Below the pieces are notes generated by a model, which worked only from the letters and a program-made list of their open reading frames with translations, did no database searches and had not been told where the DNA came from. A DNA stretch of 64,000 nt from an uncultured Prevotellaceae bacterium (lineage in GTDB: Bacteria > Bacteroidota > Bacteroidia > Bacteroidales > Bacteroidaceae). The position numbers and the translations under genes are program-made. The DNA is taken from contig CACXPX010000015.1 in assembly GCA_902769705.1 (NCBI GenBank), positions 1-64,000 on the forward strand, read 5' to 3'. Positions 1-64,000 of the stretch are shown one piece after another (position 1 is the first letter of the stretch; every line of letters begins with the position of its first letter).

Positions 1-86
1 CAGCTTCTCGGCACGTTCCTTGTTGAAAAAAAGGTGCAATTTCCCCGTTTTCTTAACAAATTTTTGCACGCCAGCGGGGGGTGGAA

Positions 87-118
87 TTTGGTGGTTTCAG
101 AAAAATTTATTATCTTTG
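87..118 (+). promoter_or_regulatory. Bacteroidetes-type promoter for the Stealth/LicD genes
   Basis: TTTG at 87-90, 20-bp spacer, TATCTTTG at 111-118. This fits the Bacteroidetes primary-sigma consensus TTTG-N19/21-TAnnTTTG exactly. Transcription would start near 125, so any start codon of the downstream gene before that point can be excluded. Confidence 0.75.
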
Positions 119-215
119 CATTGTGGTAATAAGTGAGATTTTCAGCCAAGTCGTTTGGCGTCCCTGGGTGATGCTCCGTGGAGTTGTGGGTTCGTTCTTT
201 TTGTCCGTCAGGCCG

Positions 216-1238
216 ATGCACCAACCGGTGGACTTCGTGGTGACATGGGTGGATGGAAACGACGAGGCGTGGCGCGAGGAGAAGCGGCGGTGCGAGGCGC
301 GGGTGTCGGCTGTGGAGAGCCTTGACAAGGGGAGCGAGCGCTATCGCAATTGGGACCTGTTCTTCTATTGGTTCCGGGCTGTGGAGCAATATGCGCCCTG
401 GGTGAACAAGGTGTATCTCGTCACATGCGGGCATGTTCCCGCGTGGCTGGAGAGGGGTAACCCCAAGCTGGTGGTCGTGAAGCATAGCGACTTCATCCCA
501 CCAGAGTATCTGCCCACGTTCAACAGCCTGGCCATCGAGCTCAATCTGCATCGCATCAAGGGGCTGAGCGAGCATTTCGTGTATTTCAACGACGACACGA
601 TTCTCACCAACCACGTATCGCCCGAGGACTTCTTCCAGGACGGGAAGCCGCTGGTTTGCTCGTCGGCGGCTTATGTGCTCAACAGCCCCGACAACGGCGT
701 GTTCAACCATCAGCTGTTCAGTGCCGTGGGCTTGATGAATGCCTACGATTGGCAGAAGGTCATTGAGAAGGCACCTTCGAAATGGTTCTATTATCGCTAT
801 GGGGCGAAGCTGAGATACAGTTGGAATGCCTACAAACACAAGTATCTCACGGGCGTCTATTACACCCACATGCCCCAGGCGTTCAGGAAGTCGACCTTTG
901 AGAAGGTTTGGGCGAACCACGCTGAGCAGTTGTCGGCTACGTGCAGCCATCAGTTCCGCACGCCGATGGACGTGAGCCATCAGGTGTTCAGCCTGCAGGA
1001 GATTGCCGATGGCAGCTATGTGCCGATGGCCCGCCACCATTATGGCCGCATCTGGACAGACATCGGGGCCGACAAGGACCTGTTTGCCGCCGACATTCGC
1101 CGCCACAGGGACAAAATCGTCTGCGTGCACGACAATCACAACATCACGGCCGAAGGGTTCGAGGAGGTGAGGAGTACCGTTGCACAGGCTTTTGAAGACA
1201 TCCTCCCCGATGCCTGCTCGTTTGAGAATCGAAAATGA
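216..1238 (+). CDS. Stealth-family capsular polysaccharide phosphotransferase
   Basis: Stealth proteins transfer hexose-1-phosphate (or similar sugar phosphates) from a nucleotide sugar onto a growing glycan, giving phosphodiester-linked surface polysaccharides; they act in the cytoplasm. Seen here: the first conserved block right after the start (DFVVTWVDGNDEAW), a long second block with RYRNWD, YAPWVNKVYLVT, PTFNS and FNDD, and the later H-M-P-x-x-F-R-K-S block. The frame is open back to position 81, but the promoter at 87-118 places transcription start near 125, so the start is either 171 or 216; I chose 216 because it sits immediately before the conserved core. The gene is followed 18 bp later by a LicD-type gene, another phosphotransferase, suggesting a two-gene unit. 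Family assignment is firm; the sugar substrate is unknown. Confidence 0.88.
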   Translation: MHQPVDFVVTWVDGNDEAWREEKRRCEARVSAVESLDKGSERYRNWDLFFYWFRAVEQYAPWVNKVYLVTCGHVPAWLERGNPKLVVVKHSDFIPPEYLPTFNSLAIELNLHRIKGLSEHFVYFNDDTILTNHVSPEDFFQDGKPLVCSSAAYVLNSPDNGVFNHQLFSAVGLMNAYDWQKVIEKAPSKWFYYRYGAKLRYSWNAYKHKYLTGVYYTHMPQAFRKSTFEKVWANHAEQLSATCSHQFRTPMDVSHQVFSLQEIADGSYVPMARHHYGRIWTDIGADKDLFAADIRRHRDKIVCVHDNHNITAEGFEEVRSTVAQAFEDILPDACSFENRK

Positions 1239-1256
1239 ACTATTATACTTGATGCC

Positions 1257-2057
1257 ATGACACAAATCACCGATATTCAAGAGTTGCGCGACATTCAGAT
1301 GGGTATCCTCGACGAGATTCACCGGTTCTGCACCAGTCGCGACATCCGCTATTTCCTGTCGAGCGGCTCATTGCTGGGCGCCGTGAGGCATGGGGGCTAC
1401 ATTCCTTGGGACGACGACCTCGACATCTATATGCCCCGCACCGACTACGAGCGCTTTCTTGACGAGTGGGACTGCGGTGTGCGCAATGGTGATGACGATG
1501 AAGCCTACGAGGTGATCAACCCGGCTACGGCCGAGCACTATTTCTACACGTTTGCAAAGGTGGTGGACGTGCGCACGCTGATGGTGGAGAAGGCCACCGA
1601 GGGGTATGAGATTGGCGTGTATGTGGATGTCTTCCCAGTGGACTATGTGCCCGATGACGAGGCGGAACGGGAGCGTGTTTTCAAGCGCAAGAAGCTGCTC
1701 TACAAGATTCGGCAATGCAAGTTGTCGAGGCATTGCTGCCTGAAGTCGCGTGTGGCTTACTGGTGCTACAAGCATTTGCCGCTCTCGCTCTCGCGGCTCA
1801 ACAAGATGATTGAGGAGCTGGTGGTGAGGCGCGAGCCCACGGGATGGATGTGCAACATGACGGAAGCAGGGCCGGGCGTGAAGAGTTGCCTGCCGGCTGA
1901 ACTGCTCTCCGACTGGGTGGACATCTGCTTCGAGGACCGCACTTACAAGACGATGGTGGGCTTCAAGGAGTATCTGACGCTGACGTATGGCGATTATATG
2001 ACGCTGCCACCCGTGGAGCAACGGCAGACGCATCAGTTTGAGGCCTACAAGCTCTGA
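1257..2057 (+). CDS. LicD-family phosphotransferase
   Basis: LicD proteins transfer phosphocholine (or related phospho-groups) from a CDP-activated donor to surface glycans. The hallmark GSLLGAVRHGGYIPWDDD block is present near residues 37-54, including the metal-binding DDDLD aspartates, and the length of 266 residues is typical. It lies 18 bp behind the Stealth gene and its last 13 bp overlap the end of the convergent opine-dehydrogenase-like gene. A possible donor maker is the nearby cytidylyltransferase fusion (3058-4872), whose N-terminal half resembles LicC. Phosphocholine itself is not proven: no choline kinase or choline transporter is visible in this window. Confidence 0.9.
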   Translation: MTQITDIQELRDIQMGILDEIHRFCTSRDIRYFLSSGSLLGAVRHGGYIPWDDDLDIYMPRTDYERFLDEWDCGVRNGDDDEAYEVINPATAEHYFYTFAKVVDVRTLMVEKATEGYEIGVYVDVFPVDYVPDDEAERERVFKRKKLLYKIRQCKLSRHCCLKSRVAYWCYKHLPLSLSRLNKMIEELVVRREPTGWMCNMTEAGPGVKSCLPAELLSDWVDICFEDRTYKTMVGFKEYLTLTYGDYMTLPPVEQRQTHQFEAYKL

Positions 2058-3052
2058 CCCCAAGCCATCACGCGGTCGATTTGGGGTGTGGCAACGCTGT
2101 AGCGGCGAGCCAACTGTTGAACGAACGACAGTCCGTAGGCAAAATCTTCGGTGAAATAGCGGCTTTTCAAGTCGGGAATATATCCGCCCTCCACTGCTTT
2201 CATCGGGGCCTCAATGCCTTTGAAAGCCTCAATGCTGCGCAATTTGCGGGCAAGTGAGGGGATGCCGGTGCTTTCATAATAGTCGAGCACGGTGGGAATG
2301 CTCCCGGGTGTGACGGGCAGATGCTTCAGCAATTCATGAAGCTCTTGGTCCATATCGATGTAAAGCTGGGCAGCCTCCTCGGTCCATTCTTCATAGAACA
2401 GCGGAACGCGTGGATAAACAATGCCTTCGTGCCAGTCGCTCCAAAGGTTGTAGAGGCGTGCAGGGTGGAGCAATGGGTTGCTATTGGACAGGCTGGCTTC
2501 GTAGTGGTTCTTCAGTAGGGTGGTGGGAGTTGAGAGCATGTCTTCAAGCGTTTTTCGTAGCACTTCTTCATTGTTTCCATGTTCTACAGCTACATACAAC
2601 CGTTCTTTGAAGCCCATCAGCCTCGCACGCTGGCCATATTCCACGATGCGCGAGATGTAAGGAACACGTTGGAAACCGAAGAGCGTTTGCGTTTCAGGCA
2701 GCAGCTCCAAGGCTTGGAAAAAGAACCCCGTGCTGCTCACAACGCTTCCCACGGCGGTGTGTGGTTGCAGATGGGGCTTGATGTCTGAGAGCATGGGGCG
2801 GATGGCGTATCCAGGAAGGCACAGCAGCACGATGTCGGCTCTTCCGATAATTTTTCTTGCTTCGGCGGAAATCTGTGAGATGTTGCTCTTCAGCATGCTT
2901 CCATCGGGCATCTCGATGTGAAGTTCGTGGCTCCATCGCTCGGGACTTCGAGTCAGGATGCTCACTTCGTGGTGTCCTCCAGCGGCAATGTAGCCAGCCG
3001 TTACGTGCCCTAAGTTTCCTCCTCCGCAGATACAGATATTCATCTCTCGCAA
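2045..3052 (-). CDS. NAD(P)-dependent opine/octopine dehydrogenase-like protein
   Basis: The N-terminal Rossmann motif (ICICGGGNLGHVTAG, about residues 6-20) and a C-terminal all-helical half containing a conserved histidine region (SNSNPLLHPARLYNL) fit the NAD/NADP octopine/nopaline dehydrogenase family. These enzymes reductively condense an amino acid with a keto acid, or reduce related ketones. In this glycan locus it could make an unusual substituent for the polysaccharide, for example an amino-acid or opine-like decoration; that is inference. Start ATG at 3052; the preceding gene on this strand ends 5 bp away, so they are co-transcribed. Its 3' end overlaps the end of licD on the other strand by 13 bp. 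Confidence 0.75.
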   Translation of the reverse strand: MREMNICICGGGNLGHVTAGYIAAGGHHEVSILTRSPERWSHELHIEMPDGSMLKSNISQISAEARKIIGRADIVLLCLPGYAIRPMLSDIKPHLQPHTAVGSVVSSTGFFFQALELLPETQTLFGFQRVPYISRIVEYGQRARLMGFKERLYVAVEHGNNEEVLRKTLEDMLSTPTTLLKNHYEASLSNSNPLLHPARLYNLWSDWHEGIVYPRVPLFYEEWTEEAAQLYIDMDQELHELLKHLPVTPGSIPTVLDYYESTGIPSLARKLRSIEAFKGIEAPMKAVEGGYIPDLKSRYFTEDFAYGLSFVQQLARRYSVATPQIDRVMAWGQSL

Positions 3053-3057
3053 GTCGT

Positions 3058-4872
3058 TTAAATCATCTTTAAGAGTCCTTCCACAAGCCGTCGGTTGTCG
3101 TCGCTGTTTCTGATGGCTATGCGCATGTATTGCTTCTCGGGGTCAAGGCCGGGCTTGCCGCTGCAGTCGCGCGTGAGGATGTTGTGGTGCTTCAGCATGT
3201 GGATGACAATGTCGTGGGCTTGACGGGGTGGCAACACCTCGCAAAGGAAGTAGTTGGCCTGTGAAGGCATCACGCGAAGGAAGGGCACACGTTGCAGGTC
3301 GCTGAGGAAACGGGCTCTTTCGGCAACGAACTTCTTGCAGGCTTTCTTGTAGTCGTCTTCGTGCTTGTTGTAGATTTGCATGAAGAACTCGGCAAACGAG
3401 TTGATGTTCCAGATGGATACTTCTTTCTTCATCCTCGCTATGCGCTCTTTGTCGGCAGAAGCCAATATTCCGAGACGCAAGCCAGGCACGCCGTAGCTTT
3501 TTGATATGCTCTTCATGACAACGAGTCGGGGGTGGGCCTCGAGGATGGCATCGCTCAGCAGGCTGTTCTGTTCGAAATCGTCGCTGAAGTCAACAAAACT
3601 CTCATCCACAACGAGTTGTATGCCTTTCTCGTCGCACCAGGTGGCGAGCCGCAACACATCTTTTTTCTCAATGAAGTTGCCCGAAGGGTTGTCAGGATTC
3701 ACAATAACGAGGTTGCTGATGTCTTTGTCTTCGAAGAAGCACATCAGGTCGTCGGCTGTATAGCGATAATCGCTGTTCTGAGGGACAAAGGCCACTTGCT
3801 GGTGAGGCTGAAGGCGGTTGGGATATTCTTCGAAGGTGGGTCTCACCACACCCGTTTTCCCTTGCATGTCTTCCATCAGCAGCTTGATGAGCTCGGCGGC
3901 TCCGTTTCCGGGGATGATGTAAGGCTCGCTGACGCCGAAGCATTTGCTGGCGATGAGGGTGTTCACCTTCATGCCCGAGGGATATTCGGTCAGCAGGGTG
4001 CGGAAGTTGGCTTGCATCTCGTCTACCAGCCGCTGGGATGGGAAATAGGGATTAACCAGATAGCAGAAGTCGAGCATCTGGGGGAAGCGCCAGAATCCGC
4101 CATAGCGCCCGTAGTATTTCCTCAGGAGGTCTTCCTCGCTGGCGAAGAGGGCCTCTGCGATGTCCAGGTCTTGCTTGTCGTCAATCTCATACCACCTCTC
4201 GTTCCCGATGGGCAGGGCTTTCAGGTCGTGCTGGTTCAGCAGCGAGATGATGCGCAGCACGTTCTCGTAGTATTCGTTGTTGCCTATGGCTTTGGTGTAA
4301 GCGGTGAGGAAGGGCACATACTTGCTTTGCGAGAACTCCTTGCTGAACTTGTAGATGTTCACGGTCTTGTAATAATCATTGGCGTCGTCGTAGTTGAAGG
4401 CGTTTTTCCCCACGAAGTTTACGATGTTCTGCTCTTTGTCCAGGCAAACCATCGTGCCGTCCATCCACGTCTCGTATTTCGCCACAAGGGCAAGGTTCTT
4501 GCGCTCGTCGCTGACAATCATCTGAAGCAGACGGTCGCTGAAGATGAGGTCGCTCTCAATGAGCAGCGTGTCATCAGCCTGCAATTGCTCTTTTGCCAAC
4601 GATAGCGAGTAGATGTTGTTGGTCTTGTCGTAGATGGGATTCTCCACGTATTCGATGTTCAATCCTTCGTAACGGTCGCCAATATGGCGGATGAGGTGCT
4701 GAGCCTGATAGCCCACCACGATGACCACACGCTTCAACTGAAGCGCCGAGAGCTGAGTGAGCAGGCGGTCAATCAACGGTGTGCCGTTTACTGGCACCAT
4801 GCACTTCGTGTTGTTGCGGGTGTATTCTCCTAGTCTGCGGCCCATTCCAGCCGCTAAGATGATGGCTTGCAT
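3058..4872 (-). CDS. Bifunctional nucleotidyltransferase (LicC-like) / PLP aminotransferase-fold fusion
   Basis: Two enzymes in one 604-residue chain. Residues 1-240 are a sugar/choline-phosphate nucleotidyltransferase: LAAGMGRRL at 7-14, the signature Lys in NTKCMVPVNG, and acidic metal site SD near 107-108. Residues about 255-604 are a fold-type I PLP enzyme closest in look to HisC/CobD: NPDNPSGN at 392-399, D423, Schiff-base Lys K458 in SISKSYG, and phosphate-binding R466 in GLRLG. HisC/CobD-type enzymes transaminate or decarboxylate amino-acid phosphates. A plausible combined product is a CDP-activated amino-alcohol phosphate that the neighbouring LicD could transfer; a fused cytidylyltransferase/transaminase is also known in phosphonate activation (PntC). 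The exact substrate is unresolved. Four to six bp separate it from neighbours on the 3' side; a 60-bp gap precedes it. Confidence 0.85.
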   Translation of the reverse strand: MQAIILAAGMGRRLGEYTRNNTKCMVPVNGTPLIDRLLTQLSALQLKRVVIVVGYQAQHLIRHIGDRYEGLNIEYVENPIYDKTNNIYSLSLAKEQLQADDTLLIESDLIFSDRLLQMIVSDERKNLALVAKYETWMDGTMVCLDKEQNIVNFVGKNAFNYDDANDYYKTVNIYKFSKEFSQSKYVPFLTAYTKAIGNNEYYENVLRIISLLNQHDLKALPIGNERWYEIDDKQDLDIAEALFASEEDLLRKYYGRYGGFWRFPQMLDFCYLVNPYFPSQRLVDEMQANFRTLLTEYPSGMKVNTLIASKCFGVSEPYIIPGNGAAELIKLLMEDMQGKTGVVRPTFEEYPNRLQPHQQVAFVPQNSDYRYTADDLMCFFEDKDISNLVIVNPDNPSGNFIEKKDVLRLATWCDEKGIQLVVDESFVDFSDDFEQNSLLSDAILEAHPRLVVMKSISKSYGVPGLRLGILASADKERIARMKKEVSIWNINSFAEFFMQIYNKHEDDYKKACKKFVAERARFLSDLQRVPFLRVMPSQANYFLCEVLPPRQAHDIVIHMLKHHNILTRDCSGKPGLDPEKQYMRIAIRNSDDNRRLVEGLLKMI

Positions 4873-4932
4873 GCTATATCGTAAATGACAATTGTTTCGT
4901 TGTTAATGGTTTTGCTATTATTGTTTTTGCCT

Positions 4933-5952
4933 CTAATGATGCCGGTCGCGCCCAGTCCATTTCTTGATGCGGCGCGTCAGAGCTTTCCCGATGCTGCTGA
5001 ACTTTCCGTGCCTCAGGTTCAGCCAAAGTTCCTCTATCGACCTCCACAGCTTCACCCAGGGATGTCCCCAACCGTTGATGCGGTAGAGGGCGTGTTTGTA
5101 TTCCATGTGTTCGATAACGTGGGCGGGATGTCGCAGAGGGAATTTCAGTTCGTGGCGTTTCATCGTGAAGATGCGCCGCAGTCCGCTCGGCATTGTCTGC
5201 AGGGCAGAGTAGTGAGTTGATTCGGCAGTTGCTCCCACGTTGTTGATGAGGTTGCGTGTGGGCATGACAGCCAAGCCGTTGTTCAGCAGCATGTGCGACC
5301 AGAAGATGCTTTCAAAGAAAGGCTTGCCTGCCGCACGATGGTCGTGCAGCATCTTCATGAAATCGCTGCGGTAGTGGCGCTCTTTCACCACTGCCTCCAG
5401 CTGGCGCATTGTGAACGGGTCGTCCATGAACGAATAGTTGCCGTCCCATTGCCCCACAACTCTTCTCCACGAGGCCCATCCCCAAATGGCGAAGACGGAT
5501 GTGAAGAAATAGTCATCGGGAACGTTGGGCGACTCTTCTTGCTCGTTGAATCCTGATATCATCGTCACTCGAGGGTCGTTCTCGTAGCGGTCGAGCAATT
5601 CCTTGCAGAAGGGGAAAAACGACTGCGAGGGCACTACATCGTCTTCGAGTACGATGCATTTGTCAGCTAACGAGAATGCCCATTGGTGCGACATGAACCC
5701 TGAAGGGTCGCATCCGTAGTTTCGATCCTGATATCGCCGATGCACATCGCATTGCCAGTCGATGTCTTCAGCGATTTTCCGACAAGCCTTTATGCCTGGC
5801 ATATCGCGCTCTGAGCGCGGTCCGTCCTGATAGAGGAAAAGCCTCGCAGGACGTGCTTTCTTCACTTCGTTGAAGACCAGTTGGAACGACTCTGGCCGGT
5901 TGAAGAACAACATCAGCACGGCAACGTCAACGTTCGGGGGTGGTAGATTCAT
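4933..5952 (-). CDS. Glycosyltransferase, GT-A fold (GNT-I/HlpA-like)
   Basis: A 339-residue putative glycosyltransferase. The N-terminus (VAVLMLFFNRPESF) and the acidic metal/nucleotide motif LEDDVVPS around residues 97-104 are those of GT-A enzymes of the group annotated as hemolytic protein HlpA-like or GNT-I-like. A further conserved block FFTSVFAIWGWASW follows. It lacks a signal peptide or membrane span, so it should act at the cytoplasmic face of the inner membrane on a lipid-linked glycan. It is the middle gene of the - strand glycan operon, 32 bp behind the next glycosyltransferase. Donor and acceptor cannot be read from the sequence. Confidence 0.78.
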   Translation of the reverse strand: MNLPPPNVDVAVLMLFFNRPESFQLVFNEVKKARPARLFLYQDGPRSERDMPGIKACRKIAEDIDWQCDVHRRYQDRNYGCDPSGFMSHQWAFSLADKCIVLEDDVVPSQSFFPFCKELLDRYENDPRVTMISGFNEQEESPNVPDDYFFTSVFAIWGWASWRRVVGQWDGNYSFMDDPFTMRQLEAVVKERHYRSDFMKMLHDHRAAGKPFFESIFWSHMLLNNGLAVMPTRNLINNVGATAESTHYSALQTMPSGLRRIFTMKRHELKFPLRHPAHVIEHMEYKHALYRINGWGHPWVKLWRSIEELWLNLRHGKFSSIGKALTRRIKKWTGRDRHH

Positions 5953-5984
5953 GTTTGATAGATTTGTTTAAAACGGTAATCTGT

Positions 5985-6908
5985 TCATGAGCGGTGGCGC
6001 CAAGCACGGATGAAACGCCAGTATGTCCTTATCAAGACGCCAGCTGTGCCCGTAGGAAGCCACCAAGTCAGCCTGTTGGAGAGTGAGAACGAGCTGTTGA
6101 GCCGCCCTTTGAACTGCTCTTTGTAATAGGGTCTCACGTTGTTTCCTTCGCCCATAGCCACAAAGCGCTGGTAGTCTTTCAGCTGATGGAGGATGAAGTG
6201 ATGTTCGAAGAAATCCCACCGATAGGCGAGTGTCTCGCGCAGCATGCTGTCGTAGGCGGAAACTCTTTCCAGCGTCTGCCGGCGATCGTTGGGCAGACCC
6301 ATGTTGTACATGTATACGCAATCATCAATAAAACGCACTCGTGGCTGCTTGGCCAGCAGTTTGATTTGCATCAGTTTGTCCTCGCCTTCGATGATTTTTT
6401 CGGGAATATCGAGGCAGTTTTCCAATATCTCTTTCTTGAAGATGATGCCCCAGAGCACGCAAAAGCGCTGTTCGTTGGCCAGAATCTCGTGTATCAGCAA
6501 ATCGCAGGGCGGCTCGCCAATGTGTTCTGAAATCGCATAGCGGCCGTATTGGTCGACGTAGGTGGCTATTACCTCATCTGCATTGGAGCTCTCGATGGCT
6601 TTATAGAGTATGGAGAGTGCGTCAGGCAGATAATAGTCGTCGGCATCTGAGAACATGATGTATTGCCCCTTAGCCTCTTCCAAACCTTTCTTTCTGGCGG
6701 CGGTCACACCAACGTTGGGGATATGAAGGACCTTCAGCCGGCTGTCTTTCTCAGCAATCTCATCGCAGATTTGCCCCGAACGGTCGGTACTTCCATCATC
6801 AACAGCAATCACCTCGAAGTCTTCGAAGTTCTGTTGGAGCGTCTTGTTCAGGCACGTTCCCACATATTCCTCTTTGTTGTAGATGGGTATGATTACAGAT
6901 ATCTTCAT
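5985..6908 (-). CDS. Family 2 glycosyltransferase
   Basis: A clear GT2 enzyme: SVIIPIYNKEEYVGTCL at residues 4-20, VDDGSTDRSG for nucleotide binding, a DAD metal motif (MFSDADDYYLP) near residue 92, and total length 307. The start ATG overlaps the stop of the upstream flippase by 4 bp (ATGA arrangement), so translation is coupled. It would add one sugar to the glycan repeat that the flippase exports. Donor sugar and linkage cannot be told from sequence. Confidence 0.9.
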   Translation of the reverse strand: MKISVIIPIYNKEEYVGTCLNKTLQQNFEDFEVIAVDDGSTDRSGQICDEIAEKDSRLKVLHIPNVGVTAARKKGLEEAKGQYIMFSDADDYYLPDALSILYKAIESSNADEVIATYVDQYGRYAISEHIGEPPCDLLIHEILANEQRFCVLWGIIFKKEILENCLDIPEKIIEGEDKLMQIKLLAKQPRVRFIDDCVYMYNMGLPNDRRQTLERVSAYDSMLRETLAYRWDFFEHHFILHQLKDYQRFVAMGEGNNVRPYYKEQFKGRLNSSFSLSNRLTWWLPTGTAGVLIRTYWRFIRAWRHRS

Positions 6909-8359
6909 TTATTTTGTTTTTTGAATTTACTGGATACAAACGCCAGACATTCCTCTAAAATGACGGCGCCGGCAATTTTCATGATGCCGAAATAGAGTGC
7001 GGCAGCCAGTACGATGCGCACAGGCAGCAGCACGTATATGTTCTTGATGGGCAATGTACAGAACCACGTCAGCACCATCACGCCCAATGCCGCAAGCATG
7101 AACGGGCAGATGTCGCGTAAGGTGTCGATGAAACGCACTCCAATGAGGCGTCGGGCGTAATAGTGCCAGGCAATGAGCCACAAGATGTTGAATGCTGACC
7201 ACGCGGCCACCATTGCGATGAAGCCCGCACGGCGGAACGCCACGATGACCAGCAGTTGCAGCACCACTTGCCCAATGTTGAGCCAAAGGTTGATATCGGA
7301 GCGCCTTTGGCTGATGATGAGGTTCTTGTAGAGCGAGTAGAGTGGCATGAACGCCCCGCTCACGCACAACAGCTGAAGCGGCAAGACGCTGTCTATCCAT
7401 TTGTCGGTAAGGGCGATGACGATGAACTCTTTTGCCACCAGCGCCAATCCGAACATAGCCGGGAAGGCCAGAAATGCCGCAAATCGCGTCAGCTTGCGGA
7501 AGATGCGAATTTCGCGTTGAGGGTCGTTGTCATCGCGAGCGCTCACCATCACGGGTTGAGCCACCTGATCCAACATACCGCCCACGGTGCTGAAAGCCAT
7601 CGAGTCCCACTTGTAGGCTTGGAAGAAATTACCCGTTACGTTTCGGCCGTAGATTTTTCCGAAGACAAAAGTCAGCAGGTTGGCGTTCAGGGTGTTGATA
7701 ATCATCGTTCCCAATATGTTCATGCTGAAGCGGAACGTGCGGCGTATGGGCGAAAAATCGAACGCCAGACGCGGCTTCCATTCCACAAACCAGAAGCGTC
7801 CGAGCACCAGCACCAAGCTGTTCACTATCTGTTGCCACGCAATGCTCCAATATTCCTTGCCCAATGCAGCCAACGTAACAGCCACTCCTCCGCTGACCAC
7901 CAGCGCCACAAAATTCACGATGGTGATTTCGCGGTTCATCATGTTCTTGGTCATATAGGCGTTGGTGGAGATGCCGAACGAAGAGATGAGGAACGACAGG
8001 AACATCAATCGGGCCAGCGAAGTCAGTTTCGGCTCGTTGAAGAACCAAGCAATGAGTGGAGCCGCCGCAAACAGAAGGGCATAGATGGCCATACTCATCA
8101 AAATGTTGAACCAGAACACCGCGTTGTAATCGGTGGCGCGTGGCTGCTTCATGTTGACGATGGCGGTGGAGAATCCGCTGCTTTGCAAGTTGCCGGCGAT
8201 GGCCGAGAAGATGGCCAACATGCCCACCAAACCCCAATCGCCGGGCGACAGAAGTCGTCCCAGCAGGATTCCAATGGCCAAGTTGAGCAGCTGCGTGGCG
8301 CCGCTGTTCATTGCCCCCCAAAACAGTCCTTTGGTGGTCTTCTCTTTAAGGTTCTCCAT
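6905..8359 (-). CDS. Polysaccharide flippase (Wzx/WzxC-like, MOP superfamily)
   Basis: A 484-residue, very hydrophobic protein with about a dozen membrane spans and the N-terminal KTTKGLFWGAMNSGATQLLNL pattern of MOP-family lipid-linked oligosaccharide flippases (colanic-acid WzxC type). It would move undecaprenyl-linked repeat units across the inner membrane. It is the first gene of the - strand glycan operon; a TATCTTTG -7 motif lies 24 bp upstream of the start. No Wzy polymerase or chain-length regulator is visible nearby, so the rest of the glycan machinery must lie elsewhere, or the product is a short oligosaccharide. Confidence 0.88.
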   Translation of the reverse strand: MENLKEKTTKGLFWGAMNSGATQLLNLAIGILLGRLLSPGDWGLVGMLAIFSAIAGNLQSSGFSTAIVNMKQPRATDYNAVFWFNILMSMAIYALLFAAAPLIAWFFNEPKLTSLARLMFLSFLISSFGISTNAYMTKNMMNREITIVNFVALVVSGGVAVTLAALGKEYWSIAWQQIVNSLVLVLGRFWFVEWKPRLAFDFSPIRRTFRFSMNILGTMIINTLNANLLTFVFGKIYGRNVTGNFFQAYKWDSMAFSTVGGMLDQVAQPVMVSARDDNDPQREIRIFRKLTRFAAFLAFPAMFGLALVAKEFIVIALTDKWIDSVLPLQLLCVSGAFMPLYSLYKNLIISQRRSDINLWLNIGQVVLQLLVIVAFRRAGFIAMVAAWSAFNILWLIAWHYYARRLIGVRFIDTLRDICPFMLAALGVMVLTWFCTLPIKNIYVLLPVRIVLAAALYFGIMKIAGAVILEECLAFVSSKFKKQNK

Positions 8360-8382
8360 TTCTCGGATGGTATTTATGGCTA

Positions 8383-8390
8383 CAAAGATA
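8383..8390 (-). promoter_or_regulatory. -7 promoter element of the flippase operon
   Basis: On the - strand this reads TATCTTTG, a perfect Bacteroidetes -7 box, 24 bp before the flippase start codon. No convincing TTTG -33 element is found 19-21 bp upstream, so it is a candidate only. Confidence 0.5.
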
Positions 8391-8510
8391 AGAAATTATT
8401 TTGAAAGTTGGTTCTCAGTTGGATGAAAAAAGGCGAAAAAGGGGGTTCTTGAGTATTTTATTTTTACCAATTATCCTTACAAATTGCTTCTGCCAACTCT
8501 CTTCTTCCAG

Positions 8511-8696
8511 CTTTTTTATCGCGCGTTTTTGTCTTTTTCGAAGTCGGTTTTCGCTTTTTTGAAGTCCTATTTTCCTCTTTTGCGAGGTGAAAGCATAGCT
8601 TTAGCACTCCCAGATGTGGCATTTGGGCGTCTCATTTGTGGCTTTTAATCGCCTCATTTGTGGCTTCTTGGCCGGTCAAAGCTATGCTTTAACCTT
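8511..8696. repeat. Intergenic imperfect array with 22-bp period (array A)
   Basis: Units of about 22 bp follow one another. TCGAAGTC/TTGAAGTC recurs in 8533-8576, CTCATTTGTGGCTT occurs at 8631-8644 and 8653-8666, and a degenerate copy (GATGTGGCATT) sits 22 bp earlier. The array is bracketed by AAAGCATAGCTTT (8590-8602) and its exact reverse complement AAAGCTATGCTTT (8678-8690), so the enclosed RNA could form a long hairpin. The same word family recurs at 32053-32140 and 43381-43468. There are no spacers, so it is not a CRISPR array. Confidence 0.7.
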
Positions 8697-9022
8697 CGTT
8701 CTCCGTTCACAGATTTGCGAGCAAACGGCTTGCTATTTAGTAACCCGTTGATTTTCAGCGGTTTGTAAAAATCTTGCTTTTTCGTGCATTTTTTCGTACT
8801 ATTGTGCGGTTTGTAGCATCAGGATGTAAAAAAATGGCGTTAAAATTACGAATTATTTTTACAATCCAACAACCAGCGTGCACCTGTATTCCACTATAGT
8901 GGTTCCTTTTTTGTGGGTGGCAGTGCTCTGCGTTTCAGAACCAAGCGTGCAGAACGAGATGAAAAACAGTCTCTCAACGTCATTTTTTTGTCTTTTTTTA
9001 TAAAAAAAACATGATTGAATTC
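8697..9022. other. Non-coding region upstream of the secretion cluster
   Basis: No open frame with coding character on either strand. T-rich stretches and scattered TTTTTCG words are present. Together with the leader after 9054 this gives an unusually long control region between two divergent operons. I see no tRNA, riboswitch core or transposon end here. Confidence 0.5.
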
Positions 9023-9053
9023 TTTCGCGTATGCGTTTTTTTTCCTAACTTTG
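9023..9053 (+). promoter_or_regulatory. Promoter of the injection-system cluster
   Basis: TTTC at 9023-9026 (one mismatch to TTTG), 19-bp spacer, TAACTTTG at 9046-9053 (perfect -7 box). It would start transcription near 9060 and leave a leader of about 175 nt before the UpxY-like gene. The next clear start sites are far downstream, so this is the best candidate for the promoter of the whole 34-kb block. Confidence 0.6.
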
Positions 9054-9234
9054 CAAACGGCAACCGTAAAATGAGGGCGATTGCTATACCATCAATTCAT
9101 GGATGTAACTGGAAATCAGTGCAAAAATGAAGCAGAAAAACAAACCACTAAACCACCAAAAAAACATGGCATGAAGACATGCGATGTCCCCCTCGTTTTG
9201 TCCGCACGTCAAATGCCTCTCTCTAATATAAATT

Positions 9235-9783
9235 ATGTTCGCAAAGGACGAAGTCTGTTGGTTTCCCATGCGTGTGACCTACAATCGTGAGATGTCAGTG
9301 AAAAGAGAACTCGATGCTCTGGGCATTGAGAACTTTGTTCCTATGCATTATGAGTTGCGCGAGAATAATGGCGCCCGCAAAAGGGTGCTCGTTCCGGCAA
9401 TCCATAACCTGATTTTCGTCAGGTCCACGCAAGACACGTTGACGGAGTTGAAGAACACGCGTCGTGAGCTGATGCCGTTGCGCTATATTGTGCGGCATAC
9501 GCTCGAAGACGGCCGCGTGGAAATCATTGTTGTCCCCGACCGCCAGATGGAGAACTTCATGCGTGTAGCCGGTGTGGAGACCGATGATGTGATGTTCCTC
9601 GACTGCAACGAGTATATCTGCCGCGTGGGTCGGAGGGTGCGCATCGTTCAAGGTCCTTTTGCCGGAGTCGAAGGCGTCATCAAGCGCATCAAGAACAACA
9701 AGCACGTGGTGGTGCAGGTGGAAGGTTTGGCGGCTGTTGCCATCACATTCGTTCCGCCAAGTTTGTTGGAGGCTGTTGACTGA
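9235..9783 (+). CDS. UpxY-type NusG paralog (transcription antiterminator)
   Basis: Specialised NusG paralogs load on RNA polymerase at the start of a long operon and suppress premature termination. The N-terminal NGN domain starts at WFPMRVTYNREMSVKREL (residues 9-26) and includes NFVPMHYE. A C-terminal KOW domain is recognisable at about 130-175 (VRIVQGPFAGVEGVIKRIKNN). Length 182 matches UpxY proteins, which in Bacteroides head capsule loci. Here the gene heads the secretion block, 54 bp before clpV, while the adjacent glycan operon runs the other way. I infer that it serves this 34-kb transcript. The 175-nt leader before it is the likely loading region. Confidence 0.85.
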   Translation: MFAKDEVCWFPMRVTYNREMSVKRELDALGIENFVPMHYELRENNGARKRVLVPAIHNLIFVRSTQDTLTELKNTRRELMPLRYIVRHTLEDGRVEIIVVPDRQMENFMRVAGVETDDVMFLDCNEYICRVGRRVRIVQGPFAGVEGVIKRIKNNKHVVVQVEGLAAVAITFVPPSLLEAVD

Positions 9784-9837
9784 CGTTTCAAATAAAGTCT
9801 ATTCTAAACTAAATCAATACACATAAAAAAATCGTTT

Positions 9838-12189
9838 ATGGACAAGTACGCTAAAATCCTAGAGAATCTTCCGTCCGGCTATTTGCACATTGCACAGTCG
9901 TTCGCAACCGACAACAAGTCGCCGAAGATTGAACCTGCCCATCTGTTGCGCGCTTTGCTGCACAAGAGCATGGGGCTTGTGAATTTCATCGAAGACACCC
10001 TCGATGAAGACTATTACTACCTGATTGATTGGGCCGACATGCGGATGAAGCAATGCGACAAGTCGCCTTATGGAATGAAAGACGCCGAACTGTCGCACGA
10101 TGCGCAGAACGTGGTGAAAGAGGCTGTTGACCTTGCAGAGAAGTGCGGACTGCCCGAACTGAACCTCGTTTGCCTGCTCGCTGCTTTGGCAAAGCCTGGT
10201 GTAGGCTTCAGCTATGAGCAACTGAAGACGATGCCCCTGCAGGCCGATAAGATTATCAAGGTCATCGAATCGGACCCCGCCGCTAAGAAACCCACTCCGG
10301 CAAAGGCTTCTGGAGGAGGCGTTTCTGCCGCTTCAACGGCTGGTGTGGCCGACACATCGGAGTATTGTCTGGCGATGCTCGATGAAGTGCCTGAGAGCAA
10401 CATCATCGGTTTCGACAAGGAAATCCTTTCCATCATCGAGGTGCTGGCTCGCAAAGACCGCGCCAACATCCTGATTGTAGGTGAGACGGGCGTGGGAAAA
10501 ACTAGTCTGATTAACGGCATCGTTCAGCGTGTGCGCGACAAGAAGGTTCCTGCTTCGCTCGAAGCCTTGCAACCCTATGAGCTCGACTTGATTGCCCTGA
10601 GCCAGGGAGTGAGCTACAAAGGCGAGATTGAAGACCGCTTCAAGAAAGTTTCGGAGGCTTTGCTGGGACAGACACAACCTGTGCTCGTGATTGAAAACTT
10701 CCATCGTGTGGAAGACAAGCAGTCGACGTTGAACGGCATTCTGCCCGGATTGAAGAAACTGCTCTCGAAGAACGAGCTGCAGGTGGTTTGCACGTCTACC
10801 ATCGACGGCTATACAAAAGACATCGAGAAGGACAAGGAGTTCACGGCATTCTTCGAGAAGATTACCGTTGAGGAACCCAACGAGGAGCAAGCCATCGAAA
10901 TCATCAATAGCAAGCGCGAAAGCTATGAGCAGTTCCACCATCTGCCCATCGAGGACGAGGTGCCTGCTGAAATCGTGCGACTGGCTAAGCGTTATATGCC
11001 CGACCGCCGTCTGCCTTCATCGGCTCTCGATTTGCTCGACCGTGCTATGTCATCGGTGAAGATTGCCACAGAGATGGCCGCTCTTGCCGAAGACAAGAAG
11101 GATGTGCCGCAGGAGGTGAAACTGGAGAAAGACGCCGTTCGCGACGTGGTGGCCAAGATGACGGGTATTCCTATGGGTAATATCCAGAGCGAGGAGCGCG
11201 AGAAACTGGGCAATGCCGAAGAGATTCTGCACAAGCGTGTGGTTGGTCAGAACCACGCCATCAAGAGCATTCTCGACGCTATTTTCGAAAGCCGTTCAGG
11301 CTTGAACAAGAAAGGTCAGCCTATGGGCTCGTTCTTCTTTCTCGGCCCGACTGGAACAGGAAAGACGGAGTTGGCAAAATCGTTGGCAAACTTCCTCTTC
11401 GACGACGAGACAGCAATGCTGCGCTTCGATATGTCTGAGTACAAGGAGGAGCACTCGGTGGCTCTGCTCTATGGTGCGCCTCCGGGATATGTGGGATACG
11501 AAGAAGGCGGCTTGCTGGTCAACCAGATTCGTCAGCATCCTTATAGCGTGGTGTTGTTCGATGAGATCGAGAAGGCTCACAAGTCGGTGTTCGACCTCTT
11601 CTTGCAGATTCTCGATGAAGGTAAGTTGCACGACCGTCTGGGCCGTGTGGGCGACTTCTCGAATTCGCTCATCATCTTCACCTCAAACATCGGTAGCGAT
11701 TACATCTTCAAGTCGTTCGGCGAGGGTGTTGTTCCCACGCACGACAAGTTGCTGGAGGTGATGCAAGGCAACTTCCGTCCGGAGTTCTTGGCTCGTTTGA
11801 CCGAGATTGTTCCCTTCTCACCCATCACGGAGGAGATGATCGACCGTATCTTCGACATTCACATTAAGAACCTGTTGAAGACGCTCAACGAGCAGAATAT
11901 CAAACTCGTCATCGACGAGTCGGCCCGCAAGTATGTCACCAAGGTGGGATTCAACGCTCACTATGGCGCTCGTCCTATCCTCGGTATCATCCGCAAGGAA
12001 ATCCGCCGTCCGCTCTCGAAACTCATCATTGCCGGCGACATTGCTCCAGGCGACACAGTTACGATGAAGTACGATGAGGAGAATAAGCAGATCATGTGGG
12101 ATATCGACACTCCTGACGACCCTGATGCACCTGCTGCTCCCGCTGAGGAGCCAAAGGCTGAAGCGCCAACGGAAGCTCCCGCTGAATAA
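9838..12189 (+). CDS. tssH: ClpV/TssH-type AAA+ sheath-recycling ATPase
   Basis: T6SS ClpV disassembles contracted TssB-TssC sheaths. Seen: a Clp N-domain (1-145), an Ala/Pro-rich linker (148-172), AAA1 with Walker A GETGVGKT (215-222) and pore loop VSYKGE, then AAA2 with Walker A GPTGTGKT (503-510), Walker B VVLFDE (571-576), pore loop GYVG and an Arg finger in FRPEFLAR. The middle domain is very short, unlike ClpB. Odd: AAA1 has IEN where the Walker B Asp-Glu should be (285-287) and FTAFFEK where the RRF arginine fingers sit, so AAA1 probably binds but does not hydrolyse ATP. The C-terminal tail is Ala/Pro/Glu-rich. It is the first machine gene and sits directly before tssB-tssC. ClpB is the alternative reading, but context argues for ClpV. 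Confidence 0.88.
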   Translation: MDKYAKILENLPSGYLHIAQSFATDNKSPKIEPAHLLRALLHKSMGLVNFIEDTLDEDYYYLIDWADMRMKQCDKSPYGMKDAELSHDAQNVVKEAVDLAEKCGLPELNLVCLLAALAKPGVGFSYEQLKTMPLQADKIIKVIESDPAAKKPTPAKASGGGVSAASTAGVADTSEYCLAMLDEVPESNIIGFDKEILSIIEVLARKDRANILIVGETGVGKTSLINGIVQRVRDKKVPASLEALQPYELDLIALSQGVSYKGEIEDRFKKVSEALLGQTQPVLVIENFHRVEDKQSTLNGILPGLKKLLSKNELQVVCTSTIDGYTKDIEKDKEFTAFFEKITVEEPNEEQAIEIINSKRESYEQFHHLPIEDEVPAEIVRLAKRYMPDRRLPSSALDLLDRAMSSVKIATEMAALAEDKKDVPQEVKLEKDAVRDVVAKMTGIPMGNIQSEEREKLGNAEEILHKRVVGQNHAIKSILDAIFESRSGLNKKGQPMGSFFFLGPTGTGKTELAKSLANFLFDDETAMLRFDMSEYKEEHSVALLYGAPPGYVGYEEGGLLVNQIRQHPYSVVLFDEIEKAHKSVFDLFLQILDEGKLHDRLGRVGDFSNSLIIFTSNIGSDYIFKSFGEGVVPTHDKLLEVMQGNFRPEFLARLTEIVPFSPITEEMIDRIFDIHIKNLLKTLNEQNIKLVIDESARKYVTKVGFNAHYGARPILGIIRKEIRRPLSKLIIAGDIAPGDTVTMKYDEENKQIMWDIDTPDDPDAPAAPAEEPKAEAPTEAPAE

Positions 12190-12243
12190 GAATCCAAAGT
12201 GAAAGAATAAACCTAGTTATTAACAATAAAAATCATTAACATT

Positions 12244-12699
12244 ATGGCAAGAAAGACTGTTATCAGTAAGGTGCTCGACGTAGAAGCACAAGATGGCATC
12301 ATCGAGTTCCCGCAAAACCGAATCCTGTATGCCGACCAATTCACTGACGAGGCACCCACCACTGACGAAGACCGTGAAGGCTTTAAGCCGAAGAACATGA
12401 ATGATGTCTTTGAACACTATCAGCCCAGCAAGAACGGTGTGACGATGGAAACCGAAGATGGTGGCGCTGTTTACGAGGACTTCGACTTCAAGAGCATCAA
12501 AGACTTCGAAGACGAGCAATTGATCGCACATAGCGAATTGATGAGTGGAGCCAAGAACAAAATCGACGCTTACAACTCTGTCATCCGTCAGTTGGAGAAG
12601 AATAAGACTCTGCGCAACGCCCTCAAGGACGAGGCTGCTCGCGGCAATCTGAAGAATGCTTTGAAGGCTCTGTTGGCAGAGCTTGACGAGGCTGAGTGA
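12244..12699 (+). CDS. tssB: T6SS contractile sheath small subunit TssB
   Basis: TssB pairs with TssC to form the contractile sheath around the Hcp tube. The 151-residue protein has the family pattern DVFEHYQPSKNGV near residues 54-66, followed by an acidic stretch and the FKSIKDFEDEQL block that forms part of the TssB-TssC interface. The C-terminus is helical and charged (KNKTLRNALKDEAARG). It lies 54 bp after clpV and 44 bp before tssC, the standard order, with an A-rich leader instead of a Shine-Dalgarno site. Confidence 0.9.
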   Translation: MARKTVISKVLDVEAQDGIIEFPQNRILYADQFTDEAPTTDEDREGFKPKNMNDVFEHYQPSKNGVTMETEDGGAVYEDFDFKSIKDFEDEQLIAHSELMSGAKNKIDAYNSVIRQLEKNKTLRNALKDEAARGNLKNALKALLAELDEAE

Positions 12700-12743
12700 T
12701 TTTAATTTATTATTAATGTGGAAATTAACAATCTGAAATTATT

Positions 12744-14126
12744 ATGGCAGCAGAAGAACTGAAACAAGAAACTCAAGGTGAAGGCGTACAGCTTCGTGAG
12801 AGAGAAAAGATAGAAAACCCGCAGGGTTTGCTACAAGAGAGCCTCGATGGACTGAACAAGTTCGGAGGATTCCAGATGGTGAAAGGCCTTATCAAAGGCG
12901 TTGAGAATATGGACCCACGCCGCAAGGCTGTGAAGAATATTTTCTTGTCGGATGCAGCTTACTCTGACAATCGTAAGAAACTGAAGAACGAGTTGGAACT
13001 TTGGGTGAGCATTCTCGAAGCTGGTGGAACTGATCCCATGCAGATTATCGAACAGTGCCAAGCTAAGCGCGACAAAGCTGAGCAGAACTTGAAGGCTAAC
13101 CTTTTCAATGTTCATGAAGAATTGAGAAACATGGAAACGACTTATCGTTCGCTTGACTCTTTCTTCGCTAATGCAGGACAGGGAAAGATTGACTGCATCA
13201 CTTTGATGAACGTCAACAAAGGCGAGTTGGAGTATCATGATTCAGAAGATACTGTGGCTCTTCGCGACGAAATGGAGAAATACTACGACCGCCTGAGCCT
13301 GAAGAACAACTATTCACTGATGGTGATTCCCGGCTATCTGGGCGATGCCAACACTGTGCGTATGTGGGCCGACACTGCTTATCGCAACAAGGTGATGTTG
13401 ATTACAGACTTCAAGGACAGCCAGAACTTCAGCATGCTGAAGGATGAACTCGATGATGCAAACTTGCAGGGTCAAGAGGCAAAAATGGCTAATGTGGTGA
13501 TGACTTGCAACTACCTGTTAGGCCGCAAGAAGAGCGAGTTGGCCGACGAGGACGATGACCTCTACATCCCCGCATCGGCAGCTTTGGCAGGTCGCATGAC
13601 CAATACCGAAGAGACCGTGATTGCACAAGGTTGCGCAGGTAAGAAGTATGGCACTCTGAGCAATGTGAAGGGTGCACGTCTCGATTTGCGTAAGAGTGAG
13701 ATTGCTGCTCTCATCGACCAAGGTGTGATTCCTATGGTGGAAGAAGATGGTCGCACGATGGCCTTCTCTAACCGCTCGCTCTACAACGGTGCAACTCTTG
13801 GATTGCAAGAGTATCCTATCGTTCGTACTTTCGACTGGATTGGAAAAGTGTTCCAGAACTTCTTCAACGATGAGGCTTTCATCAATTGGAACTCGTCTGT
13901 GAAGGCTGAGTTGCAGCAGGCTGTTCATGACTTCCTGAGCGACTATAAAGGCCCAGGCAAACTCATCGAGAACTACAACTTGAAGGGTATCAACCAGGAT
14001 CCTAAGACCAAGGACATCCACATTGAGGTGGAACTGAAGCCTTTCTTCGCAGCTAAGAACTTCTTCATCGAACTGACCGGACACAACGGACAGGCTGGTG
14101 TTGAGTGGGATCAGAACGTCCAGTAA
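12744..14126 (+). CDS. tssC: T6SS contractile sheath large subunit TssC
   Basis: The large sheath subunit, 460 residues, a normal TssC length. It shows the predicted architecture: a helical N-terminal region, a central domain (YSLMVIPGYLGDANTVRMWADTAY is split over residues 191-214), and a C-terminal sheath handshake domain ending in IHIEVELKPFFAAKNFFIELTGHN. The segment RTFDWIGKVFQNFFNDEAFINW resembles the conserved TssC block before the last strand. It follows tssB directly. A 121-bp gap then precedes the first hcp gene, consistent with differential expression of sheath and tube. Confidence 0.9.
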   Translation: MAAEELKQETQGEGVQLREREKIENPQGLLQESLDGLNKFGGFQMVKGLIKGVENMDPRRKAVKNIFLSDAAYSDNRKKLKNELELWVSILEAGGTDPMQIIEQCQAKRDKAEQNLKANLFNVHEELRNMETTYRSLDSFFANAGQGKIDCITLMNVNKGELEYHDSEDTVALRDEMEKYYDRLSLKNNYSLMVIPGYLGDANTVRMWADTAYRNKVMLITDFKDSQNFSMLKDELDDANLQGQEAKMANVVMTCNYLLGRKKSELADEDDDLYIPASAALAGRMTNTEETVIAQGCAGKKYGTLSNVKGARLDLRKSEIAALIDQGVIPMVEEDGRTMAFSNRSLYNGATLGLQEYPIVRTFDWIGKVFQNFFNDEAFINWNSSVKAELQQAVHDFLSDYKGPGKLIENYNLKGINQDPKTKDIHIEVELKPFFAAKNFFIELTGHNGQAGVEWDQNVQ

Positions 14127-14247
14127 TCCTATTCTGGTAATTCGCAACCGTCAAGAGGCGGCTGTGGATTGCCGGTTATCAAAAAGAGACTATTCATTTT
14201 TTAATTAACAATTTATTCATTAAACAATTTAAAAAGCTAGAAAAACT

Positions 14248-14652
14248 ATGGCAACAAGAACAACAACCCTGGATGCTGATGGCATCAAGCAGCGTGAAGT
14301 ACTTTATGTACGTTATGAACTCAATCAGCAGACCGATGTGGAAGGACAGCCCACTGGTACAACCCGTGGAGGTAAAATCCGCATCCGTGTTAAGTCAATG
14401 GACGACGGTAGCTCTGATTTGATGGAGTGGATGTGCGATACATATATGAGTAAGAGCGGAACCATCTCGTTCCCCAACCGTCAGGGTGGTGAGATGAAGG
14501 CTCTGAAATTCAAGGAGGGATACATGGTTGAATATGCTGAGACCTACGATTCCACCAACAGCCTCTTGCAGTATGAGGAGTTCACCATCTCTGCCAAGGA
14601 AATCGAGGTGGGCAACGCCAAGCACAACAACCGTTGGACTATTGACAACTAA
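14248..14652 (+). CDS. tssD: Hcp-type tube protein (TssD), copy 1
   Basis: A 134-residue protein of the Bacteroidetes TssD family, which forms the inner tube of stacked hexameric rings propelled by sheath contraction. It has the characteristic VLYVRYELNQQTDVEGQP opening, the GGKIRIRVKSMDD strand, a DLMEWM helix start, and the C-terminal beta strand EEFTISAKEIEVGN with a terminal W-T. No signal peptide, as expected. It is preceded by a long A/T-rich leader and followed by a strong hairpin (14666-14699), an arrangement expected for a highly expressed structural protein. It is more distant from the next two Hcp genes than these are from each other, suggesting this is the bulk tube subunit. Confidence 0.88.
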   Translation: MATRTTTLDADGIKQREVLYVRYELNQQTDVEGQPTGTTRGGKIRIRVKSMDDGSSDLMEWMCDTYMSKSGTISFPNRQGGEMKALKFKEGYMVEYAETYDSTNSLLQYEEFTISAKEIEVGNAKHNNRWTIDN

Positions 14653-14665
14653 TCCATCAACAAAT

Positions 14666-14699
14666 GAGGGGGAGGGGCTCATAGCTTTCCCTCCTCCTC
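14666..14699 (+). terminator. Strong intercistronic hairpin after hcp copy 1
   Basis: An 11-bp stem of G/A-rich and C/T-rich arms (14666-14676 with 14689-14699, one mismatch) closes a 12-nt loop and is followed by a weak T-containing stretch. It lies 14 bp after the hcp stop codon. It may act as a partial terminator or as a 3' stabiliser of hcp mRNA; a NusG paralog at the operon head would allow read-through. Confidence 0.5.
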
Positions 14700-14777
14700 A
14701 CTTTTACTAATTGACCACCTAAAAAACATTTTTTGAAGATTTAAATCATCTTCCCCTTAAAACCTAACCTAATCATT

Positions 14778-15185
14778 ATGGCTTTACAAGGACACTTGAA
14801 AATAGGACAGAAAACCTATGGAATCATACAATGCCAATATGAGTTCAACCAGGCATGCGACGGTTCCAGCAAGCCAACTTCGCGTCCCCATGGAGGAAAC
14901 ATTACCTTCGTGATGCCTGCAACAAGCGATGACGACCTCTTCTTTTACAAGTGGATGTTCAATAAGACGGAGGTAAAAAATGGCACATTCACTTTCACGG
15001 TGTGGTCGAAGCAGAACAAGCAGAGTTACAAGACGGTTTCGTTTGAGAATGCTTATTGCATCAACCTATCCGATTATTTCAACGATAGTGACAGCCGACT
15101 GATGTATACAACCATAACACTGGCTGCTGAAATCATAAACATCGGATCGAGCGACACCGCTGATTTCGACAACGAATGGACATAG
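14778..15185 (+). CDS. Hcp-type tube protein (TssD), copy 2
   Basis: A second TssD-type protein, 135 residues. Features: HLKIGQKTYGIIQCQYEF at the N-terminus, the HGGNITFVMP strand, DLFFYKWMF, and an end in IINIGSSDTADFDNEW. It is clearly closer to the C-terminal domain of the next gene than to hcp copy 1 (shared GGxITFV, DDLFFYKWMF/DEDLFFYRWMF, NDSDSRLM, DNEW/NNEW). It may be a tube variant placed next to VgrG or one that accepts the fused repeat protein. It lies 25 bp before the fusion gene, so the pair is co-translated. Confidence 0.86.
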   Translation: MALQGHLKIGQKTYGIIQCQYEFNQACDGSSKPTSRPHGGNITFVMPATSDDDLFFYKWMFNKTEVKNGTFTFTVWSKQNKQSYKTVSFENAYCINLSDYFNDSDSRLMYTTITLAAEIINIGSSDTADFDNEWT

Positions 15186-15210
15186 ACTTTCACCTATTAA
15201 CTGCACAACT

Positions 15211-18200
15211 ATGGATTTTAATTCTATTTTAGCCCCGCTCAATAAAAGTGCTGAAACCATAACGGGTGCGATAGGAAAAATGCAAGCCCTGCCTCAGGTT
15301 CCCGGCTTGCAACTACCTGGCGAATTGACAGCACCACTGCAACAATTGCAGAAGAGTTCGGCTATGCTGCAAAGTGCGCAGCAGAAAATGGCTACGCTTG
15401 CGCAGACTTTCCAAAATCTTCCAGCCGAAAGTCAGCAATCCGTGATGCAGGCCTTGAGTTCTTCGAATATCACGGGTAACATCCAAAGTGCCACCTCTGC
15501 ATTGGAAAGCAAGTTGCCCAATCCTGAAAATCTGGCTAATCAATTCAATGATGCTTTCTCAGCTGCTCAATCGAAGGCTGCTGATGCTGTAGGACAAATA
15601 CAAAGCAAGGCCACCGAAGCCTTCAGTGCTGCACAACAAAAAGCCACTGGAGCCCTCGGAGAAATTCAGGGGAAAGCCTCAGAAGCATTCGGAGCAGTTC
15701 AAGATAAAATGTCGGGTGCCGTCAACCAATTGCAAAGTCAGGCTGGTAGTGCCCTTAACAATATCCAAGGTCAGGCCAATCAGGCTCTAAATACGGCACA
15801 AGGTCAGTTGAACAATGCTGTGGGCCAAATCAAAAACACAGCCGATCAGGCATATAGTGCTGCACAGCAACAAGTAACGGATGCACTTAATGAGGTGCAA
15901 CAGCAGGCATCTAGTGCTTATGAAGAGGTCCAGAATCAGGTTAATGGAGCCATCAACAAAGTTGAACAAACCGCTGAAGATATCCAGAACCAAGCCAATC
16001 AGGCTTTCGATACTGTACAAAGTAAAAATAGCGAATTATATAACAACGCTGGAACGAAATTAGAGGAAATACAAGGAAAGGCTGAAAATTTCATTGACAA
16101 TACTGGAAATCAAATTGATAGTATTGGAAATCGAATTGAGAATGGCGTTGACAATCTCAGCAACAAGGTGGACAACCTTGGTGACAAGGCTTCTCAGTTC
16201 GGAGAAAACCTTGAGCAAAAGGCCACCCAGTTCGGTGAGAACTTGGAGGGCAAGGTCAACGAGTTCGGAGACAAGGCAACTCAATTTGGAGAAAATCTCG
16301 AGCAGAAAACCACTCAGTTTGGCGAGAATCTGGAAGGCAAGGTCAACGAGTTCGGTGACAAAGCCACTCAATTTGGCGAGAACCTTGAGCAGAAAGCCAC
16401 CCAGTTCGGAGAGAATTTGGAAGGAAAGGTCAATGAACTTGGCGACAAAGCTGCTCAATTCGGAGAGAATCTCGAGCAGAAGGCCACCCAGTTCGGTGAG
16501 AATTTGGAGGGAAAGGTCAACGAGTTCGGCGACAAGGCTACACAATTCGGTGAAAATCTGGAAGGTAAAGTCAACGAGTTCGGGGACAAAGCCACTCAAT
16601 TTGGAGAGAATCTCGAGCAGAAGGCAACTCAATTCGGTGAAAATCTGGAGGGCAAGGTCAACGAGTTCGGAGACAAGGCAACTCAATTTGGAGAGAACCT
16701 CGAGCAGAAGGCCACCCAGTTCGGTGAGAACTTGGAGGGTAAGGTCAACGAGTTCGGAGACAAGGCAACTCAATTTGGAGAAAATCTCGAGCAGAAAGCC
16801 ACCCAGTTCGGTGAGAATCTCGAGCAGAAGGCAACTCAATTCGGTGAAAATCTGGAAGGCAAGGTCAACGAGTTCGGCGACAAGGCCACTCAATTTGGAG
16901 AAAACCTCGAGCAGAAGGCCACCCAGTTTGGCGAGAATTTGGAGGGCAAGGTTAATGAGTTCGGTGACAAGGCAACTCAATTTGGAGAAAACCTTGAGCA
17001 GAAGGCTACTCAATTCGGTGAAAATCTGGAAGGCAAGGTCAATGAGCTCGGTGACAAGGCAACTCAATTTGGAGAAAACCTTGAGCAGAAAGCCACCCAG
17101 TTCGGTGAGAATCTGGAAGGCAAGGTCAACGAACTTGGCGACAAAGCTTCTCAATTCGGAGAGACCATCGAAAACAAAGCTGGCGAAGTTCAGGAAAAGT
17201 TGGAGCAAGGCATTGCCAATGCTGAGAAGAAAGTTGGTGATGCGGTTACCAAGGTGCAGGACACCATGGAGAATGCCTACAACGCAGCTGAGAAGAAGGT
17301 CAACGATGCAGTTGAAAAGGTGGAAGGTGCTATCGATGATGTTACGGAAAAGGTGGAAAGTGCCATCGATAATGCCAAAGAGCAAATAGGCGAAGCTTAT
17401 GAGAACGCTAAAGAGAAGATTAGCGACACCTATAACAATGCAAAGGAAACGGTCAGCAATGCTTATAACGATGCAAAGGAAACGGTCAGTAATGCTTACA
17501 ATGATGCAAAGGAAACAGTCAGCAATGCGTATAACGAAGCTTCGGAGGCTGTTGACAATGCAGTCAATGAGGTAACCGATGCTATCAATCAGGCTTATGA
17601 CGAAGCCCAACAGGCTGTTGACCAGGTGGTTGATGATGTGAACAAGGCTATCGATGAGGTCAACAACGCTATTGATCAATTCGAGAATGCCGTCGCTGAA
17701 ATCGAAAACAAGATTCAGGAGACTGTCGAAAAGGTCGAAGAGACTGTCGAGAAAGTCAAGGACACCATCGACACCATCCGCGACCGCGTTGGCACAGTTG
17801 CCGACCGCATTGGTAATCTTGGCAGTTCCATCGGTAGTGGTGACTTGGAAAAGGCTCTTCGCTTGCGCAATCTCCCCATTGCCCAAGATCACACAGCTTT
17901 CCACGGCAAACTGGAAATTGGCCAGCGCAAATTCGGCATTGTGCAATGCTCCTATAGTTTCAGTCAATCAGTAGACAGCACTGGCAAACCCGTGTCGCGT
18001 CCTCGTGGCGGAAAGATTACCTTTGTGCTGCCATCGCGCAGCGATGAAGACCTTTTCTTCTACCGTTGGATGTTCAGCAAGACAGAGGTGGAATCTGGAT
18101 ACTTCCGTTTCGTTGTCTGGGCACAGCAGAATCGTCAGAGTTTCAAAACAGTCTCGTTCCAGAACGCCTATTGCGTGGGGTTGAAAGATTTCTTCAACAA

Positions 18201-18300
18201 TAGCGATAGTCGCCTGATGCACCTTACGGTCACCATTATGGCCGAATCGATTACCATCGGTTCCAACGACACCGCAGAATTCAATAATGAATGGGAGTAG
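15211..18300 (+). CDS. Giant LEA-like repeat protein fused to a C-terminal Hcp (TssD) domain
   Basis: 1029 residues. Residues 893-1029 form a complete TssD domain, closely related to hcp copy 2. Residues 1-317 are Ala/Gln-rich helix (AAQSKAADAVGQIQSKA-like). Residues 318-651 are about eleven near-identical units built from 11-residue steps (TQFGENLEQKA, TQFGENLEGKV) joined by a 7-residue step (NEFGDKA); some units have one or three 11-mers instead of two, a sign of recent slippage. Residues 652-880 continue as degenerate helical repeats (NAYNDAKETVS). The 11/7 pattern predicts a long, nearly straight coiled coil or amphipathic helix, as in LEA and apolipoprotein repeats. It is an Hcp with an N-terminal extension; it may be a tube-borne cargo, a membrane-active effector or a length-setting ruler. 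No enzymatic domain is seen. Confidence 0.8.
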   Translation: MDFNSILAPLNKSAETITGAIGKMQALPQVPGLQLPGELTAPLQQLQKSSAMLQSAQQKMATLAQTFQNLPAESQQSVMQALSSSNITGNIQSATSALESKLPNPENLANQFNDAFSAAQSKAADAVGQIQSKATEAFSAAQQKATGALGEIQGKASEAFGAVQDKMSGAVNQLQSQAGSALNNIQGQANQALNTAQGQLNNAVGQIKNTADQAYSAAQQQVTDALNEVQQQASSAYEEVQNQVNGAINKVEQTAEDIQNQANQAFDTVQSKNSELYNNAGTKLEEIQGKAENFIDNTGNQIDSIGNRIENGVDNLSNKVDNLGDKASQFGENLEQKATQFGENLEGKVNEFGDKATQFGENLEQKTTQFGENLEGKVNEFGDKATQFGENLEQKATQFGENLEGKVNELGDKAAQFGENLEQKATQFGENLEGKVNEFGDKATQFGENLEGKVNEFGDKATQFGENLEQKATQFGENLEGKVNEFGDKATQFGENLEQKATQFGENLEGKVNEFGDKATQFGENLEQKATQFGENLEQKATQFGENLEGKVNEFGDKATQFGENLEQKATQFGENLEGKVNEFGDKATQFGENLEQKATQFGENLEGKVNELGDKATQFGENLEQKATQFGENLEGKVNELGDKASQFGETIENKAGEVQEKLEQGIANAEKKVGDAVTKVQDTMENAYNAAEKKVNDAVEKVEGAIDDVTEKVESAIDNAKEQIGEAYENAKEKISDTYNNAKETVSNAYNDAKETVSNAYNDAKETVSNAYNEASEAVDNAVNEVTDAINQAYDEAQQAVDQVVDDVNKAIDEVNNAIDQFENAVAEIENKIQETVEKVEETVEKVKDTIDTIRDRVGTVADRIGNLGSSIGSGDLEKALRLRNLPIAQDHTAFHGKLEIGQRKFGIVQCSYSFSQSVDSTGKPVSRPRGGKITFVLPSRSDEDLFFYRWMFSKTEVESGYFRFVVWAQQNRQSFKTVSFQNAYCVGLKDFFNNSDSRLMHLTVTIMAESITIGSNDTAEFNNEWE
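16162..17165 (+). repeat. Tandem 87-bp (33-bp + 33-bp + 21-bp) coding repeats
   Basis: About eleven units encoding 11+11+7 residues, with very high DNA identity between copies (for example CAGTTCGGTGAGAA and CAATTTGGAGAAAA recur throughout). Copies with one 33-bp step (around 16540-16580) or three (around 16780-16860) show expansion and contraction in 33-bp steps. Copy number is likely to vary between strains and may be mis-assembled from short reads. Confidence 0.85.
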
Positions 18301-18335
18301 GACATTAATGCATGCCCTTCTCCCACCTTAATTTA

Positions 18336-18354
18336 TATATTTGCACGTACGTGC
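18336..18354 (+). promoter_or_regulatory. Candidate -7 box overlapping a 12-bp palindrome upstream of vgrG
   Basis: TATATTTG (18336-18343) fits the -7 consensus and runs directly into the perfect palindrome GCACGTACGTGC (18343-18354). It lies in a 108-bp gap before vgrG. No TTTG -33 box is found at the right distance. It could be an internal promoter with an operator, or chance. Confidence 0.3.
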
Positions 18355-18408
18355 GTACATTAATAATATTACAACTTACTTACAAAATACATAATCCCGT
18401 TTCACAAG

Positions 18409-20412
18409 ATGTCTATATCAATAAAAAACATTCAAGTGACCATCGGCAGCACACAATCGAACATGTTCAAGATCCAACTCGACGGTGCTAAGTATTGGCT
18501 CGATAGTTTTACACTGTCGCAGAACCTGTTACAGCCTAATGTGCTGTCGTTTGTGATGTACAAAGACCCTGAAGAGGATGTTAACGAACCACAGTTCGGC
18601 GTCTGCAAGGCAATTATTGGTAAGACAATTAGCGTCTTCTTGCAGACTGACCCGATGGAGCAAGAAATCCCATCGTTCTCCGATGAAGGGAAAATGGCAG
18701 ACATCGAATTTGAGGGCATAATCTTCTCTGCATCGGGCAGTCGCGATGGGAGCCAGTACACAATCAGCGTCGAAGCCCGCTCGTGGGATGCCATCCTGAT
18801 AGACAGCCCTAATTGTAAATCTTGGGAGAAACAAACTTTGAACGACATCGTGCAAGACGTTTTGGACCCATATAGTAGCGCTTGGACAGCAAAAGTCGAT
18901 GCGCGGTTCCAAGACGAGATAGAATATACTGTACAGTATAATGAGAATAATTACCAATTTATGCGGCGTTTGGCATTGCGTTTTGGCGAATGGTTCTATA
19001 ACGATGGCAAACAATTTGTCTTTGGCAACATGCCTGAGGGGAATTCCGTTACGCTTTCCTATCCTAGTAAGGATATTCCTTCGTATAGCGTACGATTAGA
19101 GATGAAAAACATTTATTTCGATCATACCACTTCTTCATATCAAGAGGCTAGCGAAGGGAGAGCCCAGTGTGTAGACCAAATGTCTCGCGAATACAATGAA
19201 TTAAACGAGTCCGTTTTCACGGCGGCTGTCAGCAATTATGACAAAAATCCTGTCCGCAATCTGCATTCGGGTGGCTGGCACGATGATCCAAGCAATGAAA
19301 AACGTGTTGACATCTCATCTAAAACAGAGGCTCGTGGCATCAAGGCTAGCATGCTTGTATACAATGGCACCACCTATTGCTCCAACTTGAAGTTGGGTGG
19401 CAAACTCGTTATCAAGGACAACTTCATCTCCGACAAAGATTCGAATAATAAGAGCGATGTTCAGCAGGATGAAATCATCATCATTGGAATCACCCACCGT
19501 TTCTCTGCCGATGAACGTTACAGCAATACGTTCCAGGGCATTCCTGCTGCTTGCGACTATCCACCTTATACAGGGGGGGAGACCTATCCTTATGCACAGC
19601 CTTGTCGTGGTTGGGTTAAGGATAACGAAGACCCGCAAAAGTTGGGACGAGTTCGTGTAGAGCTTGAATGGTCGGATGGGGAAATGATTACTCCTTGGAT
19701 TCGCATTGCTCAACCTTATGCTGGTGGAGAAAAAGGTGTGCATATTCTGCCCGAGATAGATGAGGAAGTAATGGTGGACTTTGAGCATGGCAATGCCGAG
19801 CGTCCATTTGTCTGTGGAGCGATGTTTGATGGAGTCATTTTTGTTCCAGACGAGAAATGGTACCCTGGAGATAATGAGGTAAAGGCTATTCGTACCAATA
19901 ATGGTCATACCATTGAGATTCACGACAAGAATAAGGGTGGATATATAAAAATATATGACAACAAGAAGGACAACTACGTGGTGACACTTTCCACCGACGA
20001 TGATGCGAAAGTGAAAATCGAGTCGTCGAAGAACATTTCCATCCATGGCAAGAACGATATTAGCATCACGGCCGACCACGACCTCAAGTTGACAGCCTAC
20101 CACGACATCAAGATGACGGCGAAGAACAATATGTCTGTTGATGTGACCAAAGAACTCAAAGTGGGTGCTGATACGTTGAATTCCAACACAGTCACCTTGA
20201 AAGTTGAGACGTCTACGCTCACAGAGAAGGCTGCAACAGCAACAACCAACATCAACAATCACACTATTGATATTAAAGGCGCTTTGAAATATACAGCTGC
20301 TACGATGACCTTTACAGCCAATAGTGCCTATTCGGTCTCGGCTACAGCGTCGATGTCGCTTTCTTCACAAGGCCCGGTTTCCATCCAAGGCGGTATTATC
20401 AAGATGAATTAG
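18409..20412 (+). CDS. tssI: VgrG spike protein (TssI)
   Basis: VgrG trimers cap the Hcp tube. The 667-residue protein has a gp27-like half (residues 1-370; note LSFVMYKDP and the YNENNYQFMRRLALRFGEWFY block), a gp5 OB-fold (about 395-475; GWVKDNEDPQKLGRVRVEL, TPWIRIAQPYAGG, DEEVMVDFEHGNAERPFVCG) and a C-terminal beta-helix of alternating short strands (about 500-667; KNISIHGKNDISITADHDL). No extra effector domain is attached. The following gene starts 43 bp later and encodes the PAAR-like tip, the usual partner that sharpens the beta-helix. Confidence 0.93.
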   Translation: MSISIKNIQVTIGSTQSNMFKIQLDGAKYWLDSFTLSQNLLQPNVLSFVMYKDPEEDVNEPQFGVCKAIIGKTISVFLQTDPMEQEIPSFSDEGKMADIEFEGIIFSASGSRDGSQYTISVEARSWDAILIDSPNCKSWEKQTLNDIVQDVLDPYSSAWTAKVDARFQDEIEYTVQYNENNYQFMRRLALRFGEWFYNDGKQFVFGNMPEGNSVTLSYPSKDIPSYSVRLEMKNIYFDHTTSSYQEASEGRAQCVDQMSREYNELNESVFTAAVSNYDKNPVRNLHSGGWHDDPSNEKRVDISSKTEARGIKASMLVYNGTTYCSNLKLGGKLVIKDNFISDKDSNNKSDVQQDEIIIIGITHRFSADERYSNTFQGIPAACDYPPYTGGETYPYAQPCRGWVKDNEDPQKLGRVRVELEWSDGEMITPWIRIAQPYAGGEKGVHILPEIDEEVMVDFEHGNAERPFVCGAMFDGVIFVPDEKWYPGDNEVKAIRTNNGHTIEIHDKNKGGYIKIYDNKKDNYVVTLSTDDDAKVKIESSKNISIHGKNDISITADHDLKLTAYHDIKMTAKNNMSVDVTKELKVGADTLNSNTVTLKVETSTLTEKAATATTNINNHTIDIKGALKYTAATMTFTANSAYSVSATASMSLSSQGPVSIQGGIIKMN

Positions 20413-20454
20413 TGCTGCGGCTGGCCAGTTGCAAACGTTTTAAGAGACATACCC

Positions 20455-22686
20455 ATGACACAGGAAGAGAGAGAAGAGCAGCAAATGCAGCAGGCAGGCA
20501 AGATCATCGCTGATTTGTCCGATCAGATGGATGCGGCAAATGCGGCGACAGACGCTGCTTTTTCTGAAAAGATAAAGGCGGCGGCTAGCATGGCGGGGGA
20601 AGTTGCGCTGAACATACCCCTTTCTATGGGTAACGCTGCGAAGGGAATTGGCGAAGACTATCTGGATTCCATAAAAGGTGTGGCAGACTATGGTGACCGC
20701 TTTGGCTTGAAAGAACCTTCGGAAGAGGAGGCTGAATCAATGAGGCGATTCAGCCTTAATGTCAGCAAGGTAGACCAACTTGCAGCACCTGTCGGCAAAA
20801 CCGGCTTTCACATGGGTGCCGCTGCGCCTATTTGCACGGCCAATGCTGTGGTGAGATGCTCGTTTGGGGCCACTTTTGGCCAACTTAAAGTCCTGCCTAT
20901 CAATCGTTACTGCATGGGACCGATGAATGCACCTGTGGCAACCATCACCGACTTTGCCCCTATCATCAACATGCCCAGTTTCTTTTTGTGTTTCAACATT
21001 CTCAACCCCGCCGTAGCACTCGAAACCGCTCTGGCCACTGCGGCGAAAGGCGGTGTGTTCACGCTTGTTCCCATGCCATGCGCGTCGACGATGGTGTCAA
21101 CACCTTGGAAACCTGGCCATCCCACGATGCTTAGTGGTGGACGGCCTGTGCTTACGCAGACTTGTAGCAGTTCTTGTTGGGGGATAGGAACCATCAACAT
21201 CATCCACTGTGGGCAGGGGCTGATGCCCAATTCGTACAATTGGTTCATGGGGCCAGACTGGATATCCACCCTAAAAGGGAATGCCGAACTTCTTGCCAAT
21301 GCTGTGGGCAGCATTGGGGCTTTGGCTGGCATGGCCACCAAGGGTGGGAAACTTGCCCAGATTGTGGCAAACAACAAGGCTTTGAGTTTCATGAAGAATT
21401 ATGGAGTGGATGTTCTCGAAGGTGTCGGAAACAGTCTTGCATCGTTTGCTTCTTTTATGGATAGTAATCCTGGAGATGGTTTTGCTAGTGCAACGGATGC
21501 GGGATTGAACCTTCTTGGTGCTCTCCTGACTAAGCGGAAAGGTATGAAGAGGAATGCGGCCGGCCAAAACTATACTGATGCTCACTATAGTACGCAGTCA
21601 GCCAGAGATAATCTGAATACCAGACAGATGGATAGTTTTGATAGGGAAATTGAATTAAGCAATGCACAAAGAAATCAAACGGTCGCTCAAAACAACTTGA
21701 CTGATGCAAGAAGAACACAGACACAAGCAAATACGGATTTGTCGAATGCAAAAGGCGCACAAACCCACGCAAATGAGAATTTGTCAGATGCAAAAAGAAA
21801 TCAGGCAAAGGCAGAGCAGAATGTGACGGATGCAAAGAGTAGTCAAACCAAGGCAAATAAAGACTTGGATGACGCAAGAGGTGCTCAGGCTGATGCTGAA
21901 ACGAAAGTGAATCAAGCGAAAGAGAAACAAAAGGCTGCGGAGCAGGATGTCGTGGCGAAGGAGCAGCAACAGACAAAAGCGAGAGAAGATCTCGACAATG
22001 CTAAAACGGAGCGTGATAAAGTATACTCCGACCCCAAAAGCACTCCCGACCAAAAGAAGGCCGCTGATGCTGCGGTGGCAGATGCCGAGAATGCCAAATT
22101 CCACGCCGATGTCGATCTGGGCACGGCAAGGCACGAGAAAGTCAAGGCCGACAACGGAGTTGAATACGCCCAATCGAGAAAGGCCGAGGCCGATGGTGCC
22201 GTGGCTAATGCCCAGACGAATAAGACGAGGGCCGACAATGCCGTGACGAACGCCGAAACTAACAAGATGAAGGCCGATATTGACGTGGATTCTGCGGAAC
22301 TTAATAAAGCCAAGGCAGACATGGATGTGAATAATGCAAAAGCCAATAAGGCGAATGCAGATAGCAAAGTGGACAATGCCCAAAGTAAGAAGAAACAAGC
22401 GGATAAACAAGTAAATGCAGCGCAAAAGAATTCGGACGATGCAAAGAGACAGGTGAATGACGCAGAGAAAGACTTACGGAGGGCTCAACGAGAGGAAGGC
22501 GACGCATTCGATGAAGCAGTGGAGGCGTCGACCCCCCAAAAACGTGATAGTGGCATTGTGGATGGCTATGGCAGGGACTTCGTCCTGAAGGTGGAAGAAA
22601 ACTACGCACAAGATGCCGCAGGCTCTTATTTTGAAAAAGACTGGGGCAAGTATGTCGACTACTCGAAGGAGAAAGATGACGATTGA
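20455..22686 (+). CDS. PAAR-like (DUF4280-type) tip protein with long coiled-coil extension
   Basis: Residues about 115-265 form a PAAR-like domain of the DUF4280 type: GKTGFHMGAAAPICTANAVVRC-like opening, internal GxxxxPxPC repeats, then paired Cys before INIIHCGQG; these Cys/His residues probably bind metal. Residues 270-390 are hydrophobic/Ala-Gly-rich and could be membrane-active. Residues 400-690 are a very regular coiled coil of roughly 14-residue units (KADxxVxNAxxNK), about 290 residues or some 40 nm if fully extended. A short charged C-terminal tail (residues 695-743, GIVDGYGRDFVLKVEEN) may be a separate small domain. It follows vgrG. An evolved tip carrying a delivered rod is the simplest reading. 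No nuclease, lipase or peptidase motif is evident. Confidence 0.8.
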   Translation: MTQEEREEQQMQQAGKIIADLSDQMDAANAATDAAFSEKIKAAASMAGEVALNIPLSMGNAAKGIGEDYLDSIKGVADYGDRFGLKEPSEEEAESMRRFSLNVSKVDQLAAPVGKTGFHMGAAAPICTANAVVRCSFGATFGQLKVLPINRYCMGPMNAPVATITDFAPIINMPSFFLCFNILNPAVALETALATAAKGGVFTLVPMPCASTMVSTPWKPGHPTMLSGGRPVLTQTCSSSCWGIGTINIIHCGQGLMPNSYNWFMGPDWISTLKGNAELLANAVGSIGALAGMATKGGKLAQIVANNKALSFMKNYGVDVLEGVGNSLASFASFMDSNPGDGFASATDAGLNLLGALLTKRKGMKRNAAGQNYTDAHYSTQSARDNLNTRQMDSFDREIELSNAQRNQTVAQNNLTDARRTQTQANTDLSNAKGAQTHANENLSDAKRNQAKAEQNVTDAKSSQTKANKDLDDARGAQADAETKVNQAKEKQKAAEQDVVAKEQQQTKAREDLDNAKTERDKVYSDPKSTPDQKKAADAAVADAENAKFHADVDLGTARHEKVKADNGVEYAQSRKAEADGAVANAQTNKTRADNAVTNAETNKMKADIDVDSAELNKAKADMDVNNAKANKANADSKVDNAQSKKKQADKQVNAAQKNSDDAKRQVNDAEKDLRRAQREEGDAFDEAVEASTPQKRDSGIVDGYGRDFVLKVEENYAQDAAGSYFEKDWGKYVDYSKEKDDD

Positions 22687-22939
22687 GCGCTGCGATAAAT
22701 GATAAATGAAAAAGGGAAGTTGGCAAAAAGAAAGCAAAACGAGCGTTTTGCTGACACTTTGCTCGCAAATTCGAGAATTAATTATACAACTTTGTTGAGA
22801 TTCTTTACTTTTGCTCCGTTTTCTCTAAAGTAGCACTTTAGATGAACAAAAGCGGCCCTTACGTTTTGTCATTTGCGCGTGACAGACGAAACAAGACAAA
22901 TCGAACATATATAATAACAAACAAAAAACCATAATAACT
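22687..22939 (+). other. Gap before the ubiquitin-type genes
   Basis: 253 bp without a gene. TACTTTTG (22806-22813) fits a -7 box but has no proper -33 partner. The gap separates the tube/tip genes from the ubiquitin-type genes and might hold an internal start site. Confidence 0.3.
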
Positions 22940-23266
22940 ATGACAGAACAGGATTATTATCAAGACGAGTTTATCGTTCTGTTGACGATAGACGGCACTT
23001 CGTATGACGAGATTGAAGTGAAGGTGACTGACCCGAACAAGACGATTCGCGATCAGATTAACAGCATCGTGCAGGTGTTTGAACTGCCGAAGATGGACAA
23101 CGGTGGCAACCCCATCCAGTATCTGCTGGGCAAGTTGATGGACGATGACGAGGAGCCCGTGATCTTGGAGTTTGAAGACGAGAACGGCCGTGAGATGGCG
23201 CTCATCGACTACGAGATCATGCCTATGGACCGCCTGCACCTGATTTCTGTTCCCATTGCGGGATAA
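22940..23266 (+). CDS. Ubiquitin-like protein (YukD/EsaB-like beta-grasp)
   Basis: A 108-residue acidic protein with the strand-strand-helix-strands order of a beta-grasp fold: FIVLLTIDG and EIEVKVTDPNKTI as the first hairpin, IRDQINSIVQVFEL as the helix, then VILEFEDENGREM and MPMDRLHLISVPI as late strands. It resembles the small YukD/EsaB ubiquitin-like family. The chain ends in Ala-Gly, so G108 is already exposed and could be adenylated by an E1 without proteolytic maturation. It lies 45 bp before the E2-like gene and in the same cluster as E1, JAMM and RING-like genes, which is what makes conjugation likely. YukD proteins of T7SS are not conjugated, so a purely structural role is the alternative; no other T7SS gene is here. 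Confidence 0.75.
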   Translation: MTEQDYYQDEFIVLLTIDGTSYDEIEVKVTDPNKTIRDQINSIVQVFELPKMDNGGNPIQYLLGKLMDDDEEPVILEFEDENGREMALIDYEIMPMDRLHLISVPIAG

Positions 23267-23311
23267 TGCGCTATTAACAATTTGCAATTGATAATGAAAG
23301 ATTGAAAAACC

Positions 23312-23971
23312 ATGAATCCAGCCATCAATAATTTCAACCTGAAGGAACTGAAAGGCCGTGATGCCCGTCTGTTCCAAGAATGGAAGGAATTGGACGCTCT
23401 GTGCGAAAAACGCAAGAAACAGGGACCTAATCCTTTCAAACCGTCGCTCTCGTATATCATCCGTCGCAAGAATGCTGTGGGGCTGCCCACGGAGTTCGAG
23501 ATATGGTATCGTTGCAAAAGCATCGTTGGTGTTGAGGACACCGAGCCTCCGCGTAAGCCTATCTTTGGCAATCTGCACAAGATGAGCATTGTGTTACCGA
23601 ACAACTACCCATCGGCCGATGGCAATCCTGTGTTTACGTTCATCAGTGATGTGTGGCATCCGAATATCCGCTATTCGGGTTCGTTTAAGGGGCATGTGTG
23701 TCTGACTATCAAGGAGATGGGTGTGCTTGCCTCAATCAAGGACTTGGTGTTGCGTGTGGAACGCTATTTGAAATACCAGATGTATCACGCCCAGAACACT
23801 TATCCTTATCCTGAGGATCAAGGCGTAGCAGAGTGGGTGCGTGAAGAAGGTGAGCCCAATGGATGGGTGAAATTCGCACAAGACCAGCCAGAAGTTCCTG
23901 AGCCTCCGAAGGCTCCAGAAGGTGGTGATGATGACAAACCAAAGAAACCTAAAATTTCGTTGAGTATATGA
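23312..23971 (+). CDS. E2-like ubiquitin-conjugating enzyme
   Basis: E2 enzymes carry the activated ubiquitin-like protein on a cysteine before transfer. This 219-residue protein has a UBC fold signature: a strand-rich middle ending in MSIVLPNNYPSADGNPVFTF (the P-x-x-YP motif), then HPN at residues 116-118 and a cysteine at C130 in GHVCLTI, matching the eukaryotic HPN...Cys spacing (8-12 residues). Helices follow (SIKDLVLRVERYLKYQ). The C-terminus (190-219) is a Pro/Glu-rich tail ending in KPKISLSI. The stop overlaps the start of the next gene (ATGA), coupling it to an exported membrane-complex candidate. The conserved Asn and Cys suggest an active enzyme. Confidence 0.85.
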   Translation: MNPAINNFNLKELKGRDARLFQEWKELDALCEKRKKQGPNPFKPSLSYIIRRKNAVGLPTEFEIWYRCKSIVGVEDTEPPRKPIFGNLHKMSIVLPNNYPSADGNPVFTFISDVWHPNIRYSGSFKGHVCLTIKEMGVLASIKDLVLRVERYLKYQMYHAQNTYPYPEDQGVAEWVREEGEPNGWVKFAQDQPEVPEPPKAPEGGDDDKPKKPKISLSI

Positions 23972-25023
23972 AAAAGATATCGTTATTGTTCGCATTGCTC
24001 TTTACAACCACGCTTTCCACGATGGCTGATGAGCAAAAGAGTGTCAACTTGAGCGGCGACCATACACAGCAGACAGTTGCCCTGTCATATATGAACATCT
24101 TCGTCACGCTGGAGGATAACGATGGTGAGACGGGCAAGGTAAAACTGGAACTCGAGAACCTAGACGAGTCGAAGGCTCTGCTACTCTTCGATCGTGCTTA
24201 TGACGAGAAGACTGTGAAGAAGATGCCCGTTTCGATGACGTTTGACAAGACGTTTGGCGGCACGAAGAATAAACGTGTGATTGATCCTTACGAACAGGCT
24301 AATCAGCCCATGATGCTGAAGCCGTCGGACAAGTTCACGTTGCCGTTGGTGGAGGTGCAAGGTGGTACGCCCACAGTTTGTCGTCTGCCTATCTATATTG
24401 CCAAGTTTAAGGGCAAGAAAATGAATAAACTGATTCTGATGGAGAAAGAGGTGATTGAACTGAGCATCGAAGTGGAGTTGAAACCTAGCGCCGAATACTT
24501 GGGGCTGAAGGACGAAGTTGATGCCTTATCGCGTAGCATCTCTATCTGTCCAAACTCGAAACACAAACCTACAGAGGCCAAACAGCGCGAGGACTATCAG
24601 GACAAGATCAATAGTTTGAAACAGAAGATTGATGCTGCAATTCAAAGTCACGGTTGGCCAACCAACAGTCGTGCTTATGCCCGCTATAACGAGCTGAAGT
24701 CGAAACTCGATGCCATTGACCTCGATTCGCATGTGCGCGACTGTGGCCGCCATAAGACTGCTGCACCAAGAAAAGGTCACTCGTGCAGCTATTGCTCGCT
24801 CTCGCTGCAGCAGATATACCATCAGCTCGACGACATCTACAAGAAAATCTATAGCAGTTCGGACCGTAAGGCTGCTAAGGCAAAGGTAATGGGCCAAGTG
24901 AATGCCCTCTATCGTTGCTGTACTGACGGAAGTTGCAGCAAACACGCCTCTTCATGGAAGAGCGGTGGAGGCGGCTATAAGGCAAAGATTACGGAGCGTT
25001 ACAATCGTATCAATGGAATATGA
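23968..25023 (+). CDS. Exported protein, candidate membrane-complex component (paralog A)
   Basis: Not a family I can name. The 351-residue protein starts with a signal peptide (MKKISLLFALLFTTTLSTMADE, cleaved near 21) and has no further membrane span, so it should be periplasmic or outer-membrane associated. Residues 25-170 form a strand-rich domain that shares a motif with the next gene (LPIYIAKFKGK at 140-150; IPLYLAHYEGK there), so the two are probably paralogous in this region. The C-terminal half is helical with clustered Cys/His pairs (CGRHK, HSCSYCS, CCTDGSCSKH), likely disulfides or a metal site. It overlaps both flanking genes. It could replace a TssJ- or TssQ-like part. Confidence 0.6.
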   Translation: MKKISLLFALLFTTTLSTMADEQKSVNLSGDHTQQTVALSYMNIFVTLEDNDGETGKVKLELENLDESKALLLFDRAYDEKTVKKMPVSMTFDKTFGGTKNKRVIDPYEQANQPMMLKPSDKFTLPLVEVQGGTPTVCRLPIYIAKFKGKKMNKLILMEKEVIELSIEVELKPSAEYLGLKDEVDALSRSISICPNSKHKPTEAKQREDYQDKINSLKQKIDAAIQSHGWPTNSRAYARYNELKSKLDAIDLDSHVRDCGRHKTAAPRKGHSCSYCSLSLQQIYHQLDDIYKKIYSSSDRKAAKAKVMGQVNALYRCCTDGSCSKHASSWKSGGGGYKAKITERYNRINGI

Positions 25024-26570
25024 TGAATAGCCTGAGAAACTTCATCTTGTTTTTGGTGCTCGGCTTCTGCACCCAAGGCATAGCTAAGGATGTGAAAGAC
25101 ACGCTTTTCTCGCCTTCGGGTGACCGCATTATCGTGAGTTATTCTATTCAACATAGTGGAGGACAGGTGACGTTACGGTTTCAAGGTGTGCAGAAGAAGT
25201 TGGGCTCGAAGAATCTAGAGAAATACAAGAAACTGGACGAGGTGGCGGTGGTGATGTTCGACCGTTCGGGCAACTACAAAGACATGAAGTTCGATGGCAT
25301 GGCACCCGATGCCTTCATGGTGCCTTCGAATTTGAACTACTCGCGCTCGTCTGATGGATATTTTCTATTGCAGGATGAACCTTCGATGCAGTTCAGTGTG
25401 ACCTCGGGTAACAAGGCTCAATTGTCTATTCCGCTATATCTGGCTCACTATGAGGGTAAACGCCATTATAAGGTGTTTGCCAAGTGTGGCAATCTCCAAC
25501 TTTCATCAACGTCTGGTGCCCAACGTAAAGGCGGTAGCGTTGCTAATGGCGGAGGTGCTATGATGAGCGGTGGCGATGATGGTGGAGGCTATGAGACTGT
25601 GGCCACGACCACGGAAGAGGTAATTAGCGATGAGGGAATCTCTCCTGCTGAAGAGGCTTCCATCCGTATCAACTCGATTAACTCGATGCTGGAACGTTCC
25701 ACAAAATACCCCTTCTCAGATGACCTAACAAATGAGGTTAGAATGTTACGCGAGCTACGGTTCAAGGTGTCAGATCCCGAGATTACCTCGAAAATCAACC
25801 AGACACTTGAAGCATTTGAGACGAAGAAGCAGGAAATGGAGGAGAAGGCCGATGCCGCTGCAGGTGCTGCTGCCGCTGCCGATAAGGCTGCCGCACAAGC
25901 CCAACAGGCCCGTGCCGACTCGCTTCAGGCTGCACAAGCTGCACAATCGTCGAAAGACAAGAAGGACATGATGTGGCTCATTGGTGGAATTGCTGGATTG
26001 GGCGGTCTACTGATGGTGGGCAAGCAAGTATTCCAATCAATCAAGCAAAGCAAACAGCAGAAGCAAATGATGGAAAGCATTTCGAAAGCACAACAGGCTT
26101 CGCAGCAGATGATGAACGGATTGGGCGGTAACAATCCATTAGGTCAGGCAGCAGGACAGATGAACCAGATGGCTAACCAAGCCAAACAAGTGATGAGTCA
26201 AGCTCATCAAATGGATCAAAATGCCAAACACCTGAGTAAGGAAGCCGAGGCTGCAAAACAACGACTAATGCAACTGCGTCAGGGAAAGAATCCTTCTGCT
26301 GATGTTGCCGATGCCACTACTAGCATTGCCACTGGAGCCATTGGTACTTCCACTTCTGCCAAACCCATGAGTAAGGAAGCTGAAGCTGCCAAGCAACGAC
26401 TTATGGAGCTGAGGAAAGGTAAGGCTACTGGTACAGCTGCCAACACAGGGACGGCAACCAACAGCGGTATTACCATTACTCCCAGGAAGCAGTCGCTCAA
26501 CGACGTGATACCAGCTAAATATAAGCGGTGGCGCAAACCAGGTCAAGACAAAAACGAAAAAAACAGCTAA
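25020..26570 (+). CDS. Single-span membrane protein, candidate membrane-complex component (paralog B)
   Basis: 516 residues: signal peptide (1-22), a periplasmic strand-rich domain related to the preceding protein (30-165), Gly-rich linker, helical coiled segment rich in Ala (255-312), one membrane span (317-335, MMWLIGGIAGLGGLLMVG) and a cytoplasmic tail of 180 residues. The tail is Gln/Met-rich and carries two copies of KEAEAAKQRLM(Q/E)LR (407-420 and 452-465), then KQSLNDVI at 490-497, a motif also found just after the membrane span of the JAMM protein next door. It overlaps the preceding gene by 4 bp. Function is inferred only from topology and position: a transenvelope element of the secretion machine. 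Confidence 0.6.
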   Translation: MMNSLRNFILFLVLGFCTQGIAKDVKDTLFSPSGDRIIVSYSIQHSGGQVTLRFQGVQKKLGSKNLEKYKKLDEVAVVMFDRSGNYKDMKFDGMAPDAFMVPSNLNYSRSSDGYFLLQDEPSMQFSVTSGNKAQLSIPLYLAHYEGKRHYKVFAKCGNLQLSSTSGAQRKGGSVANGGGAMMSGGDDGGGYETVATTTEEVISDEGISPAEEASIRINSINSMLERSTKYPFSDDLTNEVRMLRELRFKVSDPEITSKINQTLEAFETKKQEMEEKADAAAGAAAAADKAAAQAQQARADSLQAAQAAQSSKDKKDMMWLIGGIAGLGGLLMVGKQVFQSIKQSKQQKQMMESISKAQQASQQMMNGLGGNNPLGQAAGQMNQMANQAKQVMSQAHQMDQNAKHLSKEAEAAKQRLMQLRQGKNPSADVADATTSIATGAIGTSTSAKPMSKEAEAAKQRLMELRKGKATGTAANTGTATNSGITITPRKQSLNDVIPAKYKRWRKPGQDKNEKNS

Positions 26571-26583
26571 TAATTTAAGCACA

Positions 26584-28413
26584 ATGAATAAACTAAAAGT
26601 ATTAACAGTTGTCATAGTATCGCTTCTGGCGGCAAGTATGCAGACCTTCGCGGCACCTTCGCGGCAGAAACCCGTTGAGGCTGCTGTGGTGATTGACGAG
26701 TTTAGGAAGCATGTGGAGAAGGTCCCTTTCTTTTCCGACTCGGCTGTGACAGCAGCGAAGAACGAGATAGAAGAACACATCAAGTGCCTTCGAAACTGGT
26801 CGGACAGGAAGGCTTATGTGGAAGAACATCACCTGAACACATATTTGAGCACAAACCTCGACTCTTTGCAGTATTACAAAGGATTGGCTTCGGTGGAGAT
26901 TGACAATTTCATGAAGCAATATACCTTAGTGGAACCCGAAGACGAACCCGAATGCCGTAATGGCATGATGGCGCTGTTGAACGATAAACTGAGTGTTCGC
27001 GAGACAAACTTGAACTTGCTCGACAAAGAACTCAACAGCCAAGAAGGTGGTTCGTCGCTCAACTGGAAATTGATAGGTACTATTGTGGGGGCATTGTTGC
27101 TGTTGGGCATTCTTATTGCCTTGCTCCGTAGGAACAAGCAACCAGTTGTGCCACAGCCTTCGAACGTGCAACATAGTAACAGACCTAGTAGTGGGCAGCA
27201 GGGAGGAAATGAACCTGGTATTATTGTGCGCCGCAAAACGGCTACAATCTTGAAGAAGCAGAGTTTGGAGGATGTTATCGGCAATCCCAATTATCTGCAA
27301 GTTGACGCTGTGGATTTCTGCTACGAGTCGGCTGTGCGTCGCATGTATATCAAGAATACGTGCATCATCGACATCTATAACATGTATGCCGAGGATTTGC
27401 GTAATTCGAATCATCCGAGTGAGAACGGTTGCATGGTGTTGGGCCGTTGGGTTCACGATGACGAGAGTAAAGAATACTATGTATCTCTTGAGCAGATTGT
27501 GTTGCCTGGCGATGATGCCGTGTTCGACGAATACGAATTGAACTTCGGTGGAAAGATCAAACTGCGAGTACTTGAGCAGTTGCGCAAATTGCGTCGTGAA
27601 ACCAACTTCCAGTATGACTTGACATGCTGGGTGCACTCTCATCCCGGACTGAGCGTGTTTTTCAGCAATAGCGATGTCAGCGTGCAGGAGCAGTTGAAGC
27701 ATCCGCAGCATCCCAATTTCCTAACAGCCCTTGTGGTAGACATCCTCACTCCTACGCAGGAGGTGGGCATCTTCACTTATCGCCGTGATGCAATTATCAA
27801 TTCGAAGAATGACTTGAAACGGATGTATTCATTGAAGGAATGGTATGATTGGGCGGTGAGATCGCTGGAGACAAAACCTGAAGAACATCCACAACCAATG
27901 TCAGAGGTTCCGCAAGTGGAGTCGGTTCAAGGTCCAGTAGACGAAAAGGTAGAGGATGTTTCTTTCAACCATGCCGAATTTTTCAATATGTTGTCAAACG
28001 CTAAAGTCCGTACAGATACTTGCAACGGCATTCATCTGAATCGTGAGATGATTGTGGACATGTGCATGTCTATAGGAACGGCGCAGGGCAGCGCTCTTTT
28101 AGGTTATGTGCACGGACGTTCGCTACAGCATGAGCAGAAGGTTGAGCATCTGGCTGAACAACTTTCGAACAACGAACAAGCGGATGACAAGGATTTGCTA
28201 GGCTGCTTTGTCGTGGACGCACACCGCAGTATTCCGTCGATTCGTAAGGCGGTGGAGGATTGCTTGGACAAGATCATGTTCGTATTGGTCTACCAACCCA
28301 CAACTGGCATGCTCACTTCCATTCCCGTGGTGAATTCGGAATTGAGTACCGAAGAGAGTAACTATGGAGAACAAAAACTTGAAGATTTAAAGATATGGAC
28401 AAGAAAAAAATGA
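26584..28413 (+). CDS. Membrane-anchored JAB/JAMM metalloprotease (deubiquitinase-like)
   Basis: JAMM proteases are zinc enzymes that cut isopeptide or peptide bonds after ubiquitin-like proteins. Topology: signal peptide (1-23), periplasmic helical domain (25-158), membrane span (163-181), then a cytoplasmic region with KQSLEDVI (225-232) and a JAB domain (about 240-405). The complete JAMM motif is seen: E280, H351-x-H353, S361-x-x-D364. A second region (475-585) may be a degenerate copy of the same fold. It overlaps the next gene by 19 bp. Because the Ubl already ends in glycine, deconjugation of Ubl adducts at the membrane is more likely than maturation. Anchoring of a JAMM domain in this way is unusual. 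Confidence 0.83.
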   Translation: MNKLKVLTVVIVSLLAASMQTFAAPSRQKPVEAAVVIDEFRKHVEKVPFFSDSAVTAAKNEIEEHIKCLRNWSDRKAYVEEHHLNTYLSTNLDSLQYYKGLASVEIDNFMKQYTLVEPEDEPECRNGMMALLNDKLSVRETNLNLLDKELNSQEGGSSLNWKLIGTIVGALLLLGILIALLRRNKQPVVPQPSNVQHSNRPSSGQQGGNEPGIIVRRKTATILKKQSLEDVIGNPNYLQVDAVDFCYESAVRRMYIKNTCIIDIYNMYAEDLRNSNHPSENGCMVLGRWVHDDESKEYYVSLEQIVLPGDDAVFDEYELNFGGKIKLRVLEQLRKLRRETNFQYDLTCWVHSHPGLSVFFSNSDVSVQEQLKHPQHPNFLTALVVDILTPTQEVGIFTYRRDAIINSKNDLKRMYSLKEWYDWAVRSLETKPEEHPQPMSEVPQVESVQGPVDEKVEDVSFNHAEFFNMLSNAKVRTDTCNGIHLNREMIVDMCMSIGTAQGSALLGYVHGRSLQHEQKVEHLAEQLSNNEQADDKDLLGCFVVDAHRSIPSIRKAVEDCLDKIMFVLVYQPTTGMLTSIPVVNSELSTEESNYGEQKLEDLKIWTRKK

Positions 28414-30797
28414 CCATCCAGCGACTTCTGAGCGTGCTGGTGTTTGCGGTTTCCGCATTTTCACTTCAGGCACAAGACGTGTCGAACATTCAGTTCTGCG
28501 ATAAGAAATACGAATATGGGCAAGGAAAAGACAGCATCACATTGTTCTTGAAGGTGCTCGATGGCAAAGGTGCATCATCGAAAGACGTGACTGTTGCCGA
28601 CTTGGAGAAATACCTTGTTGTGACTGAGGACGGCAACATCATCTCTCCCGACCGCAGGAAAATTACTGCTGTGAGTTCTGGACAACGTATTCCCAGTGAC
28701 TTCACCTTCTCGGTGCTCGTTGACTTGAGCATTCCCGAGTCAGGAAAGAGCCAGATTTACGAAACCATCGGCAAATTGGTGGAGAGTGCCCCCGACAGTT
28801 GCGTCTATCTGTCGTTCTTTGGCGATGAGGTGACAAAGAGTGAGATGGTCACGAAGGCTAACTACAAAAGTTTTCAACCTCGTTTTGCCGCCAATGCCGA
28901 GACGAAGCATTTCTATGGTGCCCTCTACTCGAAACTGACTGAGTTCAGCAAGACTGCTGGTGAGTTTGACGGTGAAGTGAAGGCTGTGGAAGGCTATGTG
29001 AAGAATGCAGATATCCAGCGTCGAGCCCAATTGGCGAAAGACAAGAACGTCCTGTTCGTATTCACGGATGGTGGAAAGCGTTCGGAAGACGAAACCATCA
29101 GCTTCGTTGAGGTGACTGACTATCAATCAAATCCCGCTCATAATGTGCCGCGCGTCTATGCCATGTATTATACAGGTAATGGTGTCGACGAGAATGTGAA
29201 GCTTACGCTTGAAGGAGTTTCGGTGCCACGTGACAGTGCTGGTATAATTATGAAAGAGCGGCAAGGTTCATACAAACCTTCTGATGACATGCACGCTGTA
29301 CTACGCAACTTTGAGGAGGTGGTGAACGATGCAATGTACGACTTCGCATTTGCTTACAGAGCCACCGATGAGAAGGCTTACACGGGTCGTGTGGCCTATG
29401 CAGCAGAGTGGAAGGGGGCTGAGGCTGGCAAGGGCGACTACTCTATTGGTACAGCTGAGACTCCTTGGCCATTGAAGCCTGAGAGCACTGCTGACGCTAT
29501 TGTGAAGTTCCTCATTGCTTTGTTGGTCGCATTCCTCACAGCATTGGTATTCTTCCTTGTCACAAAGGTCATCATTCCGATGATCAATTCAAAGAAGTTC
29601 GCTTCAAAATACTACAAGAGCTATGTTCCAGAGGAAAACGTGAAACGTCGAATCTGTATGTATTGCCGTCAAGACATCGAGCCTGGACAGAAGGTTGTAA
29701 CACGTTGTAAGCATATTATCCACGTGAGCTGCTGGCAACAGAATGGATACAAGTGCGTGGAATACGGACAAAACTGTAAGGAAGGCATTCAGGACCATGT
29801 GGATTGGAAGGATATGTTCAGCAAGGCTTCGATGCGCGAGAGTTATCAGGTGATTTCTGGTATTTTGGCTGGCTTGGTCAGCTGGATTATTTTCGAACTC
29901 ATTGGACGAGGAATCCTTAAGGGTGTCGCAACGGGTATAGCCAAGACATTCTTCCGCAATCAAGAGCAGATGGGCAACCTCTTCGACGACTGTGTGCAGA
30001 AAGTTTCAGCATTCCTCGCCGTGGGCCTCTTGCTTGGTTTCTTCTTGTCATTGGTCTTCCGCTGGAACGATGAATACCGAAAGAAAGACGGCAAAGTCTA
30101 TCTGAAGATATTCGGTCTCTCGTTATTATCGGGCATTATTGGTATGATGGCGTTTGCAGTAGGTGGTATCATCTTCTGCTTGCTGTTATCAGCTGTCGGT
30201 ACCACCTACATTCCTTGGTATTGCTCGCTACCCGCCTACATTCTGTTCTCCATTTGTGTGGCGTTGAGTCTTACCATTAAGTCATCCATCCCATTGAAGA
30301 GTGCCTTGATAGGTGGTCTTTGTTCAGCTGTGATTGGTTTCATTGTGCTGGTATTTAGCAACGTGATAGGTGCCAAATATGGTTGGATGTCAATGCTTAT
30401 CGACTTCATTATCTATGGTGGCGGTCTAGGTGCTTCGCTCGTTACAGTCCGTATGTTGGCAGAACGCTACTTCCTTGTCATCAAGAATGGCGTGAAGGCA
30501 GGACAGCGCATCCCTATCCACAAGTGGATGAATGCTACGGGTGGTGGCAAGAAGGTGTCGATTGGTATGACAGGCGAGTGCGAAATCCAGATGAACTGGG
30601 AGAAGAGCAACAAGGTTGCCAAGGAACATGCAAAACTCTATATCGACCAAGCCAAAACGTTGCCTATGCTGAAGCCGATGGCTGCCGGCGTATTCTTCAA
30701 TGTGCGCACGGAGTTACCCATCAACCGTCCTGTTGTGCTCTCCAATGGTGATACGTTCAAGATTGGTGACACCATCTTTGAGTATGTTGAGTCTTGA
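28395..30797 (+). CDS. VWA - membrane - RING-like - polytopic membrane - FHA protein (candidate E3)
   Basis: 800 residues. Signal peptide (1-26); periplasmic VWA-like domain (103-320; FSVLVDLS strand with D110/S112, later FTDGG at D225); span 1 (371-396); RING-H2-like finger (C421, C424, C438, H440, H443, C446, C454, C461); six more spans (about 484-504, 537-555, 572-602, 609-628, 636-658, 667-688); C-terminal FHA-like domain (715-800, SNGDTFKIGDTIFEY end). Seven spans place both RING-like and FHA parts in the cytoplasm, next to Ubl and E2. The FHA core keeps the His (EHAKLYI) but the usual Gly-Arg is Gly-Met and the Ser is Ala, so phosphopeptide binding may be altered. It could serve as the central membrane-complex protein and as an E3-like ligase. 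An alternative RING-independent zinc role is possible. ATG at 28410 is an alternative start. Confidence 0.75.
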   Translation: MDKKKMTIQRLLSVLVFAVSAFSLQAQDVSNIQFCDKKYEYGQGKDSITLFLKVLDGKGASSKDVTVADLEKYLVVTEDGNIISPDRRKITAVSSGQRIPSDFTFSVLVDLSIPESGKSQIYETIGKLVESAPDSCVYLSFFGDEVTKSEMVTKANYKSFQPRFAANAETKHFYGALYSKLTEFSKTAGEFDGEVKAVEGYVKNADIQRRAQLAKDKNVLFVFTDGGKRSEDETISFVEVTDYQSNPAHNVPRVYAMYYTGNGVDENVKLTLEGVSVPRDSAGIIMKERQGSYKPSDDMHAVLRNFEEVVNDAMYDFAFAYRATDEKAYTGRVAYAAEWKGAEAGKGDYSIGTAETPWPLKPESTADAIVKFLIALLVAFLTALVFFLVTKVIIPMINSKKFASKYYKSYVPEENVKRRICMYCRQDIEPGQKVVTRCKHIIHVSCWQQNGYKCVEYGQNCKEGIQDHVDWKDMFSKASMRESYQVISGILAGLVSWIIFELIGRGILKGVATGIAKTFFRNQEQMGNLFDDCVQKVSAFLAVGLLLGFFLSLVFRWNDEYRKKDGKVYLKIFGLSLLSGIIGMMAFAVGGIIFCLLLSAVGTTYIPWYCSLPAYILFSICVALSLTIKSSIPLKSALIGGLCSAVIGFIVLVFSNVIGAKYGWMSMLIDFIIYGGGLGASLVTVRMLAERYFLVIKNGVKAGQRIPIHKWMNATGGGKKVSIGMTGECEIQMNWEKSNKVAKEHAKLYIDQAKTLPMLKPMAAGVFFNVRTELPINRPVVLSNGDTFKIGDTIFEYVES

Positions 30798-30840
30798 TGC
30801 CAATGTCATCATTCAATCGAAAACTTAATCATTCCAGAAA

Positions 30841-32040
30841 ATGCCAACCGAATTGAAATACGAATGGGGTGACGGTGTGTTCACGTTGCTCTCCTGGTTC
30901 AAGAAAGAAAAAGTGCGCGACGCACGTGTGCTGGTTGCCGGAGCTGGGGCTTTGGGCAATGAGGTGGTGAAGAATTTGGCACTGTTCGGAGTTGGCCACA
31001 TTTATGTGGTCGACTTCGACCAGATAGAGATAACCAACCTCACGCGCTCAGTGCTCTTTCGTGAGGAGGATGCAGTCAACCACGCCTATAAAGCTGAGAT
31101 TGTGGCCAAGCGGGCAATGGAGATTAATCCACAAATCAAGGTGACACCCATAGTGGGTAACTTGTTCTCTGAGGTGGGCTTAGGCCTTTATCGTTCGGTC
31201 GATGTTGTCATCGGTTGCCTCGACAGCCGCATCGCCCGCTACTTGCTTAACCGACTGTCGTTCCGTGCAGGAAAGACTTGGATTGATGGTAGCATCGAGA
31301 ACTTGACTGGTACTGTGCGGGTTTACTCACCAGGTGTCAGTTGCTATGAATGTGGTTTGTCGCGCGAGGAGTTCACCAACATCATGTTGCGTACGGGATG
31401 TGCAGACGTGGTGCGCAATCAGGGTTCCGCTGGCCGCGTGGCTACAACACCCATCAGCGCCTCCATCGTGGGCGCTTTGCAGGTTCAAGAGGCTATGAAG
31501 GTGATTCATCTCGACACCGATGCGACCAAGCAGTTCCAGACGCTGCAAGGCAAGATGTTGCGCTATGAGGGTATGACTCTCACCACTAACATATATCGCT
31601 TTGCATCGTGGAAGAACACTTGCCCTGCACACGATCAGTGGGATAACGTCATTCCTTGTGAAGGGTTGTCTGCAGAACTCACTGTAGCAGATGCATTGGC
31701 ATTGCTCCACAAGACATTAGACACGAAGACTGTGGAAATCAACATGCTCAATAACAAATTCATCGACTGCATCATCTCAGACCAGCCAGAGAAGGAGTTT
31801 CGTGTGATGATTCCCGAGTCGAAACTCGATGATCATATCAAGCGCGATGCCGAACTTCGCCAATTGAGCTATCGTACGTTGTTCCATAAGCACTTCTTTG
31901 AGAACATCGATGAGTCATTCCCTTATCAGGAACTTACGCTCCGCCAGATAGGCATCCCCGCCTTCGACGTTGTCCAAGTGTCTACTGAAAAAGGCGTGTT
32001 CTATGTGGAATTAACAGCCGACAAACCTCTTTATGAATAA
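30841..32040 (+). CDS. E1/ThiF-like activating enzyme for the ubiquitin-like protein
   Basis: E1-like enzymes adenylate the C-terminal glycine of a ubiquitin-like protein. The 399-residue protein has the nucleotide motif GAGALGNE (34-41), the acidic/Arg set VVDFD...NLTR (56-69), a D-S-R near 128-130, and the candidate thioester Cys C187 followed by the conserved T-x-x-x-x-x-x-x-GA-x-Q-x-x-E pattern. C168/C171 with C261/H264 could bind zinc, as in MoeB and UBA3. Residues 280-399 form a C-terminal extension that may be a ubiquitin-fold-like E2-docking domain, as in canonical E1s; the fold cannot be confirmed here. It sits between the RING/FHA gene and the baseplate genes, 43 bp behind the former. 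MoeB/ThiF housekeeping function is the alternative but context argues against it. Confidence 0.85.
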   Translation: MPTELKYEWGDGVFTLLSWFKKEKVRDARVLVAGAGALGNEVVKNLALFGVGHIYVVDFDQIEITNLTRSVLFREEDAVNHAYKAEIVAKRAMEINPQIKVTPIVGNLFSEVGLGLYRSVDVVIGCLDSRIARYLLNRLSFRAGKTWIDGSIENLTGTVRVYSPGVSCYECGLSREEFTNIMLRTGCADVVRNQGSAGRVATTPISASIVGALQVQEAMKVIHLDTDATKQFQTLQGKMLRYEGMTLTTNIYRFASWKNTCPAHDQWDNVIPCEGLSAELTVADALALLHKTLDTKTVEINMLNNKFIDCIISDQPEKEFRVMIPESKLDDHIKRDAELRQLSYRTLFHKHFFENIDESFPYQELTLRQIGIPAFDVVQVSTEKGVFYVELTADKPLYE

Positions 32041-32052
32041 GGAGCATTGATT

Positions 32053-32140
32053 TGACAAAATGTAAGCTATGCTTTGACACGATGAAAGCATAGCTTTGAG
32101 GCAATGAAAGAATAGCTTTGAGCCGATTAAAGCATAGCTT
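32053..32140. repeat. Four tandem 22-bp repeats (array B)
   Basis: Exactly four units of 22 bp (32053-32074, 32075-32096, 32097-32118, 32119-32140), each starting TGA and ending AGCTT, with core AAAGCATAGCTT. It lies in the 212-bp gap between the E1 gene and tssG. It belongs to the same word family as arrays A and C. The cores can pair with the first unit (AAGCTATGCTT) to form hairpins in RNA. Confidence 0.85.
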
Positions 32141-32252
32141 AAGGAAAATTAGACACAAAGTAAACAATCTTTACAAATCCATTATTTAAAACCCGATTTC
32201 ACTTTACATTTTGTCAAGTCGTATGCCCGTTTTGCTTACACTTTGAAAATCG

Positions 32253-33155
32253 ATGAGAAAGAACCAACAGACTCCCATTCCCGACGATTTCCCTTCCGAC
32301 ATCAATGCTGAGGTCTTTTTGGGATGTTTCCCTCGTGGGACATGTCGTGTGGCGTTTCAGGGACTTCACAAGCGCAACTCATACAACGACATTGTAGAGT
32401 TGGAGCCTATCGATGAAGACCATTTCAAGATGTATATTGGTCGGCAGAGTCTCTATAACTCGTTGCCCGAATATATGTTCCATCCCATTGACCGTTTCGA
32501 CAATCTACCTCAATACGAGGAGAAGGAGCGTTTCGAGGAGGAACTCTATGCTCAACAAGAAGAGGTTGAGAACGCCTTTCGTTTCTTCGCCCCCATTGAC
32601 ATCCTTTTGTTGCAGCAGCGTATGCATGCCCGGGAGGAGCTGGAGCCTTTTGCCCGCGAGAATATCGTTATGCAGCAGATTATAGGCGATGATCTTACTA
32701 AGGCACAACGCCGCAACCGATTCATCAAAGGGTTCGTGAAGTTCATGCCTCAGTTCAAGTATATCCGAGGCAATAAGACTCTGCTCACACTTCTGTTGCG
32801 TAAGGTGTTTTTCGATGAAGGACTTCGTGTCCGAGTCACTCATGAGATGTTGCACCTTCATGACGATGTCCCGCGCTATGCTGACCGCCTTGATATGGAC
32901 TTGGGTGATGGCTATGTGGGTAACGAGTGGGACGAACTGATTACCGTCTATCAATTGCACTATTGGAGCGAAGATGAGTGTGGAGGTAAATTCTTGGACT
33001 TCCTTGATGAAGTTGAAGAGTTGCGTATTTTCATACAAGACTATTTGCTAGCCGTGGGTGAGGAACTGCGGTTCGACATCACGCAAGACGAGAAACCATT
33101 ACGATTGGGTGACGAACTGTTCTATAATTATCTGGGTTATAACACAAACATTTGA
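32253..33155 (+). CDS. T6SS baseplate protein TssG-like
   Basis: TssG joins TssF in the baseplate wedge and contacts TssK. This 300-residue protein is assigned from position (directly before tssK, tssE, tssF), size and the C-terminal pattern LRLGDELFYNYLGYN, which resembles the TssG ending (LG...LG). It has the mix of short beta blocks and helices expected (VRVTHEMLHLHDDVPRYADR; DLGDGYVGNEWDEL). Similarity is weak and I could not verify it by search. It has no signal or span, as expected for a cytoplasmic baseplate part. Confidence 0.6.
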   Translation: MRKNQQTPIPDDFPSDINAEVFLGCFPRGTCRVAFQGLHKRNSYNDIVELEPIDEDHFKMYIGRQSLYNSLPEYMFHPIDRFDNLPQYEEKERFEEELYAQQEEVENAFRFFAPIDILLLQQRMHAREELEPFARENIVMQQIIGDDLTKAQRRNRFIKGFVKFMPQFKYIRGNKTLLTLLLRKVFFDEGLRVRVTHEMLHLHDDVPRYADRLDMDLGDGYVGNEWDELITVYQLHYWSEDECGGKFLDFLDEVEELRIFIQDYLLAVGEELRFDITQDEKPLRLGDELFYNYLGYNTNI

Positions 33156-33288
33156 ATAATAAAAGGAAAGTGTGGAAAAAGAGAAGTGGAAATAAGTGAA
33201 AGCCAATTGTACCGTTATTTAAAGAAATATTTGTTTTTGCCCTTGTTCCTCTCTTTATTTCCTTTACGCCTTTAAAAAATCTATTGCT

Positions 33289-34260
33289 ATGCCAAAAAGA
33301 ATTAGTTGGAAAAAAGGTATGCGCCTGACTGACGAGGTGCTCATTCAAGCCGACCGGTGCACCAGCGAGTCGTTTGCACAAGCTTTTACGCTAGCTGCAG
33401 AAGGCCGTTTTGGTTTGTTCCCATCGGTGCGTCCTTTTCAGTTGGCGCTGAATGTTGAACAGAATTCTGTCAACGTAGAGTCGCTCGACTGCTTGGGCAT
33501 CACTCGTGCGGGTGACATCATCGATGTGCGCTTCGACACCAAGTTCACAAACACTTTCAATACTCGGGTATCGATTCCCCAGCAGGAAGGTACCAAAGAG
33601 TTCATCCTTGTCATCAACACTGATCCCGACACATGGAAAGACACTAGCGAGGGACTGCTAGTGCCTGATTATTCGTTCTCATTCGTGGGAGCGAAGCAGG
33701 CTGTGCCCGACCATGCATTACCGATAGCCCGAATAGTTGATAACGATGGTTGGACCGAGGACAATGTCTATTTCGTGCCACCTTGCCTCACCATTTCCTC
33801 GCATGCCAAGTATCTTGAATTATGCCAGCAGTTCATAGGAGTGCTTCAATCCATTGATGAGAAGTCACGTCAGCAGGCTGACACGCTTGCCAAGACCGCC
33901 ATTTCTGTCTATTGGCCCGTAGTCATCCAGACGCTCATCGAAGTGAACAACGAGCGTGAGACCCTCACACCTATGCGGCTGATGTCATGTGTACAGCGGA
34001 TCATCGGAACGTTCACCTGCGCTTGCGATGTTGATGAAGTGCTCACACTTGAGGAGGCAGAGCCCTTCCGCAATTTCGCTCGTGTTCCTTATAACTATCG
34101 TATGGCTTTCCTGCGTATCAAGCAGGGCGTCGGTATGTGCTCGGCTATTAGCGATAAGATTGACAAGTTCAGCCAACTGCGTGTGGCAGCTCCGCCCCCT
34201 CCACCACGTCAGGAACCTCCTAAAGAAGACCGCCGCCGTTGGAACGGCCCTAATATATGA
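33289..34260 (+). CDS. tssK: T6SS baseplate protein TssK-like
   Basis: TssK trimers connect the baseplate to the membrane complex. The N-terminus ISWKKGMRLTDEVL (residues 4-17) is the recognisable VKWxEGMxLxPQHF-type TssK start. The 323-residue length is shorter than proteobacterial TssK (about 440) but fits the compact Bacteroidetes forms. Residues 170-290 are helical. The C-terminus is Pro-rich (PPPPPRQEPPKEDRRR), a likely flexible contact with the membrane complex. Since TssK docks to the membrane complex, and the usual one is missing here, this tail may face the RING/FHA or JAMM proteins. Its stop overlaps the tssE start by 4 bp. Confidence 0.72.
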   Translation: MPKRISWKKGMRLTDEVLIQADRCTSESFAQAFTLAAEGRFGLFPSVRPFQLALNVEQNSVNVESLDCLGITRAGDIIDVRFDTKFTNTFNTRVSIPQQEGTKEFILVINTDPDTWKDTSEGLLVPDYSFSFVGAKQAVPDHALPIARIVDNDGWTEDNVYFVPPCLTISSHAKYLELCQQFIGVLQSIDEKSRQQADTLAKTAISVYWPVVIQTLIEVNNERETLTPMRLMSCVQRIIGTFTCACDVDEVLTLEEAEPFRNFARVPYNYRMAFLRIKQGVGMCSAISDKIDKFSQLRVAAPPPPPRQEPPKEDRRRWNGPNI

Positions 34261-34754
34261 TGAAATTTATCAGCACCCCTGTGGAGTTCATAAACGAGGG
34301 ACATTCGCTCAAACGCGATATCGAGCAGCGCATTCAGATGCTCGATAACCTTGTAGAACTCATCGTCTTCACACCCCGAGGTAACTTTGAGGCCGACCCC
34401 GACTTTGGATTCGAATACTGGAACCATGAGTACTCAAACGTTCACCATCGGGAGTTCAATAACAGCCAGTCAGGGCGTCTGGCTGGTGGACTGACCAACG
34501 AGGTCACCAAAAAGGAATGCGAGGAAAGTATACGCCAAAGCCTTGCCACCTATGAGCCCATGCTGAAGAACGTGGCGGTCTACATTGAGCTCGATTCGGC
34601 CTATGACCTTCAGTTACGTAAACTGAAGATGCCGTCTAAATACAAAGTTAACGTCATTGTTGAAGGCAACCTCGACGACGGACTTGGTACAAAGTCACCC
34701 TACCGCAAGCAGGTAACCTTCCTCATCGAGCCTACCGTGAAACGTTATAGGTAA
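34257..34754 (+). CDS. tssE: T6SS baseplate protein TssE (gp25-like)
   Basis: TssE is the gp25-like initiator of sheath assembly. The 165-residue protein has the family core: an N-terminal helix before VELIVFTPRGNFEADPDFGFEYW (residues 32-54, including the expected PDFGFE block), then CEESIRQSLATYEPMLKNV, the EPRL-type motif (EPML here), and closing strands (YKVNVIVEGNL, VTFLIEPTVKRY). Start overlaps tssK by 4 bp and the stop is 31 bp before tssF, so the baseplate genes are coupled. Confidence 0.85.
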   Translation: MMKFISTPVEFINEGHSLKRDIEQRIQMLDNLVELIVFTPRGNFEADPDFGFEYWNHEYSNVHHREFNNSQSGRLAGGLTNEVTKKECEESIRQSLATYEPMLKNVAVYIELDSAYDLQLRKLKMPSKYKVNVIVEGNLDDGLGTKSPYRKQVTFLIEPTVKRYR

Positions 34755-34785
34755 TACCCACATCATCCACTACTCATCATCCAAA

Positions 34786-36576
34786 ATGGACATTGAATTA
34801 GAGAAAAGAATCAACGATGCGATGGCGAGTCTGCAGCAGATGGCTGTCGACGACTTCGACTATCAAAACCTCGACCCTGTGGCCAAGATGATGCTTGTCG
34901 CCTTGGTGGCCGAAGCACAAAAAATACAAGACTACATAGATGGAACCACAGAGCGCATCGTGGAGCGCTATTGTGCTGACTTTATTCCCCGTCAGAAGGT
35001 AGAGGCTACACCAGCCGTCTGTCTGCTCAAACCCGAGTTGAAACCTATGCGTGATGCAGCCACCATCAATGTCGGTGCAGGCACATCATTCGCTTTCAAG
35101 ATTGAGGGATTGAAGCAAGCCATCAATTATATTCCCATCTTCAAGACAGCACTGTTGCCTCATAAGGGTCTCTTCTTGCTCACCAGCCGTGCCATGCGTA
35201 ATGGTGAGCGGCAGTTCGACATCCACTTCGGTAAGCCCAACCACTTGTGGGTGGGCATACAGACCGAAACAGAACTCGATAACTTGCAGGGTTTGTCGCT
35301 GTTCATTCGAGGCACACAGGGCGTAGTGCCTGAGCACATATGCACCATTGACGACAAGGAATTGGAGTTCGCTTCGATGCGTGAGCTTGAGAACATTGAG
35401 ATGGCTGAGCCTTTCGACGCACAACAGGCTTCGGGACAGTTGTTCTCGTTTGTGGAGTCGTGGAAAGAAAATCTGTTGAATATCGACAATGCCGCATTGC
35501 TCTACATCACTGATGAGATTGAAGACCGCGACATGTTCAAGCCGCGTGCCTATCCACGCTCGTTCCAGCAGTGGTTAGAAAACGAGGTACTTGACTGCTT
35601 TGACCCAGAAACCGTATGGCTTCGTTTGGAGTTCCCAGAGGGATACACGGTTCCCGATGACTGTGAGGTGGTACTCAACGCATTACCAGTTACCAACATC
35701 GACATCAACTCGCTGATGCTAACACAGTCGCAACCTTTGCAGAAACTGCAGAAACTTGAAAACTCGTTTTTCCTGCGCATATTGGAGACTAGTACAGCCT
35801 CCAACCGGCAAGGATTCGGCATGATGGGTGATGAGATTATCGTGCGCGATTTTGAAGCTGCTTGTTACGATAACGGTGCACTCTATCGCGATGTGCGCAA
35901 TCTCTATAATCACTTCATCGATGACTATTATGCCTTTGTTGAGTACAATGGCATTAAGGATGGTGAAACACTCAAGCAGTTGCGTGAGACTATCAACAAA
36001 ATAGGTAAGAGTGTGGGTGCACAAAATCCGAAGTATAGTTTTGAAAGCGGAACCTATGTGATGAAAAATATGAACCAGTCGCAGCTCTCGACATCTACGA
36101 AAGTCACTTACATCACCACACAGGGACGTATCGGTAACGCTCCGCGTGCTGGTGAGATGATGGACAACCGTCGTCTTCCTGGTGTGGAACAGAAGGTGGA
36201 AGTGCTCGTCTCTGGTATGGGTGGCAGTGACAAGGCTACGCCCGATGAGCGTTACGAGCAGTTGCGCTATTTCTCATTAACTAACGATCGTCTCTACACT
36301 CGAATGGATGTAGATGCCTTTTTGCGCAAAGAGATTATCAGTGAGTTTGGTAAGGAGGAGTTCCGTCGCATCTTCATCAAGACGAGCATTGGCGGAGCTG
36401 GTACCAAAAGTGGTCTATGTCGTGGCCTTTATGTGGACATCGAGTTCAAAGACCGCAAAAACTATCAGCATGCTGAAAGCATCGGATACGACAACCTGAT
36501 TAGACAGAAAATCATCAATAAATCATGTATTGCCTTACCGATTGTCGTGACATTGAAAAATCTGGAGGACGAATAA
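34786..36576 (+). CDS. tssF: T6SS baseplate protein TssF
   Basis: TssF is the main baseplate wedge protein. The 596-residue length and opening fit: an N-terminal helix pair (DPVAKMMLVALVAEAQKIQDYIDGT), an early RYCADFIPRQKVEATPAV that matches the TssF block before the first beta domain, GAGTSFAFKI, and later strand-rich regions. C-terminal segment SGLCRGLYVDIEFKDR is consistent with the last TssF domain. It follows tssE at 31 bp; the next gene starts 3 bp after the stop and differs strongly in composition. Confidence 0.82.
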   Translation: MDIELEKRINDAMASLQQMAVDDFDYQNLDPVAKMMLVALVAEAQKIQDYIDGTTERIVERYCADFIPRQKVEATPAVCLLKPELKPMRDAATINVGAGTSFAFKIEGLKQAINYIPIFKTALLPHKGLFLLTSRAMRNGERQFDIHFGKPNHLWVGIQTETELDNLQGLSLFIRGTQGVVPEHICTIDDKELEFASMRELENIEMAEPFDAQQASGQLFSFVESWKENLLNIDNAALLYITDEIEDRDMFKPRAYPRSFQQWLENEVLDCFDPETVWLRLEFPEGYTVPDDCEVVLNALPVTNIDINSLMLTQSQPLQKLQKLENSFFLRILETSTASNRQGFGMMGDEIIVRDFEAACYDNGALYRDVRNLYNHFIDDYYAFVEYNGIKDGETLKQLRETINKIGKSVGAQNPKYSFESGTYVMKNMNQSQLSTSTKVTYITTQGRIGNAPRAGEMMDNRRLPGVEQKVEVLVSGMGGSDKATPDERYEQLRYFSLTNDRLYTRMDVDAFLRKEIISEFGKEEFRRIFIKTSIGGAGTKSGLCRGLYVDIEFKDRKNYQHAESIGYDNLIRQKIINKSCIALPIVVTLKNLEDE

Positions 36577-36579
36577 GAT

Positions 36580-37866
36580 ATGGGAGATTTTAGCGAAAAG
36601 TATTCTTCGTGGGGTGGAACCAACAATGTGTTGGTTAGTTCAAGTCAAGAATCAGAAGAATCATCTAGTAAGTATAATTTCGCTGATTCTAATGATAATT
36701 CTTCAATGAACGAGAATGTTCAGGAGAATCCATATAAGTATACTTCTCCCGATGCCAATAGTAAGATTTATGTAACAAATGAGTATAGTCAATATGTAAC
36801 TAAGCAATGGAGTCAAAGTCAAGCCGCAAAGCGTTATAGTATACAGACTCCGAAAGTACAAAATCCAAGGTATAATATACAACCTCCGCCAACTCAAATG
36901 ACAGAGGAGGTATTTAAAGAACAATACAAATCTACATTTGAAAAGTTTTTAGAAATATTTGATACAGCAACTGGCGTAGTTGGCGATACTTCATCGGGAA
37001 TATCTGGAGTTGGGTCTGGTATGACTGGTTTCTCAAAAGATTCTTCATTAGGAACTCGCATTATTCAAGGTATACATTCGTTAATCTTGGGAGCAGAAAA
37101 GGTATTGGCCAAAATACGTTTGAATTTTACTTTTAATTGGGGATCTCCTAAGAGTTTCGAAAAGAGTTTGCGCTTTGCAGAAAAAGCTGGAGCAAAACAA
37201 GCTATTTCAGAAGCTAAAGCATCATCAGCTGCAAATAAGATAGGATATGTTGCGTTAGTATTACTATTTTTAGTAGCAGTATATAGGGGATGTATGTGGG
37301 CTACAGCAACCTCAGACGAAGAAAAGGAAATATGGGCTTCTAAATTCCGTGGAGCTTTATATAATTTTTTCTTGGCGTTAGCCGTTCAGGCATTATCTAA
37401 GTCTCATCCTGTTGCATTAATAGTTGGTATAGCAATTGCAATTATGGATGCTGTCTTTATGTATATTTCAAATGGTGAATGTGATTTTGGTTATGCTTTT
37501 GATTTAGGTTTGCAATGGTGGGGAGATACAATTAAAGGTTGGCACAAAGCTGGTGTTGATTATTTCGCAGAAACAGTATTTCCATATTATGAGAAAAAGA
37601 TAAGTGAGGTAGAGGAAGTTCGTCAAACAGGTGTTGAAATAATGTCTCAAGGATTCCAAGCATGGGATGAGGGGCTACATGAAGCAGGAGAGACGATTCA
37701 CGAAACATATGATAGTGGTGTTGAAGTCATGAGTTTAGGATTCCAATATTGGGGTGATAAATGGGATGAATTCCTCGAATGGAGAGAAGAAAATAAGAGT
37801 AATTCAGATTATAATGGGAATGATCTTCCATGTTGGGAAGTGCCAGGTGCTTCTGCTGGTTTATAA
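36580..37866 (+). CDS. AT-rich gene for an unknown membrane-associated protein
   Basis: Not recognised. It starts 3 bp after tssF but is markedly AT-rich (third positions mostly A/T), unlike every neighbour, suggesting recent acquisition. The 428-residue protein has a Ser/Asn-rich disordered head (1-95), a Pro motif (QPPPTQ near 100), a Gly/Ser-rich segment (130-160), one or two hydrophobic segments (about 223-245, 262-300) and a C-terminal tail with two diverged copies of GVEIMSQGFQAWDE / GVEVMSLGFQYWGD. The layout (disordered leader, hydrophobic core, amphipathic repeats) would suit a pore-forming effector delivered by the system. A structural role is equally possible. No immunity gene of clear identity follows. 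Confidence 0.55.
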   Translation: MGDFSEKYSSWGGTNNVLVSSSQESEESSSKYNFADSNDNSSMNENVQENPYKYTSPDANSKIYVTNEYSQYVTKQWSQSQAAKRYSIQTPKVQNPRYNIQPPPTQMTEEVFKEQYKSTFEKFLEIFDTATGVVGDTSSGISGVGSGMTGFSKDSSLGTRIIQGIHSLILGAEKVLAKIRLNFTFNWGSPKSFEKSLRFAEKAGAKQAISEAKASSAANKIGYVALVLLFLVAVYRGCMWATATSDEEKEIWASKFRGALYNFFLALAVQALSKSHPVALIVGIAIAIMDAVFMYISNGECDFGYAFDLGLQWWGDTIKGWHKAGVDYFAETVFPYYEKKISEVEEVRQTGVEIMSQGFQAWDEGLHEAGETIHETYDSGVEVMSLGFQYWGDKWDEFLEWREENKSNSDYNGNDLPCWEVPGASAGL

Positions 37867-38060
37867 AAATATTATAGAATCCCTCAGTAATTGTTTGTTT
37901 GATAAAAGTGCTCATTTCAGGAGGCATTGATAGTACAAAAGTTTCATATGATGGAGACAAACCATATTTGGTTGCCTAACATATATGAGGGCATAGCAAA
38001 GGCTATGGCAGATGATAGATCTTGTTTTTTGGAAGTTTAATCTTTAATGAAACACAATAC
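37867..38060 (+). other. AT-rich gap with possible gene remnants
   Basis: A 194-bp AT-rich gap. A frame without a start codon (about 37902-37979) encodes VLISGGIDSTKVSYDGDKP and a 29-codon frame with ATG at 37951 ends at 38040. The first reads like a fragment of a real protein, so this may be debris of a small gene that came with the AT-rich gene, perhaps a lost partner. Both are too short to call. Confidence 0.3.
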
Positions 38061-39077
38061 ATGAAGAGACTTGCTGTTATAAGTATAGTTTTCATATTGT
38101 TTGCGTATGCAACGGAAGTGAGCGCACAGTCTTCGTCCGACATACGTAACTATATAGCTAAATATAGCCAGATTGCATTGGAGCAAGAGCGGACCTATGG
38201 TGTGCCGGCATCAATTACGATTGCTCAAGGTATCCTGGAGTCGGGAGCAGGTAAGAGCGGACTGACGCGCAACGCTAACAACCACTTCGGCATCAAGGCG
38301 TTCGGTGGTTGGAAAGGTCCCATCTATCAGGCTTGGGACGACGAGCCCAACAAGAGTAAGTTCCGCGTGTATGCATCGGCGGCAGAGTCGTTTCGCGACC
38401 ACTCGCTGTTCTTGAAGAACAACAGCCGCTATCGCAGTTTGTTCCAAAAGAGCGTTTATGACTATCGCGGTTGGGCTATCGGTTTGCAAAAGGCGGGCTA
38501 TGCCACAGCTCAGACCTATGCTAAGGCACTTATTGGTTTCATTGACGCCTACCAGCTTTATGCCATCAATGGTGGTGTGAAACTGCGTTCTGGTGCCACT
38601 GTGACCATCCGCCGACCTGTTCAGACTGGTGGCAATAAGAACAAGCAACAGCAACAGGGCCGCCCCGAGTTCTTGCCCGAGGAACAGATGGCTGAAGATG
38701 AAGAGTCGGAGGAGGAGAAGAGTGTGAAGGAGGCTGTTAAGAAGTTCCTCGTGGAGGTAAACGACGTTCGTTGCACGGTGCTCTATCCCGGCCAGACATT
38801 ATCATCGGTGGCCATGAAATACGACATCCCGAAGCAGAAATTGCTGGAGTTCAACGAGACCACTCGTGAGGACGACTTCAAGGAAGGCGACATCGTGTTC
38901 CTGGAGAAGAAGAAAAGTAAGTTTACTGGTGCACAGGACTTCTATCGCGTTAAGGCTGGCGACACTGTATATGGCATTTCGCAACAGTTTGGCATCAAGA
39001 TGGCCAACTTGACGAAGATGAATAAACTGAACCTCTTTTCAGTACTGAAAGAAGGTGAGAAACTGAGATTGAAATAA
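38061..39077 (+). CDS. Exported glucosaminidase (GH73-like) with two LysM domains
   Basis: A peptidoglycan hydrolase: signal peptide (1-22, ending VSAQ), GH73-type N-acetylglucosaminidase domain (about 25-175) with catalytic Glu E60 in GILESGAGKS and the NNHFGIK block, then an acidic linker and two LysM domains (about 230-285, 295-339: VLYPGQTLSSVAMKYDI; YRVKAGDTVYGISQQFGI). The frame is open 39 bp further upstream, but ATG at 38061 gives a proper signal peptide. Within a secretion cluster it most likely opens the cell wall for assembly of the apparatus, as lytic enzymes do for other T6SS. It could also be an effector, but the signal peptide points to the producer's own periplasm. Confidence 0.85.
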   Translation: MKRLAVISIVFILFAYATEVSAQSSSDIRNYIAKYSQIALEQERTYGVPASITIAQGILESGAGKSGLTRNANNHFGIKAFGGWKGPIYQAWDDEPNKSKFRVYASAAESFRDHSLFLKNNSRYRSLFQKSVYDYRGWAIGLQKAGYATAQTYAKALIGFIDAYQLYAINGGVKLRSGATVTIRRPVQTGGNKNKQQQQGRPEFLPEEQMAEDEESEEEKSVKEAVKKFLVEVNDVRCTVLYPGQTLSSVAMKYDIPKQKLLEFNETTREDDFKEGDIVFLEKKKSKFTGAQDFYRVKAGDTVYGISQQFGIKMANLTKMNKLNLFSVLKEGEKLRLK

Positions 39078-39091
39078 ATAAAAAATACAAT

Positions 39092-40579
39092 ATGATTCAT
39101 CTAAGAGATTTTGCCCAAAGTGGCGAATTGTTCGACGGACGCTACAAACTGTTGCGCCCGTTGAGCACGGCAGGAGGTACAGCTGATGTGTGGCTGGCCT
39201 TGGATGTAAACACCATTGATATCGACGAGTCGCTGGGCGATGAGACAGATGATGACTCTGGTGCTGGCAGCGGTATGAAGGTGGCCATCAAGGTTTATCG
39301 GCCCAAGAATGCACTCGATATCGAGGGTGAACAACGGTTCCGCGACGAATACAAGATTGTTTATAACTGCCACCACGAGAATCTGCTGCAGCCCACGCAC
39401 TTCTCCATCTTCCAAGGCATGCCCTATTTGGTGATGCCGTTCTGCAGTGCTGGCTCGTCTGAGAAATTCATGGGGCAGTGGACCACCGACGACGAGGTGT
39501 GGAAATATATACACGACGTAGCATCGGGTTTGGCTTATCTGCATGCCAACAATCCGCCCATCATCCATCAGGATATCAAACCAGGCAACGTGCTCATTGA
39601 TGACAATGAGAACTTCTCAATCACCGACTTTGGTATCAGTTCTAAGTTTGGCGGTAGTCACCAGTATTATTACGACGACGAGAACGCTGGCACACTGGCC
39701 TATATGGCTCCCGAACGCTTCGTTGAAGGCGCAGTGCCTATGGCCGAGAGCGACATTTGGGCGTTGGGTGCCACAGTTTATGAATTGCTCACGGGCAACG
39801 TTCCCTTTGGTGAGGAAGGGGGCATGAATCAACCCGAGGGAGAGGTAAGTCTGGAGTTCCCCAAGTTCCTTGGTCCTGAGTTGCAAAAGCTCATCAAGGC
39901 TTGTCTGGAGCGTAACCCAATGATTCGTCCTACCGCCGAATATCTGAGCGAGGCCGCCCGTTTGAAGCAATATCCCATCAAGCGCCAAAGCGGACTGTTA
40001 TGGAAGATTTTGTTGGGCGTGGTAGCCGTTGTGGCTGCTGTCGCCATCTATTTTGCCATTCAAGCACCTGAAAAACCAACACCTCCCGAGGTGTATTTCG
40101 AACAGGCGATGAGACAGGTGGACTTTCCTTCTGCCGACAGTGTGAAGGTTGGTGTTGCCCTGCTTGACTCTTTGGCAGGTGTGGGCTATCTGCCCGCCAT
40201 TCGTCAGTTGGCACTTACCTATGGTTGGTACGGTGAGACAGAACCCGCTTCGCTAAAACGCAAGGAATATCTCGGCATCGAATTAGGCAACCCTAACGTT
40301 GCCGAACGTGCCAGTAACCTGGCTGCCTATCTGCCCACACGCGACAGCTACAACCAAAAAGCTATCGGCTACTACAATATGATAGTGACATCTGCCGACA
40401 GCACACATAACGAGTGGAAGATGGATGCAGCCTACCGTCTGGGCGTCTATTATCTCTATTACACTCCCAATCCGAACCTCGCGCGCAAGTCGTTCATGAA
40501 GTGCAAGGAATATGCCATTCTGTTGAAAGACAAGACGATGGAGGAACGTGTTGACATTGCGTTGGAAGAAATCAACTAA
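39092..40579 (+). CDS. Transmembrane Ser/Thr protein kinase (Hanks type)
   Basis: Kinase domain at residues 15-295: Gly-rich loop STAGGTADVW, catalytic Lys K67 in VAIKVYR, catalytic loop H159-Q160-D161 with K163 and N166 (Gln in place of the HRD Arg), D179-F180-G181, and APE at 206-208. A membrane span at 302-323 is followed by a periplasmic helical (Sel1/TPR-like) domain of 170 residues that could sense envelope state. The Gln for Arg change marks a non-RD kinase, often not dependent on activation-loop phosphorylation. With the PP2C two genes downstream and the FHA-like domain upstream, it recalls the PpkA/PppA/Fha switch of other T6SS. It lies 14 bp after the glucosaminidase gene. Confidence 0.9.
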   Translation: MIHLRDFAQSGELFDGRYKLLRPLSTAGGTADVWLALDVNTIDIDESLGDETDDDSGAGSGMKVAIKVYRPKNALDIEGEQRFRDEYKIVYNCHHENLLQPTHFSIFQGMPYLVMPFCSAGSSEKFMGQWTTDDEVWKYIHDVASGLAYLHANNPPIIHQDIKPGNVLIDDNENFSITDFGISSKFGGSHQYYYDDENAGTLAYMAPERFVEGAVPMAESDIWALGATVYELLTGNVPFGEEGGMNQPEGEVSLEFPKFLGPELQKLIKACLERNPMIRPTAEYLSEAARLKQYPIKRQSGLLWKILLGVVAVVAAVAIYFAIQAPEKPTPPEVYFEQAMRQVDFPSADSVKVGVALLDSLAGVGYLPAIRQLALTYGWYGETEPASLKRKEYLGIELGNPNVAERASNLAAYLPTRDSYNQKAIGYYNMIVTSADSTHNEWKMDAAYRLGVYYLYYTPNPNLARKSFMKCKEYAILLKDKTMEERVDIALEEIN

Positions 40580-40592
40580 TAACCATTAAAAT

Positions 40593-42362
40593 ATGATGAA
40601 GAAATCCTTATTCATTGCCATGTTGCTCGTTATAGGAGCAACGGTAAAAGCACAAGTTGTCAGCCGCGTCATTCCGACAAGGTTCGACAAGGTGGAGAAG
40701 GCTAAGGGCATAGGCTTGTTCCTGTGCAAACAAGGCAACACCACATATATATGGACACGCGAGCGCCGCCAACTTGGCCAATCGCAGGACAACGTGGCTT
40801 CGTTCAGTGAGCGCAAGGCAGTCACCATCACACCAGGAACAGACATTGTGACGGGCTTCTTCAATCTGGAGACAGGCAAGTATGAGAAACTGCCCGGCTA
40901 TCGCATTGCCTTGAACCACCCCTATTTTCACGATGGTAACCTGTTGGTGAAAGACCGTAAGGATTTTGCCTATGTGTCTTCGGACGGCAGCATTCGCATC
41001 CGTGCAACAGAAGGACAACCGTTCCGCGGTGGATATGCCGTCTGCAACGGTTATGCTGCTTCACAAAAGGCGAAAGATGCCACCTTCGGATACCGTACAA
41101 CAAGCGGTGACCTTGTGAGAATTTCGCTGAACGGTGAGGTGGTGTCAGGCGGTGACATAGACTTTCTTTCATCGTTGAATCCTGAAGGCACCAGTGTGGT
41201 CATCGTGAAGCGCAAGGTTTATCTCTTCAGCAAGGGGAATGGACAATTGCGCCCATTGGAAGATGGTGCTGGTTCACAGGTGACTATTGACGGCTCTGTG
41301 GGCGGTGCAAGCCAGAAGGTGGGTGATTCGTTGTTCGTCATCAAAGCTAATGCTGACAAACAGCCTGTGAAGTTGACATTCGACCGCTTCCATGTTCCTC
41401 TGTCCATCGCCTTTGCTGACAACACCATCAACTATCCGCGTTTCAGCGAAGGAGAACCCAGCGACCCTGGACTTGAGATTATCAACGGTCACGGCCATCA
41501 GGGGCTGAAGTACAAAGGCGAACTGTTGCTGCCCATACAATTCGACGCCCTTGAACTGACCGACGACAACTATATGTATGTGAACGAAGACGGCAAGTGG
41601 GGTGCACTCTACTTCGATCCCGATGAGAAGTTCGAAATAACTCTGAACGACGGCAAACCTCTTGACTTCCGCCATGCAAAATACAACACCTCAGTAAGTG
41701 TCAAGATGCCGGCTTCAGTTCCCCCCGAACGTACAGAACTGCATTCCAGCGAACGCGCGAAGATGGAGGTAGACCTTACATCGGTGGAGACCAAGAAGAC
41801 CTCCAGCGGAAACATGGCTGAGTTCAAATGCACACTGGGCATTCCTGACGAGCTGCCCGACACCACAGCAGACGTGGTTTATCCCTTCGAAGTGTTCTAC
41901 GACAATATCGTCTCGGCACCTATCCCTGTGACAGTTGAGGCTTGGCACGTGAAATATCACAATGTGAAGTTCTCTGACATCAAGATTGAGCAAGGCGGAG
42001 TGGACTTTACCATCAATGTCACAGAGAAACTTCTGCAAGGTGAGTCGAATTATCCCTTTGACGTCAAGGTGGTGGCAGGAGAAACGGAATACAAGACGCA
42101 AAAACTATCGGAAACACTTTACAAATGCCGCATTCCTTCGCTCCGTGAGGGTCGGAACACTTTCAAGGTCCTCGTCCAAGAGAAGGGTTGTCCGCCTTCT
42201 ACGTTCCCATTCAACGTGACCTACTCGAAGAACAAGCCTGCAGCAAGTGGTGGTGCCCGGAGTGGTGGTAGGAAGCCTGTTGCATCGTCGGGCAACGGAC
42301 AAGTGCAGGTTCATCATACTGAGGCTCCAAAGAATGTGCAGAAGTCGCGCATCGTGCTGTAA
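40593..42362 (+). CDS. Exported beta-rich protein of unknown function
   Basis: 589 residues with a signal peptide (MMKKSLFIAMLLVIGATVKAQ) and no later span. Residues 25-370 read as strand-rich repeats, perhaps a beta-propeller; NEDGKWGALYF near 330 resembles a WG-type repeat. Residues 390-540 look like one or two Ig-like domains (VYPFEVFYDN, FKVLVQEKGCPP). A Gly/Ser/Lys-rich tail follows. It sits between kinase and phosphatase genes (14 bp after the kinase, 18 bp before PP2C). It could be a periplasmic ligand or scaffold for the kinase's outer domain. No family identified with confidence. Confidence 0.6.
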   Translation: MMKKSLFIAMLLVIGATVKAQVVSRVIPTRFDKVEKAKGIGLFLCKQGNTTYIWTRERRQLGQSQDNVASFSERKAVTITPGTDIVTGFFNLETGKYEKLPGYRIALNHPYFHDGNLLVKDRKDFAYVSSDGSIRIRATEGQPFRGGYAVCNGYAASQKAKDATFGYRTTSGDLVRISLNGEVVSGGDIDFLSSLNPEGTSVVIVKRKVYLFSKGNGQLRPLEDGAGSQVTIDGSVGGASQKVGDSLFVIKANADKQPVKLTFDRFHVPLSIAFADNTINYPRFSEGEPSDPGLEIINGHGHQGLKYKGELLLPIQFDALELTDDNYMYVNEDGKWGALYFDPDEKFEITLNDGKPLDFRHAKYNTSVSVKMPASVPPERTELHSSERAKMEVDLTSVETKKTSSGNMAEFKCTLGIPDELPDTTADVVYPFEVFYDNIVSAPIPVTVEAWHVKYHNVKFSDIKIEQGGVDFTINVTEKLLQGESNYPFDVKVVAGETEYKTQKLSETLYKCRIPSLREGRNTFKVLVQEKGCPPSTFPFNVTYSKNKPAASGGARSGGRKPVASSGNGQVQVHHTEAPKNVQKSRIVL

Positions 42363-42380
42363 TCCAACTGAACAACCACT

Positions 42381-43274
42381 ATGAAAATCAAGTTATCAGC
42401 TATCACCGATGTAGGCAAGGAGCGCGAGCACAACGAAGACGCGTTTGTGCTTTGCCCCGACTTGTCGAAGCCAGATTGGTCGGTGGACGATACTGCAGTA
42501 CATCTGCCGTTGGGGCCCTATGGCTCGTTGGCCGTTGTTGCCGATGGCATGGGTGGTGCGAATGCTGGAGATGTGGCGTCGGCAATGACAGTCGACTCCA
42601 TTAAGAAATTCTTCTCCACCGAACAGTTGGCTGAGGTTGTCAAGAGCGATGCTGCCATCCGCAATTTCCTCTCGGCCTTTGTGACGAAGACGAATGAAGA
42701 ACTTCAGACCTACGCCTTCGACCATCCCGAGACAGCAGGAATGGGCACCACTATCGTCATTTGCTGGATGCTCCCTTCTTCTCCAATAGCCTACATCGCT
42801 TGGTGCGGTGACAGCCGCTGCTATGTGTACAATCCCAACGACGGTCTGCGGCCTCTAACAAAAGACCATTCCTATGTGCAGCAGCTGGTGGACAAGGGCG
42901 AGATTACGGAGGAAGAGACTTTCACCCATCCCGACAGCAACCTCATTACTCGTGGTTTGGGCGATGTGGACTGCGATGCCTTGCCCGATATTGTCTGCTA
43001 TACGCCCCAATCTGGAGATTGGTTGCTCCTCTGCAGCGATGGTCTGTGTGGTTATTGTACGAACGAAGCAATTGCTAATGTCGTAAAAGTGGATTATCCC
43101 GCTATCACGACTTGTCGCGACCATCTGCTGAAGATGGCACTTGATGCTGGCGGTTACGACAACATTACCATCGCTATCGCTTCGGTTATTAACGACGATG
43201 ATGCCGAACCTGACGAGAGTGCTAATGATGGTGGTTTTCTGAAATGGCTCAAGAACCTTTTCTGTAAAGGATAA
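42381..43274 (+). CDS. PP2C-family Ser/Thr protein phosphatase
   Basis: 297 residues with all PP2C metal motifs: REHNEDAF (15-22), VADGMGG (53-59), a WCGDSRCY block, LLLCSDGLCG, and GGYDNITIAIA. It dephosphorylates targets of the kinase encoded two genes upstream, probably the FHA protein or baseplate parts. It is cytoplasmic, with a short acidic tail ending in a hydrophobic LKWLKNLFCKG. It is the last gene of the cluster; an intrinsic terminator starts 33 bp after the stop. Confidence 0.92.
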   Translation: MKIKLSAITDVGKEREHNEDAFVLCPDLSKPDWSVDDTAVHLPLGPYGSLAVVADGMGGANAGDVASAMTVDSIKKFFSTEQLAEVVKSDAAIRNFLSAFVTKTNEELQTYAFDHPETAGMGTTIVICWMLPSSPIAYIAWCGDSRCYVYNPNDGLRPLTKDHSYVQQLVDKGEITEEETFTHPDSNLITRGLGDVDCDALPDIVCYTPQSGDWLLLCSDGLCGYCTNEAIANVVKVDYPAITTCRDHLLKMALDAGGYDNITIAIASVINDDDAEPDESANDGGFLKWLKNLFCKG

Positions 43275-43306
43275 AGCAGCTCTGCCCATTTATATAGTCA
43301 ACAAGA

Positions 43307-43352
43307 AAAAGCCTGACAAATCTCATTCAAGATTGTCGGGCTTATTTTTTTC
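43307..43352 (+). terminator. Intrinsic terminator of the injection cluster
   Basis: Arms AAGCCTGACAA (43309-43319) and TTGTCGGGCTT region (43333-43343) pair with one G-T, closing a short loop, and a run of Ts follows (43345-43351). It lies just past the PP2C gene and ends the cluster transcript. Confidence 0.8.
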
Positions 43353-43380
43353 AGAGTTATTTTCTTCTTTTTGCTATAGA

Positions 43381-43468
43381 CCACAAATGACGTTGTCAAA
43401 GGCCATAAATGAGACGCTCAAAGCTATGCAATGACGCTGTCAAAACTATGGAATGAGAGGCTCAAAGA
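43381..43468. repeat. Four tandem 22-bp repeats (array C)
   Basis: Units at 43381-43402, 43403-43424, 43425-43446, 43447-43468, each carrying AATGA near the start and TCAAAG near the end. CTCAAAGCTATG links it to arrays A and B on the opposite strand. It lies between the terminator of the injection cluster and the convergent BspA gene. Confidence 0.8.
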
Positions 43469-43621
43469 CCACCTCTGACAAAGCGTTCGGATGCACTTCA
43501 AAAAATGATGCTTCCTTTTCGAAAAATGATGGTCACGAGCCATTTCATGCAATTATCGGCAAAAAACAGTCACTTTTCACCCCCCTCCGAAGAGGCCATT
43601 TCAGGCTCAGAGACCATTCGT

Positions 43622-43872
43622 GGGACAATTAGGACAATTGGACATGTCTTTTTTATGCGTCCCACTATCTCGTTGTATTTGTAAGTGATTGATTATCAAC
43701 TACTTAAAATAATTATTTAATAATAATTAATATTAATTATATATATATTAACATATATATTATTATTATATATATTATATATATAGATGTATAGATAGAC
43801 TTTGGGCATCCTTGCCTACGGGAGTGGGCTTAGCGTGTAAAAAACGCACTGTCCATTGTCCCAATTGTCCCA
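43622..43872. repeat. Inverted repeat flanking an AT-rich core
   Basis: Two 23-bp arms (43622-43644 and 43850-43872) are inverted copies with one gap and one substitution. Each arm holds GGACAATT-type words twice. Between them, 43685-43800 is almost pure A/T (TATATATATTA-type). No gene is present. It could be a boundary element, a small mobile element relic, or a transcription terminator region between convergent operons. Confidence 0.6.
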
Positions 43873-43927
43873 ACCGAAAAATACACTTTCCAGATTCTTA
43901 CATTCCGTTGGTAGCGAACCTATTATT

Positions 43928-45556
43928 TTACCTTTCTCGGATGGTCTTGAATTTCTTCCATCCGTCGGCTTTCTTGTAAACGTCTGTGTGCCCTTGGGGG
44001 ACGAAAAGAACCGCATTCTTTACGTCGCAGACATGCTTGGTCTTGGGTGGCGTGATGAAAGGAATCCTGACTTCGCGCAGGGCATCGCAGTCGTAGAGTA
44101 TGCGGTCGCCGATATCGGTGATGCGTTGGGGAAACTCAAAGGTCTGCAACGATTCACATTTACGGAAGCACTCTTCGCCTAACGTTTTGAGAGTGGCAGG
44201 AAGAGTGATGCTTGTAAGTGCCTTGCAGGCGTAGAAGGCTTCACGGTCGATTGCTTCAAGCGCATGTGGGAGTGCCAGTATTTGCAGGCTGCTGCAGTTC
44301 TTGAATGTGCGCTCAGGCAGCCGTTCGAGGCTTTGCGGTAGCGAAACGCTGATGAGGCCCGTACATCCGCTGAAGAGGCTTGTGCCCATCTTTTTCAAGC
44401 TCTGTGGCAGGGATACGTTGGTGAGTGCCTTGCACTCGCGCAGAGCATCGTTGCCGATGGAGGAGAGCCCGTTGGGAAGTATGATTTGCGTGAGCGATGT
44501 GCAGCCTCTGAAAGCATTGTTGCCAATTTGACGCAGTGTCTGTGGCAGCGATATGTTGGTGAGGGCGGCACAGTTTAGGAACGCAGAGTCTTCTATTCGG
44601 TTGACAGTTTGTGGCAGGATGATGTTCCCAGCCAGACCTTGTGGGCAGCGGATGACTTTTGTGAGCTGCTTGTCGAAAAGCATTCCGTCGGTGTCGGCAT
44701 AGATGGGGTTCCCGGGTTCAACGAAAATGCTGTTGAGCCGATGACAACCGTTGAAAGCGCTGACAGCGAGTTTTTCTACACTGGCAGGGATGACGACTTG
44801 CTGCAGATTGGTGTTGGCAAATGCGCGGGCGTCAATCTGCTGTACGGTCTGCGGTATGTTGATTTGTGTGATGGCTGTGCCAGAGAATGCGTCTGAGGGG
44901 ATTATTGTGAGCCCGTTAGGCAACACGATGTCGCTGAGGTTGCGGCAATCTTGGAAACAGTAGCTTCCGATTTCCACGACGGAGGGTGGAATATGGGCTT
45001 CTACGAGCTTATAACAGCTGCGGAAGGCATATTGACCAATGACTTCCAGCGTTGGCGGCATTTCCACCATTTCGAGTTTGCTGCACGAAGAGAAACAATA
45101 GTCGCTGATGGCACGCAGATGGGTGGGCATGACGATGGAACGCAGGTTGCTCCAATTGGAGAATACACTGCTGGGGAGTGCTTCCACAGGCGTTCCGCGT
45201 CCGTAGCGGTCGCCTCTGACAATGCGGGCATGACGCAGGTCGAGGTCGAGCCATGACTGTACGTTGTGACCACGTGCGTTCCTCACAGAACTTCGGCAGG
45301 CCAATGTCTTAATGAATTTCAGGTCGATGTCATTGATGACGCCTGAGATGTGCATCTGTCGGATATCGCGCAACTTCTCAGCGGGAATCATCGCTTGCAG
45401 TCCACCAGCCTTGCGGACATCGATGTCAGCCACTTCACCACGAAAAGAGGCTCGTCCCTTAGGGTCGCCGCCGAAAACATGTCCTTGTGCGCATACAATT
45501 GTCGCAAAGCACGATGGCATCAGCAACATGAAAAGAATATTGATGATTTTTTTCAT
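43928..45556 (-). CDS. Secreted BspA-like leucine-rich repeat protein (LRR_5)
   Basis: 542 residues. Signal peptide (MKKIINILFMLLMPSCFATIVCAQ) and then an array of about 23-residue BspA/TpLRR repeats (residues 130-520) with the pattern LxxIxLPxxLxxIGxxAFxxCxxL, for example LTNISLPQTLRQIGNNAF. Such proteins are surface or periplasmic binding proteins of Bacteroidetes and oral spirochaetes. It is the last gene of the - strand operon, 34 bp after the MacA-type gene. No sorting domain is evident. Its association with an exporter may be incidental. Confidence 0.85.
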   Translation of the reverse strand: MKKIINILFMLLMPSCFATIVCAQGHVFGGDPKGRASFRGEVADIDVRKAGGLQAMIPAEKLRDIRQMHISGVINDIDLKFIKTLACRSSVRNARGHNVQSWLDLDLRHARIVRGDRYGRGTPVEALPSSVFSNWSNLRSIVMPTHLRAISDYCFSSCSKLEMVEMPPTLEVIGQYAFRSCYKLVEAHIPPSVVEIGSYCFQDCRNLSDIVLPNGLTIIPSDAFSGTAITQINIPQTVQQIDARAFANTNLQQVVIPASVEKLAVSAFNGCHRLNSIFVEPGNPIYADTDGMLFDKQLTKVIRCPQGLAGNIILPQTVNRIEDSAFLNCAALTNISLPQTLRQIGNNAFRGCTSLTQIILPNGLSSIGNDALRECKALTNVSLPQSLKKMGTSLFSGCTGLISVSLPQSLERLPERTFKNCSSLQILALPHALEAIDREAFYACKALTSITLPATLKTLGEECFRKCESLQTFEFPQRITDIGDRILYDCDALREVRIPFITPPKTKHVCDVKNAVLFVPQGHTDVYKKADGWKKFKTIRER

Positions 45557-45590
45557 TTTTGAATGTTTCTTCTTACTCTTTAATCATTAC

Positions 45591-46700
45591 TTATTCGTCC
45601 TCACTCTTCACGATCTTGGGTCCGCGGACGAGGTCTTTTTGCGTAATGCCGCTTTTCACTTCGATATTGATGCCGTCGCTCAGTCCTGTCTCTACTTTCT
45701 TGCGCTCGTAGGTCTTGTTGTCGCCGCTTCCTTTGATGACGTAGACGTAAGTGTTGTCGCCCTCGAACTCAATGGCGCTTTCGGGCAGTGTGAGCACGTT
45801 CTTCGACTCAGCGAGCACTATCTCTGCGTTGGCGCTATATCCGCTACGAATTTGGCTTGACGTGGGAACGTGTACGGCGGCCTTGATTTCGAATTGGTTG
45901 GCTCCACCAGTCTCTACAGCCTTTGGAGAGATGTATTCAAGATGGGCATCGAAGTTTAGGTTCTGCAAAGCTCCGATGATGATTTTCATAGGCATACCGG
46001 GCACTAGACGACCCACCTCGGTTTCATCAATGTTGCCGCGGAAGATGAGGTCTTTCATATTGGCAACACTGGCAATGGTGGTTCCGTCGTTGAAGGTGTT
46101 GGAGAGGATGACAGAGTTTCCGACCTTCACAGGGATATCGAGGATGAGTCCCGTGATGGTGGAGCGGATAAGCGTGGACGAGGCCGATGCGTTGTTGCGC
46201 GATACACCGTCGCGCACCACCTGCAACTGGTCGTTGGCAGCTGCCACTTCCTCTGAGGCTTGCCTATAGGCTTGCCTTATCTTGTCGTATTCGTCAGCCG
46301 AAACGAGTCCCTTGTCGTAGAGCGTCTGTTCGCGGTCGAGGTCGGTCTTGGCTTGTTTAAGGTTGACATTAGCCAAACGAACACGCGACTGGGCAGAGGA
46401 AAGTTGTTGCATGTCGGGTATCACCTTTACCTTGGCGATGACCTCACCAGCCTGAACGGTTTGACCGGCCTCTTTGAGAATCTGTGTGATGATACCAGAA
46501 ATTTGCGGTTTGACGTTGACCTCGTTGCGTGGTTCAATCTTTCCCGTGACAACAGTAGTCTTGGCGATGTCCTTAATGGTTGGTGTGAATTCCTCGTAGA
46601 CGGTAGGTTGAGGTTTGGACTTCTGCCAAAGAAAGAAGAACATGCCGATGAACACCAGGGCAAGAAGGCTGAAAAGAATGATTTTCCAATACTTTTTCAT
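45591..46700 (-). CDS. MacA/HlyD-type periplasmic adaptor (membrane fusion protein)
   Basis: 369 residues. An N-terminal membrane anchor (WKIILFSLLALVFIGMFFFLW, 6-26), then a barrel-sandwich lipoyl half-motif (VNVKPQISGIITQILKEAGQ), a coiled-coil hairpin (120-170), and the second lipoyl half (STLIRSTITGLIL) plus beta-barrel. It bridges an inner-membrane MacB-type permease to an outer-membrane TolC-type channel. It is the downstream partner of the two permease genes and the LolD-type ATPase. No TolC gene is in the window. Confidence 0.9.
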   Translation of the reverse strand: MKKYWKIILFSLLALVFIGMFFFLWQKSKPQPTVYEEFTPTIKDIAKTTVVTGKIEPRNEVNVKPQISGIITQILKEAGQTVQAGEVIAKVKVIPDMQQLSSAQSRVRLANVNLKQAKTDLDREQTLYDKGLVSADEYDKIRQAYRQASEEVAAANDQLQVVRDGVSRNNASASSTLIRSTITGLILDIPVKVGNSVILSNTFNDGTTIASVANMKDLIFRGNIDETEVGRLVPGMPMKIIIGALQNLNFDAHLEYISPKAVETGGANQFEIKAAVHVPTSSQIRSGYSANAEIVLAESKNVLTLPESAIEFEGDNTYVYVIKGSGDNKTYERKKVETGLSDGINIEVKSGITQKDLVRGPKIVKSEDE

Positions 46701-46745
46701 GAGTTTATATCTATTTACAATTTACTATTGGTTTGTTCGTGAAAA

Positions 46746-47990
46746 CTATTCATCGCGCATGGCGTCGACGGGTTTGATGCTCATGGCACGTGCCGCTGGG
46801 GCAAGCCCGGCCAGTACACCGAGGATGCTGAGCAGAACGACAGCACCTATGGCTGTCCAGAACTGCACTTGATAGTGGGCTGAGACTATTCCGTCTGTGG
46901 TGTTGGCCAATTCGAGCATTTGTAGTATGATAACGGCGAAGAGGATACCGCTCATGCCCGCAACGGCTGTGAGCAGGATGCTCTCGCTGATGATTTGGGC
47001 GAGAATGCTGCGTGGGGTGGCACCGATGGCGCGGCGGATTCCGATTTCTGTGGTTCGCTCTTTGACGGTGACCATCATGATGTTCGACACACCTATGGCT
47101 CCTGCAAGAAGAGTGCCTATACCGACAAGCCAGATGAGGAAGTTGACACCACTGAAGAGGCTGTCGAGCATTCCAAACATCACCTCAGTATTGAATACTG
47201 TGATGGCTTTCTCATCATCAGGATGTATGTCGTGGGTTCGAGCAAGGACATGCTGGATGCGTGGGGCAATGGTGCTCATAGTGACGCCAGGACGTGCGGT
47301 GGCGCAAATGAGGTGGACGTCGTCGCCGAAGTTGTAGGCTTGTTGCATGAGCGTGATGGGAATGACGACGCTCTCTTCTGCAGAACCGTTGATATTCATG
47401 TTCCCATTATTGTAATCAACACCGACAACGCTGTAATATGTGGAGTCGATGCGGATGAGCTGGCCGCACGGGTTGCCTCCTCCAGGGAAGAGTGTCTTAT
47501 AGATTTTCTTTCCGATGACACAGACTTTTCTGCGTTGTGCCATATCGAGGTCGTTGAGAAAGCGGCCATAATAAATCATGGGTGTTTCCACCTTTGCATA
47601 GTCGGGCAACAGTCCTTTCATGTTGCAGTTGCAACTGTGTTCAGAGAATGTTACGGTGGAGCCCCACTTGGAAAGCATGGGCGAGATGACGTCGAGCTCG
47701 GGCACTTGTTGGCGTAGTCGTTCCACGTCTTTGTATTGCATTTGCCATTGGCGTCCTTTTCGGAATCCGTGGTAGGGTTTTGTGGTGGGTTGTGCGAAGA
47801 TGATGGCCGAGTTGGTGGCGAATCCTTCGAAATTGTTGGCCAACAGTTCCTTGAGTCCTTGCCCGCCGCCAATCAGGGCAACGAGCATGAACACTCCCCA
47901 GAAGACGCCGAAGCCAGTCAGGAACGAGCGGCTCTTGTTTCGCGTCAGCGTGTCGAGGATTTCTTTGTAACTGTCAATGTCAATTCGCAT
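46746..47990 (-). CDS. MacB-type ABC permease, copy 1
   Basis: 414 residues: FtsX-like fold with one span near the N-terminus (about 21-45), a large periplasmic MacB_PCD domain (50-250) and three C-terminal spans (about 280-400) including the FtsX pattern VKERTTEIGIRRAIGATPRSIL. It lacks its own ATPase domain, so it must use the separate LolD-type ATPase upstream. It probably pairs with copy 2. MacB transporters act mechanically on periplasmic substrates rather than moving them through the membrane. Substrate unknown. Confidence 0.9.
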   Translation of the reverse strand: MRIDIDSYKEILDTLTRNKSRSFLTGFGVFWGVFMLVALIGGGQGLKELLANNFEGFATNSAIIFAQPTTKPYHGFRKGRQWQMQYKDVERLRQQVPELDVISPMLSKWGSTVTFSEHSCNCNMKGLLPDYAKVETPMIYYGRFLNDLDMAQRRKVCVIGKKIYKTLFPGGGNPCGQLIRIDSTYYSVVGVDYNNGNMNINGSAEESVVIPITLMQQAYNFGDDVHLICATARPGVTMSTIAPRIQHVLARTHDIHPDDEKAITVFNTEVMFGMLDSLFSGVNFLIWLVGIGTLLAGAIGVSNIMMVTVKERTTEIGIRRAIGATPRSILAQIISESILLTAVAGMSGILFAVIILQMLELANTTDGIVSAHYQVQFWTAIGAVVLLSILGVLAGLAPAARAMSIKPVDAMRDE

Positions 47991-48010
47991 ATCTATATGA
48001 GGTAAGAGGG

Positions 48011-49270
48011 TTATTCGGCCCTTAAGGCCTCTATGGGTCGTATGTTGGCGGCTTTTCGCGCGGGGATGAGCCCGGCGATGGTGCCGGCGATGATCATCAC
48101 GAGCGTGGCTTCAATGCAGACGTCGAGGCCCACAGTGGGGTTGACGAACATGGATGCTTCGAAAAGTCCGCTGTTCACTTTTGTTTGTCCGATGGTGGCG
48201 TCCATATATTGGTTGGCGGCGATGCCGAGCAGCATGCCGATGTATCCGAAAAAGGTGGTGATAATGACGCTCTCGATGATGATGAGTCGCAAGATGCTGG
48301 CAGGTTTGGCGCCTATGGCCTTCCTGATGCCGAATTCGCGCGTTCGTTCCTTCACGGTGATGAGCATGATGTTCGACACGCCGACGATTCCGCTGAGCAA
48401 CGTGAAGATGCCGATAATCCACAAAGCAGTGCGGATGATGCTCATTCCTTTGTTCATCTGCATGTTTTGCGTGAATCGGTTCCAAATCCAGATGCTCTCT
48501 TCATCATCGGAAGCTGCACGGTGGTTGGTGTTAATGTTGGCGCGGTATCGGTCCTCGAAGTCTTCGTTGGCTTGCTCATTGTCAAGTCCGTGGAAGGTGA
48601 AGACGATGTGGTCGGCCTTGTCACCCCTGTTATACATCGTTCTGATAGTGGTGAAGGGTGTGTAGGCGTTGTCGTTCATCCGACTGGCGTCTTTCTTCGT
48701 TATTCCCACGATTCTGAAGGCGAATTCCCCCACTTTCACGTATTGTCCCACGAGTTTGGCGATGTTTCCGCTATAGAGTTCTTTGGCTTGGTCCTCGCTG
48801 ATGACAATTGACTTGCGTTGTTGCTGATTGTCGATGTCGTTGATGAACCGTCCATGGAGGATTTCGAGTTTGTTGATGACCGCAAGGTTGGGATATACGC
48901 CATTCAGCGTTGAACTGATATAATTGTCTCCCAGCGTGATGGTCACGCCACCTTGCCGTATTTCAGCTCCCACGTTGTCAACATTGGTGTTGTATTTGCG
49001 TTCCGTAGTGTTGAAGTCTTGGTCGTCGAGATCGATGCGTCGCCCCTCTTTCAGACCGTCGTGTGCTTTGGCGGTTTGTCCTCCTCCCACCATCATGGAA
49101 TTGTCCAGATAGCGTCCAGAGTTCTGCGTCAGGGCATTGATGAGTCCGTTGCCGGCACCTAACAGGAAGATGAGCATGAAGATTCCCCATGCCACAGCGA
49201 AGCCGGTGAGCGCAGTTCTCAGTTTGTTGCGCTTGGCAGTGGACCATATTTCGGAGAGTATGTCGTGCAT
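48011..49270 (-). CDS. MacB-type ABC permease, copy 2
   Basis: 419 residues, same layout as the adjacent permease: N-terminal span (about 20-42, AWGIFMLIFLLGAGNGL), periplasmic MacB_PCD domain, and a C-terminal FtsX module with VKERTREFGIRKAIGAKPASILRL. The two copies share overall architecture but differ strongly in sequence, so they likely form a heterodimer. It ends 20 bp before copy 1 begins. Confidence 0.9.
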   Translation of the reverse strand: MHDILSEIWSTAKRNKLRTALTGFAVAWGIFMLIFLLGAGNGLINALTQNSGRYLDNSMMVGGGQTAKAHDGLKEGRRIDLDDQDFNTTERKYNTNVDNVGAEIRQGGVTITLGDNYISSTLNGVYPNLAVINKLEILHGRFINDIDNQQQRKSIVISEDQAKELYSGNIAKLVGQYVKVGEFAFRIVGITKKDASRMNDNAYTPFTTIRTMYNRGDKADHIVFTFHGLDNEQANEDFEDRYRANINTNHRAASDDEESIWIWNRFTQNMQMNKGMSIIRTALWIIGIFTLLSGIVGVSNIMLITVKERTREFGIRKAIGAKPASILRLIIIESVIITTFFGYIGMLLGIAANQYMDATIGQTKVNSGLFEASMFVNPTVGLDVCIEATLVMIIAGTIAGLIPARKAANIRPIEALRAE

Positions 49271-49306
49271 GGAGTTTGTTGGATGTAAAAAATGTGGAAT
49301 GAAGTG

Positions 49307-50026
49307 TTATTTCATCAGGCCGTTGGTGCCGAAGGGGCTTGCATTGTGTTGCAAGTTCTCCTCGATACTGCCGATGAGCCCGTCTTTGATGTGTATGATT
49401 TTGTTTGTCTCGTTGGCCACTCCGCTTTCGTGAGTCACAACGACAATGGTCTTCTGCTCCTCTTGGTTCAGTTTCTTGAGCAGTTGCATCACCTCAACAC
49501 TCGTTTTCGAGTCGAGTGCACCAGTGGGTTCGTCGGCAAGAATGATTTTCGGCTGCGTGATGAGTGCCCGCGCAATGGCCACTCGTTGCTTTTGTCCGCC
49601 CGACATCTCGTTCGGATAGTGCTCAGCCCATGCTGCCAACCCGAGTTTGTCGAGGTATTGCATGGCGAGGGAGTGCCGTTTGCGTCGGCTGACACCCTGA
49701 TAGAATAGGGGCAACTCAACGTTCTCGATGGCAGTCTTGAATCCAATGAGGTTGAACGATTGGAAAATGAATCCAATCATATGGTTGCGGTATTCGGCGG
49801 CGCGGCTCTCCGACAGGTTCTTGATGAGCGTTCCTGCCAGGTAATACTCGCCACTGTCGTAGTTGTCAAGGATGCCGAGTATATTTAATAATGTGGATTT
49901 GCCTGAGCCCGATGCACCCATGATGGATACAAACTCGCCTTCCTTGATGTCAAGGTTGATACCTTTGAGCACATGCAAGGGTTGTGCACCAAAATAGGTC
50001 TTGTTAATGTCTTTTAGTTGAATCAT
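49307..50026 (-). CDS. LolD/MacB-type ABC transporter ATPase
   Basis: 239 residues with all ABC motifs: Walker [10 protein letters not shown] (about 40-48), Q-loop IFQSFNLI, signature [15 protein letters not shown], Walker [12 protein letters not shown] and the H-loop VTHE. This is the LolD/FtsE/MacB type that partners FtsX-like permeases. It precedes the two permease genes (36 bp) and is needed to drive both. The C-terminal tail ends in [10 protein letters not shown], which is not part of the core fold. Confidence 0.92.
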
Positions 50027-50064
50027 ACAGTCGTTAGACGTGATAGAAGGGGAAATAGTTGCAG

Positions 50065-50985
50065 TCAGTCTTCGTTGTTGTAGTGGATTTTATAGTTTAT
50101 TGGCATTTCGTACTTCACTTTGAACGGGATGCCGAACCTGACGCCAGGCTTCCATTTCGGCATCAGTCCCACCACACGTTTGGCCTCTTCTGCAAACATG
50201 TTGAGCACTTTTTCGCGCACCACGCGTTTCTCGTCGCCAGCAAGTTTGCGGAATGGCAACTTGTCGTCGACGGTGATTTGGTTGGCTTTCACGTTGATGT
50301 CACTGATGGTTCCGTCAACACCCACCATGAATTCCACGATGGTCTGTCCTTCAAGTCCGTAGTTGTTGGCTGTTCGTGGGTAGTTCACGTTGCGTGCCAA
50401 GAAATAGCGCAGAGCTGTGTCGCCACCAGGGTATTGAGGCATGCGTGACACTCTTGTGCGAGGTATGCGCACCTTTGAGAAGTCGAGGTGGCGCAGCCGT
50501 TCGCGCAGTTTCTCGGCAACAACGGTTTTCAGAATCACTTTGCCTTCGGTGTTGATGACGTAGATGGACGGTATCCACTTCAACTTATAGGCCTGGGCTG
50601 TGGCCGATTCTTTCATTTTCTTGAGTTCCGAGAGTTGCAGCCCACCCATGTTGCTTTCCTTGATGTATTTCTGCCAAGCTTCCACGTCGGTGTCGAAGGA
50701 GACGTGGATGAAAATCACGCTGTCAGAGGCGTGCTCGTCGTAGATGTCACTCATCAGTGGCATGTCTTTCCGACAGTCGGGACACCATGAAGCCCAGAAG
50801 TGTAGCACGACATATCGTCCACGCATGTCCTTGAGTGATGTGTTCGACAGGCTGTCGATAACGAAGTCGGGAGCCTCGGTTCCTATGCCGAGCATATCTT
50901 GAGCGTAGAGCGAGTCGAGGTCTTCGGCTCGGCAGTTGGCAGTTAGTGCTGCAAACAGTGTGAAAAGAAGGATAAGCTTTTTCAT
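50065..50985 (-). CDS. Thioredoxin-like (TlpA) domain fused to a TonB C-terminal-like domain
   Basis: 306 residues. A signal peptide (1-20) is followed by a TlpA/ResA-type thioredoxin domain (about 33-170) with active site WASWCPDCRKDMPL (CPDC) and the cis-proline region IPSIYV. Residues 185-300 are a TonB C-terminal-like domain (YPGGDTALRYFLARNVNYP, GLEGQTIVEFMVG). Both parts would sit in the periplasm; there is no membrane span after the signal peptide, so the TonB-C part cannot act as a normal energy transducer. In an export operon it may reduce or fold periplasmic partners and dock them to an outer-membrane protein. It lies 3 bp downstream of the ABC exporter gene. Confidence 0.85.
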   Translation of the reverse strand: MKKLILLFTLFAALTANCRAEDLDSLYAQDMLGIGTEAPDFVIDSLSNTSLKDMRGRYVVLHFWASWCPDCRKDMPLMSDIYDEHASDSVIFIHVSFDTDVEAWQKYIKESNMGGLQLSELKKMKESATAQAYKLKWIPSIYVINTEGKVILKTVVAEKLRERLRHLDFSKVRIPRTRVSRMPQYPGGDTALRYFLARNVNYPRTANNYGLEGQTIVEFMVGVDGTISDINVKANQITVDDKLPFRKLAGDEKRVVREKVLNMFAEEAKRVVGLMPKWKPGVRFGIPFKVKYEMPINYKIHYNNED

Positions 50986-50988
50986 TAT

Positions 50989-52662
50989 CTATTCTTGATT
51001 TTTAATCGTAAGAACTTGGTCACAATAGTCAACTACGGCCAGTCGATGGGTGATGAAGATGATGGTGCGGTCGTGTCGTTCCAGAATGTTGTTGAGTAGT
51101 TGATGCTCGGTCTCAGGGTCAAGTGCGCTGGTGGCTTCGTCGAAGAGCATAATCGACCGGTTGCGCAACAATGCTCGCGCAATAGCTATGCGTTGCGCTT
51201 GTCCTTCGCTCAGACCACCACCTTTCTCGCTGCATGGTGTGTCGAGTCCTTTGGGCAGTTCGCTAACGAAGGTGGCGCATGCGTTTCTTAGGGCTTCCGT
51301 CATTTTCTCCTCGGTTGCATCAGGATCTCCCAAGAGCAGGTTTTCGCGTATGGTGCCGCTCATCAGAGTGTTGCCTTGTGGAACATATACGAAGTTGCAA
51401 CGCATGCGGGGCGTCAGTTCGAGGGCGTTTTGGCTGTCGTAGATTTCCATCCGTCCCGTGTTGGGTTTGATGAGTGCCAGTATCAGGCGCACTAGAGTCG
51501 TCTTGCCGGCTCCGGTCTCGCCGAGGATGGCTGTGCAACTTCCTGGTCGGAAGTCGAAGTCCAGGTGTTTGATGACATCGCCTTCTTCTACAGCATAGGC
51601 ATACGACACATCGGTCATCCTGATGCCACAGGGTGCTTCCATCCGTATAGGGTCACCTTGTTCCTCGAGGGGTGTCTCTTCGAGTTCCATCAGGCGTTCG
51701 GCAGCAGTGAACACCGACACGAAGGCAGGCACCAGCTTCGTAAGGTTGCGCGCGGGTCCTTGTATTTTCCCCACCAATTGCAAGAAGGCGGTCATTCCGC
51801 CAAAGGTCAGCGTACCTCTTGACATACGCACGGCCGCCCATAAGAAGGCGAACAGATAGCCCAAGGCGAAGCCGAAGTTCAGGATGAGGTTCGAGAACAT
51901 GCTGAATCGCGTGCGACGTACCACGTTGTGACGCAACTCGCTCTGCGTGTTCTCCAGTCGGTTCACCATCATCGAGTTGCTCTCCAGTGTCTTGATGAGC
52001 ATGCGATTCTGTATGGTTTCCTGCAACACACTCTGCACTTTCGAGTCGCTGTCGCGCACCTGTCTCGTCAGTCGGCGCATCTGACCGATGTAGATTTTGC
52101 TGACCGAGATGAATAGTGGCAATGCTGCTACGATGATAACCGCCAGCCATTTGTCCATCGAGAACAGATAGAAGAATGCACCCAAGAACATGGCGACAAC
52201 TGAGAGCGTGCTGGGGATGGTCTCGGTGAGGAATCCCACCACGTTGTTCACATCGATTTCCAAGCGGTTGAGCACGTCGCCCGAATGATAGCGTTCCTTG
52301 CCGTGCCACTCCGAGCGCAACAGCCGATCGAGCATGGCTTGCTGCATGCGGTTCTGTGCCTTGATACCCAGAATGTTGCGTACCCAGATGCTCGAGATGC
52401 CGAGTGCAAATTCACAAAGGATGAAACCGCCCATCAGACCCACTGCCCAATAGATGTTGCCCTCGGCGGTGCCCGAAGCCACATCGATAGCATGCTTCAC
52501 TGCCCATACCTGTGCCAGGCTCACGCCCACTCCTGCCAGTCCGATGACGGCGTTCAGCACGGCTTGCAACCGATTACCGCGCCACGCCTGCCACAACCAG
52601 CAGATGATGTCGCGTGCCTTATATTTGTATTCCGGCAGTTTCAGCAGCTTCTTCAGTATCAT
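50989..52662 (-). CDS. ABC exporter, fused permease-ATPase (MsbA-like half transporter)
   Basis: 557 residues: type IV exporter membrane domain (six spans, residues about 25-310) and ATPase domain (330-557) with Walker A GETGAGKTT, signature LSEGQAQRIAIARAL (Gly to Glu at the third position, as seen in some exporters), Walker B IMLFDEATSALD and ITHRLA. It would work as a homodimer exporting lipids, peptides or drugs. It begins 33 bp after the NAD kinase stop and is followed within 3 bp by the thioredoxin/TonB-C gene. Substrate not deducible. Confidence 0.9.
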   Translation of the reverse strand: MILKKLLKLPEYKYKARDIICWLWQAWRGNRLQAVLNAVIGLAGVGVSLAQVWAVKHAIDVASGTAEGNIYWAVGLMGGFILCEFALGISSIWVRNILGIKAQNRMQQAMLDRLLRSEWHGKERYHSGDVLNRLEIDVNNVVGFLTETIPSTLSVVAMFLGAFFYLFSMDKWLAVIIVAALPLFISVSKIYIGQMRRLTRQVRDSDSKVQSVLQETIQNRMLIKTLESNSMMVNRLENTQSELRHNVVRRTRFSMFSNLILNFGFALGYLFAFLWAAVRMSRGTLTFGGMTAFLQLVGKIQGPARNLTKLVPAFVSVFTAAERLMELEETPLEEQGDPIRMEAPCGIRMTDVSYAYAVEEGDVIKHLDFDFRPGSCTAILGETGAGKTTLVRLILALIKPNTGRMEIYDSQNALELTPRMRCNFVYVPQGNTLMSGTIRENLLLGDPDATEEKMTEALRNACATFVSELPKGLDTPCSEKGGGLSEGQAQRIAIARALLRNRSIMLFDEATSALDPETEHQLLNNILERHDRTIIFITHRLAVVDYCDQVLTIKNQE

Positions 52663-52695
52663 CTTTACTTTTTCATCTTTAATCTTTCATCTTCC

Positions 52696-53589
52696 TCACC
52701 CTCTTTGGTCGGCGCCCCACATCAACTTTTCTCTCAACGTTGAGAAATAGCGTCCTTCAGCACGTTTCACGATACGGATGGCATGAGGAGCCTTGCGGAT
52801 GGTGATGCGTGTGCCCTCGAGCAGTTTCTCCGACCGTCCGTCGATTGCCACCAAGAAGTTGTGCGACCGGCTTTCCACCGTCAGTTCCACCACGCTTTCA
52901 TCGCTGATGACGATGGGGCGGATGTTGAGCGAGTGGGGGGCAACAGGTGTCAGGCTCAGGATGCCCGCTTTCGGCACGATGATAGGACCGCCGTTCGACA
53001 GGTTGTAGGCTGTGGAGCCCGTGGGGGTGGAGACAATCAGTCCATCAGCCTGATACGTCACCAAGTATTCACCGTTCACACTTGTGCGGATGGAAATCAT
53101 CGAGGCGTTGTCACGTTTTAGCACTGCGATGTCGTTCAGTGCGTATGGGTTGCCTTCTATTGGCTCGCCCTCGGCCTCAATCATGATAACAGCATGCTCC
53201 TCCAGCGTGTAGGTGCCGTCGTAAATAGAGTCGAATGCATTTTCTATCTCGCTGGGCATCACGTCGGCAAGGAATCCCAAACGCCCCATGTTCACGCCGA
53301 TGATGGGTGTGCCTTTCGCCCCTACGCGGCTGGCAGCTTTCAGGAAGGTTCCGTCGCCCCCCATCGACACCACGTAGTCCACGTCGAAGTTGTATTCGTC
53401 GAACACCCCCGTAGCCTCCACAGGCAGATGTTGGTCGCGAGTGATGAACTCGTAGAACGCACGTTCCACGTAAACCTCTGCCTGCCGCTCAGCCAGATAC
53501 GACAGTATCTTTTGTATGGAAGCCGATTTCTTGGCTTGGAATTCGTTGCCAAAAAGGGCGAAACGCAGTTTCTTCTTCTCCTTCTTCAT
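52696..53589 (-). CDS. nadK: NAD kinase
   Basis: Phosphorylates NAD to NADP. Diagnostic motifs: GGDGTFLKAA (near residue 72, with the catalytic Asp), the NMGRLGFLAD block, the GSTAYNLSNGGPI region, and the conserved LTPVAPHSL. Start: the promoter at 53615-53645 gives a start near 53608; ATGs at 53598 and 53589 are both possible, and I use 53589 as it gives the usual Lys-rich start. It is the first gene of the operon. Confidence 0.95.
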   Translation of the reverse strand: MKKEKKKLRFALFGNEFQAKKSASIQKILSYLAERQAEVYVERAFYEFITRDQHLPVEATGVFDEYNFDVDYVVSMGGDGTFLKAASRVGAKGTPIIGVNMGRLGFLADVMPSEIENAFDSIYDGTYTLEEHAVIMIEAEGEPIEGNPYALNDIAVLKRDNASMISIRTSVNGEYLVTYQADGLIVSTPTGSTAYNLSNGGPIIVPKAGILSLTPVAPHSLNIRPIVISDESVVELTVESRSHNFLVAIDGRSEKLLEGTRITIRKAPHAIRIVKRAEGRYFSTLREKLMWGADQRG

Positions 53590-53614
53590 ATTCCGCATGT
53601 TATGCTTTGCCTTG

Positions 53615-53645
53615 CAAAGATAATGAAAACCGACTGCAGAACAAA
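53615..53645 (-). promoter_or_regulatory. Promoter of the nadK-exporter operon
   Basis: Read on the - strand: TTTG (53645-53642), 19-bp spacer, TATCTTTG (53622-53615). A perfect match to the Bacteroidetes consensus, about 20-26 bp before the nadK start codons. Confidence 0.8.
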
Positions 53646-53685
53646 ATTAATTCCTCTATTTTTTCCAAAAACCCCACAATAAGGC

Positions 53686-53724
53686 GAAAAAGAGGCAAGA
53701 AGTCTTTATCACCTCTTGCCTCTT
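53686..53724 (-). terminator. Intrinsic terminator of the dockerin-like gene
   Basis: AAGAGGCAAGA (53690-53700) pairs perfectly with TCTTGCCTCTT (53714-53724) around a 13-nt loop; on the - strand a short T run follows (53686-53690). It lies 26 bp after the stop codon. Confidence 0.7.
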
Positions 53725-53749
53725 GTTTCTTGCTTTTGAGTCGTTTGCT

Positions 53750-54772
53750 TTACTTCCCCAAAATGATGTTCACCAGTGCCGGAACGTCGGCAATGGTTAT
53801 CTTACTATCCTGCGTCACGTCGGCGGCATCGTGGTCAAAGCGATAGGGCTCGGTGCTGTCCTTGCCTAGAATGATGTCCACTAAAGCCGTGACATCGGCA
53901 ATCGTAATCTTCCCGTCTCTGTTCACGTCGCCAATCAGGATTTTTGCATACCTGACTTCAATACCGTAGAGGTTGTTCATGCTAGTGTTTGGGTTGGTCA
54001 GCGTGATGGTCTTCGCATTGCCCGTCCAGCCGTCGTAGCCGAACGTAGCGTTCGTCTTGTCGAGCTTCAGCCGTTGCGTGTTGTTCAGCGGCCAAGCGCC
54101 GATGATGACGTAGCCAGCGGGAGCCGTGAAGGTCACGGTGCCTCCGGGAGCCACACGAAGTCCGTTGTCTTCGTTGACGTAGTTCACATACGGGTCCGTC
54201 GTCTTCGTGTCCGTCACGTTGACAGTAAGGCCGTCGTAGGTGAACGACTCCGTTGCGCCGAACTGGTTGCCGTCGCTGCCCGTCGAGAAGGTCCACATCT
54301 CGTCGGCCTCCATGAAGTTGAACACCACGTTATGGGCGGTCTTGTTGATGTCGAGGATGAACGGGGCGCTGGGTATGCCGGTCCTGGAATCCACCACTAG
54401 CGGACACACCGCTTCCAGCTCCCGCTCCTCTCCGTTGGGCAGACACACCTTGAACGTGATGTTCTCCTTGTGGCTCTGCCCCCAGGCTAGGTACGACGTC
54501 ACTATGCCGTCCACGCTGTAGGGGTTGCCCTGCTGGTCGGTGCCCGAGATGTTGTGCGACACCTGCGTCTGCCGACATTCGCCCGCCACGAACATCGCCA
54601 CCTCGGCGCCGTTCACCGGTGTGCCTTTGTCCACCACTTGTCCCGTGAAGTTCATGTACGACTCGTACTTCGAGTCACCCACAGGCGTGTAGTGCGTGTC
54701 TTGGGCGAAGACAGTCATGGGCAGCGCCAACAGCGCCGCCACAACCATCTTACAAATCGTTTGATAGTTCAT
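53750..54772 (-). CDS. Exported dockerin-like protein
   Basis: About 340 residues. A signal peptide (MNYQTICKMVVAALLALP...FAQ), an N-terminal module (residues 30-135) with TGQVVDKGTPVNGAEVAMFV and GECRQT that is shared with the end of the giant protein upstream, a central beta domain, and a C-terminal pair of dockerin/EF-hand-like repeats: GDVNRDGKITIADVTALVDIIL and VTQDSKITIADVPALVNIIL, each with the D-x-N-x-D-G-x type calcium loop (the second lacks one residue). The frame is open to 54784; ATG at 54772 gives the better signal peptide. The gene follows the giant protein with no gap, so they are co-expressed. Secreted calcium-stabilised surface or extracellular matrix role likely. Confidence 0.8.
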   Translation of the reverse strand: MNYQTICKMVVAALLALPMTVFAQDTHYTPVGDSKYESYMNFTGQVVDKGTPVNGAEVAMFVAGECRQTQVSHNISGTDQQGNPYSVDGIVTSYLAWGQSHKENITFKVCLPNGEERELEAVCPLVVDSRTGIPSAPFILDINKTAHNVVFNFMEADEMWTFSTGSDGNQFGATESFTYDGLTVNVTDTKTTDPYVNYVNEDNGLRVAPGGTVTFTAPAGYVIIGAWPLNNTQRLKLDKTNATFGYDGWTGNAKTITLTNPNTSMNNLYGIEVRYAKILIGDVNRDGKITIADVTALVDIILGKDSTEPYRFDHDAADVTQDSKITIADVPALVNIILGK

Positions 54773-54784
54773 AACTCCATCCAT

Positions 54785-57700
54785 TTATTTGCCCTTAACC
54801 ACCGTCTTTTGGCCGTTGCGGATGTAGACACCCGGCTGGTACGGACGTTGGTTCAGCTTGCGGCCGCTCAGGTCGTAGTATTCTCCGTCGTCGGCATCCT
54901 CATCCATCCGGCTGATGCCAGTGGCGAAGTCGGTGATGTCAATCTTAATCGGCATCTTGAGCGTGCCGAGCATCTTGTCCGACTGGTAGGTTAGCGGCAG
55001 GTCGATTGTCACCTCGTCGCCGTGGATGTAGGTGCGCAGTGTCAGCGGTAGGGACTTGTCACCTGGCACGAGTAGGAACACCAATCCATCGGCGTTCGAG
55101 CGAATTGTGGCACGGCATTCGTCGCCCACATAGGCGGCCACTTCGATGCCCGATGCCGGCATGCCGTTCTCCACCACCTGACCAATCATCACCATGTTGC
55201 TGGGATAGTTCTGAGCGGCGACAGGATGGAAGTGATAGACGTCCTCCTCACCGAAGAAGGCCTTTGCGTTGCTGATTCCGCCAGCTGGAGGCGTCGACGG
55301 ATAGTTGAACGACTTGTTAGCGGTTGCCGTCGAGCTGTACATGTAGCCTATGCCAGGCTCCATTGCTTTGAGTGTGCCCACCCATATAGCGTTCGACTTG
55401 CTGTAGACGGCGAATCCACCCTGGCTCTTCACCATGTCGTCATCCTCGGGGTCGAGACCAGCGAAGGCGTCGGCCAGCGAGAGTGTGAATGTGGCGGGAT
55501 AGCCGATCCATGTCATGCCATTCTTCACGCTGATGGTTGTGCTTACCACGTCGGCGGGTGCACCCACCACGGTGGCTGTTCCATCAGCACTGGCCTGGAG
55601 TTTGTACATCGACGCGTTGTTCATCGCAGTCAACGAACCACCCCATCCGAATGACGGGTCGAACTCGCAAGAGCCGTTCTGGCCGTTGATCATCGTCAAC
55701 AGGTCGAGAGCGTCGGCCAGCACAGTGGTCGGGCTCATGTCATCGGGTGTCACGTACAGCGACATCCAGTTCCAGCCTGTCTTCAGGTCGATGGTTTGCT
55801 CAATCTTGTCGGTGACGTTCCAAATGAACGGCTGGGCGAGCTTACCTATTCTCTTGTCTTTCTCGAAGAAGACATCATCGTCGGTCTGCACTACGGGATA
55901 TATCTTGCCCGTGCTGGCGTCGTAGGCCTTGAAGGCTAGGAGTGAGCCGTTGCTGTTGCCATAGACGGTCATCATCGTGAAATAGGTGTCGAATGCCGAC
56001 TCATACTGCGGCCGTGCAACGCCCACGCATTCGCCAGCGTCGTTGAAGGCGGCCACGATGTCATCCTCGTCGGTCGAGATGGCGTTCTGGAACTGCAGCT
56101 GGCCCACGATGCTCATGTTGAACTGATATCCGCTCGTGTTCACGGCCCAGTCAGGCTCCTCACCCTTCACCTTCAGGTTCAGCGTCAGCGGTTCGCTGAT
56201 GTTATTGTTGCCCGTCAGGTAGATGGTTTGCTCATACTTGCCGATGGCCGTGCTGCTTGCCACGGTGAAGGTGATGGTCTTCGTCGACTGTGCCTTCAGC
56301 GTGCCGCTTGTGGCGCTGGCTGTCAGCCAGGTGGGCAGTCCGCTCAGCGTCCAGTTCTCCGACGAGCCACTCTCGTTCACGATGGTGGCCTCGAAGGTGG
56401 TGCTTTCGCCGTTCGGCTGCTCGATAGTCAATTCGCTGTTACCCTGCCACAGCAGTTGGTTCTTCTTCACGTAAGCCGTCCAAACAATCTCTGTCGACTC
56501 GTTGCCATTCATGTCCTTCACACCTCTTACGTTGAAGGTCAGAGTCGTTCCTTCCACTCTGTCAAGATCAGCGTCGAGGTTGATGATGATCGAACGTTCG
56601 TTAGACACGAAGGTGAAATCCACGTTTGTAGCTTCGGGCTTCACCTTCAGTGCGGGAGCCTCATTGGTATAGCTTATCGTGCCGCTTGTCATGGTAGCCT
56701 CGTGTCCGGTCGACAAATACTCCTTGGTCGTATAGTTGTAGATCTTGTCTTGGTCGGCAGCTGTACTTACCGACGAGATGATGCCTGTACTCGTATCGCG
56801 AGTGAGTTTCTCGAACGAATAGTAAGCCACAAGTCCACCTTCCTCACCCGTCAGACGCTGTGTGCGTTGGCTACTCAGCAGATCGCCCGTCATCGAAGCC
56901 TTCCAGAAGCGGATCTCGTCCACCGTTCCCTTGAAGTAAGAAGCGTTGCCGCCCTTAGAACCTACATAGAGCCAAGTTCCTTCCAGTGCCGGAACTGCTG
57001 ATGCCGACATGGTCTTCACAGCCTTGCCGTCCACATAGACCGTGGCGTTTCCACTGTGCAGTACGTTCAGTGCCAAGTGGTGCCAAGTGTTGTCCAAGTA
57101 ATCATTCTTGCTGATTTCAGTATCTACGCCATTGGCCGTCATTGTCAAAGCGCCTGTGCTGTTGAAGCCCATGCTCACCGATTGTTCGGCAGCCGAGAAC
57201 AACGTGCTAGCTGCAGTGTTGTCAGCCTTCGCGCCCTTGAACCACATCTCCATCGCATAGTCCTCGGTTGAGAGTGCGCTGCATTCTGTGATGTCAAGTT
57301 TCAAGCTGTTCGAGCCATTTAGGCTCACGGCCTTGTTGTCGTTGTTCAGATACCACGTGTTGTTCGGCAGAGTCAGGTGGCGGTTGCGTGCATAGTCGGT
57401 GGCTGTCAGGCCATTGCCCTCGTCCATCTTCCAGTAGCCGATGAGGTTCGGTGTCGAAGGCTTCTTCGTGATGTGCATCTCCGCCTGCGCCTCGTTCATC
57501 TCTCGTGCCTTGTCCCAAAGTGTCAGCTCGTGGATGGCACCCGAGAATCCTTTACCCAGTGTGATGCCGCCAGTGCCGGCATAATCGGCCACGGCTTGGT
57601 TCGTGAACATTTCCCTGGTGTAGTTATCCGTAATGGCACGTGCGTTCAGCAGACTGTTGCCATTCTCGAATTTGTAGGTGAAGGCGAGGAACGTCCACGT

Positions 57701-60700
57701 GTTCTTCTCGATGGCATTCGTCGAGGTGTAGCTCTCGTTGCCGATGGTCACCACCAGTTTGTTGTTGTCGTCGACGCTCAGCTTGAACCTCTCGTCACCG
57801 TTGCCATGACAGAATATGTCACCTGCATCGGTCACACGCACCCACATGTCGGCCGAGAAGTCTTTGCGTGCCAGGTTGATGTTGGCTTCGGTCTTTGCGG
57901 CATAATCCGTGTTCTGTGCCGACAGCGCCACGTCGTGTTTCACCTGTGCACCGTTCAGCACACCACTCACCACGAAGTTGTTGTCCGTCAGCAATGCTTG
58001 CTGGATGTCCTCGTTGAAGGTCACGCTGACCATGTCGTCGGCATTCAGCACACCATCGGTCGGACTAGCCAGACCGAACAGTTGTGGACGGTTCACGTCC
58101 TTCACCAGCGTCAGCACTTCGCTCTCCGAAGTCACGGGATTGCCACCATAGATGGCTGCGCTTTGTGCACGGAACTGGTAGGTTCCGTCCAACCAGCTCG
58201 ACGAATTCATATTCAGTGCCACTTCGATCACGCCGTTAGCGGGCAGCAGCTCCTGGCTGTTGTTCTCACGCACGTCATTGTTCGGTATGTAGCTCTTCAG
58301 CAAACTCCACGACTGAGCACCCGGAGTCATGTACTGGATGTCCACGCGCTTCAGTCCTTGGAAATTGCGGTCGAAGCCTGTCACGCGTATAGACAGGTCC
58401 TCATCCTTGTTGTTCGTGTTAATCACCGTCTTGTCGATGGTCATGTCCACCGGCGTGCTGGCGGGCACAAAGTGCGCACTCAGTTTTATTGAGCTGGAGA
58501 TAGCGCCATGGATAGAGGTCGGGTCATTCTGGCAGGTACTAGTCAAAGCGATTTCAATGTCCTCATAGTCCGTCACGTCTAAGTTGCCCTGCTCTAGGGT
58601 AAGGATCATCTTCACCGGATTGGGGCCTGCAGGCACCAAGACGGTGCGACCATTGCCAATGGGACCAGTGGGCAGGCTCAGCAGCGCACCCTTTGGATTG
58701 GCACCGTCCACGGGTATCAGGTTGAAGTAGCAGTCAGTATTTGTATCAGACTCGTTTCCGAGCAACAGTTCGAACTGTGCCTTGCCGCCTGTGGGAACGC
58801 CAGTCAATTGGGTGGTTTTGCAATCGATTGAAGGTCTCTCGATTTGCATCGTAGCTGCAGATAGCTCAGTACCGGGTTTGTAGTACTTCGTCACTTCCTG
58901 TCCCTCATACGGGCACGAGCTTTGGCCTCCGCGCGTCCGGAAGATGGGACCGTGGTTGTTGAGCGCTTCGTAGACGTCCATCGAGAACGAGTCATCGGCG
59001 CCGCTGTCAGCCAGCGTGTAGCTGAACATTGACGAATTTTCGTCTTCTTCAGTATGGCCATCGGATCCGTTGCCGCCATTGTATTTTGCGCTCGAGCAGT
59101 GCGACTCATACGAGAAGTCGATTCCTACTCCATTGAAAGTTCCACCTAGGTCGTGCGAATAGTTCACATAGTAGGTGTGTGAGTGGGTCCAGTTCTGCAT
59201 GTGGTTATAGGAAGTAGTGGAGCTCTCGTTGACTTCCACTCCGCCACCGAACGAGACGTTCTTCATTGTTTTGATATCGGGTTTATGGAAAAGGCTGTCC
59301 TTGTATGCCTCGTTTTGGCTAATTGTGTTCTTCCAACTTTGAATCTCGTCATTGTAGTAGCTCACCATGTCGAGTCCTTCTGTCTTGGCGAGCACCTTAT
59401 AGGTGCCCGGTTTGCCGAAGTCCTCGTCGGTATCTAATAGGTTCGTCACATAGATGGTACTATCTGTCTGGTTCGTGGCGGTTTCTATGTCGGGCACAGT
59501 TATGAGATAGTCGTTGCGCAACAGTTCGAGACCGGGAATCAGTATATTCTCAATCTGGTATTGCGTAAAGGCGAAATTCGTGGATAACTTCTCGTTCACT
59601 GAGCATGCATCGTCCACCGAAACATACGGATTGCCGTTGACATCGGCCTTCAGCCCCACTTGTCTCGTCTTTCCATAGATTAAGTTGACACTCTTTCCGA
59701 TGTAGATATCGGCATCGGCGCCCACCATGTCGGGATCGCTGCTCGTGCTGATGGCACGTGTTGTCTCGATGGTCGTTGTGTAGACGTTCAGGGTGTCATA
59801 CGTATTGGTGATCTGGTAGCCGCCCGAGAAATCAACAATTGACTCAATTTCTGTCTGGATCTGCGTAAACAAGCCGTTCTCAAGCTCTATTTTCGGACCA
59901 AGGTGCATATTCGTCGAGAATGTCTTGTCGTCGTCTTCGCTTCTGAGGGTTTCCTTGCTCCTGATGGTAACCGTGCCGGTTTCCCAAGTGGCAAACGACG
60001 AGTCGCCGTAAGGATTGTGCAGAATCATCTCAACTATCGATGGGCCCTTCGTGGTGAAGTTGCTGCCCTTGGGCAGGTCGCCGAAGATGATGGCCTCAAG
60101 TCCCTGCCAGCTGTAATCACCCTCACCATTGTTATAGGTCATGTTCATGGTACGAGTGTAGTTACCCAAGGTGTATGGCAGACCAGCCGTCCACGTGTAG
60201 GTGGCCTTGCCCAGCGAGTCGAGCTGAAGTTGGTTCTCTTTCAGATTTACCACCTCGCCTATGTTCTCGCCGTTCTCAGGCGCAGCAGTGCGTACTTCCT
60301 GTCCTGCGCTCATGGGGTTGCTGATAGTCACCACGGTTTCCTTGAGTGGCACCTTCGTCACGCGGTCTTCGTCGTCATTAGCCTTATCGTAGTTCGTGTA
60401 AAGCTCATAGCCTTCGATGTCGAACGTATAGGAGGCCATTTCCTTGAAAATGGGATAGTCGAACGTGTAGTTGACAGTGCCGTTTGTATTGACAGTATAG
60501 AGGTCCGCGGTCCGCATCTCTTTAGTGGTGGGAATCTCGTATTCGCCTATGGCTTCACCAAAGACGCCCTCGGGAAGCAGGTTCTTCGATCCGTTCTTCT
60601 GCCTGACGCTGAGCACGGGATCGGTGTGGAGCGTCAATTTCATAGCGGCCACATAGTCGAAGTAGCGGAACCCGCCGTCCTCTGTCGGGATACTATCTTG

Positions 60701-63700
60701 TAGCACCGTTTCCGGGTGACTGGCATCGATGCGCGGCAATTGCTGGGGATTGAACTTATATACCTCGTTGGCCTGGCTGTTCACCATCTGCACCGAAGTC
60801 ACCTTGTAATCCAGCGGCGGCAGCAGCACGGCAAAATCGCCCGTCTCGGCATCAGTCGTGATGACTACCCGCCTAGCATTGTCTTCCTTGGTACCGCCCG
60901 TGCGATAGCCTTCACCCGTGGCTGTCACACCGGTCGGATAAGTCAGTGCCGTGTTCTCAGTCACAGGCCTGAAGCCATTGTTCACCAAGCCCTCCGTATC
61001 CTCGTAGGCGTTCAGCATATAACGCGTGTCGGGAATCTCCAGCGTAATGCGGGCCTGTCCGATCGTGTTCTTGCTCTTGTATTCCTCGATATCGGCAAAG
61101 CCTAAGAGTTTTTCGCTCTCAATGGCACCACCAACCACGCGGCCGGCCACAGGCACCAATGTGTTGTCCCAGAACACAAAGCCGCTCTCTTTCTTGACAA
61201 ACTCGTAGGTCGTTTCGTTCAGACCGGTCGGGTCATCGGGAATGCGGCCTCCTTTGACGAAGGTATGGCCATCCTTTGAGACGCTGATGTAATGCTTACC
61301 GATGGGCACGTCTACGGTGAATTTACCCTCTTCGTTAGTCACCACAATCTCGTTGTTGCGCGAGGCCTGACGACCATCAACGAATATCTTCACACTGTCC
61401 ACCGGGATGTTCGTGCCGGCATAGCGGATGGTGCCACTGACCTCGAATGATGAAATGTCGGTGAAGTCAACAGCCGAGTGGTTCAGCGCATCAATATTTA
61501 CATAACGGCTCTGATACTGCGGCGAGAACTCGTGGCTATCCATCACGGGCGTCACCGAATAGTTTGTACCATCTCCGTTGTAAGGAACTCCGCGTACCAC
61601 GTAGTTACCCTGGTTGTCAGTCTTGCCATAGAGACTCAGCTGGTTCTCCATTGGAATCGAAGTCGAAACGTTGGTGTTGGGTTGCTTGATGCCGTGGTTC
61701 TCGTTGGCCACACCCGATGTCTTCGAGTAGTCGTAGACATAGGGCAGACGATTCACGCCCTCATCAACAGGCCAATAGAGCTTTAGTCCAGCCTCTGTGC
61801 CGGTGAGCAGACGGTCATAGTTGCCCAAAATCTCGTCATCGGTCAGCTGTTTCGTCCACAGGCGGATATCGTCCAGATAGCCTGTGAAAGCGTGGGTAGT
61901 TGTGAACTCCTTGTCCGAACCGAACACCACGTTATTGTCTGACCACGTAACACCTGCTGCAGCAGAGAGCGTCTGGCTTGTCAGGTTTCCTTTTTGGTCG
62001 ATAGTGCGTACTGTCCAACCCGTAGATCCGTTACAGCTGAGAACGACGTTGTAGAACTTGCCGTTATCAATTTTCAGGCCTGTAGCCTGAGCGTCTGCAC
62101 TACCCACCTTCAGGTATAGCTCGCTCTGGTCGTCGTTGTCGGTTGCAGGTTTCAACTGCAGGGCAAACTGACCGCCTCCGTCGATAATGGTCGAGCCGTC
62201 GGCAACAACAGCGCTCGGACGCACATACAACTGGAAAGTGAACGGCTTGCCTTGGAATATGGATTGTCCGGCTTTTGCCGTTGGTGCCCACAGAATACCA
62301 CCCTGCGGATCCACCTTCATCGAGTAGAACTGGTTTGTATCGTCGCCGTCTTGGCTGCTCTTAGACAGCATCACACGAGCATTGGCAACCGCTGTGCCAG
62401 TGCCATAGGTGATGCGACCACTGATAACGCCTCGACTTTGGCAGAAACCGTCGGCATCGGCCCTACTCGTGACAACATAGTCGCCATCGCATTTGCTCTG
62501 CGACACAACGAGGTATTGGTAGTATTGGCCAGGCTGAGCCGTGTTGTCCTCGAAGAAATAGTTCGACTCCGTACCCGACACGACGTGCAACTGCTGATAA
62601 TCATCGTCTTCTTCTGAGCCCAACAGACGGCGATAGACCACGAAACGCGAGGGATCGGACCCCACCTGATTCACCTCCCACTGCACCTTCACCACATTTG
62701 TATAGGTACCTCGGTTAGCTTTGATACTCTGAATCTCTGTATTGCCCGATATGGAGGTCGGACCAAGCAGATTTGAATAGTAAGTGGTTTCTAATGCATC
62801 GACACTGATGCGATACCAGTAGAATGTGCAGCTGCCCTCATAATCATCATCTTCAAAGCTCGTGACGTTGCCCGACGAGGACGCGGCCACATTTTCTGCA
62901 TAGGGATTGCTGCCCATAGCATCGATGATGTTGGCTTCTATGGGGGTACCGTTCTGGTCGTAGAAACTTTCTTGGTCCAGACATCGCCATACTTTGAATT
63001 TCAACTGCTCGTTGTTGGTAGGCGTATCGTGCTTCCAACTTAGCTGCACGCTTTGCTCCTTGCGTGTGTCAGTAAACTGTGAGAAGCTGTATTTGCGTTG
63101 TAATTTGCCCACAATGGTCTGGGATAATTCTTCGTGTTCCACACCTGTTGGTGAACCAGTGGGAATGAAGACAACTTTGTATTCATATTCCAGATCGTAT
63201 TGAAGGGCATTATCCGTATCGATATAACTGGGATTCGAGCTGTAGCTGATATTTGAAGCTAAGAGATTCCATTCGCTTTCATTAACAGCCTTGCGATAGA
63301 CACGCCATGTTCCTTCTTTACTGCGATCGCCCGACTCATCAGGTTTCCATGAAAGCTTGATAGATTTTTTCCAGAGGTCAGGTACCGTATCAAGGTCAAT
63401 AGCACGCACAAAGCCTGGAATTGTGTCTGTGAACCACTTGTAAAGATAGACGGTACGAGAATAGCTGTCACTGCTGCCGGATTTAACGGTGCACGTATTT
63501 GCCACGACATACTCAATCTGTTTAGTCATAGGTTCATAGAAATTGGTACGCTCAATGGAGAATCTTTCATTGGAATACGATGCCACCCCCTTGGAAAACT
63601 CATGCTTGGAGGAGAGCGCACCTGGAGCAATGTAATTGCTGCCATCGGCCGTGGCGGTTGTACCCACAGTTGTCGGACCATACGACGCACTGATATCACC

Positions 63701-64000
63701 AGACATGCTGAAGGTGTTATAGTTAACCATTTTCCCATTTTCCGGTGCTGAGAAAGGGGTTACGACCTTATTGGTCTTCCAAGAAGCGGATGCCAACTGA
63801 GTGCCGGAATCATTGGTTTTCCACCAACCTTTGAATAAAATAGTGTGCTCTTTGTCCAACTCCAGATTCTGAATCCAGATGTAAACTTGCACATGATAGC
63901 GGCCGCCGTCTAGGGCTGGATCCCAAAATCTAACGGTGTATAGCTTGCCGTTTCTGGTCACTTCATGTGTGTCCTTCCACCAATTATTATCGGCTCGCTC
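54785..64000 (-). CDS. Giant multidomain surface protein (partial, runs off the right edge)
   Basis: More than 3070 residues; the frame stays open through 64000, so the start is outside the window (a GTG at 63961 is internal). From the visible N-terminal side: fibronectin-III-like domains (about 63400-62650), LamG/concanavalin-like domain (62290-61700), carboxypeptidase-regulatory-like domain (FEVSGTIRYAGTN, 61450-61230), long beta-rich middle, two more LamG-like domains (57900-57480 and 57300-56890), a BACON-like stretch (SELTIEQPNGESTTFE, LTGN), and a C-terminal module homologous to the dockerin-like neighbour (55230-55000). The end (YDLSGRKLNQRPYQPGVYIRN) is typical of secreted Bacteroidetes proteins. 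Likely an adhesin or glycan-binding surface protein. Confidence 0.82.
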   Translation of the reverse strand, partial: ERADNNWWKDTHEVTRNGKLYTVRFWDPALDGGRYHVQVYIWIQNLELDKEHTILFKGWWKTNDSGTQLASASWKTNKVVTPFSAPENGKMVNYNTFSMSGDISASYGPTTVGTTATADGSNYIAPGALSSKHEFSKGVASYSNERFSIERTNFYEPMTKQIEYVVANTCTVKSGSSDSYSRTVYLYKWFTDTIPGFVRAIDLDTVPDLWKKSIKLSWKPDESGDRSKEGTWRVYRKAVNESEWNLLASNISYSSNPSYIDTDNALQYDLEYEYKVVFIPTGSPTGVEHEELSQTIVGKLQRKYSFSQFTDTRKEQSVQLSWKHDTPTNNEQLKFKVWRCLDQESFYDQNGTPIEANIIDAMGSNPYAENVAASSSGNVTSFEDDDYEGSCTFYWYRISVDALETTYYSNLLGPTSISGNTEIQSIKANRGTYTNVVKVQWEVNQVGSDPSRFVVYRRLLGSEEDDDYQQLHVVSGTESNYFFEDNTAQPGQYYQYLVVSQSKCDGDYVVTSRADADGFCQSRGVISGRITYGTGTAVANARVMLSKSSQDGDDTNQFYSMKVDPQGGILWAPTAKAGQSIFQGKPFTFQLYVRPSAVVADGSTIIDGGGQFALQLKPATDNDDQSELYLKVGSADAQATGLKIDNGKFYNVVLSCNGSTGWTVRTIDQKGNLTSQTLSAAAGVTWSDNNVVFGSDKEFTTTHAFTGYLDDIRLWTKQLTDDEILGNYDRLLTGTEAGLKLYWPVDEGVNRLPYVYDYSKTSGVANENHGIKQPNTNVSTSIPMENQLSLYGKTDNQGNYVVRGVPYNGDGTNYSVTPVMDSHEFSPQYQSRYVNIDALNHSAVDFTDISSFEVSGTIRYAGTNIPVDSVKIFVDGRQASRNNEIVVTNEEGKFTVDVPIGKHYISVSKDGHTFVKGGRIPDDPTGLNETTYEFVKKESGFVFWDNTLVPVAGRVVGGAIESEKLLGFADIEEYKSKNTIGQARITLEIPDTRYMLNAYEDTEGLVNNGFRPVTENTALTYPTGVTATGEGYRTGGTKEDNARRVVITTDAETGDFAVLLPPLDYKVTSVQMVNSQANEVYKFNPQQLPRIDASHPETVLQDSIPTEDGGFRYFDYVAAMKLTLHTDPVLSVRQKNGSKNLLPEGVFGEAIGEYEIPTTKEMRTADLYTVNTNGTVNYTFDYPIFKEMASYTFDIEGYELYTNYDKANDDEDRVTKVPLKETVVTISNPMSAGQEVRTAAPENGENIGEVVNLKENQLQLDSLGKATYTWTAGLPYTLGNYTRTMNMTYNNGEGDYSWQGLEAIIFGDLPKGSNFTTKGPSIVEMILHNPYGDSSFATWETGTVTIRSKETLRSEDDDKTFSTNMHLGPKIELENGLFTQIQTEIESIVDFSGGYQITNTYDTLNVYTTTIETTRAISTSSDPDMVGADADIYIGKSVNLIYGKTRQVGLKADVNGNPYVSVDDACSVNEKLSTNFAFTQYQIENILIPGLELLRNDYLITVPDIETATNQTDSTIYVTNLLDTDEDFGKPGTYKVLAKTEGLDMVSYYNDEIQSWKNTISQNEAYKDSLFHKPDIKTMKNVSFGGGVEVNESSTTSYNHMQNWTHSHTYYVNYSHDLGGTFNGVGIDFSYESHCSSAKYNGGNGSDGHTEEDENSSMFSYTLADSGADDSFSMDVYEALNNHGPIFRTRGGQSSCPYEGQEVTKYYKPGTELSAATMQIERPSIDCKTTQLTGVPTGGKAQFELLLGNESDTNTDCYFNLIPVDGANPKGALLSLPTGPIGNGRTVLVPAGPNPVKMILTLEQGNLDVTDYEDIEIALTSTCQNDPTSIHGAISSSIKLSAHFVPASTPVDMTIDKTVINTNNKDEDLSIRVTGFDRNFQGLKRVDIQYMTPGAQSWSLLKSYIPNNDVRENNSQELLPANGVIEVALNMNSSSWLDGTYQFRAQSAAIYGGNPVTSESEVLTLVKDVNRPQLFGLASPTDGVLNADDMVSVTFNEDIQQALLTDNNFVVSGVLNGAQVKHDVALSAQNTDYAAKTEANINLARKDFSADMWVRVTDAGDIFCHGNGDERFKLSVDDNNKLVVTIGNESYTSTNAIEKNTWTFLAFTYKFENGNSLLNARAITDNYTREMFTNQAVADYAGTGGITLGKGFSGAIHELTLWDKAREMNEAQAEMHITKKPSTPNLIGYWKMDEGNGLTATDYARNRHLTLPNNTWYLNNDNKAVSLNGSNSLKLDITECSALSTEDYAMEMWFKGAKADNTAASTLFSAAEQSVSMGFNSTGALTMTANGVDTEISKNDYLDNTWHHLALNVLHSGNATVYVDGKAVKTMSASAVPALEGTWLYVGSKGGNASYFKGTVDEIRFWKASMTGDLLSSQRTQRLTGEEGGLVAYYSFEKLTRDTSTGIISSVSTAADQDKIYNYTTKEYLSTGHEATMTSGTISYTNEAPALKVKPEATNVDFTFVSNERSIIINLDADLDRVEGTTLTFNVRGVKDMNGNESTEIVWTAYVKKNQLLWQGNSELTIEQPNGESTTFEATIVNESGSSENWTLSGLPTWLTASATSGTLKAQSTKTITFTVASSTAIGKYEQTIYLTGNNNISEPLTLNLKVKGEEPDWAVNTSGYQFNMSIVGQLQFQNAISTDEDDIVAAFNDAGECVGVARPQYESAFDTYFTMMTVYGNSNGSLLAFKAYDASTGKIYPVVQTDDDVFFEKDKRIGKLAQPFIWNVTDKIEQTIDLKTGWNWMSLYVTPDDMSPTTVLADALDLLTMINGQNGSCEFDPSFGWGGSLTAMNNASMYKLQASADGTATVVGAPADVVSTTISVKNGMTWIGYPATFTLSLADAFAGLDPEDDDMVKSQGGFAVYSKSNAIWVGTLKAMEPGIGYMYSSTATANKSFNYPSTPPAGGISNAKAFFGEEDVYHFHPVAAQNYPSNMVMIGQVVENGMPASGIEVAAYVGDECRATIRSNADGLVFLLVPGDKSLPLTLRTYIHGDEVTIDLPLTYQSDKMLGTLKMPIKIDITDFATGISRMDEDADDGEYYDLSGRKLNQRPYQPGVYIRNGQKTVVKGK

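Follow-up and report, generated by a model that had tools for sequence, protein, structure and literature searches.

A type VI secretion system of a separate Bacteroidota lineage that very probably includes a ubiquitin-like conjugation cascade

The 64,000-nucleotide stretch of DNA analysed here (the window) very probably encodes a type VI secretion system (T6SS) that belongs to a separate lineage within Bacteroidota and includes, as an integral part, a ubiquitin-like (Ubl) cascade that looks active. A single same-strand cluster (9235-43274, forward strand) has genes for the sheath, the tube with its spike and tip, the baseplate and ClpV, and genes for a Ubl, an E2, a JAMM protease, a RING protein and an E1 lie between the tip and baseplate genes. 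A first-pass annotation of the sequence had described this mixture of T6SS and Ubl-set genes, and its coordinates, strand and reading frames were confirmed. Our search of the open-access literature found no report of a T6SS with a built-in Ubl cascade.

All features below lie on the + strand. At the cluster head is a gene for a NusG/UpxY-like transcription factor (9235..9783; PF02357, 3.1e-9; KOW, 1e-5). ClpV (TssH; 9838..12189; AAA_2, 1.8e-57) matches TIGR03345 at 7e-140, under the cut-off of that model, and is scored higher by ClpB and ClpA models; the position of its gene before tssBC is kept in relatives. Synteny carries the T6SS assignment both of this protein and of the weakly matching sheath small subunit TssB (12244..12699; PF05591, 3.9e-3, under cut-off). 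The large sheath subunit, TssC, is of a divergent type (12744..14126; PF17541, 7.7e-132), as its tree also indicates. Two Hcp (TssD) proteins follow (14248..14652 and 14778..15185; PF17642, 4.4e-34 and 7.5e-34), then a long helical-repeat protein (15211..18300; apolipoprotein-like repeats, 4.2e-65) that ends in a TssD domain (residues 896-1029, 1.1e-30), VgrG (TssI; 18409..20412; PF04717, 5.5e-23; PF05954, 9.4e-18) and a PAAR-like (DUF4280) tip with a helical C-terminal extension (20455..22686; PF14107, 3.8e-14).

The baseplate proteins were identified largely by profile comparison. TssG (32253..33155) and TssF (34786..36576) had no relevant match in the Pfam scan and aligned to their canonical counterparts in hhalign with probabilities of 98.2 and 98.3, where two mismatched controls scored 0.1. 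TssK (33289..34260; NCBIfam TIGR03353, 2.3e-7, under cut-off) reached 97.4 in hhalign, and the gp25-like TssE lies at 34257..34754 (PF04965, 8.4e-5, under cut-off). Taken singly, the TssB, TssE, TssK, E2, JAMM and RING proteins of the window fall below curated cut-offs. The cluster nevertheless holds what general T6SS criteria call for: sheath, Hcp tube, VgrG/PAAR spike, ClpV and the baseplate proteins TssE, TssF, TssG and TssK. Downstream are a protein with hydrophobic helices (36580..37866) that matched no counterpart in other window-type clusters and showed no clear relation to the PG-binding protein of G617, a glucosaminidase with LysM (38022..39077; PF01832, 2.6e-35), a Ser/Thr protein kinase with one transmembrane (TM) helix (39092..40579; PF00069, 3.8e-42), a secreted WG/TIG-like protein (40593..42362; PF14903, 3.1e-3, under cut-off) and a PP2C phosphatase (42381..43274; PF13672, 1.5e-13). 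The earlier identities of ClpV, TssC, Hcp, VgrG, the tip and E1 are clear; the gene at 32253-33155 is reassigned to tssG, the FHA domain discussed below is degenerate, and 36580-37866, which has no Pfam match, is left unassigned.

By sequence, the Ubl conjugation set is complete. The 108-residue Ubl (22940..23266), which had no relevant match in the Pfam scan, terminates in PIAG, and its family profile finds ubiquitin as its leading PDB matches. Across 86 regions, 82 Ubls end exactly in Gly; the four with residues beyond it all occur in regions with JAMM, and Gly-ending Ubls also occur in five long RING-containing regions without the JAMM motif (G018, G020, G025, G787 and L150). The E2 (23312..23971; PF00179, 8.6e-6, under cut-off; PDB E2s) has HPN at 116-118 and Cys130, conserved in 89/89. 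E1 is of the ThiF type with a C-terminal extension (30841..32040; PF00899, 4.6e-49), and its Cys187 and four presumed zinc ligands are conserved in 78/78. The membrane-anchored JAMM protein (26584..28413; Prok-JAB, 1.2e-3, under cut-off) was assigned from its predicted structure, in which a hydrophobic N terminus, a helical part, a TM helix (163-181), a catalytic MPN and a second MPN-like domain follow one another and whose nearest folds are Rpn11 and CSN5; the motif HxH(7)SxxD is kept in 75 of 76 regions. The RING protein, an E3 candidate (28395..30797; RING, 3.4e-3, under cut-off), is predicted to comprise a hydrophobic N terminus, a vWA domain, a TM helix, the RING, further TM helices and a degenerate FHA domain. 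All eight RING ligands are invariant (79/79). The FHA domain has no phospho-binding Arg (0/79) and seldom the Ser (3/79), which argues against kinase-FHA control. With catalytic residues nearly or fully invariant, the cascade looks active, and conjugation is its proposed activity. Reading frames overlap at the two places first annotated, E2/M1 (4 bases) and JAMM/RING (19 bases), and by 4 bases between M1 and M2, two presumed envelope proteins encoded between E2 and JAMM.

The Ubl set tracks the divergent sheath. E2 occurs in 14 of 399 family genomes, all of which have divergent TssC, and it is found in 13 of 18 genomes with only divergent TssC (14 of 19 if G644, with both types, is included) versus none of the 14 with only canonical T6SSiii TssC. 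These counts answer the refuting condition named in the first-pass annotation and favour its proposal of a T6SS subtype equipped with its own Ubl genes; genomes that lack E2 are the rule among canonical-only ones and the minority among divergent-only ones. In the TssC tree, a clade of 23 contains all 18 Ub-set rows (support 100/99), and four of the five divergent-TssC genomes without E2 form one sister lineage. The fifth, G520, may reflect an assembly gap, because its T6SS contig stops just past the tip gene. In the sister lineage (G617, G293 and G589 on long contigs, G463 on a 5.7 kb contig), neither E2 nor TssN above cut-off was found in the genomes; the divergent sheath type can therefore exist without the Ubl set.

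Linkage is similarly tight. Sheath, baseplate or ClpV genes (tssB/C/E/F/G/K or clpV) occur in 73 of the 80 named E2 loci, and 77 are T6SS-linked when vgrG/PAAR is counted too. All 55 loci that span 20 kb or more contain Ubl, E2, E1 and RING, with motif-bearing JAMM in 54, tssG in 53 and tssK in 50. Gene content stays constant while order differs between two subtypes: Ubl-E2-M1-M2-JAMM-RING-E1-tssG-K-E-F in the window subtype and E1-tssG-K-E-F-Ubl-E2-M1b-M2b-RING in a compact one, in which ClpV is present and no JAMM with the motif was found. In a quick-search tree of E1, E2 and RING, 41 rows taken as T6SS-linked split from three others (SH-aLRT 100). Strain records with the module include Xylanibacter muris PMUR, Palleniella intestinalis PINT, Barnesiella An22 and Parabacteroides distasonis An863. 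E2 co-occurs with TssC in every E2 carrier among the family genomes. G051, G880 and G974 carry the module without PF17541 TssC; a 296-genome phylum sample has three E2 carriers, G880 and G974 among them, and the G051 module adjoins relatives of SrfB and Virul_Fac (presumably SrfC). The module is therefore not by itself a T6SS anchor, and a strict module-T6SS rule is contradicted by these genomes together with the sister lineage.

The known membrane anchor seems to be absent from the divergent lineage, judging by profile matches. TssN (PF17555) scored above cut-off in 16 of 40 genomes tested, comprising 16/16 with canonical TssC (G644 included) and 0/23 with only divergent TssC; G000 had no match. 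Sub-cut-off TssN matches occur in G666, G020 and G787, in frames of 662-698 residues, and TssN may be too divergent for PF17555 in divergent-TssC genomes. TssR (PF17643) was found in 15 of the 40, all canonical, and had no match in G000 or in the remaining canonical genome, G135. Pfam scans of the cluster proteins gave no TssJ, TssL or TssM, and in 35 comparisons, neither the membrane proteins of the module nor its Ubl showed profile similarity to TssN/O/P/Q/R (at most 4.5 percent). M1 (23968..25023) and M2 (25020..26570) have no Pfam match and share a domain (probability 95.5). Their envelope placement, and that of M1b, rests on signal-like N termini recognized by eye, because no TM helix reached the threshold used; M2b of G018, the counterpart of M2, has one TM helix. 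M1b, M2b, RING and a PEGA protein recur in compact clusters and are candidate envelope components there.

Several known systems share parts of this arrangement. CBASS cap2/cap3 encodes a fused E1-E2 with a CD-NTase; unlike there, E1 and E2 are separate genes in the window, and Pfam scans of 25 cluster genes gave no CD-NTase family. RING finger systems of prokaryotes, with RING alongside E1, E2, JAB and Ubl, were reportedly described by Burroughs and colleagues in 2011. Prokaryotic Ubl-E1-E2-JAB operons share with the window a gene set of Ubl, E1-like, E2-like and JAB, and the extracts of that study state no T6SS link (PMC1779556); by comparison, the window E2 has HPN, and membrane regions are fused to both the RING and the JAMM of the window. 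Bil and Bub are likewise bacterial ubiquitination-like operons, described in extracts as immune or putative immune operons with no mention of a secretion system (PMC13373217). The GA1-GA3 T6SS loci of human gut Bacteroidales come from the same taxonomic order and represent the same kind of machine; the main text of the study uses neither 'ThiF' nor 'ubiquitin', notes a putative T6SS of Prevotella stercorea and retained of Prevotella only P. copri and P. stercorea (PMC4714493). According to extracts of its description, T6SSiii was found only in Bacteroidota, and the nine parts that are universal to it (TssB, C, D, E, F, G, H, I and K) are all also in the window cluster (PMC10781749). There, the TssNQOPR components are termed obligate features of T6SSiii, the only kind in the phylum, although TssO, Q or R went undetected in some systems; TssR has a vWA domain and TssN a ubiquitin-like domain (PMC10781749). 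Unlike T6SSiii, the window system has no TssN or TssR above cut-off and has a full Ubl cascade.

The best overall explanation, to which we give a probability of roughly 0.5, is that these systems form a T6SS lineage of their own, in which the Ubl cascade is integral and its membrane proteins take the place of the missing TssNQOPR. From gene content, linkage, conserved catalytic residues and the lack of TssN above cut-off, we infer a scheme of conjugation, substrates, anchoring and topology. E1 would charge Ubl and pass it on to E2; held in the inner membrane, the RING protein would then steer transfer at the baseplate docking site. There is a nearly even chance that the vWA domain of the RING protein, M1, M2 and the JAMM N terminus form the envelope anchor, as TssNQOPR does in canonical T6SSiii. 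Ubl on a baseplate or anchor protein would license docking or assembly, but that such a protein is the substrate is rather doubtful. Where present, the membrane JAMM would trim the few Ubls with residues beyond Gly and remove the mark. Tentatively, the anchor may be built on a transmembrane RING ligase, with covalent Ubl attachment required for docking and firing.

Other roles for the cascade are less probable. Contracted sheath or another spent part could be tagged and passed to ClpV, with JAMM recovering Ubl like the proteasome lid; the ClpV gene in the cluster and the Rpn11- and CSN5-like fold fit such recycling, which is nonetheless unlikely, as compact clusters have ClpV and lack a JAMM motif, the ligase candidate would sit in the membrane away from the sheath, and canonical loci, which recycle by ClpV, have no E2. 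A role of Ubl in loading, as a cargo tag or carrier, has a low probability: the window-type Ubl gene adjoins a variable cargo region, where L117, L119, L125 and L133 have a second Ubl copy joined to other sequence, but this is just 4 of 80 loci (an extra copy in L145 is of a different kind), such copies could equally be remnants of recombination where the conserved block ends, and the compact-subtype Ubl follows tssF, far from the tip.

An equally low probability attaches to a free-standing module for envelope stress or defence that settled in the cluster without serving the machine. The three genomes with the module and no PF17541 TssC, one beside SrfB/Virul_Fac relatives, would suit it. Against it stand TssC in 14/14 E2-carrying family genomes, the interleaving of Ubl and baseplate genes in two orders, and the PADLOC (2023) result, which assigned Ubl, E2, JAMM and RING to none of its families and gave the window E1 only generic E1-E2 matches. 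Sulphur transfer by E1 and Ubl, in place of protein conjugation, is highly improbable: ThiF and MoeB models are the best E1 matches, but E2, with its invariant HPN and Cys, and the RING protein co-occur with E1, as does JAMM in most loci, and another ThiF-family gene lies elsewhere in the genome.

Such loci may have escaped surveys through their weak Pfam matches: with TssB, TssE and TssK sub-cut-off and TssF and TssG unmatched, profile surveys that apply cut-offs may miss them. Bacterial Ubl conjugation has been discussed mainly for phage defence. Here a secretion machine comes with a complete Ubl cascade, and the published 'obligate' membrane anchor was not found in its lineage, which raises testable questions of how the T6SS is anchored and whether ubiquitin-type tagging controls the assembly of a bacterial nanomachine. 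If the anchor is indeed built on the RING ligase, a covalent Ubl step would be integral to the assembly of a bacterial injection system. Because the Ubl pathway usually travels with the machine and the known anchor seems to be missing, our results suggest a part for protein tagging in building or controlling the injection machine of a gut-bacterial lineage.

Of the cluster proposed by the first-pass annotation, which joined type VI secretion (T6SS) genes to ubiquitin-type genes (Ubl, E2, JAMM, RING protein and E1; the Ubl set), the whole lies on a single strand of the window (9235-43274, +), part of a 138,720-base contig in a 3.6 Mb genome that is 99.4 percent complete. The predicted sheath, tube, spike, tip and ClpV genes are clear by Pfam, as TssC, tube, spike, tip and a ClpB/ClpV-type ATPase. 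Window proteins gave weak matches to TssB in Pfam and to TssK and TssE in profile searches, and TssF and TssG gave no Pfam signal; profile-profile comparison placed the latter two at 98.3 and 98.2 against canonical Bacteroidota TssF and TssG profiles, with two mismatched controls at 0.1. An extracellular contractile injection system is disfavoured because ClpV, TssK, TssF and TssG are present. Chance or an assembly artefact is ruled out, the set having been found again in strain-titled records, with Barnesiella sp. An22, Xylanibacter muris and Palleniella intestinalis among the carriers, and in two gene orders. Within the window, a 1029-aa protein (15211-18300) with long apolipoprotein-like helical repeats and a C-terminal Hcp domain is perhaps a specialised cargo-Hcp; a NusG-like gene (9235-9783) lies immediately 5′ of clpV, with a relative in the same position in genome G520, and on the minus strand (54785-63961) a 3058-aa LamG-domain protein adjoins a dockerin-domain protein.

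E1 is unambiguous (4.6e-49, Pfam, window protein), and E2, JAMM and RING fall below Pfam cut-offs when the window protein is searched alone; family profiles built from relatives settled these weak cases in favour of the identities first proposed. The E2 family profile matched eukaryotic E2s at 2e-9. Leading PDB matches of the Ubl family profile were ubiquitin: among the best 60 of 254, single-copy ubiquitin stood at ~0.006 to 0.07 and repeated-copy chains lower, with three entries that we take to be PB1-type ranking between the two. Conservation across the gathered regions was near complete, with HPN and Cys in 89/89 for E2, Cys187 plus four residues presumed to bind zinc in 78/78 for E1 (collected at a stricter threshold of 1e-20 to avoid ThiF/MoeB), and all eight ligands in 79/79 for RING. 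Gly is the very last residue of a Ubl in 82 of 86 regions, and in the remaining four (G051, L088, L138 and L153) it is followed by 1 to 4 more residues. The JAMM profile takes in partial matches (126 in 79 regions), among them M2b of G018, which lacks the JAMM motif, and a 688-aa match in G025 on the opposite strand outside the cluster; in regions with a JAMM-family frame of >400 aa, the motif is present in 75 of 76, the exception being L084, on a 6.7 kb contig. Each conserved residue presumably has the function known from its family. A phospho-switch through the FHA domain is weakened by the loss of the FHA residues. The transmembrane part of the RING protein alone had no match in the Foldseek and VIA lists, which give no evidence of a new fold.

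Linkage of the Ubl set to T6SS was assessed in several samples. The RING protein was matched in 5/60 genomes, the window's own among them; three genomes of the same genus carry the set within divergent T6SS loci, and the fourth of the other RING-positive genomes, G051, has no match to the TssC profile PF17541. A search of genome contigs with the E2 alignment gave 200 confirmed relatives, and since the best 80 of these were kept, the resulting loci are biased to close kin. Sheath, baseplate or ClpV genes accompany E2 in 73 of these best 80, or 77 if vgrG/PAAR are added, and three (L084, L123 and L143) hold no T6SS gene; judged by record names, all 80 come from Bacteroidota taxa. In the phylum sample (296 genomes), E2 occurs in 3 genomes, TssC in 18, and both together only in the window's own. 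Extra Ubl copies fused to other sequence occur in the cargo region of four loci (L117 8713-9633; L119 5050-5769; L125 8094-8477; L133 8668-9483), three of them without the Gly, and may be cargo fusions or recombination leftovers.

The set occurs in two gene orders, Ubl-E2-M1-M2-JAMM-RING-E1-tssG-K-E-F in the window type and E1-tssG-K-E-F-Ubl-E2-M1b-M2b-RING in a compact type (G018, G020, G025, G787, G718, G644, G642 and G456), M1, M2 and their b forms being presumed envelope proteins. JAMM is present in loci of the G213 kind, and none is labelled within the compact-type clusters. That gene content is largely kept while order differs argues for the Ubl set and baseplate genes forming a working unit. 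In a quick-search tree of the E1, E2 and RING module, with a root chosen on three rows and L133 scored as T6SS-linked by vgrG and PAAR alone, the window-order loci L138 and L140 group with the compact type.

E2 and the known anchor hub TssN largely exclude each other, each going with its own sheath type. Among 399 evenly drawn family genomes, excluding three below-cut-off TssC matches (G721, G788 and G807), TssC scores over the cut-off form three groups, at 715-760, 419-441 and 336-353 bits. TssN is found in 15/15 genomes of the highest group, and likewise in G135 of the order sample; in the two lower groups none exceeds the cut-off save in G644, which has a canonical locus too. Conversely, genomes with canonical TssC only have E2 in 0/14. 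Homologous clusters usually lacking ubiquitin-type genes would, by the first-pass annotation, have refuted its reading; E2 is present in 8/13 and 6/6 genomes of the 419-441-bit and 336-353-bit groups. Fisher tests on 18 versus 14 genomes, with kinship ignored, gave 3e-5 for E2 and 2e-9 for TssN. The TssC tree unites both divergent groups in a single clade of 23 (support 100/99); on this tree the program flagged long branches, and G081, labelled canonical, branches beside the divergent clade; rows so labelled include canonical-looking order- and phylum-sample genomes from outside the TssN search.

Passages of PMC10781749 describe TssNQOPR components as obligate in T6SSiii and the only such complex in the phylum; the survey in that study applied curated cut-offs to the majority of its profiles, with one model needing at least one TssNQOPR gene and a second comprising universal parts only. 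Among the matches listed in open PMC papers, none reports a T6SS with a Ubl cascade; the original publications on Bil and Bub and the 2011 study of RING finger systems may yet mention one. The passages on Ubl-E1-E2-JAB operons (PMC1779556), Bil/Bub (PMC13373217) and GA1-GA3 loci (PMC4714493) likewise hold no such combination.

The first-pass annotation had asked whether the ubiquitin-type genes always co-occur with tssBC/tssK. Most E2 loci hold T6SS genes, and there are exceptions in both directions. Divergent TssC stands without E2 in G617, G293, G589 and G463, the last of these a cut locus; on the TssC tree the four make up a single lineage next to the window type, as its sister, and neither TssN nor E2 was found in them. 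The Ubl set was either lost once or gained twice. The three longer loci (L155-L160; G617, G293 and G589) have, in place of the set, genes for a zinc-ribbon-FHA protein, for a PG-binding protein in which hydrophobic stretches occur, for kinases and for a product that looks M23-like by eye. In G520, likewise without E2, the contig stops at 11,133 bases, directly after the tip gene. In the other direction, G880 and G974 hold E1-Ubl-E2-JAMM-RING and, like G051, lack a PF17541 TssC, which argues that the Ubl module is older or wider than its T6SS link. In G880 (L202 8837-17728) an ATPase-like gene, STAND-like by eye, precedes these five genes, with a PAAR-like gene (by eye) nearby on the opposite strand; in G051 they adjoin SrfB and Virul_Fac relatives (L013 1548-18543), and a double-Ubl protein is encoded at L014 5811-6884.

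Several roles for the Ubl set can be weighed. That it serves recycling of the machine seems unlikely to us, and that Ubl marks cargo is more doubtful still, a standing shared by the idea that the set is a passenger of the cluster. Profile comparison gave no signal for homology of RING, JAMM, M1 or M2 to TssNQOPR or of Ubl to TssN, so descent from that complex is unsupported by sequence similarity. We favour a function at the membrane dock because the candidate ligase, the RING protein, is predicted to be fixed in the membrane, TssN was not found, and envelope candidates are otherwise few in the compact type. The canonical hub TssN is itself reported, in passages of PMC10781749, to have a ubiquitin-like domain and to bind TssK, and the Ubl set, acting at the membrane dock of the divergent systems, would parallel it.
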